Shown here in pieces: positions 1 to 64,000 of a stretch of 64,000 nt of DNA; position 1 is the stretch's first letter; each line of letters opens with the position of its first letter. The translations under genes were made by a program, and so were the position numbers. Source of the stretch: Tribonema minus (Eukaryota > Sar > Xanthophyceae > Tribonematales > Tribonemataceae); contig JAFCMP010000301.1 in assembly GCA_017506865.1 (NCBI GenBank), forward strand, positions 62,001 through 126,000, in the 5' to 3' direction. The notes below the pieces were generated by a model, which did no database searches, was not told the DNA's origin, and worked only from the letters and a program-made list of their open reading frames with translations.

Positions 1-447
1 GCACGAGGCGCATGCGCAGAGTAGCAGCTCGGGTTCCACGGCGTAGTAGGTGCCCGCGCCGGCTCGGTGGAGAGTCAAACACTCATCGTCGACCGCCTGC
101 ATACGCGCGAGAAAGTCGGCAGGCACATTCGGATGCTCGCGGCGCTGGTGATCCGCCAGCGTCGTGGCGATGCGGCGCGCCAGCGCCAGCGACGCCGACG
201 TCTGCGCCGTGAGCGTGTTCGCCTCCCCGTTCCGGCGGAGGCGCGGTTTGGGCACTGGCACCCGAAAGAGGCAGCCAGTGTCATATAAAGGGCAGCGCGG
301 ATAGATGGCAGCTGTTGCAGGCTGAGCGGGCGCCTGCACTGCCTCAGGCTGCGCAGGGTCTATGCCCGCCGCGGCAGCCGCTGCTGCAGCAGCAGCTGCC
401 GCAATGGCCGCCGGTGCGGCTCCCCCTGAAGTAGAGTCAGACATCAT
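1..447 (-). CDS. second ORF of a retroelement-like unit, N-terminal part, truncated by the window edge
   Basis: A frame starting at ATG-ATG at 447 stays open on the minus strand to the window edge (about 149 codons). It begins 33 bp after the stop of the ORF at 481-2229, so the two look like a bicistronic unit. The start has a long alanine tract (about residues 14-28), followed by a more complex stretch with L-A-R-R-I-A-T-T-L-A-D-H-Q and a Cys-rich end (L-L-L-C-A-C-A-S-C). No reverse transcriptase or endonuclease motif lies in the visible part. The arrangement and GC richness match ORF2 of a non-LTR retrotransposon, but that is inference. Confidence 0.4.
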   Translation of the reverse strand, partial: MMSDSTSGGAAPAAIAAAAAAAAAAAAGIDPAQPEAVQAPAQPATAAIYPRCPLYDTGCLFRVPVPKPRLRRNGEANTLTAQTSASLALARRIATTLADHQRREHPNVPADFLARMQAVDDECLTLHRAGAGTYYAVEPELLLCACASC

Positions 448-480
448 TACGGTGGATGAGGGGAGCGCCGCACCGGCGGC

Positions 481-2229
481 TTACAGGCCCGAGGCGCCGC
501 CGCCTCCCTCCGATGCCGGCGGCTGGGCCGTCGAGGTGGAGAGGAAGCGGTCGGCGGCGGACTGACCTTGGGGCAGCCCGCGCGCGGGGCGTGCAGCGGG
601 GGGTTCCGCCGCCGAGCCCGGCGTGCGCTCAGCAGCCGTGCGCTTGCGGCTGGCGCGGGGTGTGCCACTGTCGGACATAAGCGCGCTGCTGTCACTGGCA
701 GGCATGGGGGGCTGCCTACTGCGCGAGGGGGAGGCGCTGCAGTCGCTGCCGTGCCGAGCCGCTGGCGACGATGCGCGCCGACACCGCGAGCGCCCGCGTG
801 AGCAAGAGCGCGGCGGCTGCCGCGGCGCCGCCGCTGCCTCCAGTGCCACCGCGGGGTCCGCTGCCGCGCTTGCGGCCGCTGCCGCTGCCGCGCTGGCAGC
901 GCCTACAGCAGGCGGCGGCGCGCCCGCCGCCGCCGCGCCTGCCGCCGCCGCGCCCGCCGCCGTTGCCCCGTCCGCCGCCACCGCCGCCGCAGCGCCAGCC
1001 GCTGCAGAGCTAGCCTCAAGGTCTCCCGCCACGGGCGTGGTGGCCACCGCGCCGGCGGCGTCCGCCGCCGGCACCGCCACGCTCGCAGCGCGCGCCGCTT
1101 CTGCTGTCAGCTGCGCCTCGAGTCGAGCGGTCGCCGCAGCGTTGCGCACCTGCTCTCCTTCGCGCAGGCTCCGTTGCTGCGCCGCCAGCCGCTCCGCACG
1201 AACTTGCTCTGCCAGAGACCGGTCGCGATCGGCCTCAGCAGCCCGCTTTCCCGCCTCGGAGGCTGCCAGCAGCTTTGTCAGTGCCTTGACCTGCTGCTGC
1301 AGCCCCTTCCGCGCGGTCCTCCCCTCCAGGATGCCCCCCTGCAGCTGCTGAATGCGCTGCTCCTGGCCCAGCTGCGCAGGGTCCGCGTCGGCCGCCGGCG
1401 GCGGCGGCGAGGCGCCCGGCGACGCGCTCGCCAGCGCGGGCGTCGAGGCGGCGGCAGCGTCCGTCGCGGCGGCGCCGGTCGCCGCCGGCGCTGGGGGGTG
1501 CGAGGCGGCGGCGCCGGTGGGCGCACGCTGCGTCGCGGCGGCTGCCGCCGCGGCGGCTGCAGCCGTGGCTACCGCAGGGGCACCGGCGGCTGTGCCAGTG
1601 GCGGCGGCTGGCGTGGTGCAGGCCGCGGGGAGCGTGGTGTGCGCGCAGCGCGTTGCCCGGCACTGCTGACCCGGGCGCGTGAAGTGCCGTCGCAAGCAGG
1701 ACGGGCACGCTGTCAGATTGTCAGGGCCCAGCAGCCGCAGCGCTACTTCCGTGCCGTCCACCGCGCATAGGACCGAGTGCGCGAGTCGCCGCGCAACGCC
1801 GCGGACCACTGTTAGCTCCCAAACACCCGCGGCGCCTGGCGATGCCGCCGACGCCGGCGCCGCGGATGAGGCCGCACCGTTAATGCCTACGCCGCAGGTC
1901 TTCAGAGCGCTGGCCAGCAGCAGAAAGGCGGCGGAAGTGCCGCCGCCGCCCGCCCGCAAGCGCACCGGCGCGATGGGCATGCCAGGAGCTGCGAGTGCGG
2001 GCGCAAGCAGCATTGCAAGCTGCGCTGCAGACCACGCCGCCGGCGCGCCGCGCACGGTGACCGTGACCGGGGCGCTCATGTCACCAGCGCGGGTGATGCG
2101 CAGGCGGAAGCCGCTGAAGCTGAAGTCAGCGGAGTCGCCGACCGTTCCGAGCGCCGCGTCAACGAGCGCGGCCGGCGCCCGCAAGCATAGCGTGCGGAAG
2201 TCATCGCGAGGCGCATGGGGGTTGAGCAC
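481..2229 (-). CDS. ORF1 (gag-like) protein of a probable non-LTR retrotransposon
   Basis: A single 582-codon frame, much more GC-rich than its surroundings. Residues about 10-130 form a compact domain with short hydrophobic strands (A-P-V-T-V-T-V-R-G) that could be RRM-like. A Cys/His cluster follows (C-P-S-C-L-R-R-H-F-...-C-...-R-C, about residues 180-200), resembling a zinc knuckle. Next come an Ala/Pro-rich linker, a charged heptad-rich stretch (about residues 295-385, probable coiled coil), more Ala-rich sequence and a basic Ser/Arg-rich tail. RRM-like domain, zinc knuckle and coiled coil is the plan of ORF1 proteins in L1/Tx1-type LINEs, which bind RNA and help assemble the retrotransposition particle. 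A second ORF follows at 447. A host low-complexity protein is the main alternative. Confidence 0.5.
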   Translation of the reverse strand: MLNPHAPRDDFRTLCLRAPAALVDAALGTVGDSADFSFSGFRLRITRAGDMSAPVTVTVRGAPAAWSAAQLAMLLAPALAAPGMPIAPVRLRAGGGGTSAAFLLLASALKTCGVGINGAASSAAPASAASPGAAGVWELTVVRGVARRLAHSVLCAVDGTEVALRLLGPDNLTACPSCLRRHFTRPGQQCRATRCAHTTLPAACTTPAAATGTAAGAPAVATAAAAAAAAAATQRAPTGAAASHPPAPAATGAAATDAAAASTPALASASPGASPPPPAADADPAQLGQEQRIQQLQGGILEGRTARKGLQQQVKALTKLLAASEAGKRAAEADRDRSLAEQVRAERLAAQQRSLREGEQVRNAAATARLEAQLTAEAARAASVAVPAADAAGAVATTPVAGDLEASSAAAGAAAAVAADGATAAGAAAAGAAAAGAPPPAVGAASAAAAAAASAAADPAVALEAAAAPRQPPRSCSRGRSRCRRASSPAARHGSDCSASPSRSRQPPMPASDSSALMSDSGTPRASRKRTAAERTPGSAAEPPAARPARGLPQGQSAADRFLSTSTAQPPASEGGGGASGL

Positions 2230-4025
2230 ACAAATGGTTGAAGTTGAAGAAGGTTTCGGGGTGGCATCGAGAAGCTGTTTATCAACAAACTTCAGAACAT
2301 TTTTGGTAGGGACGACTCAATGGCCACTACAGGGTCGCAGCAAAACAACAAGGTGCCAGCGCAGCGCGCAAATCTGACCGCCACCCATTGCCACCAAAGC
2401 GGTTTGATTCCAATTATCTGCAGGGTTTTGCACGGCTGTATACATGCCTTCTGGCCCAGGGCATTTGGGATAATTACTGTGGCACCGTACCGCTGCATAA
2501 AGCGTAAGCATCAAAGAATTTGAGCTTGCAAAGCCTTCAGGAACTATTAATGCTACAAAGTTTGACACTGTACAGCTGTCAGTGCCAGAGTGTTAGCATA
2601 GCGTACTACACCACAGTAACCAACACCATCAGGCGCCTACAACGTGCAGCCATGCATGCATGGAAACCTGAGGTGAACTCAAATCCTACTGGTGCCTGAA
2701 AAGCTCATTGATCACGGTGGCTTGTCCATGCAATTATACAAAGCTCTAAGCATGCAAGCGGGCCAATATCGTAAGCGCACACACATACATACAATAATCT
2801 TTACCTGTTGCAGCAGGTATTGTGGGCGCCGAGAGGATAACCATGCAAGCTTCATGGAGGCAACAAAACCTCTGAAATGTGTAGCTGATATTCAATGATG
2901 CAAGGTCATCACGGCAGAGCACTCAATGAACGCGGTATCACATGCACGTGTATGGAAAAAAGAGAAATATCCATTATGGAGAGTGCCACATACATATGGC
3001 TAGCATGCACGTGCTGAGCCGTGCTCAAATTGTGGCTGTGGCGCAATGCGCCCTGAAGCGGCTGATATGATAATCATCTGCTTTGAGCGATTGAATGCAA
3101 TGTGTGTGAGCAAGACTAAAATGCATGCGCAGTGAGTCAGGCGTGAACTGCCGCAGTTTCCTGTATCGGCCAGCAAGTAGAGCGGCGCAACCCATCTTAA
3201 TGGCATGACCTTATGCAAAATCAACTTGATAATGTACACACGTACGCCAGTGTCCCGAGCAACACACCCTGCGCAATCCCAGTCCCCATGCCCTTCCAGA
3301 AACGTGCAGCCATTCTCAATTGATGTCATGCTGGACAGTGTGAAAGACTGGAGGTGGTGCCGTAAACGCAATCATGTACTTTTAAGTACCTATACTAGCT
3401 GCCGCCAATTCACTCAGGCACGCAGTCCTGTGCTACAAACAGAGCTTCCGCCAGGTCTTCGGATGCCAGACTCCAGTTCACGTGCATGGCGCTCCGGAGC
3501 AGCACTCGAGGCTGCTGCGGTCTCATTCTGACTCAGCACCATGTGCTCATGCTTCGACGGTGCTGCCATCGGCAGGTGGGAGATACCAGTCTGCAGGAGG
3601 GATGCAATGCAAGTTGCCAACAAGCATAAAAAGCTCTCAGGCCTGTTCGTAAGTGAGACACGGGGGCGCGCATGCACATGTGATGCAACTCAGGCCAGGA
3701 ACTTGAAGGCTGACAAACTGGAGAACATCATCTACTGCTCTTTGATGAAGTTATCAAAGTATGCCTTTTAGTGAAGTGTTGGTTGCCAAGTCCGTGACTG
3801 CGTCCCGTTAACACGATTGCGCTGACTGCTGCAGCGCAAGCTTCATGACGTGCGCATGCCATATGTGGGTTGATCAAAGTGCAGACTACTGGACTATCAA
3901 TGTTTGTAGGTGTATCAAAGTTTCAAAGTTTAGACTGTGCTGGACTATCACCGTCATCACAATCACTGTCAGCGCGTGGTGCACATAAAAATAGAAGTTC
4001 CATGCATGACCACGCTCACCTTCAC
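2230..4025. other. no gene recognised
   Basis: Base composition is near 50% GC and all frames are short. The stretch just upstream of the retroelement ORF1 may be its 5' leader. No RNA gene, long repeat or convincing exon was seen. Confidence 0.4.
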
Positions 4026-4467
4026 CTGCTGCGTGGCTTTCAGGAGCAGCAGCAGTTGCACCCCCAGCGACAACAGTGGTGGCAGCAGAAGTTGCCGATG
4101 CCAGTGAGACCTGCACGGGCATGTCGTACACAAACAGCCTGTGCCTCGCGAAACTCGGCAAGCCGGCTTCTTGCTGCTGCGACAGCAACATCGATTTATT
4201 GGCGCAGCTCCGCGTGTGCCTTATCAGCAGGGTCGCGAAGGTAGCTCCATCGGTAACAGTAAGAGGCGTATCCGATGAATCTAGCTTGCATGAAACTAGC
4301 AGCTCTTCGATACGGCGGCCCTTCAGTTGCGGTACAGCGTCCCTGATGGCTTCCTTGACATGCTGCAGCAAATCCAGTTCTGCACAAGAAGCTCGCAGCC
4401 GCTTCGCCCACACCTGCTCCTGCTGCTCGAAGCGAATCAGCAGCAGGACGTCGTAAGTGTTTGCCAT
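4026..4467 (-). CDS. first exon of an unidentified protein
   Basis: An open frame starts at ATG 4467 (M-A-N-T-Y-D-V-L-L-L-I-R-F) and reads 147 codons to a consensus donor (CAG|GTGAAG at 4026). The peptide has mixed, protein-like composition: hydrophobic strand, helical charged region (E-L-D-L-L-Q-H-V-K-E-A-I), then R-R-I-E-E-L-L-V-S-C-K-L. The last 30 residues are Ala-rich. I do not recognise the family. Continuation exons were not found with confidence, so this may be an exon of a larger gene or a remnant. Readthrough past the donor would add about 45 unlike residues. Confidence 0.4.
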
Positions 4468-4889
4468 GATGGACAAGTGCTACGTCCTGGCACTTGTTAA
4501 ACACTGCTAGCCGGGACGGTCATGCGTCACGTGAACAAAGTAAGTTGAAGTTGCAGTTGAAACGGGAGCTGTCTCGCTGAGTCGACACGACACATTGATA
4601 CGTCGTCACGTTGTACATGATGTGGCCTGGACTGACTGCCCGCATTAAAGGCCAAGCAGTGCAGCCCGCCGCTCCATTGATGCTCCGCTGTAAAGGCAAC
4701 GCTGATTTAACAGCAGCTGTTAAATCAGCCTGTTAAATCAGCCTTGTGACGCAAAGTGGCTGATACATGTACAGATCATAGTCTCCAAGTTGAGGCCAAG
4801 TTTTGAATGCACTGTCGCCCGCGAGTTGAGCACGGCAGTGTGAAAGCCCAATCTACTTACACAGCGCAGAAAGCGGCTTGACTCGCTAA

Positions 4890-5610
4890 TCATGACATGT
4901 ATCAACGCCGCCACTGCCCCAGCATGGCGCAACGTTCCCATCTGCTGCACCGCCTCCCCCCCCCATCCATCAGCGGGCATCGGAGCACCAGTGCTGCACC
5001 AACTCAGCGAGCGCAACATGACGGAATTGCCCATGCACACGCACACGCACACGCTGCAACCGCAAGTCCCACGCATGACGTGACGACGGCGCCCTGATGG
5101 TATCTCCTGTCGCGCCCCCCCCCCTGCTGCTGAAAGCCACAGTCGGAACAGGATGGGCGAAAAGCGCGGCATGCCGTTCCACCACCACCCGTTCGAGAAG
5201 GGCGAGAAGCATCAGCGCGTGCAGCAGATGCAGAACTTGCGCACTGCCGGCGAGCACGCCCACAACCCCCATGCGCGGCCCCCCCTTTCGCTACGCCGTC
5301 ATGCAGTCCCCTTCGGCGGTGACGGCAGTGCCACAGGCAGCAGCAACCTTGTGACCCGTTTGCGGCCTTTGCCGCAGCGGCCCTCAAGGGCGAACGCCCC
5401 TGGAGCACGCTGGAGAATGAGAGCCCGAAGGCGCCGCTGCCCGGTGGTTGCGGCTGGACGGGCATTGCGCGGCAGCTTGGCAGCGGGTGTATGGCGTCGG
5501 GCAGGGCGCGGTGGGGGGAGAGCAACGCACGTGCGCGCGGGCATTGGCATCTGGTCCCTGAAAAGGAAGAAGCTGCGCACGCTGGTGGGGATGTTCAGCG
5601 CCAAGTGAGC
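4890..5610 (+). pseudogene. GC-rich coding-like remnant
   Basis: This island is clearly richer in GC than its flanks. Frame +5153 opens with M-G-E-K-R-G-M-P-F-H-H-H-P-F-E-K. A second frame from about 5350 reads D-P-F-A-A-F-A-A-A-A-L-K-G-E-R-P-W, and the first frame ends in W-S-L-K-R-K-K-L-R-T-L-V-G. The frames are adjacent but out of register, as expected of a coding sequence broken by indels, or of separate exons. The product is not recognised. The start of the island has short CACACG/poly-C tracts. Confidence 0.25.
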
Positions 5611-6534
5611 GCAGCTGCGTACATTTCATTGAAACTCTCGCTCAGGGCGCGAGCAAGCGCAGGTGACTGATCATCAAGCTTGCTACAAGAGTCTGATTGT
5701 ACCTTGTGACAAGGTGCCTTAATGCGCACTGACGTTCACTTGTTGATGACATCGCCAAGTGTGCAGGTGCTTCAAGTACCTACTTTCGTACGTGTGCAAA
5801 ACGAGGCCTATCATTAGGATCAGGTTGCTGATGCTGGTAATTGCTGCCACGGTCACGGTTATGGTTGGTGCTGGGGTCAGGTTTTCAATGCTGGTGGGCT
5901 TGCTCACACGCCATGATGCGTGGTCACTGGACTCAACTTCAACTTTATGGTTCCCAGAACTTTCAGTGTGATTAGCGAACATGCTGAAAGCGCCGCACCT
6001 GTGTGTTATGGCTTCCATCTTTTACATCACTCGGGATGTGGGTCTGGTCATGGCATCTGCCAGTGCCACAGTGTTTCTTGTGCGCTCACATGGTCAATGC
6101 TGAGCGTTGTGTGCAACTTGCATGCTCCATGTGTGTATGGCAGCCTGAGGGTCTCAACCACTTGAGCCATTGATTGGCATTCTGCGCCATAGGTTGCTCT
6201 CCAATGTCTTCGCGAACACCGCATGTGTGCACCAACAGCGCCATTGAGCGTCACGCTCTGCAGCGCACTTGTCACACTCACCCTGATGGTTGTCGCCGGC
6301 ATCAGCAGCTGCCACTGGCAGTGGACCAGAAACCATACTGTACAGCAAGGGCCTTTTTAAGTACAGCAATGCATACCAGTAGCATTTGGCACAGGAGTAA
6401 CATGAAGAAGTCACATATTGTAGCGTGCAAGGGATGGCTGGTGTATTTGGCAGCACGTATGGACTTGTATTTATAAAGGCCCAAGGGAGGCCGGAGTGCC
6501 TATGCAATCGAAAAGCTTGCGTCAACGCAGCAGC
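5611..6534. other. no gene recognised
   Basis: There are short frames only on both strands. A short tract at 5636-5656 (TCTCGCTCAGGGCGCGAG) matches the conserved 3'-end motif of the LINE-like copies at 39-40 kb, so a worn insertion may start here. Confidence 0.3.
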
Positions 6535-7110
6535 CTAGTCTGCGCTGTATGTGGCAGCACTGTGTGTTAATATTTTATGTGTAGGGAGATGTGAAGTGTT
6601 GTACAGTGACCGTCCAGGGATGTTTTTTGCAGGCTGACTGAGACGTGAGTACTTGCGGAGGCGGTGGCGTCGACGTGCACATGTCAATGTGCTGCTGCTG
6701 TGTGGGAATGTTTTGTTGAAGAGAGGCTCTTTTGGAAGAAGAGCCGGAGATGGATGTGGCGGTATGTAGCAATGTTGGCCTTCATGTGATCGTGCTCTGT
6801 AATGAGGCTCTGCATGCGCACCACCCCACCTGACCTTGAAACAACTGCCATGCAGACACTTATCGCACGTGCCTGTTGTGTCCAGCTGTAAGCCATGCTC
6901 TGAGAGGTCCACACTCTCGTTACAGTCACTGTGCTCATTTTCAGGGCATTTCTCGGCACAACAGGAGTTGATTTCCGTGGCGTAGAAGCGCTTTGCAGCT
7001 TCGTTGAGCTCTGAAACAGGTGTCCGTAGGCATGCTCGACGGCGTGCTGATTTGCACCACTTGTTCCCCACCTTGAAGGAGCGCACAAAGGAGGTCCGCT
7101 TGCAGCACAA
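6535..7110 (-). CDS. possible hypothetical protein, Cys-rich
   Basis: An uninterrupted 191-codon frame. The middle has clustered cysteines (C-C-A-E-K-C-P, then C-D-K-C-L-H-G-S-C), and the C-terminal third is Ser/His/Pro-rich with no clear fold. Nothing identifies a family. The length is only mildly unlikely by chance at this base composition, and no splice-linked neighbours were found. Confidence 0.2.
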   Translation of the reverse strand: MCCKRTSFVRSFKVGNKWCKSARRRACLRTPVSELNEAAKRFYATEINSCCAEKCPENEHSDCNESVDLSEHGLQLDTTGTCDKCLHGSCFKVRWGGAHAEPHYRARSHEGQHCYIPPHPSPALLPKEPLFNKTFPHSSSTLTCARRRHRLRKYSRLSQPAKNIPGRSLYNTSHLPTHKILTHSAATYSAD

Positions 7111-7379
7111 TTATGAGACATGATGCAGGGCTATGTTATTACACAAAGAATCTGTTGGATGGTCAGCAGCGAGAGCAGCAATATTGGTGATACACATGCC
7201 AGCACAGTTGTTGTCGTTTCAGCTGCAAGTTTCAATTGATTCAACGAGGAGTGGTTCACATGCCAAGCATTATGTTGGTTGTTTTGCGGACAATGTGAAT
7301 TACTCCTTGTTAAAGACGAGAGTTCGTTCATGAGGATGAAAACGGACACGCTATCATGATTGGTTGTTGAGGAAACACA

Positions 7380-7860
7380 TTATCGTATTACAACAGTAGA
7401 TTGGAACCTTTTGCCTTCCGTATCGTCACCGATAGCCCTTCCCAGTGTCCATCCGTCATTAAGTCCTCAGTACCGTATCCAGGCGAGGCAATCACGTGCA
7501 GCTGCAGCTGCGCAAGGGAGTGCCTCAGTGCCTCTGCAGAACCGCTGGAGCCACCTTGTGAATACATAATCAGAGCGGCTGCAATCGCTGTAAGCAGAGC
7601 GCACGACTGGCACCCCCCACCGTGCCTGTCGATCGCTCTGTATACAGCACTTGCAGCCTTCCTGATGAGTACTCACAAGGTGGCTCCAGCGATGCTTCGG
7701 AGGCGCTGCAGCAGCATCTGATTGCCTCGCCTCGGTACGGCACTGTGGACTTGCTGTCGGATGGAGACTGGGCAGGGCCGCCGGTGACGAAATGGAAGGC
7801 TGAAGATGCGCTTTGCCTTGTATTGAACTCTACTATGTGGTGCTGCTGCGTTATGCTCTG
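7380..7860. repeat. inverted duplication of a coding-like segment
   Basis: Two diverged arms of about 190 bp (about 7380-7570 and 7665-7860) are reverse complements around a loop of about 95 bp. Read inward, both arms encode the same peptide pattern: the left gives C-P-S-V-I-K-S-S-V-P-Y-P-G-E-A-I and the right S-P-S-D-S-K-S-T-V-P-Y-R-G-E-A-I, and both end in L-E-P-P-C-E-Y. Protein-level similarity suggests a duplicated exon, placed tail to tail. The product is unknown. Confidence 0.55.
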
Positions 7861-7870
7861 CTTAGTGTAG

Positions 7871-9459
7871 GTCACTGGTTGGAGAGTTAGCGAGCTGCTG
7901 AGAGACATGTTAGTCGTTGTAAGTTGTTCTTGAAAGAGCGTGCCGGTAGTCAAACGCATTGAAACTTAAGTTCACCGGCAGCTCAGGGTGGGTGGTTGGT
8001 GCAGCACCACTGGCAGCTCAACGGTTACGTGCTATGATACAGCTGTTCCTTGTGTCAGAAAGGAGATCACTTCAAGCTACTGCAGCATCAAGGGCACCAA
8101 CAACAGCAGCACAGCATTGCACAGCCTTCTACACTGCTGCATCCAGCATGTCGCAGCACCATGTCGTCACGTGTTACAATCAACTAGCGTTGCGGTGTGC
8201 TTCCTACCTCACAACACACTGATGCGCGATTAGTTGCACGTGAAGTGGACCGACATTGTGAGTGTTTAGTACCCACACAAACTTTTCTAGGCTATAAATT
8301 TAATTCTTATGACATGTATTTGTCCCACTGCGCGACAAGATGGGTTTGCAACAAACCTGTTGCATGACCATTACACCGAACAATATGGCATTGCATTGAA
8401 CAGAGTGACCCTTAGCCGTCTAGATCAGAAAGCATTGCAGTTGAGAGCGATTTGCACAAGCGTGTTGACGGAGACCTAGTGACTTCGGCCCTAGGAACCT
8501 GGCTGCCAAACTGCTCAGGTGAAGCTCCAGTATACCTATACGATGACTTCCCTGCTGCAAGATGACAATGAGTCACCAACAGACTCTGAGCAAGCACAAC
8601 TACCACTTCTTACTGTGACAAATATGAAAACTTGACCTTGGAGTGCTTTGCACATTGCTTCATTCCATAACCAGCCAAGTCCCTGCTTCAGGCTGTTCGT
8701 CTATCTGCCATTGTTGCAAATGTGCAGTTGATGCCCTTGTCACTCATGCCAGTCTGCATCATTGCGCCAAACACCGCCCAGTGCTACTCACCTTGTACTG
8801 CTGTTGTCGAAGCCATGTTGAGACGTGTCCCGCAATGGCAGTAGAGGTCTGTTCAAGCCTGCAGGTAACACACGCGCAACATTTAAAGACGGGCACATCA
8901 GAGAAGCCATGGTCAATGCACGTGTGAACGTATGTCATCTAGCAGAATTGACCAGCCACATATGCATCTGAGCAACAGAGTGTGACACACTTTGACGTCA
9001 CCGTGAACCAAACCGTTTGAATGAACACGCATTCTGGAGCTCATGAACACAAGACTGGGTGTAGTGGCAGCAAAGCGACCGACCTCCATTCCTGTTCAAA
9101 ACAACGACTGTCATTTACATATAAAAATTCTAGATTGAAACATGCACGGTCGACCCAACTAGCTAGTATGCGGATACGCAATGCAGGCATTGCATAGCTA
9201 CATGAGGCACTCATCCATTGTTGAACTCTGACATTAACCCTTACCCTTAGCCCAAGTTCGTTGTCCATAGGCGCAAAGCAGTGTTGACATGAACTTGCAG
9301 TTCTACTTCACACAATACAAATGCCCAAATCAGCATTCACATACCGATGTTTGTCACTTAGCCCAATGATGAGGTGCTGACACCAGTCGGTGTCGCATAT
9401 TTGAGTTCCTGCATTGTATTGGCATCGAAAGCAATATGTGACGGATCTAAATGCTCTGC
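7871..9459. other. no gene recognised
   Basis: Only short frames of random character were seen, with no strong repeat or RNA gene. Confidence 0.35.
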
Positions 9460-10570
9460 GGCACAAGGCACATCACTGAGAATGTTGCGTGCATGTCTCC
9501 TCTAGCAATACGCGTCAAGCTGTTGGGTTAGTTTTGAAGCACCTGGAGGTTGTGCAACTGCTCAGCTACATCTCCATCTACGTTGCATTTGAGCAGACGA
9601 GCAAGTGCACACAACCTCAAACGTTGGCCCCGGCATACCGTTGCAGACCCTCAAGCCCATTGAGGGAGAATGCAGCGAACTCCAATTAAATTGAGGTTGG
9701 TACACAATCATAGGCTCTTTCCTGCCATCACTGCTGCTGCCAGATCTCAATTGGAGTGCTTGCTGCACCCAAACTGGAGTGTTTGCTGCACGCTAATTGC
9801 TACTGCGCCCTATAATTGAGAACCTTCTTGATAGTGCAGATGCTTACTCAGGGTTTGAATTGATTGTCAACAATCTGTAATCGTTCAAATAGGCAAAGTA
9901 CCCCGCACCTGCTTGCCCTGTGCCAGATACCAGTGCGTCATTCGCAGTACCTTCAGCACTCCCCTCGGCAAATCTGCAATCCTTGGCAGCTTGCTCGCCC
10001 TTGCTGCCGCAGCATTGCATATATCTTGCACCTGGCGCACGTGGAGGCAAAGGGTGGCCGCGCCCATGCAAGGCTGTATACAACTTGAAGTATGTACTAC
10101 TGGGCAACTCAACAGCAGCGGCGCAGCTCATACAAGCAACGTAAGCAGCAGCAGCCACATAAACAATGAATTTCTTGCACAAGACAGGTGGAAGCTCTAC
10201 ACTTAAGCGTGAAAGGCTAACCTTGCATCTCTGTTCCTGAGACTTAGGGTTAGGGTTAGGACTGGTTCGCGCAGACGGCTGAAAAGGAATGTTCAGCACG
10301 CTTCAGGCAGCAAGCCACGGCTGCCTTTGAGGCCAAGCCTCACTGTGATATAACGCTGTGAGCTGCTGAGCGTCTGCGCCGCAAGCGCTGCTGAGTGCTG
10401 CCGCGCTGCTCAGACAAACAGTGGCCTCACCGGGGCGTAGGAGCACTCAAGAATTTCCACATCACGCACCTTACAGCTCGGTGTGGTGGCTTTTGATTGT
10501 GTCAGGCATCACAACGGGCACAGCATCAGCAGGTGTGATCCTTTCTGAGGAAGGCGATTGGGATGTTGCG
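9460..10570. repeat. segmental duplication, copy A
   Basis: This block is similar, in the same orientation, to 19800-20145 and 22000-22620. Shared landmarks are CATACCGTTGCA followed by CCCTCAA, CAGTGCAGATGCT, CTCCCCTCGGCAAA, GGAGGCAAAGGGTGGCCGCG, and GTGTCAGGCA with CAGCATCAGCAGGTGT. Copy A lacks the 1.8 kb element present in copy B, so it preserves an empty site near 9833-9855. It contains a short TTAGGG-like run (10244-10260). No clear gene was seen in it. Confidence 0.65.
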
Positions 10571-11229
10571 GCAGGACAGCGTGCAGCTCATCAAGCCAGC
10601 AGCTATTTTAGAAGACCATTTCACCTACCGAACACTTCATGAGACTCACAACTCAGGTTAGACCATGTGCATGTTGACGTTATGGTAAATCACTGAACTG
10701 ACCTTCAAATTGATCCACACAGTGTCACAAGGAAGTGATTTGTCATTGTGCACATCATGATATGTAATATCCACTGGAGGTACCGCATGCGCCTTGCTCC
10801 GTGATTCTAGGCTCGGACCTTTCCCTACCTATTACTCAGGCTGTTGCAGTAGTAGGTAACTCAACTGAATGTTTCAAACCTGAGTGCTAGCCCAAGAGCT
10901 AGGGTCAGACCACAAGTAGGGTGTGCCCTGAGGGTGCTTACGCCCATGATGATATGCGTGTATGTGCTTCAAGTATGTATCTATGTGGTCCTACACGTAC
11001 AACCTACATTCAGTCCAGCGATGAGGAGCACTTTTGTTGTGTCTCACCAGCAAATACGATGCACCCGAGGTTTAAGACAACTCAAAGCACATCAGCTCTA
11101 AGAAGGGCCAGCAATCAAGTTGAATGACACTGTCATCTTTTGTCAGTACCCGTCACGGTGGCCACCGACAAAAGCGGAGTACTACTTGCTTCGATGCTAC
11201 CTTCAAAGTCAATTGATCAAGTCAAAGCT
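10571..11229. other. no gene recognised
   Basis: Non-coding-looking sequence upstream of the plus-strand duplicated gene. A first exon of that gene could lie here but was not identifiable. Confidence 0.3.
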
Positions 11230-13127
11230 CCACAGGGGACTTCGCGGACAACATGTGTTGTTGTACACTGATGATCACAGGTACCAACTAGCTGATGAAG
11301 TCACAGTTCAGCCGCAAAGAACGCATGCAATGGTAATTTGTGATGAGAAAGAAGTATCTTCGTTGCTGTCATGTCCATTACACACATGTGCATGTCAGTG
11401 GCAGCTATACAAGCGACCACTCCTGCTACTACCTGATCTGTCGTTGGCACTTTTGGTTTTGCCATACACATTTGACTTTATGCAGCAGCACATCGAGTCC
11501 ATCTATGCTGCCGTAAGCCGGCGCTGGGGCTTCGCACCGAGTCATCTGGTCGACGTCACCGAGGGAGACCGCAATTGTGTGCTGCAATTTGCGATGGCAG
11601 AGCTGCGCAACCTGCCCGACCTCCTGAGTCGCGAATCTCCAAGTGCGGTGGAAGGGTCTATCCCGCCTTTTGACCTACACGGTGGCATCATGTTTGGTTG
11701 GGTGAGTGTGCTCAAAAACGCCACAACGCCTGCTGTTGATACTGTTACAGTTGTAGGACCCTTTCCATTTGTTGAACCTTAACACTCAAATGCAGGTAGT
11801 TGTTGGTATACTTGAAGTGTGACCGGGCAGCATGCAGCTCCTCAATATCTACACGTTACATTGCGCAGCCACCTGAACCTTGTAGTTCTCAATGGACAGT
11901 GTGCACCAGACGCTTTGAGCACAGTGTCTGTTGAGCTAGCGCACATGACTAACCCTGGCATCCGTCTCATCACGTGCCGCACACAGCTTGACGGCAGCAG
12001 GGACCGAGTCAAGGTACAGCTTGACATCATGTCAGAGCTGTACGCTGAAGAGGCCGCCATTGCCAAGGCGCATGCAGACGCCAATGCAATTGGGGCACCA
12101 ACTTGCTTCAAGAAGCCTTTCGTGAGGTGCATTCTGCGACAGAATGGTGTCGCTGTGGCTATCACCGAGGAGTGGGACGCTGCCCTTCAGGCGCGGCGCA
12201 CCTTCTTGCAGCAAGCACCTGCAGACTGGCCTCAACGCGAGGCTTCGATCAAGGCCATCGAAGACTGGGTCATCTTCCTGGCCCAGGTCAAGGGGTTCTT
12301 GAAGTGGCAGGGACGTTGAGTGTGTACTGTCTGCTGACGCGACAACCAAGTAGTAGCTGCGCGTCATCGGCGGCTGCCAGTGGAAGCCCTGTTGAATATT
12401 GCGACATGCTGCGACTGAGCGCACTATACACCAGCAATGACAGTTGATTTTTTGCAATCACCAGCCGCCGCCCTTGAAGAGCTACTAGTACCCTCACGTG
12501 AAGTGATCACCTGTACGTACAGCTCTTCAAAGCGTATGGAGTGCTGCCGCCGCACATTTGCTGCATATACATGAACTCAGTAAACAGTCGTTCATGTCTG
12601 TGAACTCAGTAAACAGTCGTTCATGTACATGGTATTCTGTTGTTGCCAGATGCAGAGATTGTAGGCTAGTCCGTCCATGAGAAACACCCACGTAAACACA
12701 CACATATTGCCACACAGGCAAAGGAGCCAGTGACTACGCCGCCCTTGCCACTTGCAATTTCGTGGCCCCCTGAAGTTGCACACTTGCATGCAGGCTGAGC
12801 CTGCCTGCTGGATACCTCACTGTGCGCTGCTTCCTCGTCTCTCTCGTGCAGCTGCGCGATGCGTGGGACAACCTGATGTGCTATTTTGACATCAACCCAC
12901 TGGAGCCATATCGCACTGCCATGCACCGCCCGCACCGCACGGTCATCAGCCAACTGCTGATGGCCAAGTACTTCCACCGCCTCTGCGGGTGCACGCTGCC
13001 GTACGACGGGGACTTTGTCAACGTGGTCGTAACTGACCAGACTTCCCGTTTTAACACTCGCTCCAGAATGCCGCAAGACCCGCAATGCGTGCCCAGCGTA
13101 TTTGAGGGCCTTCTCCAATTGATGTGA
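11230..13127 (+). CDS. unidentified gene family, copy 1 (splice-site damaged)
   Basis: Three exon-like blocks are shared with the minus-strand copy at 14046-16690, in the same order. Block B is 11486-11701 (acceptor TGCAG, donor TGG|GTGAGT), with R-R-W-G-F-A-P and R-N-C-V-L-Q-F-A-M-A-E-L-R. Block C is about 11925-12316, with R-L-I-T-C-R-T-Q-L-D-G-S and A-I-A-K-A-H-A-D-A-N-A-I-G-A-P. Block D is 12851-13127, with R-F-N-T-R-S-R and D-P-Q-C. The other copy has donor GTACGT at the end of block C; here it reads GGACGT, so that site is probably lost and the frame stops at once. Intron sequence is also shared with copy 2, so the genomic segment was duplicated rather than an mRNA. The family is not recognised. 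The first exon is missing or unfound. Confidence 0.5.
12570..12640. repeat. short tandem repeat
   Basis: Two adjacent copies of a 29-bp unit containing GAACTCAGTAAACAGTCG followed by TTCATGT lie in the intron between blocks C and D of the gene around it. Confidence 0.8.
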
Positions 13128-14045
13128 AGTTGATTTGATTGCTCTCGTTGTCGAAGTGGGATGTGTATTTCGTTTGGGGGGCTACAAGATCGCATTGTGT
13201 ATAGTATGGCGTCAAACCTTCCAAACAAGATGCTTGTTTGCGTATTGACAGGAAACTTGTGGTTGCTAGAATCAACTCTCACGTAGTGATTGTGGAGCGC
13301 AGTCACCGTGAGAGCATCCAGATTGCGAACACTCTCACCACTTGCACAGGAACCCAATGTGCACAGTTGGTCATTTGCAAAGTAAGCCGTCACTTTGCAG
13401 TGTTGTATTTCAGCTGCCATTTGCCTTGTTACAAGGAAAATTGCACGCCAACTCACCCATGAACATTTTGAGGGTCGTTCGTGTGCATGTCTACATATGG
13501 GCTGATTCTGAAACTCTGCAAACAGAGGACTGCAAGGCATGACCGCTGTTACCCCTCTTTCGTGTGCCGGCCTCAGGAGCCTGTTGGCTACATCGCTACT
13601 CCCAAGCGCCAACAGGTCATTGGGCCTCTCCGCATCCTTTGGGCATCTCCGCGTTCTCTGCAAGAACTAGCCAAGTGGCGCGTCGAAGCTATGCTAATAG
13701 CAGTTGCATCTCGTAGCATAGATTAACGCCTCCACAACTACAGTTGGCGACTCGCATTTGCTGCCATGCATTACCCGTGAGGGTTCGTGTTCCCCCCACC
13801 GCGCATGCCATGTGATTCAGCTGCCCTGTTATGTTGTGTGCTCAGCCAAGATGGCATGATGTTCCACAATGCATGCATGCATGCACTGTGACAGCACCGA
13901 CTTTCAAATTGTGCTCCTGGACCAGCCATCGCATCCTGTCGACCAGCCCAGTAGCTAGTTCACAGTGCGATCTTGTAGACCCCCAAATGAAATAGATTTC
14001 AAAATTTACAAAATTCTTGAAATAGAGAAAAAAGTGCAACCTCAC

Positions 14046-16690
14046 CTCGGTTGATGTGGTCAAAGCCTACACATAGGCTGCCCATGGGCTCGCATTGCGG
14101 GTCTTCCGGCAATCGGGAGCGAGTATTGAAGCGGTAAGACTGGTCGCTGACGACCACATCGATGAGGTAGGTCCCCATCGTAGGGCAGAGTGCACCCGCA
14201 AAGGCGGTGAAAGTACTCTGGAGCGCCGTGCGGGGGGGGGGGGGCAGGGCAGTGCCAAATGGCTTCTGTGGGTCTTCGTCAAAGCGGTGCATCAAGAGGT
14301 CGTAGTGGAGCACCTGCACAGCGAGACGAGGAAGCAGCGCCCAATGAGGTGTGCAGCAATGAGCCTGTGTGTACATGTGTGCAACTTCAAGCTCACGTGC
14401 CCATGGCTTGTAGCGGCAAGGGTGACGCTGTCATTGGTTTGCCTGAGTTCGCCTTAGTGACTCTGTGTGTGCTCCCAGGCCGTTGCTCAGGGATGATTCT
14501 GCTGACAAAACTTTGCGGAAAAACATAGAAGTATTAGTCACAGATGAATTCACAGATGAATTCACTGACAAAGCATCGCTGAGAAAATATTTATTACTAT
14601 TTCTGCTTCTGTTAAAACTTCACATTACATAAGCTTGATGGGCTTTATGTACGGGTGTTCACTTTACATGAGGGTACCGCATCAGTAGGTTGTTGCGATC
14701 TTAGATTGTAAAGTTACGCGCAACTTTTTACGCTGTAATTTAAGCCGTAAGTCAGAACGCACATCGCAACACCGTAACTTTCGGTACCGTAATCTACTGC
14801 AAATATCGTGACTTATACTATACACCCGCAGGGCTACAGGACTACGAGTTGAATCGCATTTTTTGCGTAACCCGCAGAATTCAGTTTTCAGTTGGAGTGA
14901 AGCTGAGGTGGCGCTGTTCATGCTGCTATAGATGGTGTTTGCGAGGCGAGACGCAGTGGAGATGTTTGTCGCTCCTGGGCAGCTCAAAAGCTGTCAAGTG
15001 AGGCGGAGCAAGTGCTTGCTGAATAACTTACACAGCGCATGAACTTGGTGTCACGAACGCCATGTGTGTGGGCAAAGAGTAGACTGGAGCACCTTTCAGT
15101 GGTAGGCGAGCTTACTGAAGGAATGCTCCTGTTGAACGCAACCACGGCGCGCACTTACCATGCTGACCCCAGCAGGAATCATTAATAGAAAACCGCAGCA
15201 ACTGCAGGGGCCAGGCTACGAGGCTTCAAGTTGAGGCCAGGTTTCACCTGCACACGCCTCAAGCCTTGACCTCTTCTGTGCTGGTCTGGAGCAGTAGGCA
15301 CGTCATTGACGAGCTTGCAGTGATGCACAAGCCTTAGTGATGACTAGGATGTATACATACAAGATGAAAGAAACCATGGGGAGATTCAATTTACGACGTT
15401 GTTCAGCATTTAGGTTCACGTTACGGTGAACTTAAAAGGTGCGATTAATTTACGATCGACAGCAGTTTCCGACTTAAGATTACGGTATGTTACGTTACGA
15501 TTTACGGCCTAAATTCCTTAATATTTACGATTGCAACAACCCTATTCATCAGTCAATGACATGATTGTACTGCCTCACTGTTGCGTCAGCAGAGCCAACA
15601 GACCCACGTACCTCCCACTTCAGAAACCCCTTGATCTGGGCCAGGAAGATGACTCAGTCTTCAATGGCCTTGAGCGAAGCCTCGCGGTAACGATTGCGGC
15701 CAGTCTACAGGCGCTTGCTCCGGGAACGTGCGCCGCGCCTGAAGGGCAGCGTCCCTCTCCTCGGTGAGCGCCACAGCGACACCATTCTGTCTCAGGATGC
15801 ACTTCACGAAAGTGAAGTGAGGTGGTGCGCCGATTGCATTGGCGTCTGCATGCGCCTTGGCAATGGCGGCCTCTTCAGCGTACAGCTCTGACATGATATC
15901 AAGCTGTTCCTCCACTCGGTCCCAGCTGCCATCAAGCTGTGTGCGGCATGTGATGAGACAGACGCAAGGGTAAGCGTTAGCCATGTGAGCTAGCTCAACA
16001 GTGCTGCATGCGTCTGATACACTGTGTCGACTGAGCATTACATAGTTGAGGTTGCTGCACCATGTAAGTCAATGTGTAGATATTGAGGAGCTGCATGCTG
16101 CCTGGTCAATCTTCAAGTATACCAGCAACTTCCTGCTTTTGAGTGTCAAGCTGCGACAAATGGAACGAGTACTACTATGGTACCAGCATCATCAGCAGGC
16201 GTTGTGGCGTCTCTGAACATACTCACCCAAGAAAACATGGCACCGTGTAGTTCGAAAGGGGGAACAGGCCCTTCCACCGCACTTGGAGATTCGCGACTCA
16301 GGAGTCGGGCAGGTTGCGCAGCTCCGCCATCGCAAACTGCAGAACACAATTGCGGTCTCCCTTGGTGACGTCGACCAGATGATGCGGTGCGAAGCCCCAG
16401 CGCCGATTCATGGCTGTGTACTTCCGAAGTATATAGACTCGATGTGCTGCTGCATGAATCTGTATGCCAAAAACCAAAAGTGCAGCAATAGTTGAAGTAC
16501 TAGCAGGACACTCTGGGGTCGCTTGTATAACTGCTTGACATTGTGTGGAACGGACACGACATGAAAAACATGTGGCGTCACAGAACACCATTGCATGCAT
16601 TTGATGAATCTGAAAATGTGGCTTCATCAGGTAGTACCTACAGCTGTGATCGTCATCCATACATGTTGTCCTTGAACTCCCCTGTGAAGA
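14046..16690 (-). pseudogene. unidentified gene family, copy 2 (inverted, disrupted)
   Basis: Read on the minus strand, the same exon blocks appear in the same order as at 11230-13127. Block B is about 16420-16200 (N-R-R-W-G-F-A-P-H-H-L-V-D-V). Block C is about 16010-15620 (L-I-T-C-R-T-Q-L-D-G-S-W). Block D is 14313-14046, with acceptor GTGCAG and donor GAG|GTGAGG, containing R-F-N-T-R-S-R-L-P-E-D-P-Q-C-E-P. Block C carries a 4-bp insertion near 15690 and a TGG to TGA change just after it, so the frame is broken, and the start of block B is also out of frame. Block D is intact. The TIR element at 14687-15543 lies in the intron between blocks C and D. The two copies are tail to tail, with about 0.9 kb between them. 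Confidence 0.55.
14687..15543. mobile_element. non-autonomous DNA transposon with long terminal inverted repeats
   Basis: The left end reads TAGGTTGTTGCGATC and the right end GATTGCAACAACCCTA, giving facing GTTGTTGC termini bounded by TA, compatible with a TA target duplication. Each terminal ~150 bp is AT-rich and full of CCGTAA/TTACGG motifs in opposite orientation, so the ends could fold back on each other. The central ~550 bp has no long frame. A MITE-like or foldback element of a Tc1/mariner-type TA-targeting family is the simplest reading. Confidence 0.55.
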
Positions 16691-16819
16691 CATGATTTCG
16701 ATGCTAGCATTGAAGCAAGTAGCATTCGGGTTTAGTCGGTGGTCACAGGTGCTGACAAAACAACATTGATGCTGACCTACGTTGCACTGGGACGCAACGA
16801 GTTGACAGGTACAAGTACT

Positions 16820-17400
16820 GTACTTTTATTAATTTCGCTTCGCAAGGGGCGCGAAAAGCCCTCTCTTTGGATGTGCACTCAATGCAACATTCCTTCTCCG
16901 AAGAGAGACTCAAACGCAAACAGGCTTCCCCCTCTTCACACTACCACCAACACCCCACAACCAAACCCTACTTAGGGTTGCCCAGCCGTGAGGCACACTT
17001 GTCCCGTCTTGAAAAAGATTTATGCAGGCCTGGGTCGCCTTTGACAGCGCCCAGAACTGAGGACCATGCTGACACGTCTGAATCACGCCTCTAGCCAAAA
17101 TGATCACTGGGCACCAGGCACTGGTGCTAAGGGTATCAGTGCTGTTGCTACGAAGAGTCCAACCCAACCCCACCAAACCCCACCTGAACCCCGATCGGTC
17201 CCCACTATCATGCTGCACCAAAGTGCCTAAGCTACTGCCTCTACACGACCAGACCCACTTTGAGGCCTCCCGTGTCTCTGCCAAAATGCTCCTAACCGTG
17301 AACAGCTTTGTGCAGGCCTGGGCTACTGGTAGCAGCGCCCAGAACTGAGGACAATGGTCATGGATCACTAAGTGCCAGGCACTGGTGCTGCAAAGGCTGA
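16820..17400 (-). mobile_element. LINE-like 3' end, family 2, copy 1
   Basis: The segment is nearly identical to 39852-40293. On the minus strand it ends in a short GC hairpin (GCTTTTCGCGCCCC...) then AATTAATAAAAGTA, which includes an AATAAA polyadenylation signal. Upstream is an open frame that continues as the 403-codon minus-strand frame at 16910-18121. That frame has an imperfect internal repeat (S-T-S-A-W...P-Q-F-W-A-L...A-Q-A-C). A shared 3' end and variable 5' limits are typical of 5'-truncated retroposed copies. The encoded protein is not recognised. Confidence 0.5.
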
Positions 17401-17611
17401 TGCTGTCACTCCAGCAAGCATATCTACTAAAACCCGCCCTTCTATTTGCTAGTGTTACCCCCCCCGGTGTCCCCGGCCGCACACTGGAACCCCTGCTGCG
17501 AACTCCTTCCTCCTGCTGCTCCTGCTCCTGCTCCTCCGCGCCGCTCCCGCCAAGCAGCTGCCGCCGCCTGCCCCGTCGCCGCGCACAGGCGCCGCTCTCT
17601 AACCACATGCC

Positions 17612-18375
17612 TTGGACAACACTCCGCAGAGTTGTATGACTAACAATCAAGGGTGCCGCGAGGCCCCAAGATAGTGTCCTTGTGTCGGTTGTGGGTTGAA
17701 GGCGTGCGCCATCGCCGGCGGCAGGGACGGCGGCGGATAGGCTCCGGTCTTCGACGGTGTGGTTGCAGGTGTTGGTGTTCGCGTTGATGATCTTGGCGCA
17801 GCAGGCAGCAGGCTTGACACTCGGTCGCTGCGTCGGCGTAGGCCACCAAGCAGGCGAAGCCGCCACCTGCCTGCGCCGTCGCCGCATCGCTGACCCTCCC
17901 CACGGACAAGACTCTGAAAGAGTGTGTGTAACAACAATCAAGGTACCGCTAGGTCCCAAGATAGTGTCCAGATGTGAGGTGCTGGGGCAGCAAATGCGGT
18001 GTACGGCGGCAAGTGCTGGTGGAGGCAGCGCAGGTCCGATGTCCACAGTCGCCGATGCAGCAGTCGGGGCCAGAGGTGCCAGCAGAAGCTGCGGTTTGCC
18101 GCCACACGAACAACACTCCATAGGAGTAGGGTCAACAATCCAGGGTGCCGTGAAGCCCCGGGATAGTGTCCTTGGTGGCGAACTTCAAGCGCAGGTTGGT
18201 CGGCACATGGCGGAAAAGGCACGAGCCCTGGCGACGGCCGAGCAGGCGTAGTCTGCAGCAGCTGCGCACAGCTGCATGAGCCCCACTCCTTCTGCTTCAG
18301 CCACGGATCAGCTCGAAGAGCAATTGGTATGACAATCAACGGTGCCAAAAGGCCCGAAGATAGTATCCTTGGGTG
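17612..18375. repeat. array of four ~68-bp units separated by GC-rich sequence
   Basis: Four related units start near 17614, 17904, 18110 and 18300. Each carries CAATCAAGGGTGCCG then GCCCCAAGATAGTGTCC on the plus strand. Spacing is about 290, 198 and 199 bp. The spacers are GC-rich and unlike each other. On the minus strand the units encode D-T-I-L-G-P-R-G-T-L in changing frames. Unit ends are weakly inverted (GGACAA... / ...GTGTCC). This could be a repeated small insertion or a repeated exon of a worn multi-domain gene. Confidence 0.6.
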
Positions 18376-18699
18376 GCGTGAGGGGAGGAAGTAGCTGCTC
18401 GTGCTGCTTGAGAGGCGAACTGCAAAGCTTTCCATGTCCTTGCCGATGCCGCGAGCTCGAACGTAATGCTCCTCTGGCCTGCTGGTGCTGTGTGATAAGG
18501 GGCTCCAAATGTGCGGCTGAAATGTGGCAGGTGCTGCTGCGGCGCGCCAGATGCACCATGGCTGGTAAAACATGCTAGGCGCGCCAGACAAGCAGCCCCC
18601 ACCCTCCACTTCATGGCGCTGCCACACCTTTCGATGTTGGCGAGCTGGCCCGGGGGGGGCAAAACTTGGAAGTGTACTGTACATGGAGTCTGCGTGGAG

Positions 18700-19799
18700 C
18701 TGGGTGGCCCTTAGACGGGTCTGTCTGTGGGGGGAGAGTCTTGTAGCTTTGTTCAGTATCCCTGCTAGTATGTGGGGGACAGTCGCTTGCGGGTGCTTTG
18801 TTGGGGGTGATGTGGGGGGTGGGGTGCGGCGTGCAAGCTTTGCATGCTACACCCAAGAGTGAAAACAAGGCGACACACCTACAACATGGCCTTTCCACAG
18901 CCACAAGTGGAACATAATAAAAGTACTGTACATGTACGGGTGCAACATGTATGTCCATGTACTGCTATGGTATGAGTACACTTGTACTTTTTATTAATTC
19001 TCGCTCACTTGTACTCGTATGGAATGAGTACACTCCTCCTGTATAAATACGGCGTGCGGAATTGTGCACGAGCAATCGTACAGTACGAGTTCATGCATAC
19101 GAGTGCTTGTACAATTGCGCGTCACAAGCAAATGACTCGTCTCGTTGACGGTTGACGTTTGCTTTCTGTAACTTTTCATCTGCTGCCCTAAATCTGCTGA
19201 AGCCGCCGACCTGTTACAGGTCTGCTTTGCATGTCTAAAATCAGAGCGCGTCACTGCAACCTAACCCTAAGAGGCCGCCCACATTATCGCTCTTTGCCGA
19301 GCAGCCGCATGTGAGTGTACAACATGAACACCTCCTTGCCTTGCACGTTGTGATGCCTTCTGCAATGCCATATCAAATATATGTATGACAGACACCCTGC
19401 AGCATGCCTGAATCATTTTCTCTTTAAAAAGGACCACAAGCAGCAGAACATGGTCCTCTGCGGTATTCCAATCAGCCCCAAGTACACCACCGTGGCAGCA
19501 GCGTGCGCCATCCGCACTGCTGCTCCGCTGGGTGCGCAAAGCTGGCCTTTGCCAAGTGCAATTGAAGTATGAAACCACCACCAAAGTACTTTAAGGTAGG
19601 TAGGGTCATTGGTTGACATCTACCTTGGCACCAGTATGTGAGTGCCAGTAGATGCTGATATTGTCAGGCTTGCACAGACTGACAGGTCATACAGCCACCG
19701 TGTAAGGTCAAGGAGGGGCTTGAGAACATGTAGTGCGTGCGGTAAGTAGAATCACTGCTGCGAGGCCTACACGGCCGCCTATGCGCGCCAACGCACGGC
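18700..19799. other. no gene recognised; LINE 3'-end scar
   Basis: At 18986-19006 the tract GTACTTTTTATTAATTCTCG matches the 3'-end motif of LINE family 1 and is followed by unrelated sequence with repeated TTGTACTCG/GAGTACAC words. Nothing else was identified. Confidence 0.4.
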
Positions 19800-20147
19800 A
19801 CAAGACATGTCACTGAGAATGCTGCACGCGTGTCTCCTGTAGCAGGTGACAAGTTAAGCTATTGAAGCATCTCGAGGGTGTCCTACTGTACAGCTCGCAC
19901 TTGACTCACGTACATTGGTGCTGAATAAGAGAGCATTTGCACACAACCTATCATGTTGCCTTGGTATACCGTTGCAAACCCTCAACTCAACTGAGAGAGA
20001 ATACAGAGAACTCAGCCGTTTTAAAAGGTTGTTGTACAGAGGCTTTCACAATCACTGCTGCAGCAAGTTGTAAATTGCAAGGCTTGCTGCACCCACTTTC
20101 CAATGCATCTTTTGACGGAGGATGCTTCTGGCAGTGCAGATGCTACT

Positions 20148-21950
20148 GTAGATCACGGGATATAAACCCCCCTCTTGTATAAACCCCCCCATCTTATGCC
20201 ATGGTATAACACCCCCCATGCCTTCTGTGAGGTATGGGCATGCATGCAAGACCAGGGGTACCCTGTAGAAGACCGGGGTAGGCACGTGTCGTATAGGACT
20301 GGGGTTGTGAACAAAGGAACAAGGCAGGTACGCAAACTTCAAGTCAAACGGCATGATTCAGCGCGAGGGAAAGTGTGCTGCAGCGTATGGTGCGCGTCAT
20401 CAAGTGCGACACAGTGGCGTGCCATGCTTAGGGTTAAGGTTAGGGTTAGCGCCACGCGGTCAAGGCGCCGCTCCTGGAGCGCGCCCTGCATGACATGGTG
20501 CGCCGCATGTTCGGCCTGGAGCGCGCCATCGACGACGTCCACTCGGCCCGGCTTCGCCGTCAAGAAGCAACTGGTCGAGAAGATGATGAAGGGCGAGGCT
20601 GCAGTGAGCTGCAGGCGTGCTGGCGCTGGAGCGGGGCCGAACAGGGTTAGGGTTGGGGCTAGGGTTAGAGTTTGCCCTCACAGCTTGCCCTCCCAGGACG
20701 AACTCGCGGCACTCGATGTCGTGTAGGGCGCGCTCCAGGAGCGGCGCACCGACCGAGTGGCGCGCTGCTGTGTCGCACTTGATGACGCGCACCATACAAC
20801 CGGACGCAGGTGGTGTGCAACCTGCGTCGCTGCAAAACCCTCTGCAGCCGTGCATTCGCAGTGCTAAGGAGGCGTTCAAACCAAACGTGCTTGGGCAGGA
20901 GCTGTATAACGTCCATTTGTGGTCTGCTGCTTGCAGCAGTAAAAGAGCTGCAGATTTATCATGCGATACCGTCTTGTTCGATATCATGGACCGGTTCCAA
21001 CATTTGCGGTATGAGAGTAAAAAGGGGGGGGCCCGCGAGTTTGGGATGGCCAGTTAAAAGGGTGACCGCTATATATGGAACGGCCTCAGAACACAACCCC
21101 AGCATATATAGCGCTTGTGTGTGTGTGCGCTGGTGATTTCCGGTTCAACTCAAACTTCTAAACAAAACCTCACAAGTTGACTGCGCATATTACAACGGAC
21201 GGCAGGCCCACGAAGGCTAAAAAAGCCAAGGACGCTGCAGAGGCAGCTGGGAAAGCTGGCAGGCAACGCACTCTTGGCTTCCTACGCGTAGATGCACCTG
21301 TCGCACCAGACTGAGATTGGTTGCGGTTGTGTGGTCATGGCGTGGCGTGAGGACTGCCTCTGCAGCTGTTGCTGCAGCAAGAGAGGGCGCGGTCGCGGTG
21401 CTTGCCTCATAAGGAACCACAACCATTTGCTAGGACCAGCGATGACGAAGTGCTGCTTCAAAGCACGAGATCATTGCTGCTCAGAAAAAGCCCAGAAAAC
21501 CTGCTGCCAGCAACTAGCAGATCATGCTGCTGGCTGTGGCTTCTGTTGCTTCAAGCATGCATGGTGCTTGCAGTTTTTGCATGCTTCCAGCCAATTTAAT
21601 CACTGCATTGTCATAGCTTACAGACATATGATGATGTTTAAAGACCCACAAACGGTGGAAGTTACTGAGTTTGTAGTTGCGTGTAGGTACTGGAACCCCC
21701 CTGTCCAACATTTTGGGTTCGCCAGTTAAAAGGGTGACCTATGATTTGGGTCCTGCTGTTAAAACTGTCGCAAATGTTGGACCCGGTCCATGATGTCGAA
21801 CAAGACGGTATGTACGACCGCAGCCACCCAAGCGCGTGTAAGACGGGGGGTACGTCGTATAAGCCCCCCCCTCAAATAAGGTCCCCCGGTGTCCCTACAT
21901 GAGCCTCGCAGCGCGAATAGACTTGGGGGGTTTCATGCCCCGTGATCTAC
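20148..21950. mobile_element. 1.8-kb TIR element with nested inverted repeats
   Basis: The left terminus CTGTAGATCACGGG, followed by ATATAAACCCCCC, mirrors the right terminus GGGGGGTTTCATGCCC, followed by CGTGATCTAC. Both ends carry repeated GTATAAACCCCCC-type words in opposite orientation. The paralogous empty site at about 9833-9855 (GCAGATGCTTACTCAGG) supports insertion. Inside are an inverted pair at 20965-21008 / 21769-21811, a direct pair (GCCAGTTAAAAGGGTGACC) at 21050 and 21721, and a GC-rich palindrome (20387-20797). No intact transposase was found. A small basic frame near 21190-21310 (K-A-K-K-A-K-D then R-Q-R-T-L-G-F-L) might be a remnant. A clean target duplication was not seen. 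Confidence 0.55.
20387..20797. repeat. GC-rich imperfect palindrome
   Basis: Arms 20387-20423 / 20757-20797 (ATGGTGCGCGTCATCAAGTG and its complement) and 20462-20493 / 20716-20748 (GCGCCGCTCCTGGAGCGCGC) flank a loop of about 220 bp. Both arms encode M-V-R-V-I-K-C-D-T and L-E-R-A-L-H-D, so a coding piece was inverted and duplicated. TTAGGG-like runs lie at 20428-20449 and 20643-20669, between the arms. Confidence 0.6.
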
Positions 21951-22620
21951 GGTAGTCAGTCAGGGCCTCATCTTGAGTGTAATGACAACAATCATAATTC
22001 AGCAATTCGATAAAGTTCCGGTCATGGGCAAAGCACCCTGCCTGCTCGCCCGCTGGCGCAGCTGCAGTGTGTCATCTGCAGCACCTCAAGCGCTCCCCTC
22101 GGCAAAGCTGTGCTACTTGGCAGCTTGCTCGCCTTCGCTTGCCGGGGCATGGATATCCTGCGCAGGCGGAGGCAAAGGGTGGCCGCGCCATATGAACGAC
22201 TGGTGTAGCTGCATATGAAAACGCGCTATTGGGCAGCTCAACACCGCAACAGCTTTATAAAGCAACCGCACCGAACACCTCGCACCAGAGAACAAAGCGG
22301 ACAAATCAATGTTTTTGTTCAAGTTCTACATGGTGGAAGGCTAACCTTGCGCCTGCTTTATTCTCGAGAAATGCTCTCGTAGACAGCAGCTGCAAAGAAA
22401 GCTCAGGATGCTTCGGGCTCAAAGGCACGGCTGCCTTCGCGGCAAAGGCTCCTGTGATGCAAGAGATGCACGATCCGACAACTTCAACTGCCACATGCAA
22501 ACTTCAACTCTCACTTCACTGTCACGGTTCGGTGTGCTGGCTTCGACTCGTGTCAGGCACCACATCGGGCACGGCATCAGCAGGTGTCTAGTCGTCCCTT
22601 TAGAGGAGAAGCGATTGCAT

Positions 22621-24326
22621 GCCGGGCATGGGGGCAGCGTCGGAGCCAGCTTAGGGTGAGCCATGCGATGGCTTCCAGGCATCGACAGGAGGCAGTTGGA
22701 TGATACGCTCATTCAGAGAGCGCTTGGGACCGTTACGCTAGGCACTTCGGACATTTCAGCAACCCCAGGAAAGTCCCACTAGCTCGGAGCTGGACCTTTG
22801 CGCTGCAGGGGGGCGCTATTTTCTTGCGGCAGCTGTGGTTCGCAACCACGTGTGCCCACTGCCGGGGCAGCGAGGTTGGTGTGCGCCAGAACGACCTTCA
22901 CACTATACGTGGCGCAACACACAAGGCAGAAGTGACGGTGCGGTGATTCCGGGAAGGCACCACCGATGCGTGGGTAAAGCCCTTCCGTCTGGCATACCGT
23001 CAGACACCGATGCCTTATGTTTCTGTTCTACCGGCTCTACAGGGCGCCATGGCTGCTGTTGTTTTCAACAGAAGCATTGGCCTGTGCAGCCAACACGGCG
23101 AAGTCGCTCAGAGGAACCGAGGCACTTCTCTTCGGAGGACTGCTGAGGCCTGGGCGAGAGTGTGACAGAGGAGATTCAAGGCTCCGATCTTTGCTGTTCC
23201 ACACTTACATGTGCTGTACTGCAAGCGACACGCATTGCGACGGACTCAAGAGGACGGGCACCATCAGGTGCTTGGTCCAGCCTGGCTGCAGAGAGGAAGG
23301 GGGGGACCTACTACCAGGTCGCTTGCCTTTCTCTCTGTATTTGCTACGTGGCGTGCAAGGCGTTATGCGTGGGGAGCTCTAGGTCGTATCGTTAGCACGA
23401 AGGGCAGTTGGCGTTTTCTAATGTGCTGAATGAGCGGTGGGGCAAACTTCCACTGGTCGTTTGCCTTTTCTCTGGGGGGTGGGGGATTCCGCGTCCCCCT
23501 TCCTTCCCGGGCTGCCCTTCAGTCCCGTGCGTGCGCTTGTTTCCATCACCACATGTGATTTTTCCCCTGCAACAGGTCTCACCTTGTCGTGGTGTGGGGC
23601 CTGAGTCCTCAGCATATCAGTTGAGTTTCACCAAGAGACCATAGGTGGTAAGAAGATGAACCTTCAAGCTGTTTGTAGCGGTGTGTGTGGGGGGGAGTGG
23701 GGGGGGGGAGGGGCATGGGCACTTACATAACAAATTGCCATGTGCACACCTCTCTAAACATCACTTTCTGCTCCAATAATTGATGTGGTAGTACAACTAA
23801 CTGTTGCATTGGGCGTTGCTTGGGTGTACTATTGAAGTTTAGGCATGCATGATGGAAAATTGTAACGCACTCTCATGCAGTTGCAGATTCTGGTAGCAAG
23901 TTTGACATCTACCATCTGGGCTTGCGCCTTGAGAGCGAGAATGAACAGAACGTGCCGTAGCGCTGCAACATGGTATTGCATGAAGACATGCATGGAACAA
24001 GCAGTATACACAAAAGTAAACAGCTCAAAGAATAGTATGCATGCATCTCCGGCATATATATTGTGTGTATGCGTTGTGCTGCCTCACAGACTCAGACACA
24101 CCCTAAAGCAGTCGTGACATGTACGCTACTCAGCACCTACGCCCTGGTGCCATGACCAACCCACCCTGTGGCTTTTGTGAAACCTGTCCAAGCTGGTATG
24201 AAGCACTGTACTCATGCACGCATAATCATGAAAGCACCAACGGCGGCCGCGTGTCGCGTTCATAGCTAGGGTTGATGTCCTATGCAGCACTGTGCGCAAT
24301 GATGCGTGAACTGTACAGTTGCGCCC
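22621..24326. other. no gene recognised; possible worn coding stretch
   Basis: From 22840 to about 23140 one frame reads C-P-H-C-R-G-S-E-V-G then, after a stop, A-Y-R-Q-T-P-M-P-Y-V-S-V-L, which has protein-like character but is interrupted. I cannot assign it. Poly-G tracts occur at 23681-23713. Confidence 0.25.
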
Positions 24327-25391
24327 CTACTGGTGCCATTCCGGGCATCCATTGGCGCGTGCCCACTGCACCACGTCCATATGTCCAAAACGAGTTGCCA
24401 ACCTGACCGTCGCGTGGTCCCAGGGGCACCCGTGTGCACACGCCCACTGAAGTACCTCAAGATGTCCGCCCATCGCAGCAAAGCTGCATGTCTGCTCGTT
24501 CCATGGGCACCCTGCGGCACGGAACTCCCGCAGCACTGCGATATGACCGCATCGTGCCGCCGCCTTGCATGTGGTGGAGCCCCATGGGCACCCGTTGGCG
24601 TGCAGCCACTGGAGCACATCGAGATGTCCGCGTGATGCAGCAGAGGTGTATGCTTCCTCATCCCACGGGCACCCGTTGGTGTGCAACCATTGTAACACCT
24701 CGAGATGTCCGCCCGCAGCAGCAGCGCTGCATGTGTTACTGCTGCATGGGCACCCGTTGGCATGCGCCCACTGAAGTACCTCAAGATGCCCGCCACGCGC
24801 AGCACAGGTGCATGTGTCACTGCTCCAGGGGCAGCCCTGTGCACGTGCCCACTGCAGCTTCTCCAAATGGCCTGTTTCTGCGGCGCTATGGCATATGTTA
24901 TCCACATGCCAAGGGCAGCCCTGTGCACGCGCCCACTGCAGCACCTCCAGGTGCCCATAGCGTGCAGCAACGCTGCACAGACCCATGTCCCAGCGGCAAT
25001 CGTTCTGTCGCAGCCACTGCAGCATGGGCAGGTGTCCGTGTTCCGCAGCCAGCGCTGTGTGCCTCCAGTTGGCGATCAGCGGAACGCCGCACAGGTTTAA
25101 AACCTGCAAGCCTCCGATATCGCCGCGCCGAATGCAGGCCTTCTGCGCCATCTTGGGTGGTAGACTATTCTGCACCGCCCAACGGATGAGGCTGGTGCTG
25201 GCGACAGCATCCTTCGCTGAGGTCGTCCACTGCCCGCTGACAGGCTCGTGGACCTTCTCGACCGCAGCACGGAAAGCTGCGCACGTGCTTCTGACCATGA
25301 GCGTTGGAGGCAGAAACGCTAGGGTGTACTCAGCAACCACGGGAAGCAGGATGGGGTGCTCCACCTCCACCGCCGCCCTACTTTGTGGCAT
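24327..25391 (-). CDS. ankyrin-repeat protein with possible F-box-like N-terminus
   Basis: An intronless 354-codon frame. The N-terminal ~45 residues (V-V-A-E-Y-T-L-A-F-L-P-P then R-S-T-C-A-A-F) resemble the degenerate F-box-like start of such proteins. From about residue 85 to the end there are nine or ten ankyrin-type repeats of ~26 residues with the pattern G-H-L-E-V-L-Q-W-x(4)-G-C-P-W. This repeat style is typical of brown and yellow-green algae, oomycetes and large DNA viruses. Ankyrin stacks bind proteins; an F-box would link the target to an SCF ubiquitin ligase, but that role is inferred. The start ATG is taken because no upstream in-frame ATG precedes a stop. The repeats are quite alike at the DNA level, suggesting recent unit turnover. 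Confidence 0.8.
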   Translation of the reverse strand: MPQSRAAVEVEHPILLPVVAEYTLAFLPPTLMVRSTCAAFRAAVEKVHEPVSGQWTTSAKDAVASTSLIRWAVQNSLPPKMAQKACIRRGDIGGLQVLNLCGVPLIANWRHTALAAEHGHLPMLQWLRQNDCRWDMGLCSVAARYGHLEVLQWARAQGCPWHVDNICHSAAETGHLEKLQWARAQGCPWSSDTCTCAARGGHLEVLQWAHANGCPCSSNTCSAAAAGGHLEVLQWLHTNGCPWDEEAYTSAASRGHLDVLQWLHANGCPWGSTTCKAAARCGHIAVLREFRAAGCPWNEQTCSFAAMGGHLEVLQWACAHGCPWDHATVRLATRFGHMDVVQWARANGCPEWHQ

Positions 25392-26943
25392 CCTCTGGCT
25401 CTGAGTAGATTGATTGACCGCGAATGGCTGCTGCCTATGCTGCGTCGGAAGAGCTGCTGCTTTGCGGTAGGAAGCCTGAGAGTGAGCGTTGGCGTAGGAT
25501 GGGCGGCGTCCTATCCGATGTACACTGTCCCCCCCGACAGTAGTGGCACAAACCTTCTTGTGTCCAACCTCACCTAACAGCTGAAGTCGTCGATGAGCAT
25601 GTATAAACGCGGAATGCGTCTGCAGTCACTTGTGGCGCTACCTCTGCAAGTCCGTATTCTCATCTGAGCTTTGAGTTCCAGCGCGTTCGCCCATAGTGGT
25701 CCAGCTCATGAAATCTGCAAGCGGGTCTGAAGAGCATGGCGGAGCTACTCCGTGGCACTGTTGGATGCTTGGAGCCGCAAGACAAATGCTTGAGATTGTC
25801 ACCAGGTGCACACATCCGTGACTCGAGCTCACAAGGCAATGAATCTTCATTGTTTTTTTTTGTGTACTGGTTCGTTACCTGAAGCGCCGGTGTATGTATG
25901 GACTTGTGCCGGTGTACTCATGCTAACCCTGGAACGTCGGCACGCCATCATTTGCTTGACTCTGACACTGACACTGGCAAGTCAGCATTTGCTGGCATGA
26001 TGCTGCAAGTGCTGTCACGATGCTGCAAGTGGCTGCAGCAGAAGTGCATTCGGGCTCGTTGAGAGACAGCACGTGTGACTGTAGACAAACATGAGCAAAG
26101 TGCTGCTGGTGCAATATTGAGCGCGTCAATTGAGAGTCCGAGGGATGAGAACACTGGCTTAGTAGTGTCACTCAAAGACTTAAGTCAAAGTGTTGCGCTG
26201 CACGCGCAAGCCGTACTGTGGACATGTGCTTCTGCTGCACGCTTCACTTGAACGTTGCGGCGCACATAAGCCACTAAATACCATTACCTCTGTGCTGGGC
26301 TGCCGGCTGGAGCTGGCCTACCGAACACGTGAGACCTTTCCAATACTGGACACCCATGCCTCGAACACTAAAAGCTTGCACACAAAGTCTTTTTGACTGG
26401 TGGATACGGTGGTACTGTTTGACTCGTGGCCAATTGCTGCAACAGCGGCGACCACGGTTACTGGTGGAAGGCACTTGCGGCTGACCATCCCTTGTCACCT
26501 AGAGCTCTGCGATCTTTTGATTCGTTTTCATTACATGATACTTCAGACAGGCATGCTCCTGCCAGTGGAGGTGCTGCACTGGCTGTATGCACGTGTCATC
26601 GATGGCTAGAATACGCTTTCTTCATCACTTGACAACACTTCGGTGCAAGGCGTGACTGTATGGATCAATTTACATCATGTCGTCAATATCAGCACCGATC
26701 TGGCAAATGCCATGCCTGTCACGTCGAGTGGTGTTAGCGTCCGTCTGATGGTTGTGCACCTGAGGCTTGGCACAATCATGTGGCGGCTCTCAGAGTAAAT
26801 ACCCACATGTTGAAGACAATCACCAACTTGATTGTGAACAGCGCAGCTCTTGTTGCTATATGTTACAACGCCACATGACCTCTCACTACCATGAATTTCA
26901 AGTTCACAAGGTGCAAGACTCGAGACGCGAAAATAGAAGTATG
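25392..26943. other. no gene recognised
   Basis: Upstream region of the ankyrin gene and unassigned sequence; all frames are short. Two copies of a GATGCTGCAAGTG word occur at about 25999-26034. Confidence 0.35.
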
Positions 26944-27300
26944 CTTTTTAGTGATCCTCGCTCAGGGCGCGAAAATTCGCAGATGGTGGACGTCCAGCTT
27001 GCAACCCAGTATTTTACCTGTGTCCATGTAACCACCTTGAGAGTGCCTCAAGGCGCACTGCCAATCACTTCTAAACGCCATATGGCATCTCCCCACCATC
27101 GAAGTCCTCAGCCATCTGCCCCCCCTTACACCCTGGCCATGTGCATCAAAACACGCGAAGAGTATGTCATGTGGAGCACTGCCCACTGAGCTGAGCGGAT
27201 GCGTGCCAGTGCTATACCTTGTGTAGGGCTAGAAGACTAGCTGCTCCAGGAACCGACATACTAATCGCATATTCAGTGGCGTACCTGTCGTACAGTACTG
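26944..27300 (-). mobile_element. degenerate LINE-like copy (family 1)
   Basis: This is diverged but co-linear with 39388-39740. It keeps CTCGCTCAGGGCGCGAAAA, CGCCATATGGCATCTCC, GAGTATGTCATGTGGAGC and CCGACATACTAATCGCATA, which correspond to the 3'-end motif and coding tail of that copy. The minus-strand frame is broken. It is the oldest-looking member seen in the window. Confidence 0.55.
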
Positions 27301-27981
27301 AAATGCTTTGTATTGACAACACCTGGGTGCACAATCCTCACAGACCTTCAGCTGGATGCCTGGTACAACTGCACCACCAGCCTACGACAACAACAACAAG
27401 TCAGCTGTAAAGGTGGTCACGTCTGGCTGGACGCTTGTGATTTGCTTTCATATTTTGTCACGGAGATTATGAGACTGTGGCAGTTTCATGACGTAGGCCT
27501 AGCAGTGCATCAAGCAACAAAAGAACCAAGAGTCTTCCCATGCAGATCACAGTACGTGTTAGGGTCAGGGTTGGGTCGTGCCTATTGCACGCATTTGCAT
27601 TCAGAGAGATTAAAATTATAGGTTTTTAATTGCAAAAGGAGTGTAATGCATGCATGTGTCCTGATGAACAAACAGTTCACAGGCAAGCAGACAACACAGC
27701 ACCAGATAAACACGCGGTTGTGGCTGCTTCTGATGCACAAAATGCAGCTATTAGCATGCGCGGCGTAACGTGAATCATGTGCTTTGCCTACAGCGGCTAT
27801 AGGAGCTTCTGCCTCTCCTCAAGTACAGTATGTTGCTACATATACCTACCTACACAGCATGCGCGGTGCTGCCGCACTGCTACGGCCATGACCCTCACAC
27901 TTGCCAAGTAGGGCTAGAATAGGGCTAGAACAATGGCCATAGCTACAGTTTTGCGGCAGTTACGTGGCAGTTACATAACAG
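27301..27981. other. no gene recognised
   Basis: 3' flank of the carrier gene on the minus strand. There are short frames only. CTAACC-like words (AGGGCTAGAA twice) lie at 27910-27930. Confidence 0.35.
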
Positions 27982-30900
27982 TTACGCAGGCCGCTCTGTT
28001 CCGCTATCTCGATCCTCAAACCACCTGTTGATGAGCTCGTACGACAGAAACAGAATTGCGGCGTTTGGGACGACCCTCGCGACGTGCGTGGCCATCCCCG
28101 CATACAGCCCCCTTACCCCCTCTTCCCGCCCAATCAGATTGAGGCTCTGCCACATGCCCGTGTACTTGAAGACGCCGTTGCGTGCCTGTTCGCGCAGCCG
28201 CGTGCGCACAACTTCGTGCGGGTAGGTGGTGATAGTGGCCATGAGTTTGCTGGCAGCGGCACTCAGGAAGTATTGGTGTGGCGGCAGCCTGTGGTAAGGC
28301 AGAACAAACATCAGTTAGCTGGCGACACATGAGCATTGATCATGGTCATTCCACAGGAAACGTGGTGCTGTTTGATTTTCTCGCAGCAGCGCTCAGAGAG
28401 TACTGGTGCGGCGGCTGGACAAAACACCATGTGTTGCAGATTGCAGTCCGCTCGAGCATTTATCAGCATCATTTTGTAAGCCACAAAAGAACGCTCCCTC
28501 TCTGAGCCAGACCACCCCCAAAGACACATAGGCAGTGATAATTCCCTCTCATGGCAGCATGGTCCAGCGCACAGCGTCATTCAAAAGGTGTCAGCCAGCA
28601 GCAAAACAAGACTCCCGCTCGCCTTCACGTGGGGCCGACTCTCAGAACAAGTGACAGCTCACAGTTGGATAGACCCAAAAACATAACTCTTGAACGCATC
28701 AACAGTACTGCTTACCTCAAGTCTCGAAATTAGAGTTCCGTACAGGATGAAGGTGTGCATGCATTTTACCATCAAGTGGTTACAGTATGCACGTTCCTCA
28801 TGGGAGCTCTGCAGATGAACTACTGCTGGAGGCGTGCTGCTTTACGCTTTGTGAAGCTTCCCATGCCTGTGGTCCCAACTGCAAGTGGTTCCTCGCACTG
28901 AAACTGTGACTATCTTGAGCTGAGAGGGCCCACGGAAACTTGCCAATTCTGTTGTGATTAGCATGAGACAAAGTTGGCAACTGTCATTGCACACAGTACA
29001 CTTAATTAACACAGGTATGTTAACCTTTAAACAGTGGCATCAAACAACGGGCTGCTGCTCCAGCCGACTTCACAAATTGAGTTCCGGCTAGGCACACGCA
29101 CCTGTCAGTTACCGGCAAGCCGTTACGACGACAGTGCTCCGCGTGCCGAGCTTCAAGATGCCGCTTCAACTTCTCGTAAGCCACAAACTGGATGCAGCCC
29201 TCGCTGCAGCCCCAATAGCTCGCGGTGAGCCCCTGTCATTGCGAAAGTCAAAAGGGATAGGGTTGAAGTTAATGGGTTGATGTGCATTCAATGCTGCTGG
29301 CTTTGATGCAAACTGGAGAGGCCATGTAATTGCGCAAGTCACAAGGGATAGGGTTGAAGTTGCTTGAGGGTAGTGTGCATTTGATGCTGCAATCCTTGTG
29401 CAGATCGTTTGTCATCATGGCCCAGACGCACGGTTGATTGGTGAATGTGCAGTTTGGATTGTACATCACGAACAGGGCAATCTGTAATTACACCAAATAT
29501 GCCACAAAGCACTTTAGTCTACATAAGGTGCTGTGAGCAGGAGATAGCTTGATCTTAATGCAGCATTTGCGTTCGAGATACTTCATCACATAATGATAAT
29601 CCTTTCCAGCACTTGTAGACAATGAACACACCTTATCTGGCACTGTGTTTGTACAATATTTCTTCAAAACTATTCATCAATACCTGCAGTATTGCTGCGG
29701 GCGCGAGTGAGAGTACCAGGGTGTTATGACGCTTGAACCCTGTTTATGTTTGCATCATGCGTTGCTCATCGAGTCATGTCGAGCTCATCAAACACACGCC
29801 GTGCAGATCAAGACTTACACAAATAAGGCTGCTGCTGACATGAGATTACTTGAGAGTGTAGTGCTGTCATTTCAGATATTTTGAAGTAGCATATACCCCC
29901 AGCATAACCACGTACTTTGAATTACATGAACTTCAACTACATGAGATGCTTGAATCATTCTCTACAGTCCATTCAACTTGCTCGTGTGACAACAGCAAAT
30001 GATGGTAGTTTCGGTAAAATTGCCACAGCTTCAACACTTCAACCCTTCCACTGTAAGAAGTTGCAGTTGCTGTGATGCTGTGAGCTATAGCAGCCTGCTT
30101 TGCTGTTATGTAGCTTTGTCAAACCAAGAAACTGCAACACCCGCACCACTGCAACGGGTCAAGCATAGAGTGAGCACCAGCCCTGTGCTCCTCATTTGAC
30201 ATTTTGTTGGTAGCATCGAAATAATTCGACCGCCTGCAATGATTCGGCCCAGTGCTGATGCAGAACCCTGGTGTCGGTATATGAGCTGGATTTCATGCCT
30301 AGATTGCCTGTCCCATGGATATGTTGAGTCAATTACTCACTTTGTAGAAGCCCCTGAACCCTTCCTGCCTGTATATGGTCTGTATCGCATGCCTGTACCC
30401 CCTATACGCCACCTGACCATGGGCTGCGTCAATGCTCGCCAGCAGCTGCATGCGCGTCTTCACCATCCTGTGAGGCACCATGCAGAGAGTAGAAGGTCAT
30501 TACTTTGTCAAATGATATTGTGTATCACGTCACCGGTTGATCCTCTGCATAGAAAGCGACCAAATGATCTATCTTTAAAGTGGCAGCACCGCCACAACCC
30601 CGCACAGGCACGTGCTGCTACAAATTTCATGACATGCTGCCAGCGGTGAGGAAAAGCGTCCTTAGTGAGAGGCCCTGCCACATCAACTATGACTCATTGC
30701 CATGGCTGATTGCTGACTCATTGCCATGACTCATCTACCATGCCTGTGCCGATCCTGGGTTGAGGTTAGGTTTAGGCCACGTGTGTGTCGACAGACCCAA
30801 CCCTACCTCTAGCAGCACTGCCATCTGCAAACTGCAGTGTATGAGCTTTCTTTTTGGCCTCATCCCTCAAGCTTGCCTTCGTGCTGGTGCCAGCCACGTC

Positions 30901-33499
30901 CCGGATCTGATCACAACCCTCATGCTGATTACACTCTTCAAGGTGATGCTGACCATAACTCGAGTGCTAAGGCTATCAATACCCCGTGAAGCCAACCACA
31001 ACCCAATTGCTAACCCAGCAATTGACCAAAACCCTATTATTGGCCATAACCCTAATGTTGACCACAACCCAACTGCTGGCTCTGGCCTGAGGGGTTGGGT
31101 AGGTGAGCATAGTGCTCTACACTGACACATTCATATCGTTGAAAGTAGTCATTGAAATAACATTTTTATGAAGTGGTTCTTGGAAACATGATATGAAGAC
31201 AACGCTGGTGTGGCTTACTAGAAAGTAGCCTCAGCTGCTTGAATGCTCTCATTAGCGCATTTACCCGGCACGCGAACACTCGCCAGACTGAAGAGGCGAT
31301 GGTGGTTAGGTGGCCACTGCTGAGAGCCCTGTGACCATGTGCATTGAACTGCCATGTATGCTGACAAAACTCTTAAAGATCCTAACTGTAGTTTCATCTA
31401 TAGGGGGGCATAGGGGGATGCACACAGTGGCAGCCTTCAGTAAACGTGAACTTATCACACAAAGGGGAATTCATGTCCGCAGTTGCTCCCGCTGACAGCT
31501 CCGTCACAGAGTGCTTTAAACAGCCCTGAGACCCTGATGCTAGCCCCAGATGAAAAGCGGATGCACTGCAGTCACACACACTGAATACTCAAATACTAAA
31601 AAACAGTTGCCCTATTTTCACTGAGCACTCACCAGATAGGAGAAGTGATGGTGTTAGCAGTCGCTCCCGCCGAAAGCCCCGCCACAATATGCGTCACCGT
31701 TCCATCCCCCAAAACCGGCACCAGCCCGCTTTTCATCGTTTCGTACGCCCAGAAATAGCTGGCACGGCTGGGGAAAATTCCCAGGAGCGTCGGGCTCAGT
31801 CCGCGGAAAAATCCCTGCGCGCCCTGTGTGTTGAAGATGTGACGGGCCACTGCAAAGGGGTTGTGTGACACTCCACTGCTGGCTTGAAGTTGCGTCTTGA
31901 CGACTTCAATCGGGCAGGTGATGGTGCTGAGGTGTCGCATGACAAAGGCAGCAAGCGGTGGGGAAGAGTAGAGGCTGGATCAGCGCTAATGCTACGCCTG
32001 CTATGTGCCTTACCCTTACAGCCCCAGGTAGTTGAAATGAAGTGTCTCTCCGCGAACTGCTCAGCAATTGATGCCTGGCGCTTAGGAAGCGGCAAAGTGT
32101 GTCAGGTAGAAACCAGTACAGTTGGTTGGCATTGCGTAAGTTTTCTAGACGTCAAATGCGTTGAGCGCATGTGACAGCGAGCAACACACGCAGCACTAGC
32201 ACAACAGCAACCGCGCGCTCCTCAATCACAAAGCACCGCGACACTCCATCAATCTGATTCTCTGCTCACAAACTGTTTTAAAGCAAGGTGGTGCTTGTAC
32301 TACTTGGCCCTAGAGCATATGCTGGCAATTCTCACCAAAGTGAAGTCACAATAAATAAAAACAATCCATTTCTAGTTCAATTGTGCTCCCCTTCTCTTCC
32401 TCAGTAAAAGTCGCAGGTTTTCAGTCAGCGTCAAGTGACATCAGACGGTAATTCCAAAAAATGCAATCATCACCGGAAGGGGGGGGGCAGCTTCTGTGTC
32501 AAGAACTGCAGAAGGCTTGCTGCTGTGGCTTCACAGGCACAGTGTAGGTTCCATGTCAGCAACACCATTGTTGCAGCGCGACTCTTTGAAACTTGTTTTG
32601 GCGTAAATGCATGATTGGAGGGGCATGCCTGATTGGAGGGGCAAGCTTTTTAATACTTCTGAAGAATGTGTACTGCAAAGTCAGCATTTGAACGTGTATG
32701 TCGCATGTGTAGTTAGATCAAGGAAGACTGCAGCTGAGCGTGTGCACAGAGCACCGAGAACCAGCAGCCCAATAATAACCACTTCGGATTATGTACACAT
32801 GTTTGAAGTGCTGAGCTGAATGACAGATTCATGAAAGAGTCATCAGCAAGAGCCAAGTGCAACACGAAACAGAAAGTATGTAGCAGATGCCATTACTGCG
32901 CAATTACCAAGCGTGCGCTCCTTGCATAGCAAACCGTGCGGCATTGGCGGGCGCAATGTAGCAAGGTCAGGTACAATAGTGGACAAACAAATATACTGCA
33001 AGGCCATTGAATGCCCTGGTTGCTATACGCTCGCAGTGCCGTAAAAGCGCCTTTCCTCACCTTAAAAATCAAGCAGCAAGAGTGCAATGCTGCGAAATAC
33101 GATGACCTTGAAACCTGCCAATTTGTTTACGATAAACATTGAGAGCAAAAAAAAGGAAAGACTGTGCATAGCCGCACCGTCAAGTGTGTGCGTTGTCGAG
33201 GAAGTGGCCGTGAGAAAGAAGCACAGTAACGCGTCGTGTTACCTGCTGATGCTGCCAGCAACGCCTCCCGCCAACAGCGCGTACCACTTATTCCTCGCCG
33301 CCTTCACAGTCACCTCTGAAGCTGTCGTGTTGGTGACGTGAGAAGCTAGGGCTTCTTCTGCGGTGGTGGCCGGCTCAGGATCTGAAGGTGCATGCCGCCG
33401 CCGCGTCTTGCTCCGCTGTAAATGATATTGGGCTGAGCCAGCTGTCATGGCCCGCATAAGGGTTCGCTTTGACTCTGCATTCACCGCTGCAGGTTCCAT
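27982..33499 (-). CDS. mitochondrial carrier, pyrimidine-nucleotide type (SLC25A33/36, Rim2-like)
   Basis: Five exons join in frame: 33499-33243, 31926-31633, 30467-30341, 29232-29102 and 28288-27982. All have GT-AG borders, and the product is 371 residues. After a ~70-residue polar N-terminus come three mitochondrial-carrier repeats with signatures P-I-E-V-V-K, P-I-W-M-V-K-T-R-M-Q and P-H-E-V-V-R-T-R-L-R-E-Q. The Trp-containing second signature and the T-A-S-Y-W-G...E-G-C-I-Q-F stretch are hallmarks of the pyrimidine nucleotide carriers and their NAD/folate relatives. Such proteins exchange pyrimidine (deoxy)nucleotides across the inner mitochondrial membrane for organelle DNA and RNA synthesis. 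NAD or folate transport is the main alternative. The gene is head to head with the AlgH-like gene at 33810. Worn copies of the exon 2 end lie in its second intron. Confidence 0.88.
29233..29400. repeat. tandem repeat next to the exon 4 acceptor of the carrier gene
   Basis: Two units of about 92 bp share GTCA.AAGGGATAGGGTTGAAG and TGTGCATT.GATGCTGC. The first unit abuts the 3' splice site of exon 4 (minus strand). Confidence 0.65.
31270..31510 (-). repeat. two worn copies of the exon 2 end of the carrier gene
   Basis: Downstream of the real exon 2 end at 31633 (minus strand), segments near 31460-31510 and 31280-31335 repeat its last ~60 bp with a spacing of about 175 bp. The first still encodes L-S-A-G-A-T-A-D-M-N-S-P against the exon's L-S-A-G-A-T-A-N-T-I-T-S-P. 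The second is recognisable mainly as DNA. Their donors have decayed (GCGAGT, or lost). Confidence 0.6.
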
Positions 33500-33809
33500 G
33501 GCTACAGTGACAGTGCTAGTCGCAGCGCCACAGCCAGAGAAAGTTTAACTGGCTGCTGTTGCCCAATCGCTTGTGTTGAATCCTCAGCAGCAGGTACTGC
33601 AGAAAGGAACGCAACTCATCAAGCAGGCGCAGGCTGCAGGTCAAATGGGTGGCCACTCCAGAGTACTCCCCAGATTCGGGTGCGTCACCGCGTCAATGCA
33701 AGTTGAAGTCCCAGACTTCGTGAATGTGTTCTAGTGTGTGTTCCACTGCTCGTCAAGGTCACGTGAGTGCGTGATGATGGACCAAGCACGCCGGGTCTCA
33801 GGCCTCGGG
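33500..33809. promoter_or_regulatory. shared upstream region of a divergent gene pair
   Basis: About 310 bp separate the start codons of the minus-strand carrier and the plus-strand AlgH-like gene. No TATA box or clear element was recognised. A bidirectional promoter for two organelle-targeted proteins is inferred from the arrangement only. Confidence 0.4.
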
Positions 33810-36800
33810 ATGTCCAGTCAGAGCTGCTGCTGGTGTCGCCGATTGTTGCTTCCCTCGCTGCTCCTGAGCTGGGTCTCGGTGGTGTCAGCATTTGCGCCTT
33901 CCGTGCCGCCCTCAGTCCGGCATGTCTTGAAGCGTCACCGGCACGCAGCGACACCTCTGCATTCGGAAGCGACACCAGCTGGCGATGGCGGTCAGCAACC
34001 CACAGCGCCCGAGGAGTCTGCTGATGTCGATCTGAGAGCTTTCCGCGCGAGGCTCGTCGCCTGGGGATTGGACTATGGTGAGGTGCAGAGGTCGTAGCAG
34101 CATTCTGTATTCACAGCTGGCCGATACATTGGTTGTCTTGGTTCTATTGCTATCGTCCTTGCAAGCAGCTGTCTCTCAGCATAAAAGCAACTTCAACAAA
34201 TAATTGATGAAGAAAATCTGAGGATACCCCTAGCCAGGGCAAGCGAAACGACCGCGCTTCCCTGTTCTTGTTGAGCATTGCCGTCTGTGGCGCGCACCTT
34301 CAACGTTACGTGTGACACACTTCTTGATGTCGTGCTGGCGGTTCGAGCGACATGCCACATTGGGGAAGGCACATGATCGCAGCGCAACAGCAGCGCTGGC
34401 AGCAGGTTGCGTTGTGGAATATGGCAGCGGTTCTGGTAGTGGAACACAAACAGCAGGCCGACAAGGCATGCTTGCAACAACTGATTGAAAGGTGCTGATG
34501 CTTCATGAGCGTACCAGCAGGCAGTTGATGTGGCCTTACTAGTCTGACAAATTAGCTACATGCGCAGGGGTTTATGACATGCGCCTATAGCTACGAGCGC
34601 ACATGCAGTCGCGGCAGCGCCGCAGCAGCATTGCAGCACGCGCAGCATGGCGGGCGTATGCGACTTGATGACTTGACCCATGACTTGAGTCAATGCGCCC
34701 CAAGTCTTAAAAAACAGGGCAAGTTCTTATCTCTGCAAATTCAACTCAGGTCTGCAAACCCCCCATCATACTGTTTCCACACGCAGGCGAGCAGGGCAAG
34801 ACCCCCGCAATCGCAGCGCCAGCAGCAGACGCCATTGCCGCAGGCAGCGGCAGCAGCGCGGCGGCAGCAGCGGCGGCGCCAGCGGCGGCGCGATGGGCTC
34901 ACGCATTGGCGGCACCAGAAAAGGGGTGTCTGCTGATTGCCAACGAGGGGATGTTTGATGTTGGCCAGATCTATTTCAGGCGGGCGGTGGTGCTGATCAT
35001 TGAGCACGGCGCGCGGGGGACGGCGGGGCTCATATTGAACCAGCCTACTACGAGCACCATGGTGGAGGTCACGGAAGGGCAGGACGCGTGAGTTAGTTGC
35101 CACTTTACAAGTGGCACTTTTATTGGAAACAAGTCAAAATATCGTAGAGCTCTAAGTACGTGGCATCATACTTCTGCAGAGAGTGTTTAGCTATATTAAT
35201 TGGCGCCGGCAGATTGATAGTGACTACACATACACACGGGTGGGTGGGTTGTGTTAGTGTAGGGTCATAATTGTTGCGCAGTCGGTTTTCAGAGTTGTTG
35301 ATTGGCGTACGCAGGTTGACAGTGACTACGGAAGGGGCAGGACGCGTGAGTGTGTGTGTGGCAATTATGCTTCTGCAGTCGGTGGTTAGCTTTAGCTGTA
35401 TTGATCAGCGTCAGCAGGTTGACCGTGACTACACATGTCTCCGGAAGGGCAGGACGCATGAGTTGAGGCCATATTCTGCTGCAGTCGGTGTTTAGGTTTA
35501 GCTTCATTGGTTTGCGTCGGCAGGTTGACAGTGACTACTCACACACACTGAAGGGTAGGACGCGTGAGTTTGAGGCTATTATTCTTGTGCAGTCAGTGCT
35601 GCGGTTTATTGGTATGCGGTAGCACGTTGACAGTGACTGCGCATACACAAGGATGTGTGAGTTTGTGGTCATCATTCCTGTGCTTTACAGTGTTCAGCTT
35701 TATCGGGTCGCGTCGGCAGATTGGCAGTGACTACGCGTACATGTTGTACACTTGGCGAAGAGCGCTGTGAATTTTAAGTTCAAAAGAAAACAGCACAAGG
35801 GCTGGTCATTATACTCGATGTATTGGAAGCACTATGGCGGACACCACTGCTGGCCAGAAGTTGGTCACTATCCAATGTAAGTAATTGCAGTAGTTTACTA
35901 CCTCGGAAGAAGTATGTAGCCTACTATTTCAGAAGTAGTATATGAAAGTAACATATTACTTCAAAACTAGTGTGTCACAAGAAATTACTGTGTTCCAGGT
36001 GTGGGATGCCCCTTGCCTTTGCTCCTGATGGCAGCGGCTTGTGTGGCCCATGGCAGCAGTGCTAATCCGCCTCTGTGCCCATCAACAGGCAGATCGCAGG
36101 CTTCAAAGATAATACGCTGTACTTTGGCTGTGATGTTTTCAGCTAGAACTGATACTTCTTTCTCCCCAAATGCCCAAGGCACATATCAGGAATCATATAT
36201 ATTGAAGTACATATAACCATGGGTGGGACCAACTCTTGTGCTTCGCCGGTTTGCGCCTCTCTGCCGCTCTGCCTCTGTCATCGCTGTCAACAGGCAGATT
36301 GCGGGCTTCGAAGACAACACGCTGTACTTCGGCGGCGACGTGGTGAGCGGCACAGGCGATGGCACGGATGCAGTCAACCTCATGCATGGCCGTGAGGATG
36401 TAGAGGGAACGGAGATACTCAAGGGGGTGAAGCTGGGGGGATTGGAGGAGGCGCTTGCACGCGTTGCAGAAGGCACTGCTCAACCGCAAGAGTTCAAGGT
36501 GAGGTTCAGGGATACTGTGAATGTACTATGAGTGTACTGTGAGTGTACTGTGTGGCTGTGTGTAGGTCTGCGTTGCGGAGGGCACTGCTCAGCCGCAAGA
36601 GTTCAAGGTGAGGCGCGTCCGCTGCACAGTGTACTTTTAGTGTACTTCAAGTGTACTGTGAGTGTAGTGTGTGTTTGTGGGTAGGTCTATATTGCGGAGG
36701 GCACTGCTCAACCGCAAGAGTTCAATGTGAGGGGCGTCCGCTGCACCGTGTACTGTAAGTGTACTTCGAGTGTACTGTCTGTTTGTGGGTAGGTCTTCAT

Positions 36801-37869
36801 TGCGGAGGGCACTGCGCAACCGCAAGAGTCGAAGGTGACTGCACAAGTGTACTTCAAGTGTACTTTGGGTGTACTTCAAGTGTACTGCGTGGCTGTGTGT
36901 AGGTCTACATTGCGGAGGGCACTGCTTAGCCGCAAGAGTTCATGGTGAGGCGCGTCTGCTGCGCACGTGTACTGTGGGTGTACTGTGAGTGTACTGTGAG
37001 TGTACTGCATGGCTGTGGGTAGGTCTACATTGCACAGGTTCACAGTAATGCGTACTTCCTACTTGTTGATGTATGTGATCAGGCAGCACTGACGCAAGCA
37101 ATAGTGTGCATAACAATATTCAAGTGCATGTTTGGACGTTCAGCACACATGCTAAGAGGTCTGGTGAAAACTGCACTTGTGAGGCTCATGAAGGGCAGTG
37201 GTAAACTGCAGGATTTCATGACAGAGCAAGGCAACCTTCCTGGTGTCCTGTATAGGGGCACTGTCACATATCCTGGCCCGAACCCTTTAATTCCTGTACT
37301 CAGTACATGCGTGGATTTTCACCACAGGTATCCTGCCATGGCCTCGGTGTATTGCTGCAATGGTACCTCTGCTGCTGCTGCAAGTGGGCCAATGCCATAG
37401 TGAAGTTCATGCCATTGCCTAGCATTGCAAATTCTGCTAGGCCATAAGTAAGCGCGTAGGCATCACTCTCACTGCGCTGCCTTCCTGCTTCCTTTCTTGT
37501 CGAATAATGCCAGCCACACCTCTATTGCGTACGGATTGGCTTGCGCCCCAATCAGTGAAGTTGCTACCGCGACACCCAATGCTGTTGTTATTACAACGCT
37601 GTGTGGACTTACATGCTTCACCCCATTTGGCCCCGCTTGCAATGCTTCTTTCACCCCCTTGGCCCCAGTTCTTCTGCCGCTACTGCGGCTGGGCGCCCGG
37701 CCAACTTCAAGAAGAAGTTAAAGCAGGCATCTGGTATCTGGCAGCCTGTGACGTGCCAACTATCCTGGACAACTACATCCAGGGGCAGCCCGATGGCCTG
37801 TGGTCGGATGTGCTGCGGCGAATGGGGGGTAAGTATGCTGATGTCGCCAACCAGTGGGGCGATCGATAG
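33810..37869 (+). CDS. AlgH/UPF0301 (DUF179) family protein with plastid-targeting leader
   Basis: Four exons join in frame: 33810-34077, 34787-35087, 36294-36498 and 37669-37869, giving 324 residues. The start is chosen because a signal peptide follows at once (R-R-L-L-L-P-S-L-L-L-S-W-V-S-V-V-S-A) and ends at S-A-F-A-P-S, the ASAFAP-like junction that directs proteins into heterokont plastids. In-frame ATGs at 33774/33777 would add about 12 residues. Residues ~80-150 are acidic and Ala-rich. The AlgH fold then runs to the end: G-C-L-L-I-A-N-E-G-M-F-D, V-V-L-I-I-E-H-G-A-R-G-T-A-G-L-I-L-N-Q-P, L-Y-F-G-G-D-V, R-Y-C-G-W-A-P-G-Q-L-Q-E-E and G-L-W-S-D-V-L-R-R-M-G-G-K-Y-A. Plant and algal members are plastid proteins; the biochemical role is not established. 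Introns 2 and 3 hold the exon-end repeat arrays. Confidence 0.88.
35060..35670 (+). repeat. exon-end/5'-splice-site array in AlgH intron 2
   Basis: The end of exon 2 and its donor (GGAAGGGCAGGACGC|GTGAGT) recur downstream at about 35329, 35442, 35550 and, worn, 35650, with a period of 102-113 bp. A damaged unit lies near 35225. Each unit also carries a GGCAGGTTGACAGTGACTAC-like block. Donors are GTGAGT in some copies and ATGAGT in the 35442 copy. Confidence 0.8.
36040..36140 (+). repeat. decoy copy of the start of AlgH exon 3
   Basis: At 36089, 205 bp before the real exon, an AG acceptor is followed by a diverged copy of the exon start. It reads Q-I-A-G-F-K-D-N-T-L-Y-F-G-C-D-V-F-S and then a stop (real exon: Q-I-A-G-F-E-D-N-T-L-Y-F-G-G-D-V-V-S). 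Use of this site would truncate the protein. Confidence 0.75.
36440..37040 (+). repeat. array of in-phase exon-like cassettes in AlgH intron 3
   Basis: Downstream of the real exon 3 end (36498), four copies lie at 36566-36607, 36685-36726, 36793-36834 and 36903-36944. Each is exactly 42 nt, preceded by TAG and followed by GT. They encode V-C-V-A-E-G-T-A-Q-P-Q-E-F-K, V-Y-I-A-E-G-T-A-Q-P-Q-E-F-N, V-F-I-A-E-G-T-A-Q-P-Q-E-S-K, and a fourth with an in-frame TAG. A fifth, shortened copy (37023-37037) is 15 nt. Spacers hold AGTGTACT repeats. Because exon 3 ends in phase 0, the first three could be spliced in without a frame change. Confidence 0.85.
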
Positions 37870-37995
37870 CGGCCATGAAGTTGGCAGCCCACTGCAAGGG
37901 GTGACACTCCACTGGCGGCGCATAGGGGCGGGGGAAGGGATGGGTATGCCATGTTGCCGACCAGTGGTGCGACCGATAGCGGCCATATGGTCAGC
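37845..37995 (+). repeat. duplication of the AlgH stop-codon end
   Basis: The last codons, the stop and following bases (CCAGTGGGGCGATCGATAGC then GGCCAT) recur about 107 bp downstream (CCAGTGGTGCGACCGATAGC then GGCCAT) in the 3' flank. Confidence 0.75.
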
Positions 37996-39169
37996 AAGCA
38001 ATACAAGCAGCGGCGCTCAACTGGTGGGAGCGCGCTTGCTTGCAAGGTTCAAAGGCTGAGTGGGAGCGCGGTTGGGGGGGCAGACTTGACACAGCGGACC
38101 ATCACTGAGTGAAAGCGGGGGGTTGAGCTGCCAGTGCCCCGACACTCGGGCCTTGTCACTCAGTGAATCGACAGCAGCGCATTATCAAGCGTAGCCGGTT
38201 CTCATGGTGCACCACTATAAAGTGGTCCGCTGCAGTGCCATCACAGCCTTTTCCCATTGGCGCCTGCTGTCAAAGCACAGAGGGCGCTTCAATCGCGGCG
38301 CAAGCTGCGAGTGGGCCTGGGCTGCGCAAGCCTGTCAAGCGTTGCAGCCTTGTAATGAAGGCCGCCACAATGGCAACACTGCCCACAGCACATAATGCAA
38401 GAGCCAGGGTTTGGTAATTAGGGTTTAGGGGGTCGGGGAGGGGGGGCGCAGTTGACCATGACATTCGTTTGAGCACTGCATAGGTGATCGGCACGTGCTG
38501 ACACGCTCTCGTGCAATGTAAATAGGAGGCAGCAGGCAGATCACATAGCAGGAGCCACAGATGTAGCATTGGAGGTGAAGTGGGGGAAGTTGGAGCGTAG
38601 TAGTTGTTGTTGAAGTCAACAAAGTGGAGGACTAGCACATACAACATAGCACATACAACATACCCGCTGCACACCAATGATCAGTTGCTGTGCCTTGCTG
38701 TTTGCCTCTTCTGGCTGCCACCACTATAATTCATGCCAGGTGTGTGACTAGATGCTCTGACACTCTTGACATGCACTACAGCGTAAGCATTCATATACTG
38801 TAACAGCAAGTACTTCGAAGTATTATTGATTGTATGACTGTTGATGTAGTGAGCGTTTTGTCGGGGCATGCAATGTTGCACGACATACTGTGCCTGCAGA
38901 GCATGGCTGGGCACCTTCTTGGCAAGTTTTTACTTGGCGTCGGCAATCATGAACATTCATTCAGCACGTTGGCACACTGAGAAATCACATGTTTGCTTGT
39001 GTCTACAAGTGTCCATCTCTGGCACAAAATGGGCTAAGTGTGCTGTATCACGCAGTGTTGGCATTGGGGCACTGGTGAGGCTGCTCATAATGGACAGAGG
39101 CTTGATGCAGGCCTGATTGCTGACCACAACTGCAGCACACAGAGAGGCACAGGTCATACTTTGGAAGCA
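37996..39169. other. no gene recognised
   Basis: 3' flank of the AlgH-like gene, then unassigned sequence. Frames are short. Poly-G/C runs occur (38075, 38440). Confidence 0.4.
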
Positions 39170-39177
39170 TGTGCATG

Positions 39178-39354
39178 TACTTTTTATTAATTCTCGCTCA
39201 GGGCGCGAAAAAGCCCAGATGATTGGCATCTAGCTGTAAGGAATCTACATGTCGTATGACAGTCTGAAAGTGTCGCAACGACAACCACTCAAACGCCGCC
39301 GCCGCCAAATGGCATCTCGGGGTCCTCCCCTACGTCCTCCTCCATGTGCCCCCC
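39178..39354 (-). mobile_element. LINE-like 3' end, family 1, 5'-truncated copy
   Basis: On the minus strand it ends with GGGCTTTTTCGCGCCCTGAG, CGAGAATTAATAAAAAGTAC (AATAAA included). It is nearly identical to the end of the next copy (39376-39560), differing at one or a few bases, and starts abruptly at a poly-G tract. CATG precedes the 3' end on the plus strand. Confidence 0.7.
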
Positions 39355-39375
39355 CCCATGTGCATGTATGTATGT

Positions 39376-39911
39376 CCATGTACTTTTTATTAATTCTCGC
39401 TCAGGGCGCGAAAAAGCCCAGATGATTGGCATCTAGCTGTAAGGAATCTACATGTCGTATGACAGTCTAAAAGTGTCGCAACGACAACCACTCAAACGCC
39501 GCCGCCGCCAAATGGCATCTCGGGGTCCTCCCCTACGTCCTCCTCCATGTGCCCCCCCCCCCTGGATTCTGCCATGTGTGTCATGACACGGCCAGAGTAC
39601 GCCATGTGGAGCGCTGCCGACAGTGCCGAGCGTAAGCGCGCCAGGGCGATGCCCTTGAGAGCTTTAGGGCGCGCTCCTCCGGGCACTGACATCCTGCTGG
39701 CATACTCCGTCGCCACAGCCTCCAGCAGCTTCCGCCCCTGCTCCCCGATGCTGCCAAATGACCCTATTGCCAAAGTGGCAAGTTTGTAGCAATTCTGATC
39801 ATAATGACCAGAATAGTGGGTAGTCTTGGCGGCCTCTTGGTCGCGGCAGCATGTACTTTTATTAATTTCGCTTCGCAAGGGGCGCGAAAAGCCCTCTCTG
39901 TGGATGTGCAC
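39376..39911 (-). mobile_element. LINE-like copy, family 1, with C-terminal ORF fragment
   Basis: It has the same 3' end as the 39178 copy but extends further 5'. A minus-strand frame (39911-39492) encodes L-A-I-G-S-F-G-S-I-G-E-Q-G-R-K-L-L-E-A-V, then R-L-R-S-A-L-S-A-A-L-H-M-A-Y-S-G-R-V, and ends in a Gly-rich tail. A motif of the type F-G-x-W/S-G-x-E-x-x-x-L-L, then R-x-x-L-x-x-A-L-x-x-A, is seen at the C-terminus of reverse-transcriptase proteins in algal non-LTR elements, so this is probably the tail of ORF2. The first residues of the frame may belong to flanking sequence. Confidence 0.6.
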
Positions 39912-40293
39912 TCAATGAAACATTCCTTCTCCGAAGAGAGACTCAAACGCAAACAGGCTTCCCCCTCTTCACACTACCACCAACACCCCACAACCAAACC
40001 CTACTTAGGGTTGCCCAGCCGTGAGGCACACTTGTCCCGTCTTGGAAAAGATTTATGCAGGCCTGGGTCGCCTTTGACAGCGCCCAGAACTGAGGACCAT
40101 GCTGACACGTCTGAATCACGCCTCTAGGCAAAATGATCGCTGGGCACCAGGCACTGGTGCTAAAGGTATCAATGCTGTTGCTACGGACTCTTCATCAATG
40201 CTGTTGCTACGAAGAGTCCGACCCAACCCCAACACCCCCCACCCAAACCCTGATTGGTCCCCACTATCATGCTGCACCGAAGTGCCTAAGCTA
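39852..40293 (-). mobile_element. LINE-like 3' end, family 2, copy 2
   Basis: Nearly identical to 16822-17250: the shared minus-strand frame ends in G-G-S-V-K-R-G-K-P-V-C-V, and the 3' terminus has AATTAATAAAAGTA. It carries a short internal duplication (CAATGCTGTTGCTACG, twice) absent from copy 1. The copy stops at GCCTAAGCTACTG, where a family 1 end follows directly. Confidence 0.65.
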
Positions 40294-40296
40294 CTG

Positions 40297-40415
40297 TGCA
40301 TGTACTTTTTATTAATTCTCGCTCAGGGCGCGAAAAAGCCCAGATGATTGGCATCTAGCTGTAAGGAATCTACATGTCGTATGACAGTCTGAAAGTGTCG
40401 CAACGACAACCACTG
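40297..40415 (-). mobile_element. LINE-like 3' end, family 1, short copy
   Basis: Only the terminal ~115 bp of family 1 remain (TACTTTTTATTAATTC to CGCAACGACAACCACT), again preceded by GCATG. Confidence 0.7.
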
Positions 40416-40835
40416 TGCATGTACTATATACGTACTGAAAAACAAAGCAAGTATGCTTTCACAAGTTTGTCAGAATGCTTGCGGCGTAGGCGGACCGTTC
40501 ATGACACTTGGCATGTATGCATAATGTTACGTTGTTAACGCATGTATATATGTGCCACACCACAATGGCAGCGCAGGTGGTACCATGCAAGTAAATCTGC
40601 CCACTGTGTAACGTCACCACATGGACATTAACGGTACACTAAAGAGAAATACACATGCATCAAAGTTCAGCAAATAAATGCGTCATCATTACCTCAAGCG
40701 CACAACAAGCACATACAGCACAGCATGGAAGCCCCGCACCTGTGGTTTGCTCTTGAAAAAAAAAAAAATCAATTGCATTCTAAATTGGCTGCAGTTTGCA
40801 TCAACCACCTTAAAACACCATCAGCACAGCGCGGA

Positions 40836-41145
40836 AGGAAGCGCGCTGTGCGGTGGTGTATCACTCTGAGGCGACACATTGTTGCAATCTTCCCCCTCAG
40901 AATCGAACTGGACATTAAAACCACCGCGGTCATAGCATCACCCCCCTTCTGAAATCAGACACTGCAAAAATTACATGGTAGCACGATGGGAGGAAGCGCG
41001 CTGTGCTGATAGTGTATCACTCTGAGGCGACACATTGTTGCAATCTTCCCCCTCAGCATCGAACTGGACATTAAAACCACCGCGGTCATAGCATCACCCC
41101 CCTTCTGAAATCAGACACTGCAATACCTACATGGTAGGACGATGC
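40836..41145. repeat. tandem duplication, ~155-bp unit
   Basis: Two nearly identical units (40836-40990, 40991-41145) share AGGAAGCGCGCTGTG, TATCACTCTGAGGCGACAC and CACCCCCCTTCTGAAATCAG. They lie just beyond the 3' end of the minus-strand reductase gene. Confidence 0.85.
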
Positions 41146-41174
41146 AGCACAGTGCGCATGGAAGCCTGCGCTGG

Positions 41175-41330
41175 AGTGTCGCTAAGAAGCGATCCATGAT
41201 CGCATTCACCCCCCTCTCAATCGCTGCATCACACCGCACTCACCCCCCTCTTGAGCGGACGCAGCCTGCGCCGGTGTGTCACTATAAAGACATCCATGAT
41301 CGCATTCACCCCCCTCTCAATCGCTGCAGT
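41175..41330 (-). repeat. duplication of the reductase stop-codon end
   Basis: The bases around the stop codon of the reductase (plus strand CATGATCGCATTCACCCCCC, then TCTCAATCGCTGCA, 41293-41328) recur 100 bp further downstream at 41194-41229, with a partial third copy at 41233-41255. Confidence 0.8.
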
Positions 41331-43760
41331 ATGGCACCGCAAGCCCCCTTCACCTGCCCCCATACCCCGGCTCGACCAAGCGTGGCACCCGTTTGCTCAT
41401 TCAGACCCCCTCGCGTTGCTGCATCGTCTGCCATGTCAGCAAAGGTATTGAAAGCGGGGTCGAATTCGCGTTCACTCAGCCGGCCCAGCGCTGAGAACAG
41501 GGCTCCCACGAATGCTCCTGCAACTGGCGCTTCAACGCCCTCCTCCTGGGGGGGTGTCATGATGCAGTTGCAGTTTGAAGGGCTATGAGCACGAGACACA
41601 TGTTAACACAATGCAATGTGATCATCCATGTCCCATGTGACAAACACAAACGTAGGATGCACCCTGGGTCCTATTACTGGTGCGTAAGGCCCTCCTCTTA
41701 GGCGTGTGCCGTGATGCAAATGCAGTACAAAGTGGATGTCATACGTATGTATGTATGCTTGGTGCTGTTTCCACTGCCACAAGTGCCTGCTGCTGCAGGC
41801 TGCAAGTACCGCAATGTGTCTGCACCCAAAGACAGACATGTGCGTTCAGCATATAAGTCCTCTCAGTGTCCTTTTAAGTCAACGTTTTGACCCTACATGA
41901 GTGCAACTGCAACCTGTGATGCAGCTGCAAGGTTCCACGCACATGCGGCTCTCTACTTCAACTTCAACAGAGGTGCGCAGGGGGCACCCATGACTCACAT
42001 CGCAGCTGACAGCAGATACTATGCTAGTAGCGCCATTGCCAGAGGTGGAAGAGAACGAGCGACAAAGCCGACGCAACTCACGAGCGCATGTGTGCTGTCC
42101 ATATATACATACGTTGGCAAACTCGCTGAGCGACTGTTTGAAGGCATGCTGCTGTATTATCCATCCATTCTACTTCATTAAGTATCGCATTCAAACTTCA
42201 ACCAGCATACCTAAAAACGTTGGGCCCAGTCGCTGAGCGACTGCTGCTGCAAGGCGTGGTGCTGCATTTACATGGTCAGCCTTTCTACTTCATTTGAAGT
42301 ATTGCAATTACATTCAATAAGCATACCTACGTACTTGGGCCCACTCGCTGAGCGCCTGCTGGAAGGCGTGGTACGGCGTGATCATGGCCGTCGTTTCTAC
42401 TTCAACAGGTATCACATTCAAACTTCAACAAGCATACGGCCCACCCAATGAGCGACTGCTGCAAGGCGGGTACGGAGTGATCATGGCCGTCCTCTACCTT
42501 AACAAATCTCACATTCACACTTCAACAAGCATCCCTACATACCTGGGCCCACTCGCTAAGCGACTGCTGGAAGGCGTGGTACGGCGTGATCATGGCCGTC
42601 AGCGCAATGAGCGGCTCCATATCCGCCTCGCTAGCGCACACCACCGGCGTGCCAATCTGCTGCAGCAGCGGGTCACCGGCAGCGTAGCTAAAGAGCCTGG
42701 CACCGCCGGCCCTTCCGCCTGTGCGTGCATCTCGGATAAAGAAGTCGCCTGCAAGTTGAGTGCTGCTGCTCCTGGCTTCCCACACTGACATGCCGCCGGT
42801 GCCAGGGTACTGCAGTATGGGGCCTAATCGGCGTGCGCAGCTGGGCAGCGGTATGCAGCGTACGATCCTAGACGGGTTGACGTCTGGAAGTAGAGCCTTG
42901 AGCTCCGCCATGGTGATGGTGGCCATGACGCTGATGATGCGGGCGTGTTCCGGAAAGCGCGTGCTTGGAAGAACGGAACGCGCCGCGTCTGGCAGCAGGC
43001 ACAGGAACACTACATCTGCATTGTCCACTGTAGGTGGTATATTTATACGTGCACCCCGTAGGCGTGGGTCCATGAAAATGTTGTTGGATGGCGGACACAC
43101 CGACGAAGCAGCGGCAACGCAGAGACAGCGTGGGAAAGGGGACAAAAGGCGCAGAATGAGAGCAAGTGTTGTGAGACAGGCAGTGACTAACAGTCACTGC
43201 TCGCATACATGGAACTGGGGGTAGTAGGAAGCAGCACTACATGAGACAAAGGATGCAATTTGAACAACTTGACGTCCGCAGTGCAGTATTCTGGTGAGGT
43301 GCAATTGGCGAATGTGAGTAAGATGATATGGGTTGCAATATCACTTGATTCCACCACTAATTGTGCTCAGGCAGCTTGCACGTAAGTTCCCACCTGCCTC
43401 TTGAATGCTTCCTGCTACAGTCACGGTGCCAGGAAATCGCCTAGCCAGCTCCGTACTAACGGAGGCGCTGCGCGGGCTGAGAGTGATGCTTCGAGGCACC
43501 AGATCCGGTCTTGATGGCTCGCAAAACCCCTGCACCATGGCCTTCGCTATTTTCCCACATCCCACAAACCCCAGCGAGCCTCTTGACCTCGCCGACTCAG
43601 TGGGACCTCTTTGCATATCCAGATTGTGCAGGGACATGGCCATGGTCGTGGAGCTGGAGACCAGCAGCCCACGGCAGGGAGACCAGCCGAGAACAGCAGC
43701 GGTGAGCGCAAATCGCAGTAGCGCCACTCCAGTTATGCTCTGCCTCTGGCTTTTTCGCAT
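41306..43760 (-). CDS. pyrroline-5-carboxylate reductase (ProC-like)
   Basis: Three exons join in frame: 43760-43394, 43027-42543 and 41545-41306, giving 363 residues. The N-terminus has a hydrophobic leader (G-V-A-L-L-R-F-A-L-T-A-A-V-L-G-W-S-P-C-R-G), suggesting import into an organelle. A second ATG at residue ~40 could give a cytosolic form. The Rossmann dinucleotide site is G-F-V-G-C-G-K-I-A-K-A-M, followed by V-D-N-A-D-V-V-F-L, then I-I-S-V-M-A-T-I-T-M-A-E-L. The C-terminal helical domain ends with F-A-D-M-A-D-D-A-A-T-R-G-G-L-N-E-Q, the conserved A-T-P-G-G-L-N-E-Q region of ProC-like reductases (Pro replaced by Arg). The family reduces pyrroline-5-carboxylate to proline with NAD(P)H; some ProC-like members have other imine substrates. 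It is head to head with the cyclophilin gene. Confidence 0.85.
42105..42600 (-). repeat. exon-end/5'-splice-site array in reductase intron 2
   Basis: The end of exon 2 (minus strand ...CAGCAGTCGCTTAGCGAGTG then GGCCCAG|GTATGT, at 42543) recurs in the intron with plus-strand positions of about 42433, 42333, 42221 and 42108, a period of 100-112 bp. Copies diverge with distance, and the copy near 42333 keeps a plausible donor (GTACGT). Units carry CTTCAACAAGCATAC-like filler. Confidence 0.85.
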
Positions 43761-43840
43761 GTTCCTCTCTCTGCTTTCATCATATCAATAGCGTGACTCG
43801 CCATTTTTTTTGCAAATGTGTGAACGACACACGATCGAGC
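43761..43840. promoter_or_regulatory. very short divergent intergenic region
   Basis: Only 80 bp separate the start codon of the reductase (minus) from the preferred start of the cyclophilin gene (plus), and 32 bp if the upstream ATG at 43793 is used. A shared promoter is likely from the geometry. No TATA-like element was seen, and an AT-rich tract (CCATTTTTTTTGCAAATG) is the only notable feature. Confidence 0.45.
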
Positions 43841-46800
43841 ATGATCGTAAGAGCGGCATGCACCGCAACAGCGCCGCAACAAGCGGCTCTGAAGGCGCTC
43901 AGGCTCTGGCACTCCCCTGCTGCCGCGGTTGCACTGAGCTACAGTGGTAGCCACGGATGGCCGAGGACGTCGCATCCTGCCACGTATTCAAGCAGGCGGC
44001 AGCTGGCGACGGAGGGGCGCAGTAAAGGCAACGGTGGGCCTGTGCAGGGCACTGGAGCCAGCAGAACGGGGAGCTCTGGTGGCAGCAGCAGCAGCAGCAG
44101 CAGCAGCAGTGGGGTAAGTGTGTGGAGACATGACATTCCGAGTTACGTAGCCTTGGAGAAATTGTAGTATGCATCCGTGAACCTCTCGATGGGCGTCTTG
44201 CTAGCAGGCTATCGCGCAGTTAGCTGCAGCCACGTAGCATGGCGAGCATCGCCAGCCGGCACATTCAGTGCCCGAGCTCTGTGCTGCAACATTCCTCACC
44301 TCGACATTGCGTTGTGTGTGTGTGTGGCCACACGCACGCCATGCCTACCAGTCGGTGCATGCCATGCTTAAAGGTTGCTCTTGGTTTTTCGTTATGGTCA
44401 CTACCAGGTTATGTCGTATAGTGGACGTAGAGTGCAGCCTTTGCTGTGGCCATCAGGCTTTCCACACGTTTTCTCGTGCACGATAGACAGCGGCCAAAAC
44501 ACCTGCAGTGTGGCTGAAATACATGCAGATCTGATATACTTATATTGGGTGGCTGCTGATGACTGGTGTCAGGGACCACCGAGAAGAATTAACGCTTGAT
44601 TGACCCTACGGCACCCCTTCATTGTCTACACTGGACAGCAGTCACAGCATTGCTCATCACGCACAGCACGCGCATCACCGCTGCCCACGAAAGGTCTAGC
44701 AACAGGGTGCCGTCGGTCTTCACCGAGCTCACCTCAATTTTGAGCACTGCATTGCTCAGCACCGCTGCAACACTCTGCCGCCGTGCATCGTGCACTTGAG
44801 AAAGTCGTGCACTTGAGTCGCACAGATTGCTGCGTTCTTTCCTGAGCACTGCTGACCTGCGCCGGCTGACCGTTGAGCGCTGCTGTGTCACCCTGCTGAG
44901 CGCTGCTGACGCGCCTCAATATAGCACTTCTGGCAACTCTGTGTCATTACGTAGTCAACAGGTTTGCCGCTGAGCATCACCCACACTGCCGGTTGAGTTG
45001 CCCTGACCCTGACCCTAACCCTAACCCTAAGCACGGCTCCGTGCTGCCGCTTTTGTTGTTGCGCGTTTGTGCCTGAGCCCCTTGCTCTTCTTGCGGTTGC
45101 ATGCTGCCCCGGGACCTCACGACTATGGCCACAGCCAGAATGTGAATTGTTTCGACAAAACAGGTGAAGGTCGAGTATTCAAGTCAGCGTGCTCAGGAAG
45201 CTCACAGCTCTGCTCAAACAACCTGCTTCAAACAACCTGACGCTTGAGCACTGCTGCTAACACCGTCGCTGTACAGGCAGCGAAAGCCGCACTCGCAGCG
45301 GCGCTGGTCGGCACCGGCGGCTACGCGCTGTACCGCAAGCGCAACGCGGACCGCCAGCAGCAGCAGCAGCAGCATGATGACGCAGCGGAAGATGCTACAG
45401 CAGGAGTTGCGCTGCAGCGACGCGATGACAATGCCACAGCATCGCTCAGCAGACTGCGCGGGCTCAAGAGCAACATCGCCGATGGTAGCCACGGCGGCAG
45501 CAAGTTCAATCTCAGCATCGACGCCACTGACTCAGGCAGCGATGCTCAGCAGAGCAACGGCGGGGTAGGTGTCCCCATCGCAAGGGTATCTGCGCAGGGG
45601 GAGGGGGATTTGGGGGTGGCCGTTGGCGGCAAAGGGACACTTGAGGAGCCACGCGAAGGGGCTGTCGACCTCCAGTCGGAGGTGACGGCGCATGTGTTCT
45701 TTGACCTGGCGTCAGAGGGCACGCCTCTCGGGCGCGTGCTGATAGGTGAGGCAGCAGCGCTCAGTTGCTACGACTTCAACTCGTATGATCGCTGCGTTGA
45801 AGTAGTTTTAGAGGTGATCGGAGGTGACGGCGCATGTCTTCTTTGACTTGGCGTCGGAGGGCACGCCTTTTGGGCGCGTGCTGATGGGTGAGACATCAGC
45901 GCTCAGGCTCTGTGACTTCAACGTTGTAACCGCTGCGTTGAAGTAGTTTTTGAAATGGTAGTAAGCGTCTGCATGTGTGCTTTTTGACCTTGAGTCGGAG
46001 GGCATGCCTCTCGGGCGTGTGTTGATAGGTGAGGCAGCAGCGCTCAGGCACTGTGACTTCAACTTGGAGTCGAAATTTTGTGTTGAGGTAGTATTTGAGG
46101 TAGTCAGAGGCACGACGCATGCTCTTCTGATCTGAAGTTAGAGGGCATGCCTGTTGAGGGCGTGCTCTGAGGGCTAAGAGTAGGGCTAGGGTTAGTTTTC
46201 ATGTGTGCCAGGCACCATTTCTTCAATTCTGTACCTGCTGCGTTGAAGTGGTCATTGAAGTAGTTGATAGGTGCGATGGTGCCCAGACAGAGTGATCATC
46301 CTCTCAATGACCTCGTGTGTGAGGCAACATTTACTTGATGTCCACCTATTCCGTGAAGTTAGCCGTTGCATATCAATGATGGCTCTAATCGAAGGTGCGA
46401 TATTTTTCATCGAATCCTCTAGGGGGGCGGCGCTGCCTCTTGGCTACACGTTTGCCAATGGATTACTCAGACGACCGCACAATGTGTTCGGATCTTAGAC
46501 GTTGAAGGACCTCCAATGGACTACATACCATATGTGTACCGCACAACGTGCATAGTAGAAAGCGCTCCCCAGTGATGATGTTTCCAGGTGCTGCCACACA
46601 CGAATCGCTGTCCTTGCCCTTTATCACTATTAGCGCATTAGCCACAAAGCAACAAGAGCGCGTGCTCTTAGGTGCCAGCGCCTTGAAACTGCACAGTGGC
46701 CATAGTCTCTCACTGAGTGTTTGCCTCATGAGTTAGGGTTAGGGTGACGGTTAGGGTGATGGTCAGCTTACATGGTTCATATCCTGTTGCGTCATCACGA

Positions 46801-49800
46801 TGCGATGGCATGTGACGCGAATTGTGACAACACCGGCTTGCGCGTCTCTGCGCCCTACATGCCTACCTTCTGCACCAATCAATTCCCATGCATACCTACC
46901 TACCTACAACACCATACACACATACCCACCTACATGCTGGAACACAACAGTACCTACCATGCTCATATAATCACCATACATACCTACCTACCGCGCCCTG
47001 TATACCTACCCTGCAGGGCTATACGGCACCGCGGCGCCGCGCACGTGCGCCAACTTCATGGCCATGGCCAACGGCTGCACAGTGCTCCGAGACGCCTGGG
47101 TGCCGTATTCCCCCATTGAGCAGTTACATTACGACCAAGGGGCACTCGAACCGGCACCCGCAGACCAAATCTCAGTTGAAAGGTCGAGCTCGGGTGGCAG
47201 CCCAGAGGGGTCGTATGCTGCTCTTTCGCACCGCGTGCGCCGCTCTACATCAGCTTGCAACAGCGGTAATAGCGTGATTGACAGCAGCGGCAGCAGCGGC
47301 GGCAGTGGGGGCGATGCCGGCAGCGGTGGCAGCAGTGACAGCGGCGGCAGCAGCAGCAGCAGCAGCAGCGGCAGCAGCAGCAGCGGCAGTGATGGCAGCA
47401 GCGACGACAGTGGCGGCGGTGGCAGCGGCGGCGCGCTACGCATCGCGCGTGCTGGTACGCCAATGTGGCTGCACTACAAGCGCACGCCGCTGCACACCAT
47501 TGAGCCGGGCATTCAAGTGAGGGGCGGCGACGTGATCAACAGGGACGGGACGGGCGGGCACTCCATCTACGGCCCTCTGGTGCGTCACTGCTTGAACTTT
47601 TGGTACGCTGTCTTGGCACTCTTTGGTGCGTCACTGCTTGAACTTCCAGTACACTATATCTACGGCCCTCTGATGCGTCACTGCTTGAACCTTTTTGTAC
47701 ACGTGGAAGTAACGTCGCTGCAACGCGTCACCTCACTTGCGGCAGTTTTTCTAAAGCGCTCTGGCTCACTTCAACATGCTGGCAGGGCATCGCCCCAGTG
47801 CGCCATATAGATGCAAGTGTTTGTCAGTTAGGATCCGTCGCTAACCCTAACGCTAACCGCAAGTTGCATGCTGGAAGGCATGAACGATTGTGTTCATACC
47901 GCTGGTGATCGTAGTGTACTTGGGGTGTGTGGCTACATGCGCAGTTCAGACAAAACTTTACTTTGTCCTTCACACTTGACCTGGGAGTGTTTATGTTCAC
48001 TCGTCGTCAGAGCATGCATGCAGCTGTTGGGGTTAGGGTTTGGGTTGGTGAACTCAATCCCTTACCTTTTAACATGCACAAGGCAGTCGAGCATGCTGCC
48101 ATCGCCATTACAATGGTCAACCTTAGGGGCTAGCTTTAGCCATATGTCAAGGGTAGTATAGAATTGAGGCTTGAGGGAAGCATTGGTGATAGGACTGGAG
48201 TAAGGGCTAGTGCTGGGCTTACAGGTATGCGTGTAGCTGATGCAGGTCCTTACAACATGCAAATGTGACTCAGTTTGAGGACTGTTTTAATCAATTTTGC
48301 ATACCTAGCTTCCGTTCTCGGTTTGTAGGGTATGGCCTTCAGTAAATGCAATGTCACCGCAGCACTGAAAGCCTTTGTCAGTTCAAGAAGGTACATGATG
48401 AAACGGATGTCACAGTACCACAGTCCCAGTTAACATTGATACTGCCCATCCTGTATGATCCAAGCATGTTGACACTCATTCTACCTTTGTAAAGCTCCTC
48501 GCAGATGCACTGGCATCGGTCAGCATTGCGCATTTCTTTCAACACTCTCTGGTGTCCGAATGAATTATGACCATGTCATCGTGCATCAACGCAACTTCGT
48601 GTTCGTGTTGCATTGCTCCTGCAGTTTCCGGATGAGAGCCTGAAGCTTCGCCACCTGTCAGAGGGCGTAATTTCTATGGCTAACGCTGGTGAGTTTGTCG
48701 CGAGCTTTCCGAATGTACAAGCGCATTTTACCTTGCTTTTTCCCCTCTAAATTTTCCTACCTACTTCAACAATAATGCATTCATCAGACAGCTGCAGTAG
48801 TTCAGACCTTGTGGCCTGTGTGAGACTGTCTTTCTTCCCCTTCGCCACGTCTCAGAGGGCGTCATATCCATGGCCAACGCTGGTGAGTTTGCCACAACCT
48901 TTCAAAATCCTTTTTGCAGTTGAGTTACGCCTTGGTTTTTTTCCACTTTATTTTCTAGTCACTTCAGCAAGCATGCAGTCATAAAACAGCTACTTAGTAC
49001 AGTAGTGCAGACCTTGTGGCTTATTTGAGAGCTTCTTCCTTGCCCCTCACCACCCTTGTAATAGTTGTGGGCTTGTTCTCGAGCTCTAGGGTTATGGTTA
49101 GGGTTAGGGTTAGGGTTTGGGTTAGCATTGCAGCGCTCCAAACTTTGCGATCCGGAAACGCACTCGAAGAAAGTGGTGGCTGTGTAAGCACATTTGAGTA
49201 TGATGCGCAAGGCCTCTTCATTGGCTTCAGGCACGGTGGAGGAGGGCAGGCTTCTTCGCACAGATACCACCTTCAAGATAGTATTCCATAACACATGCTT
49301 GTGGAGGTTTCCGAGTAACTGTCAGTTCCCACTCTGAGCAGTGCTTAGGCAAGAAACGCTGTGAAGGCATTGGTAGAGAGGCACACCAACCGATTAGGGC
49401 AGTCGGCCGTAAATACATCCAAGGGTTAAGAGCCCTCTCACACACACCAGTCGCACCATACACACTGTTGAGACCGCTTGAGCGGAGTCAGAGCATTTCA
49501 GATGCAGATGATGGCGTACAACAAGTCAGGCACAAGAAAGCTTCTGCAGCTGTGAGAAGGTCCTGAATTGGCATTTACCCCGTCCGTACGCTCCAGGGCG
49601 TTGCATAATACGTGGGGAAAGTTCAGCACCTGGCATCCCTCCTGAGCAACTACATCTGCACCTGAAACTCGCACCGTGGGCTGCCCTCCTCTCCTGATGC
49701 CACCCAGAACTGCTCGTAGAGTGCTGCACCTGCTATGAGCAAGGGGCAGGGGCTGCAGCACATAGCCTGCTAGGAGTGCTTGCGTTTATGCTGCAGCCCC

Positions 49801-52800
49801 TGCCCCTTGCACATAACAGGTTAGGCACTCTACAAGAAGCGCTGGGTGAGGAAGGGCTGACCACGGTGCAAGTTCCACGTGCAGATGTAGTTGGATAGCA
49901 GGGATGCCAGATGCCCCACCTTCCCCATGTAATCATCAACACCCCAGAGCGTCTGGGCGATGTGAAGGCAAGGGTGCCGATTCAGGACTGAGTCTTTCTC
50001 TTGGCTGCAAGACACTATTGTGTGCCTCGCTCAAAGGTTACGCGGTCATCCGCATCTGACGTGCTCTGCCTCAGCTCAAGTGTTCGCACCAGTGTACCTT
50101 GCAGCACCGGGGCGTGTATGAGAGGGCTGTTGCCCCTCGGCAGTATTCACGGCCGCCTGCCCCGGCCTGTTGATGAGCCTGTCTACCGCCATGGTCAGTT
50201 GCTGTGTTATATACAGGGTACGGCGGAGACACTGCTGCAAGTTGAGGCAAACTTTAAGGTAGGTACAGTAGTGTAGGCAGGAGGTGTTGGTCATGCCGAT
50301 TGTAGGAATATGGAGACAGGGTTCAAGAACCTTGCTCTTGGCAAAACACTGTGAAAACAGCTGCTTTCAAAGAAGCAGAGGTTGCTCTTGGAACATTACT
50401 AGCAAGTTCTGACCAGTTCTGTCAACTTCTGTCCCCAAAAGGTGGAAGGTACTCCGCGATGTGTTTTGTATCCGGCATACTGTATGGACAGTGCAACAAC
50501 ACAGGACTTTGTTGTCATTCATCCCATGCACTTGTATCCTATCCTAACACTGCAACACACAGGCCCGAACAGCAACAACTCTCAGTTGGGCATCACATTG
50601 GCGCCCATGCCTTGGTCTCATACTTCAAGGTGCCCATATGGTGAAACATACAGTGTAGCCACACATCGCATACCACTTAATTGTCTCATGCCATTATGTT
50701 CCTATGCAATGCCCAGGCCCAGACAGCAACCAGTCTCAGTTTGTCATCACCCTGGCGCCTACGCCTTGGATGGATGGGTCACATGTGGTGTTTGGCACCG
50801 TGCTTGAAGGCATGCAGACACTCCACAGGTACAAACTCAAACCCTTTTGTACCGCAACTTCAACCCTATCATGCTAGGGCAATGGAGCGTCACCCATTGA
50901 GTGTTTGGCACCGTGCTCGAAGGCATGCAGACCCTCCACAGGTACAAACTCAAACCCTTGCTGCAACTTCAACCCTATCATGCTAGGGCAGTGGAGTGTC
51001 ACCCATTGAGTGTTTGGCGCTGTGCTCGAGGACATGCAGACCCTCCACAGGTGCAAAACCTAATCTTACCGCAACTCCAACCCTATCAGGCTAGAGCACC
51101 CATTGAGTTCCGCTCCGTGTAAGCTGCAATTGAAGCCTCGAGATCTGCAAGTGCCATGTTTTGTGCGATCAACACCAGTCACAGCTTGTCAGCTTACAGT
51201 CACAAGGTCCTCAGCTCGGAGTGCGCCGCAATGTTAATTACTCTTGTGCCCATCGTATGTGCACTCCCTGCAGCACGTGATGTGCTGATGAGCTTGATCA
51301 TGACTGCAGTGGCAAGTAGATGCGCTAACAATGGGAGCATCAGTGCTCAGCAGATGCTGAGCGTTGCACCAGCACAAATGACAGTGTGCACAGCCTTAAG
51401 CATGGCGGTTGTGCACAAGCAATGCTGAGCTGCTTTGGGGAAGTTGAAGTTGAAGTTGTGCAAGGTCTGCTCACTTGAGCTCGTACTTGAAGTGGTCACA
51501 CCAGCGTCGTTTCCAGGAACATGTGTTGCTGTCATGTAATGCTACTTCTGAAGTACGTTGTGAACCAACAGCGTGTGGTTGGTGCTGTGAGAGCTTCAAT
51601 TTTCGATAGGCGCGCATGCTAGAGTTGAAGCTAGAGCAACCCATTTTAGTGTGATGTGTATGTGTTGCCACGTGGCTTTGGTCTGCAGCAATGAGTGAGT
51701 GAGGTGAGTCAGCGAGGGACTTGTACTCTTGAAGTCCAATGAGCGAGTGAATGAGTGCATAGGCCAATGATTCATCTATGCCTACAAAGGTTTGCTCATT
51801 CTGCAAGGTGGCCACAATGATTGAGGTCTCAAGTAAATGAGTGATGCGCACTGATGGTGTCCGGATCTTGCAGGTCGCGATGGGATATGGCCTAGACAGC
51901 AATGAGTGAGTTTGCGAGTCAGCAAGTGACTTGCTGACATGAGTAAGCACGTGATGCGACTGACTCACTCTGGTAGTGTGCACGTGTGTCGCAGGGTGGC
52001 GAGGGAGTACGGCCTAGACAGCAAGGCAGACAAGGCGGTGACCATATCAGACTGCGGAGTCATCACGGCACATGCCAGCGCAGCAGAAGAGGAGAGCATC
52101 GAGCGCAGCACACCGGTGAGTTGTTGAATTTATATCTTGAAGTACTCACAAGTTAAGTTTAAGTTTGCACACGTACACTCAAGTACGCAGAGGCTCTTAT
52201 GTTGAACAGCATGCAAGGAGCTTGTACACCTGCACACAGATACTCTTCTATTGAAGAGCATGTAAGGAGCATGTACGCCTGCTTCCAAAGTACCTCCTAG
52301 CATCAGCTGGAGGTGCATTTTGCGCGTCGATGTAGATCGAGGCGTCTGTTGCACTTTTGTGGTCATCGCCAAGGCATTTACCTGTACCGGCTTTCTGCTT
52401 TTAGCATGTGTAACCTGCACATGCGGTAGGAGTTTTGTAAATAATGGCTACTGGTTGTACCTCCAACGTGTGCACCAAGGTAGTAGCTGACGCTGTGGTG
52501 GGACCCATGGTGGCCAAAATCATATTGCATCAACCACAACTGTTGTATGCAGCTTCTCTTGACAGCGTATGCATCTATTTTCCCCCCAACAAAAGGGGTC
52601 TTCGAAGCGTCAGACAAAATGTTGACCAGCAACATACAGTATGGCCTGGCAGTAGTGGCCCTGCTCACCCTCACACCAACGAAAACACCCCCGGGTGTGA
52701 CTTCTTGCCACCCCCAACTGTCCTGGAAAGCTTCACGCAGGCCAAGCCGCCCCCAATAACTGTATTTCAGAGACAAACTGCAAGGCGCCTCACCCCCCGT

Positions 52801-52922
52801 GTTTGCTGACCTGTGCCAATCTGCAGGCAATGGTCATGGACCTCATTCACGAAGACATCAAGGAAATCAGAAAAGCAAAGGCAGCAGCAGAGGAGTCTGC
52901 AGAGGCAGCGGCAGGCGGGTAG
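43841..52922 (+). CDS. mitochondrial, membrane-anchored cyclophilin-type peptidyl-prolyl isomerase with altered active site
   Basis: Seven exons join in frame: 43841-44113, 45277-45745, 47017-47579, 48625-48688, 50717-50828, 51995-52115 and 52827-52922, giving 565 residues. An in-frame ATG at 43793 would add 16. The N-terminus is a typical mitochondrial presequence (M-I-V-R-A-A..., later S-S-R-R-Q-L-A-T), followed by a Ser tract and a membrane segment at about residues 92-110. The cyclophilin domain starts near residue 225 (V-T-A-H-V-F-F-D-L), with [42 protein letters not shown] and D-G-S-H-V-V-F-G. A Gly/Ser-rich insert of ~90 residues splits it. The catalytic F-H-R is L-H-T and the usual Q-G-G-D is R-G-G-D, so isomerase activity may be lost. 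The tail is helical and charged. Confidence 0.85.
45001..45030. repeat. interstitial telomere-like tract
   Basis: CCCTGACCCTGACCCTAACC and further CCTAA units lie in intron 1 of the cyclophilin gene, on the complementary (CCCTAA) strand relative to most other tracts. Confidence 0.8.
45680..46172 (+). repeat. exon-end/5'-splice-site array in cyclophilin intron 2
   Basis: The last ~50 bp of exon 2 and its donor (GGGCGCGTGCTGATAG|GTGAGG, 45745) recur with ends at 45887 and 46028 and, worn, about 46168, a regular period of 141-142 bp. Copies 2 and 3 keep GTGAGA/GTGAGG donors. Units also share CTCAG..CTGTGACTTCAAC and GCGTTGAAGTAGTTTT. The copies are not in phase with flanking exons. Confidence 0.85.
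46732..46760. repeat. telomere-like tract
   Basis: GTTAGGGTTAGGGTGACGG and TTAGGGTGATGG lie in intron 2 of the cyclophilin gene. CCTA/CATAC-rich simple sequence lies just downstream at 46890-47010. Confidence 0.7.
47560..47705 (+). repeat. duplicated end of cyclophilin exon 3
   Basis: ATCTACGGCCCTCTGGTGCG then TCACTGCTTGAAC (the exon end plus donor region) recurs at 47665-47697 as ATCTACGGCCCTCTGATGCG, with a partial copy of the intronic half (GGTGCGTCACTGCTTGAAC) at 47624. Confidence 0.8.
48625..49065 (+). repeat. duplicated cyclophilin exon 4 region
   Basis: The exon end and donor (TCAGAGGGCGTAATTTCTAT then GGCTAACGCTG|GTGAGT) recurs 194 bp downstream, ending at 48882 (ATGGCCAACGCTG|GTGAGT). 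A third worn copy of the flank (GACCTTGTGGC...) lies at 49008-49050. The second copy has an intact donor. Confidence 0.8.
49087..49125. repeat. telomere-like tract
   Basis: TAGGGTTATGGTTAGGGTTA followed by GGGTTAGGGTTTGGGTTAG, in intron 4 of the cyclophilin gene. It is the longest such tract in the window. A shorter one lies at 48030-48047. Confidence 0.8.
49555..49985. repeat. large inverted repeat in cyclophilin intron 4
   Basis: Arms of ~200 bp (about 49555-49760 and 49786-49985) face each other. The innermost 22 bp (GCAAGGGGCAGGGGCTGCAG, CA) are a perfect inverted match with a ~25-bp loop. Both arms encode the pattern [12 protein letters not shown]; the minus-strand arm keeps it in frame and the other has stops. 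A duplicated coding fragment of unknown origin is likely. Confidence 0.7.
50560..51090 (+). repeat. duplications on both sides of cyclophilin exon 5
   Basis: Upstream, at 50563, an AG acceptor is followed by a worn copy of the exon start ([18 protein letters not shown]), 154 bp before the real exon. Downstream, the exon end and donor (CATGCAGACACTCCACAG|GT) recur ending at 50941 and 51050 (periods 113 and 109 bp), with conserved filler AACTTCAACCCTATCATGCT. Between a TAG and the donor each downstream copy is 64 nt, so inclusion would shift the frame. Confidence 0.8.
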
Positions 52923-53940
52923 AGCAGCTGCTGCAAGACCACTAGTTGCATATCTTCACAACTCTCACGAGTAAGCGAGCAAGAGGGGTTCCCCCACATA
53001 CACACATACATGCATACGTTCATACTCTAGCCCATTTCATGGAGAACGCAGCTGTGGGGGGAAAGTCCAAACACCTGTGGAAAGCGCTGCATGATTATGC
53101 GCCATGCAGTACAAAGGAGAAAAAGAGCGACGGCACGATTGTGTGTCATGCAATGCTTGAGAGCAAGAGTGGTGTGGTTGCACTCTATCACTCTATTCTT
53201 CATCCATAGTCGAGATGCGCACATGATGCGGTCCAGCGGCAGTGCTGTTGAGCATCGCTGCACCAGCTGGCGTGTACTCGGGGTCAGGTCTAGGGTTAGG
53301 CCGAGGGTTAGGGTTAGCATTAGGGTTGAGGGTCAGGCTAGGGGGGCCACAGGGATCCAGCAGCTGTCTTTAGCCAAGGGGGTGCAGAGGCATTTTTGCG
53401 GTACACAACGGAGCAATCTCGAGTAGTGCAGCTGTACTCAGGGCTGCTTGCGTGTGTCGTGGTGCCCCTCGATCGGTCTGAGGGGACAACAGCTGCAAAG
53501 ATCCTCCGTGGAGGGTCTTACGCCCGTATGCATGTACACGCGTGCACGTGTGGCGAGCCATCACCATCAATAAACAGCCTCGCCAGATGCTATGGTAGTG
53601 GGCATACATGTATGCACCATCAAGCATGCCATACACAAGTATACTAGGGGGGCGGGGACAAGCAGCACCTTTCGTCAGTGTCGAGCTGGTTTTTTGTGTG
53701 AGAGAGGTGCTGCACGACAATGTGCATTGCAAGATTCAGCTGCAGGCCGGCCGTATGCTGCTGCAGCTGCTTCTGGAAACAAAGGCTGCTTTGATCACAC
53801 CAATCTTGGTCCAGCACATGTGTCACCGCGACCTGTGTTGTTCACTGCTAGACGCTTTCCTGAAACAAAGGTGCGCATAGGTAGCTGCACATGCAGGCTG
53901 CTGTGTGCAAAAGTAGGGTTTGCATGCCCTAGCACATGCG
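52923..53940. other. no gene recognised; telomere-like tract
   Basis: 3' flank of the cyclophilin gene. TTAGGG-like words (TAGGGTTAGG, GAGGGTTAGGGTTAGC) lie at 53290-53330. Other frames are short. Confidence 0.4.
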
Positions 53941-54693
53941 TCATCTGCTGCCTTCTGGCGCACTGCGGCTGCAGTCGGACCTTCGATTCCGCATGGCTGT
54001 CGTCAGTGCAGAATTGTGTTGAAACTTCAAGTTGAAGTGCACCCACTCGTCGCTGTGTGTGCCTATGTCTTGCTCATGCTTGAACACCACACCAACCGCT
54101 TGCCTCCTTGTTAATTGATTCAAAATGAAGGCATGACAGTATCCACAGTGGTCGCCTGTCACAGCGGTTGTACATGACAGCGTGTGCTGTAACATGTGAT
54201 GGATATGAACCATTGTACTAGCTGTAAATGCTTGCATCTTAAAGTTAATGTGTCTTGGTGCGCCTAGGGTTAGCTTACTCGTGAGCCATGAGTCATGAGT
54301 GATAAACATCATTTGGGCAGCAGCAGCAGGGTTACCGTTTGCTAAAGTCGCATTTGTTGAAAATGCCCAGTGCGGCATATAAGATTGCCTAGGTTCAATG
54401 TATTGCAGATGCTTCAGTTTTGCGCACAAAGCCGGCTCACAATTTGATTGCACAAGGTTCAACTCCGAGTTGAGGGTTGAAGTGCACCTGTTGCGCGCTT
54501 CATGTACAGAACGGGGCGGCGCGCATTGGGTGATGTGCTCATTAAAACCCAACATTAAACTTTGGCGGATTGGCTCGGATCTGCTCGTCATTACCAGCAG
54601 CTGCGCACACCATTGGATGATAGTACCCACATAGATTGTGGCACGAGGCAACGCAGCAGGGTGTATGCCATTAGTGAGCACCGGTGATGTCAC
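53941..54693 (-). CDS. possible intronless hypothetical protein
   Basis: A 250-codon uninterrupted frame in DNA near 50% GC, longer than expected by chance for this window. Composition is ordinary with no low complexity (for example I-I-Q-W-C-A-Q-L-L-V and Y-I-E-P-R-Q-S-Y-M-P-H-W). Two related stretches (C-T-S-T-L-N-S-E-L-N and V-H-F-N-L-K-F-Q-H-N) come from a repeated GTTGAAGTGCACC word. No family, signal or membrane segment was recognised. It could be an intronless gene, a retroposed fragment or a chance frame. Confidence 0.3.
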   Translation of the reverse strand: MTSPVLTNGIHPAALPRATIYVGTIIQWCAQLLVMTSRSEPIRQSLMLGFNEHITQCAPPRSVHEARNRCTSTLNSELNLVQSNCEPALCAKLKHLQYIEPRQSYMPHWAFSTNATLANGNPAAAAQMMFITHDSWLTSKLTLGAPRHINFKMQAFTASTMVHIHHMLQHTLSCTTAVTGDHCGYCHAFILNQLTRRQAVGVVFKHEQDIGTHSDEWVHFNLKFQHNSALTTAMRNRRSDCSRSAPEGSR

Positions 54694-55376
54694 TCATGTG
54701 TAGCAATACCGCAGCACACACACCGACACAAATGAACATGAATAGATGTGTGCATTATTCAGGGACCAATGGCTGTCACTGTGCCATCAGGTGTGGGCAT
54801 GTACGCACATCTGAGGCGCAAATTATGATTCATGATGCTGGTGGTACGTGATGAAGGCAAGCCTGTTCATGACAATGTGGAGCAATGCGGCACTGGTTGT
54901 AACGCATGTTAATGTGCATGGCTCAGAGAGGCCTGCGCAGAGAGGCGTGGGGTTCATGGGACGTCCATATGTACGAAAATTGCAGGGATTGCGGTGTCTG
55001 AAACATGGCATAAGGGAAAGCCTTAACTTAACTAACCCTAGCTGAGAACCATGGCTGACAGTTGAAAAAGTTGACATCCGCTCCATCCTACACAGATAGC
55101 GAACACACGGGGCAGATCGGACACCAACAGCGAGAGCTCACTGGTACACTCGGTCAGTATTGATTCTGCAGCGCCAACTGCTGCTGCATGCACCCAGGGG
55201 GCCACTGAACTGGCCTCTTGGTGTGCTCGAAGCTGCGACAACGGCGCTAACTTACGAGCAGCAAGGCGTGCAGCAGAGCGGGAGGCGTTGGGAAAAACGC
55301 GAACGATCTTGCATTGAGGGCCCGAGCGCATCTTAGTAGGCGGGCGCGAGCCAGGGGGCGGGGAGGTGGCGGAAAG
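54694..55376. other. upstream region of the 55377 gene, no other gene seen
   Basis: This includes the presumed promoter and 5' leader. GC content rises from about 55250. No TATA-like element was identified. Confidence 0.35.
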
Positions 55377-56570
55377 ATGGTGAAGCCCTCGAAGGAGAAA
55401 GGGGCTGACTGGAAGAAAGCTCCGCCTGTGAGGCTGAAGATATCGACCATGCCACACCATTCCACCGCACCCGAGACGCATGTGAGTTCATCTGCACTGT
55501 CGGCGCCATTGTGGCTTGCCTCACGCGATGCAATGCTGGCATGTTAGTCTCCCCTTCCTCGATCATTTAGCAGCTCCCGACACACATTTGAGTGCTGTTG
55601 CAGCATGGCACAATGTTGATTAGGCGAATGCATAATGCGAGAAGTTGAAACTTATCAGGCACACGTAGCGCATGCATCTGTTGCGCCATTATGCTTGGAC
55701 TATGGCAGCAGTGATGGTCACAAGCACATCAGGAAATACTTCAGGCATTCCTTTGTGTGCAACAGAAGTTCACACAGCCTACTCTGTATGGAGCTGTCAT
55801 GTGCGTGTTGCAAATCGTCTTATCCTTGTAGGTACTGCTAGATTTTCAGTGCTCGTTGAGGAACGTTTGCCGCTTTCAATGATAGTCACGCAGTGCCAAT
55901 TCAAGAAAAGAGAACACTGCCATTGGGGTGGGGGTGCTTTTGTGCCCATGCCACTACGGGCAAAAGGGCAAGGAGGTTACAGAAATTCGAGCCCTACAGT
56001 GATTCCGTTGCTTCAACCCAATTGCAAATTGACATGCTGCACAAACACCAGGCACGCTGCCGTGCTGAGCAGCTCTGGTGCGACTGCACACTAACTAAGC
56101 ATCACTATCAACATGATCAGACACTACACTAGCGCTGGAGACCGCCCCTCTTTGCGCCTTAAAGGTGTCATGCAGCTTGGTGTCAATGCAGCATTCAGAT
56201 TGGGGAGAGGGTGACAGACATGTATAGTAGCTATCACTGCATTTGAGGAATACCCAGGGTAAAATTATACCCTGTGCTTAGTGATGCATGCGATATACGC
56301 AGCCCTTTCTCCTTATAAGCCTGATTCCCAGAGCTGCGGATGAGCATTGAAGCAGTTCGTAGAACATCCTTCCAATTCTTCAAGTGTATAGAGCAACTTC
56401 TTATGAGCTCAACTCAGCAGCAAACTTCGGTCGGTATTTGTTTGCTTGTAGTTCCCTGGTCCAACTGCAGAATATGCGCCATGGTGGCAGTGCCAATGGC
56501 AGGCACGTGAAATCTGCAACCATTTTACAGCTGCATCAGTTTCAGCTGCGTGGCAAGAATGTGTCGTATG

Positions 56571-56613
<43 letters not shown>

Positions 56614-59600
56614 ACACCCCTACATGTCCCCAATGGTGCGCAGTGTGTTAGACAGTATCCCATGGTTGGTTTCATCTGGCGATGTCATTGTCATGTCATC
56701 TCCATACATACCTGCCAGAAGCACCAAATACATGCATGCCATGGGCAGCGCAAGCCTTAACTCTAGCCCCAGTAGGGGTAACGACACCAACTAGGAATAA
56801 AGACGATTCCTGAAGGGTTTTGTCGTGCCATGAGAAGTGCTTGCTCGGCTACCTAAACCACAGCGCAACTGATCAGCACCATTAGCATTTCATGTCTGCT
56901 CCTCACCTTTATCTTGAAATTGTGTACTGCTTACTATGCGCTGTCTGATCGCCGTTGTCGGTACCTCATTGCCATCTAATGGTTGTTACTGATGTCATGT
57001 CCACTTGTGACCATCGTTGTGCACAGCGTGATCATTATCATCATGATCCTCTATCCTCCTCGTTCATTTCATTCACCTCTTCATTCACTGATCCATTCAT
57101 TGATTCACTTGGCACACTCTGCCATCAACAACATCACCACATGCTACGTGATCACGACCATTATATTTACCCCCTGTGGTACCTCTACCTACCTACCTCA
57201 GGTGCAGCTCACAAAGGCGCCAGATCCAGAGGAGATTCACAGGTTCATCTTTCCGGAGAAACCCAAGCTTTACTACGCCATTGCCGTGTATGCGGAAGAT
57301 GGAGTCGTGAGCAGGTATGTAGGTATTACGCATTACTGTATGTAATCCGTGGCAGTACAATAAAAAAGTTGCGTTCAATCACACATATCATATGTGCCAT
57401 TGTCTATGGCCTACACATACATGTGTGCTACCTACAATGTATACCTGCACGACGCCTTGCACTTGAAGTTTTTGGAGCTACTTATGAGGGTTGGGCTAGG
57501 TTATTGTCAACTTAGGGTTGCGCTAGGTGATCAAACCCCCAACGCTGAGGTGGGCAGGGCAACACAGACACAGCGGTCAAGACTGTATTAATCAGCAGAG
57601 ACCTGGTTCATACGATGACAAAGCAGCACATAACACTACGCCCAGGTGTCTATGCGCAGCCACATAGCTTGCCGTTAATGGCCCTATTTGTCTCTACAGC
57701 TGGCAACATTCGTATACTTTTACTTACATACATACCCCCCGTCATGCATCTTACCAGTGACAGATCACATTGTGCGATGCTCACCGCGAAGCTTGCTGTT
57801 GCTTGAGCCAACTTGCGCACTGGCTAACTGTGTAGGCTTAGCTGGAGGGTCGGACAAGCGCCAGCTGCAAAGTGCTGTTATACGTACGCCTATGACTTGC
57901 TTACAATACATGCATACCCTGATGTCACTGCTCATGCATACCTACATACCTGCTGGTACATGCAAACCACATACATACATGTCCTGATGACCATGCTCGC
58001 ATATCTCTACATGTATACCTACCCCTTCATATCTGATGATGACAGTGCTCATCCAATACACATACATGCCTACCCCGGTGCAGGACTGGCCGGGAAGTGC
58101 GCGTGCAGATGTCTGTCTTCAACATTGCGAGGGGAGAGGAGGTCCGCCTGACGGGGGTGCGTGTCAAGAACCTCAACATTGAAGTATGAGCATTGCAGCA
58201 CATTTTTTTTTTTACTAGCTATGCAAGTGAGACAGCATCACGCAGACATCATTTTTGCTCCGAATGCACATGTACTTGCATCACAGAGGTCTATGAGATC
58301 GTAGGCATGCATGTCAAATTTGGCGGTTTCCACAGAAGCAGACAAATTAATTCAAATCAATGACAGCGCCGACAAAAAAGACAAATGACTCCACTTTTGT
58401 AGCGTATGTGCTGTGCGTTGCAGCTAGACCGTCAGTAGTGTGCTCGAAGTGTGCTCGAATGCAACTGTTTGTGATAGAATTATTTATTGTGCTAACGCCT
58501 TGATCTCTGCGAATCCCACCCCCAGCCCTAACACGAAGCATCCATCGTTTGAGTGCACGATGGCATGTAGTCTATGGTCTTGTTGGCTGAGTCAGGGCTA
58601 GGGTTCAATTTGGCACTATTGATCATGTTCTCCCCGTGCCACATCATGTAAGTTAATGCATTCAAAGTGTGGTTGTCAGCAGCCTTGGCGTGTGTAGTGC
58701 ATCAGCATGCGACACATGAGCTGTTACATGAGCTGTTACATCCATCATCTGATCTGATCGCTATCGCTGTTGCTGTTGTTATTATTCTCTGTCCCCTGTC
58801 GCCAGGTCACAGACCACATATCTTCAGTCCAGGTGGTGCAGTACTACTTCTTTGCGCCCCCGGTGTTTCTGTGGGCGGGGCAGTACCTACTCAAGTTTAC
58901 TGCCATCAGGTGAGATTAGATTTTGTGTTATACTCAAAGTTGAGGTTCTATACTTGTCGTTCTTTGCGGCCCCGACTTTTTGTGTACGGCATAGACTATG
59001 CCGCATAGTACCTCCCCAATCTACTGCAGCTGTTGTCACAGATGACAACACAGACAATTTAATTTTTGTTGGTGTCGAAGTTGAGTGAGGAGGATACGCA
59101 GCTGAATTATGTCTCGAGTGATGCTGCATTAGGGCCTCCAGGCCAACTTCACCGCTTGAAGTTGTTTGATATCGAGAGATGGCGATATTTATAAAGCAGC
59201 CGCAAAGAGGCTGCCATGAATGCCGCAGGCCCACGCACACAGATGAGATTCAGGAGCACATTTGCAGGTTTTTCGGCAGGGGCCTTGACGTGTCAATTTA
59301 TGACGATGGTTCACTTCCGCTACTCATGCAGGCGTAAAGAAAGCATCTTATACACCAGTCCGTGCTTCCCCTCTTGCTGTGTTGTGCATCGTTGTGCCTG
59401 CAGCAAGAAGTTCCCCGACATTCAACCCCTGGAGATACCCGTCATCGTCAAAGGCCCCCCCAAGGGCTCAATATCAAGAACCCCCCGCAACGCTGAAGTT
59501 GCAGTTGGAGTGTCACCACCGGCATCACCTGGAAGGTCAACTTCAACTTCAGCTGCGTTGCCGCGCGCCCGCGCCGGGCGGCCGCGCAAACGTGGACTTG

Positions 59601-62600
59601 AAGTTGAAGATGAAGATGCCGTGGCAGCTGAGGACGCTCCCAAGAAGAAGGGCAAGCACACAAAAGGCGCCGATGCCGCCGCCGCTGCTGCTGCGGAGGA
59701 GGAAGTGCTGCCGGCAAAGGGCCGCGGCGGCGGCAGACGCGCTGCTGCCGCCGCCGCCGCCGCCGCCGCTGCTGCTGCTGAGGCAGAGGAGGCGCTGCGG
59801 CTAACTTCAACTGCAACTTCCGGCAGGGGAGGTTCTAGGCGCAGGAGGGAGGGGGGCGATGAACCAGTGCACCCGCTGCTGTTGGTGGGGGGGAGGGGGT
59901 TGGGAGCATTGAAGAGCAAGGCGAAGGGTGAGGTGGCGGCAGAAGCGGAGGAGAAGGAGGAGGAGCATGAGGCTGCGCTAATACAGGTACGTATGACATG
60001 AACTCAGCCAAATACTCCTCACACAGTCGGTATACTCGGAGTGTAGGTGTATGTATGGGCCCGTACAGAGGCGGCGGCACAAAAACATTGGAGAAGGAGG
60101 AGGAGGAGGAGGCAGCGTTTGTACAGGTGCGCTTAGCCAGTGTTGGATAAATCCAAGGATTTCCTCACAAGCTCTGTATGTTTCAACTTGAAGTATGTGT
60201 ATAGTCTAGACCCATGCGTCCTTACACAATAATGAGGTCACGGCGGAAATGTACAGGTATGCTTAGCCAGTACTGTAATTCCTCATACGATCCGAATACT
60301 TCAACTGCAAGTGCGTATAGACCCATGCATATGTACACAATAATGAGGTCACGACGGAAATGTACAGGTACGCATAGCCGGTTTCTCCTTAGATACTCTG
60401 TATACTTCAGCTGTAACTATATGTATGGGTCATACACAGTAATGACGTCATGGCGGAAATGGGGGAGTGCTGACACTTGGAGGCAGTTCTGACACTTGGG
60501 TCCACCTCTTATGTCAAGCTCTTGCCAATACAAGTAGACCTCTGCAGTGTACACATTCTCTCCATTTCCGCGAATATTGTGTTCACATACAAAGTGGTGG
60601 AGCAGGAGCCAGTGCTCAGCAGGAGCCATGTGCGGGTGGGCGGTATCTGCTATTATGAAGTGGGCTATTGTATGCACTCGAGCACATCATTGTGGGTGGG
60701 GGAGAGTCAGGACTTGCGTCACGAAGGCCTATGTAAACATGCGTTTGTGGACCTGGGGCAGCGGTGAGAAAGGTCAGCCAGGTGGTATCGGCAAAGCTCA
60801 ATGTGCGCTGCCGTATCTCTACCCAAGCAGTGCTCTTGCCTTCAAGTGCACGTGTGTACCTCAAGGATGGTTTGCATTGCCCATCCGTGCATCCTACTGT
60901 CAGTGCGAGACATGTCTTCATGCTGTTGTTGCTGTGCTACAGTCTGGTGCCGTGAATGGTCAATATCAGGTGCTGTGCACACAGTGCTCCTACTCTCATT
61001 TGTCCTAACTTTCACATCATCTTGCTGCTGTTAGCCTCTCTAAGCCAGTGTTGCTGCCACCTGGCACTCATTGCATGTGCCTGTGAGCTGCAGTGCCCGA
61101 CACCATCATTCAGTTGCTGTGCGCTGCCATATAGAGTGTTGCCGATTCATATAGCGTTACGCTCCCAGCAGTGCAGATCGCTGACCATCTGCTGTGCACT
61201 GCCTCAGAGTGCAACTGGAGTGCATGAGAGCGAGAATAACATGTTTGATGTTATGCACAGCACTGCTCAGCGCCGGTCATATGCTGTGCGCTGCCGCAGA
61301 ACAGCGGTGTATGCATCACACAAACGTCAAGTGCTACAGCACTTCAAAGATGAATCTAGTGACGCTCACAGCAGTGCCCATGTCCTCCCATCCTGCTGTG
61401 CGCTGCCACACAGAGCGCGGATGGTATGTATCAAGTCACCCTCCCACCAGTGCTCGTAGCGGACCTTGCCTCTGACTGGCGCCGAGCCGCCGCCATCGCC
61501 GCAGCAGCAGCAGATGATGATGATGCTCAACGCAATGATGACAGTGCTCAGCAGCACGGTGAGGGCAGTGCTCAGCACGGCGAAGACAGCAGTGCTCAGC
61601 ACAATGAGGGTAGTGCTCAGCACAGTGATGGCAGCAGTGCTCAGCGTGGTGAGGGCAGCGGTGCTCAACGTGATGAGGGCAGCAGTGCTCAGCATGGGGA
61701 GGTCAGCAGTGCTCAGCGCGATGAGGACGGCAGTGCTCAGCATATTGACGACAGTGCTCAGCGGAAACAGGCAAGCCTGGGCGTCGAGCTTGGTGGCGAG
61801 AGCGGCGGCGAAGGGGGTCCCTCAGCTGCTGGAGAGGCTCTGCTGACAGCGGCAGGGGGCAAGGGGGTAGGGGAGGAGGCAGGGGAGGGGGGTGGTGAGG
61901 GGGAAGGGGGTGCGGAGCGCGCAGATGAAGCAGGGGAGGGGGAGGGGGGTGTCAGCGAGCAGAAGCAGCCCTCTGATGGCAGCAGTGCTCAGCAAGCACC
62001 GCAGCACGTCGTTACAAAGGAAGCAGGGGGGAAAGGCGCGGTCGCGACTGGGGACATGCTGGAGCCAGCAGGGAGCATCAGCGGGGGGTACGAGAGCGGT
62101 GATGAGAGCGGTGCCAGGATGGCAGTTGACGCGCCTCTTGAAGAAAGTGACGCTCCCAACCAGCGAGTTGAGGTTAGCGGTGACTCGCGTGCACGCGTAC
62201 CCAACAGCAGCGCTGCCGCGGCACTTGGCACAGCTGCGGAAGCAGCAGCAGAGCGCACAGCCTCTGCTGCGAAGTCTGCTGGCGAAGCGGGGCGTGAAGG
62301 GGAGGAAGGGGGGGAGGAGGAACCGTCGGCGAAGGCGGCAGCTGCTGCTGCTTCGGAGAGCGCAGGGGGTGGGGGAGAGACGGGGTATGAGGGCGGGGAT
62401 GAACTTCAACTTCAACCAAACAACGCTCAGGAAGCGCAGGGCGAATCAGGCGAAAATGCAGCTGGGGAGGGCCAAGCGGGGAATGCAGCATCGGCAGCAG
62501 TTGCAGGGGGCGCTGCCACTCCCGCTGCTGATGCCGCCGCTGCTGCCGCTGATGCCACTGCCGCCGCTGCTGCCGCCGCTGCTGCTGGTGGCGGTATGGG

Positions 62601-63108
62601 CGTAGAGGCAGAGGCTCAACCAGCGCCTGCTTCGGAAGATGCAGTGCAGGAAGGAGATGCGGCAGATGCAGCCGAAACAGCAGCAAAAGCAGCACACCAA
62701 GCTGCAGTGGGCAGCGAAGAGCGCAGCACTGAGGCGGCAGCAGCGGTGCCGGGTGATGGCAGCAAGCGCAAGCGGAGCAGAGAGGACGCAGCAGAGCATG
62801 CCTTCAAAGAGGCCTCGCAGCAGCGAAAGAGGGAAAAGGCGCGTGCGAAACCCAGGAGGGGGCACACAGAGGGGGGCGGCGGCGGCGGGGGTGAAGATGA
62901 ACCTGCTGTTGAAGTTGAAGTTGAGGAGGCGGCGCCGCTGGAGCAGGAGGGGGGGGGAAAGCCGAAGAGCAAGAAAAGCCGGGAGGGGAAGGGGGGCGAG
63001 GGGGCAAAGGGGGGGAGTTTGGGGGGTCTGGTGCAGCTGCCCCGGAGTCCTTCGGCCAAGGACTGCCTGCTGAACTTCAAGGGCGGTGTGCGCAAGGACG
63101 ACCAGTGA
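55377..63108 (+). CDS. large probable nuclear protein with N-terminal beta-rich domain and AT-hook-like motif
   Basis: Six exons join in frame: 55377-55481, 57202-57314, 58084-58183, 58806-58909, 59404-59986 and 61414-63108, giving 899 residues. Residues ~15-155 alternate short hydrophobic strands (P-K-L-Y-Y-A-I-A-V-Y-A-E-D-G, V-Q-V-V-Q-Y-Y-F-F-A-P, A-G-Q-Y-L-L-K-F-T) and end in S-K-K-F-P-D-I. This is like an immunoglobulin/velvet-type sandwich, but I cannot assign it. An AT-hook core (A-G-R-P-R-K-R-G) is near residue 197. Long Ala/Glu/Gly-rich stretches follow, then S-S-A-Q-H/R repeats (about residues 380-450) and basic stretches (K-R-K-R-S-R near 786; K-P-K-S-K-K-S-R near 860). DNA or chromatin association is inferred. 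The TGA at 63106 overlaps CA|GTGAGT, so the gene could instead continue past it. Confidence 0.6.
56572..56612. repeat. (CA)n microsatellite
   Basis: About 18 CA units in intron 1 of the gene around it. Confidence 0.95.
59940..60385 (+). repeat. exon-end/5'-splice-site array after exon 5 of the 55377 gene
   Basis: The exon end TACAG|GTACGT (59986) recurs with ends at 60126 (GTGCGC), 60256 (GTATGC) and 60367 (GTACGC), at spacings of 140, 130 and 111 bp. Units share TTAGCCAGT, CCTCACA and GAGGTCACGGCGGAAATG. The first copy still has a GAGAAGGAGGAGGAGGAGG-type coding stretch like the exon. Confidence 0.8.
61545..61760 (+). repeat. coding minisatellite (AGTGCTCAGC units)
   Basis: About nine copies of AGTGCTCAGC spaced mostly by 24-30 bp encode S-A-Q-H/R repeats in exon 6. 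Multiples of 3 keep the frame. Another copy sits at 61982. Related GAGC(A/G)CTGCTGA words occur outside the gene at 44740-44920 and 10360-10400. Confidence 0.85.
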
Positions 63109-64000
63109 GTTCATGTTGTAAACCATGTTGTGGACAGTACAGCCATTGTTATTGTTCATTGGTGTTGCGATAATTAAAGCAAGGAGGTTTGTTGATTAAC
63201 CGTGATAGACTTGTGTCAACATGACATATAGCCTTGAGAGTGCTAATTGTATGCTGGCAGGTATATCTATACATTTTATACTGTACGGTATGATTGGCGT
63301 ATTGTTGAAGTTCAGGCGCCTACGTTTGCGCAGTGCTGCCTTATGCTGCGCAGTCCTCCTCTGTGCACCTCAGGAGCAGTAGGCGCAGCATGCTTGGCAA
63401 GATATGAGGCAGAGTGCTGATATGAGAAAACTAAAAGTTGCCTTTACAGGCACCTGTGCCGTTGCTGCGGCTGCATGATATTGTGATCTGTTCACCAGCG
63501 GTTTTGTTCACCAGCGGTGAGAACGGCCAGGTGGTGCATATACATGTGCAGACTGCCAGACTAAGCAAACGTGCTTGAAGTCAAGCGCAATGACATTTAT
63601 CTACGGCGGGTTGCACGTAGAATAGCCTTTGAATGGGGTTACGGTTGCGGCCAGGGTTGGCATTAGGGCTGGTAGAAGCACTCCTATGCCTGATGGGCGC
63701 TGAGATAGGAAAGTGTAAGTGGAAGTTTGTAATGCCAGAAGCAGTACCTTTCTTGAAAGAAGCTTGTTGGCGTATCGTTTTTTGGTGTAAATTTGGTTGT
63801 TGTACTATCATCTGGTCAGCCAAGAAATGCCTGGCGCACTACAGCAGTACTATCTATCCACACAAAACACACCCAGCAGATCTGCTTGTGTACTCACAGT
63901 GGCATTTGTGTATTTGCACACAGGTCGATGACCTCAAGGCTGTATGTATCATATATGTATCATACATGTTCAGTAAGCAGGTACTTGTAGCACTGAACTC
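63109..64000. other. no gene recognised
   Basis: 3' flank or next intron of the preceding gene. Frames are short. A worn TTAGGG-like word set (GGGGTTACGG..GGGTTGGCATTAGGG) lies near 63633-63668. Confidence 0.35.

Follow-up and report, generated by a model that had tools for sequence, protein, structure and literature searches.

The length of introns is usually ascribed to transposons, and tandem exon duplication, like the mutually exclusive exons, involves whole-exon copies with both splice sites. That introns can be gained by tandem genomic duplication is accepted in the available text of three studies (PMC3443670, PMC4974935, PMC2891723), and the potato RdRp gene, in the part of the source that we draw on, has an intronic duplication of 83 bp in addition to its border-spanning one (PMC4974935). 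In genes of Tribonema minus we find that introns contain tandem copies of the edges of their own exons.

The window, by which we mean the whole stretch of 64,000 nucleotides analyzed, is C301:62001-126000 of the 158-Mb assembly of T. minus, a xanthophyte, or yellow-green alga. Translated, the AlgH exons match the annotated T. minus protein JKP88DRAFT_320705 at 100% identity over 188 aa. The borders and the stop codon of AlgH were placed by spliced alignment of the annotated T. minus protein (P0001), the borders of the P5C reductase gene by spliced alignment of an annotated protein and of a relative's transcript (P0121, P0122), and those of the cyclophilin gene from 47475 on by spliced alignment of annotated proteins. 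The cyclophilin borders at 45745 and 47017 come from an open frame and a Pfam match only, and the exons of the carrier and of the 55-kb gene are predicted. Neither Rfam at gathering cut-offs nor a bacterial-mode tRNA scan gave a match in the whole window.

Exon-edge probes of 66 nt (ten donors, nine acceptors, and two stop-codon edges; donor 34655 of the tiny first AlgH exon was left out) were compared with the adjacent intron, with 300 Markov shuffles per probe. The initial annotation had claimed that exon tails and their donors are copied again in the introns of five genes, and this was confirmed: at 9/9 of its donors, spread over the five genes, the end of the exon was found again in the next intron with a score above 300 shuffles. 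Donors above every shuffle were 35087 and 36498 of AlgH, 42543 (minus strand) of P5C reductase, 59990 of the 55-kb gene, and 45745, 47579, 48688, and 50828 of cyclophilin; donor 31633 of the carrier (minus strand) scored 24, where the highest of 300 shuffles reached 17.5. The tenth donor, cyclophilin 52115, had no intron copy by the edge probe with 300 shuffles.

At most of the sites in the initial annotation, self-BLAST of the window and TRF revealed copies arranged head to tail in arrays. The tail of the AlgH exon 34795..35087 (plus strand, donor at 35088) was found again in an intron array at 35155-35741, detected by TRF and self-BLAST, with a probe match of 23/24 at 35328-35351, and the AlgH exon end 36498 belongs to a donor-side array at 36461..37038 (plus strand; TRF period about 108-119, 4.5 copies; also self-BLAST; probe 41/44). 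The P5C reductase exon end 42543 lies in a donor-side array at 42100..42600 (minus strand; TRF, self-BLAST; probe 60/64). The cyclophilin gene, on the plus strand, has donor-side arrays at exon ends 45745 (45676..46166; TRF period 141, self-BLAST, probe 59/65) and 50828 (50788..51098; TRF period 109, 2.8 copies, 88%; probe 58/67), and donor-side copies at exon ends 47579 (47559..47700; 89.8% over 49 nt at lag 93, also by probe) and 48688 (48646..49053; 71% over 215 nt at lag 194; probe 43/49). A copy of the end of the predicted exon at 59990 in the 55-kb gene lies at 60069..60131 (plus strand; 48/63), and a worn copy of the end of the predicted carrier exon at 31633 lies at 31278..31342 (minus strand). 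The carrier copy is below the self-BLAST threshold and was found by the edge probe.

Acceptor-side copies were found as well. Acceptors 36294, 50717, and 51995 (3/9 probed) were above all 300 shuffles, and their copies lie upstream on the plus strand: the start of the AlgH exon 36294-36498 together with its acceptor at 36083..36143 (49/61; self-BLAST 80.6% at lag 205), the start of the cyclophilin exon 50717-50828 at 50551..50615 (80% over 65 nt at lag 154; probe 46/56), and the start of the cyclophilin exon 51995 at 51870..51902 (28/34). Three further acceptors of the nine were marginal, namely 41545 (p=0.010), 34795 (p=0.007), and 37669 (p=0.030). For 41545, a P5C reductase exon start, the marginal copy is at 41669..41702 (minus strand), where self-BLAST pairs 41516-41574 with 41669-41726 at 42 bits, and the match of 34795 lies upstream of the first AlgH exon, outside an intron. 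Acceptors 47017, 48625, and 52827 (3/9) gave no copy by the edge probe. Both stop-codon edges probed, 37869 of AlgH and 41306 (minus strand) of P5C reductase, are duplicated along with the 3' flank. The AlgH duplication, at 37826..38027 (plus strand), takes in the 3' coding end, the stop codon (37867-37869), and the flank at lag 111 (self-BLAST 72%; probe 41/50), and that of P5C reductase, at 41163..41328 (minus strand), takes in the equivalent parts at lag 100 (self-BLAST 89% over 66 nt; probe 44/53). These two duplicated stop-codon edges (n=2 only) contain no splice site.

We then examined genes of the same assembly that were chosen without regard to repeats. The sample is one gene family, kinesin (PF00225, 132 matches), in which 29 loci were aligned, comprising 24 of about 40 picked gene regions and five smaller loci. 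Borders were set with a purpose-written spliced aligner and a profile made from the genome's own kinesin exons. From 162 predicted junctions we kept the 68 in which both exons scored well and were contiguous in the profile, and dropped 94; 22 loci had a kept junction and 7/29 had none. The first 14 loci contained 184 self-matches of at least 45 bits, versus 0 in Markov sequences. Copies with at least 20 exon nt were present at 14/68 donors and at 14/68 acceptors, in 14 of the 22 loci. The pattern therefore extends outside the window, as the initial annotation had expected, but the restriction to exon 3' ends that it described does not hold, since acceptors are affected too, as are the two stop-codon edges. 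A process acting on donors only is ruled out by the equal share of acceptors.

A scan of 101 kinesin exons for copies gave 59 matches, of which 29 were exon starts in the upstream intron and 23 were exon ends in the downstream intron, so that 52/59 lay in the intron directly next to the edge from which they were copied. The others were five interior matches and two edge matches outside the neighboring predicted intron; inverted, wrong-side, or whole-exon copies numbered 0/59. Donor and acceptor copies occurred together in one intron at 6/68 junctions, above independence (p=0.03). The exon portion copied was usually 20-90 nt, and the nearest copy lay at a median lag of 170 bp (range 52-264).

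The copies are direct, adjacent, head-to-tail tandem genomic duplications, and the duplicated unit is the exon edge plus intron, the intron half being more decayed. The intron beyond the matched edge was homologous at 12/18 testable edges, against 3/27 in the exon-side control, which bears out the tandem nature proposed initially. Six of the 18 testable edges showed no flanking-intron homology. At first we favored short-patch copying limited to the exon edge, because high-identity edge matches are short relative to their lag: at 80% identity or more, 20/22 edge matches were shorter than 0.7 of the lag, and 14/23 purely intronic matches reached at least 0.9 of theirs. We dropped it in view of the homologous flanking intron. 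The splice site is inside the unit and not at its ends; therefore splice motifs are unlikely to be the breakpoints.

When 41 arrays were placed at random within their own intron and flanking exons, 10.4 were expected to be edge-anchored, versus 26/41 observed, and 0/200,000 draws were as high. Could duplication nevertheless be uniform along the gene, the edges standing out because the constrained copy stays recognizable longer and wholly exonic duplications are purged? Several data are in keeping with this. The other 15/41 arrays are intron-only, and repeat coverage per base, counting all matches, is equal, at 21-25% on the exon sides of edges and 28% in deep intron (first 40 junctions). Exon-copy mismatches at codon positions 1:2:3 were 78:77:167. 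This is near the 1:1:2 ratio that would arise if the copy changes freely and the exon at synonymous sites, and so agrees with constraint on one of the two copies and none on the other. With 40-nt probes at 136 edges and 2,986 intron positions, copies at 0.75 identity occurred at equal rates (26/136 edge versus 545/2,986 intron probes). With closer matches the edges stand out: matches of at least 80% identity cover 14-15% at edges versus 7% in deep intron (first 40 junctions), and copies at 0.9 identity were found for 19/136 edge versus 87/2,986 intron probes. The age-matched comparison, 19/136 edges at 0.9 with 208/2,986 intron probes at 0.85, gives about two-fold. Probes from exon middles had copies at 0/22.

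A forward simulation of random tandem duplication in which sequence decays neutrally, indels occur, and exons are protected, run at assumed rates and with about 37-39 arrays, includes the effect on which uniform duplication relies. It gave 26-31% edge-anchored arrays, with a maximum of 47% in 48 runs, versus 63% observed, that is, about 10-12 arrays versus 26. In six simulated rate sets, edges with copies were rarer than introns at every cut-off, and the simulated exon overlap was deeper than that observed (median 68 versus 43 nt, p=3e-4, one rate set). Uniform duplication with slower exon-side decay is thus insufficient in simulations under several rate sets, and we consider this explanation rather unlikely. 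Border enrichment is measure-dependent, resting on array counts, high-identity copies, and simulations with assumed rates: the prediction that repeats are commoner at exon ends than elsewhere holds per array (26 versus 10.4) but fails per base when all matches are counted. The GC step was 0.146 at donors with copies versus 0.095 without (p=0.095), and 0.111 versus 0.050 at acceptors (p=0.045), a weak hint of a larger GC step at edges with copies.

The explanation that we think probable is recurrent tandem duplication biased to the borders of coding and non-coding sequence, which feeds intron growth. Head-to-tail duplications, mostly of about 100-260 bp, would recur in T. minus genes, with one breakpoint usually 20-90 nt into coding sequence and the second in the neighboring intron or 3' flank. 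The copy still attached to the exon body would remain in use, with the outer donor, the inner acceptor, or the first stop, and the other copy would become intron or flank and decay free of coding constraint; repeated rounds would build arrays, and array-bearing introns would become longer. Since the outer donor or inner acceptor yields the normal protein, edge-spanning duplications would be tolerated and within-exon ones purged. Tolerance accounts for the survival of edge duplications, not for their excess, and the border preference is most likely mutational rather than selective. Candidate triggers may be replication slippage or repair at steps in composition or nucleosomes, or transcription-linked lesions.

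Kinesin introns with edge copies were indeed longer (median 851 versus 543 bp, p=6e-4), in line with the link to longer introns that was made at the outset, and the arrays may be the cause of the greater length. Longer introns also offer more room for arrays. That border-targeted duplication, triggered at coding/non-coding junctions, accounts for much of the intron length of this lineage as a main source, with introns growing out of copies of their own exon edges, is a possibility that we raise only tentatively.

Selection might instead maintain the copies as splice sites with a spare, decoy, or regulatory role. GT was kept in 20/22 donor copies and AG in 21/24 acceptor copies of the kinesin sample, and in copies of at least 0.9 identity 36/50 mismatches fell at third positions, although copies within one array are not independent. 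The splice dinucleotides, however, are not clearly retained above neutral decay. In arrays with at least two copies, changes unique to the copy were distributed 56:59:73 over codon positions, not significantly uneven (chi-square about 2.6, p about 0.27); those unique to the exon were 5:4:14. The copies decay free of coding constraint. Stop-codon edges are duplicated likewise, and the original border is the one used in annotated and in transcript-derived proteins, as seen for the annotated P5C reductase and the relative's transcript. Selection on the copies is therefore improbable, and the 'spare donors' of the initial annotation find no support as functional sites. Coding constraint on the copies, too, is unsupported by the copy-unique changes, despite the third-position lean. 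That lean, in the most similar copies, is contrary to the prediction of plain decay, and some of these copies may have arisen from a diverged allele or been altered by gene conversion. Wear was also said to rise with distance, but this does not hold consistently in the kinesin arrays: among edges with at least two copies, several show it (L042, L044, and L043) and several do not (L045, L047, L059, and L054 junction 5).

An assembly artefact is very improbable: the assembly has seemingly redundant contigs (C16, C317, C165), but the divergence between copied exon parts and the exon is 0-36%, mostly 5-25%, which misassembly would not create. Insertion of a mobile element at exon borders, introner-like or otherwise, is scarcely credible, for although introners are known from algae and protists, a stramenopile included, in the available text of one study (PMC7789003), edge probes matched another gene's intron at 0/136 with 0.8 identity and 2/136 with 0.75, and every array derives from its own exon.

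These introns thus hold datable copies of their own exon edges, with the exon as a reference that changes slowly, and the age and constraint of the copies can be judged from where the changes fall within codons, making the arrays a readable record of intron growth. If the border preference is genome-wide, it points to a mutational hotspot at exon edges that is open to study in a culturable alga. For gene predictors, the arrays place false splice sites beside real ones. Among the titles and abstracts listed, with most subscription journals outside the scope, none reports border-anchored arrays in xanthophytes or other algae, and two green-alga genome papers (PMC11228838, PMC10400597) describe no such feature in their available text.

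Tandem coding copies in introns are shared with tandem and mutually exclusive exons, but in T. minus only the edge is copied, with whole-exon copies at 0/59 matches. Introners, in the text available, are likewise repeats tied to introns in protists, but one family extends over many genes (PMC7789003), whereas each T. minus array comes from its own exon edge. Intron gain by tandem duplication, as in the Drosophila cases (PMC2891723, available part), resembles our arrays in being local and head-to-tail, in carrying splice signals, and in that the extra copy is spliced out and the protein kept. There, a new intron arises between two AGGT copies; in T. minus existing introns are enlarged, and the copy brings a donor or acceptor of its own, located deep within the intron. 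A Rogers-type test looks for a copy of the upstream exon end abutting the acceptor of the new intron, and this is not the arrangement here: of 23 donor-side matches, 22 stop 201-1490 nt short of the acceptor, and one (L058 junction 0) ends at it. The duplication in potato RdRp, as far as the source text available goes (PMC4974935), is like ours in that the unit spans the exon-intron border and has the parental intron-exon structure; that case is a single gene, whereas the T. minus pattern is found in 14/22 sampled loci.

Self-BLAST of the window showed that local repeats are far scarcer at 2501-30000 than at 30-61 kb. Coding repeats within 2501-30000 lie in an ORF near 17-18 kb and in an ankyrin ORF near 24-25 kb, and the only others are 29224-29390 and a single pair of 28 bp. 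Self-BLAST also revealed, in the stretch separating AlgH from the last exon of the reductase, a recent 203-bp tandem duplication (39162-39560, 97% identical) and an identical third copy of 120 bp at 40295-40414, 0.9-1.1 kb off. Three interstitial telomere-like CCCTAA/TTAGGG runs (45001-45030, 46735-46765, and 49087-49125) were found within introns or adjoining them.

Spliced alignment showed that 42688-42789 on the minus strand is treated as an intron by P0122, the annotated T. minus P5C reductase, and is read through in frame in P0121, a relative's transcript. The annotation may be wrong here. Both P0122 and P0121 start at 43073 and lack an open frame at 43360-43700 (minus strand), which encodes the enzyme's nucleotide-binding N-terminus, as judged from a PF03807 match in the composite.

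A second AlgH-like gene was located elsewhere in the assembly, at C16:497206-500154, C317:945-2612, and C165:125015-126649. The AlgH-like matches on these three contigs have identical or near-identical scores, suggesting that the contigs are uncollapsed haplotypes. Self-comparison of L066, a part of this second gene, gave no self-matches of at least 38 bits.

At junction 0, a predicted splice junction of the sampled kinesin locus L058, the intron is 193 bp long and its repeat copy ends at the acceptor. An intron gained through tandem duplication would be expected to show this layout.
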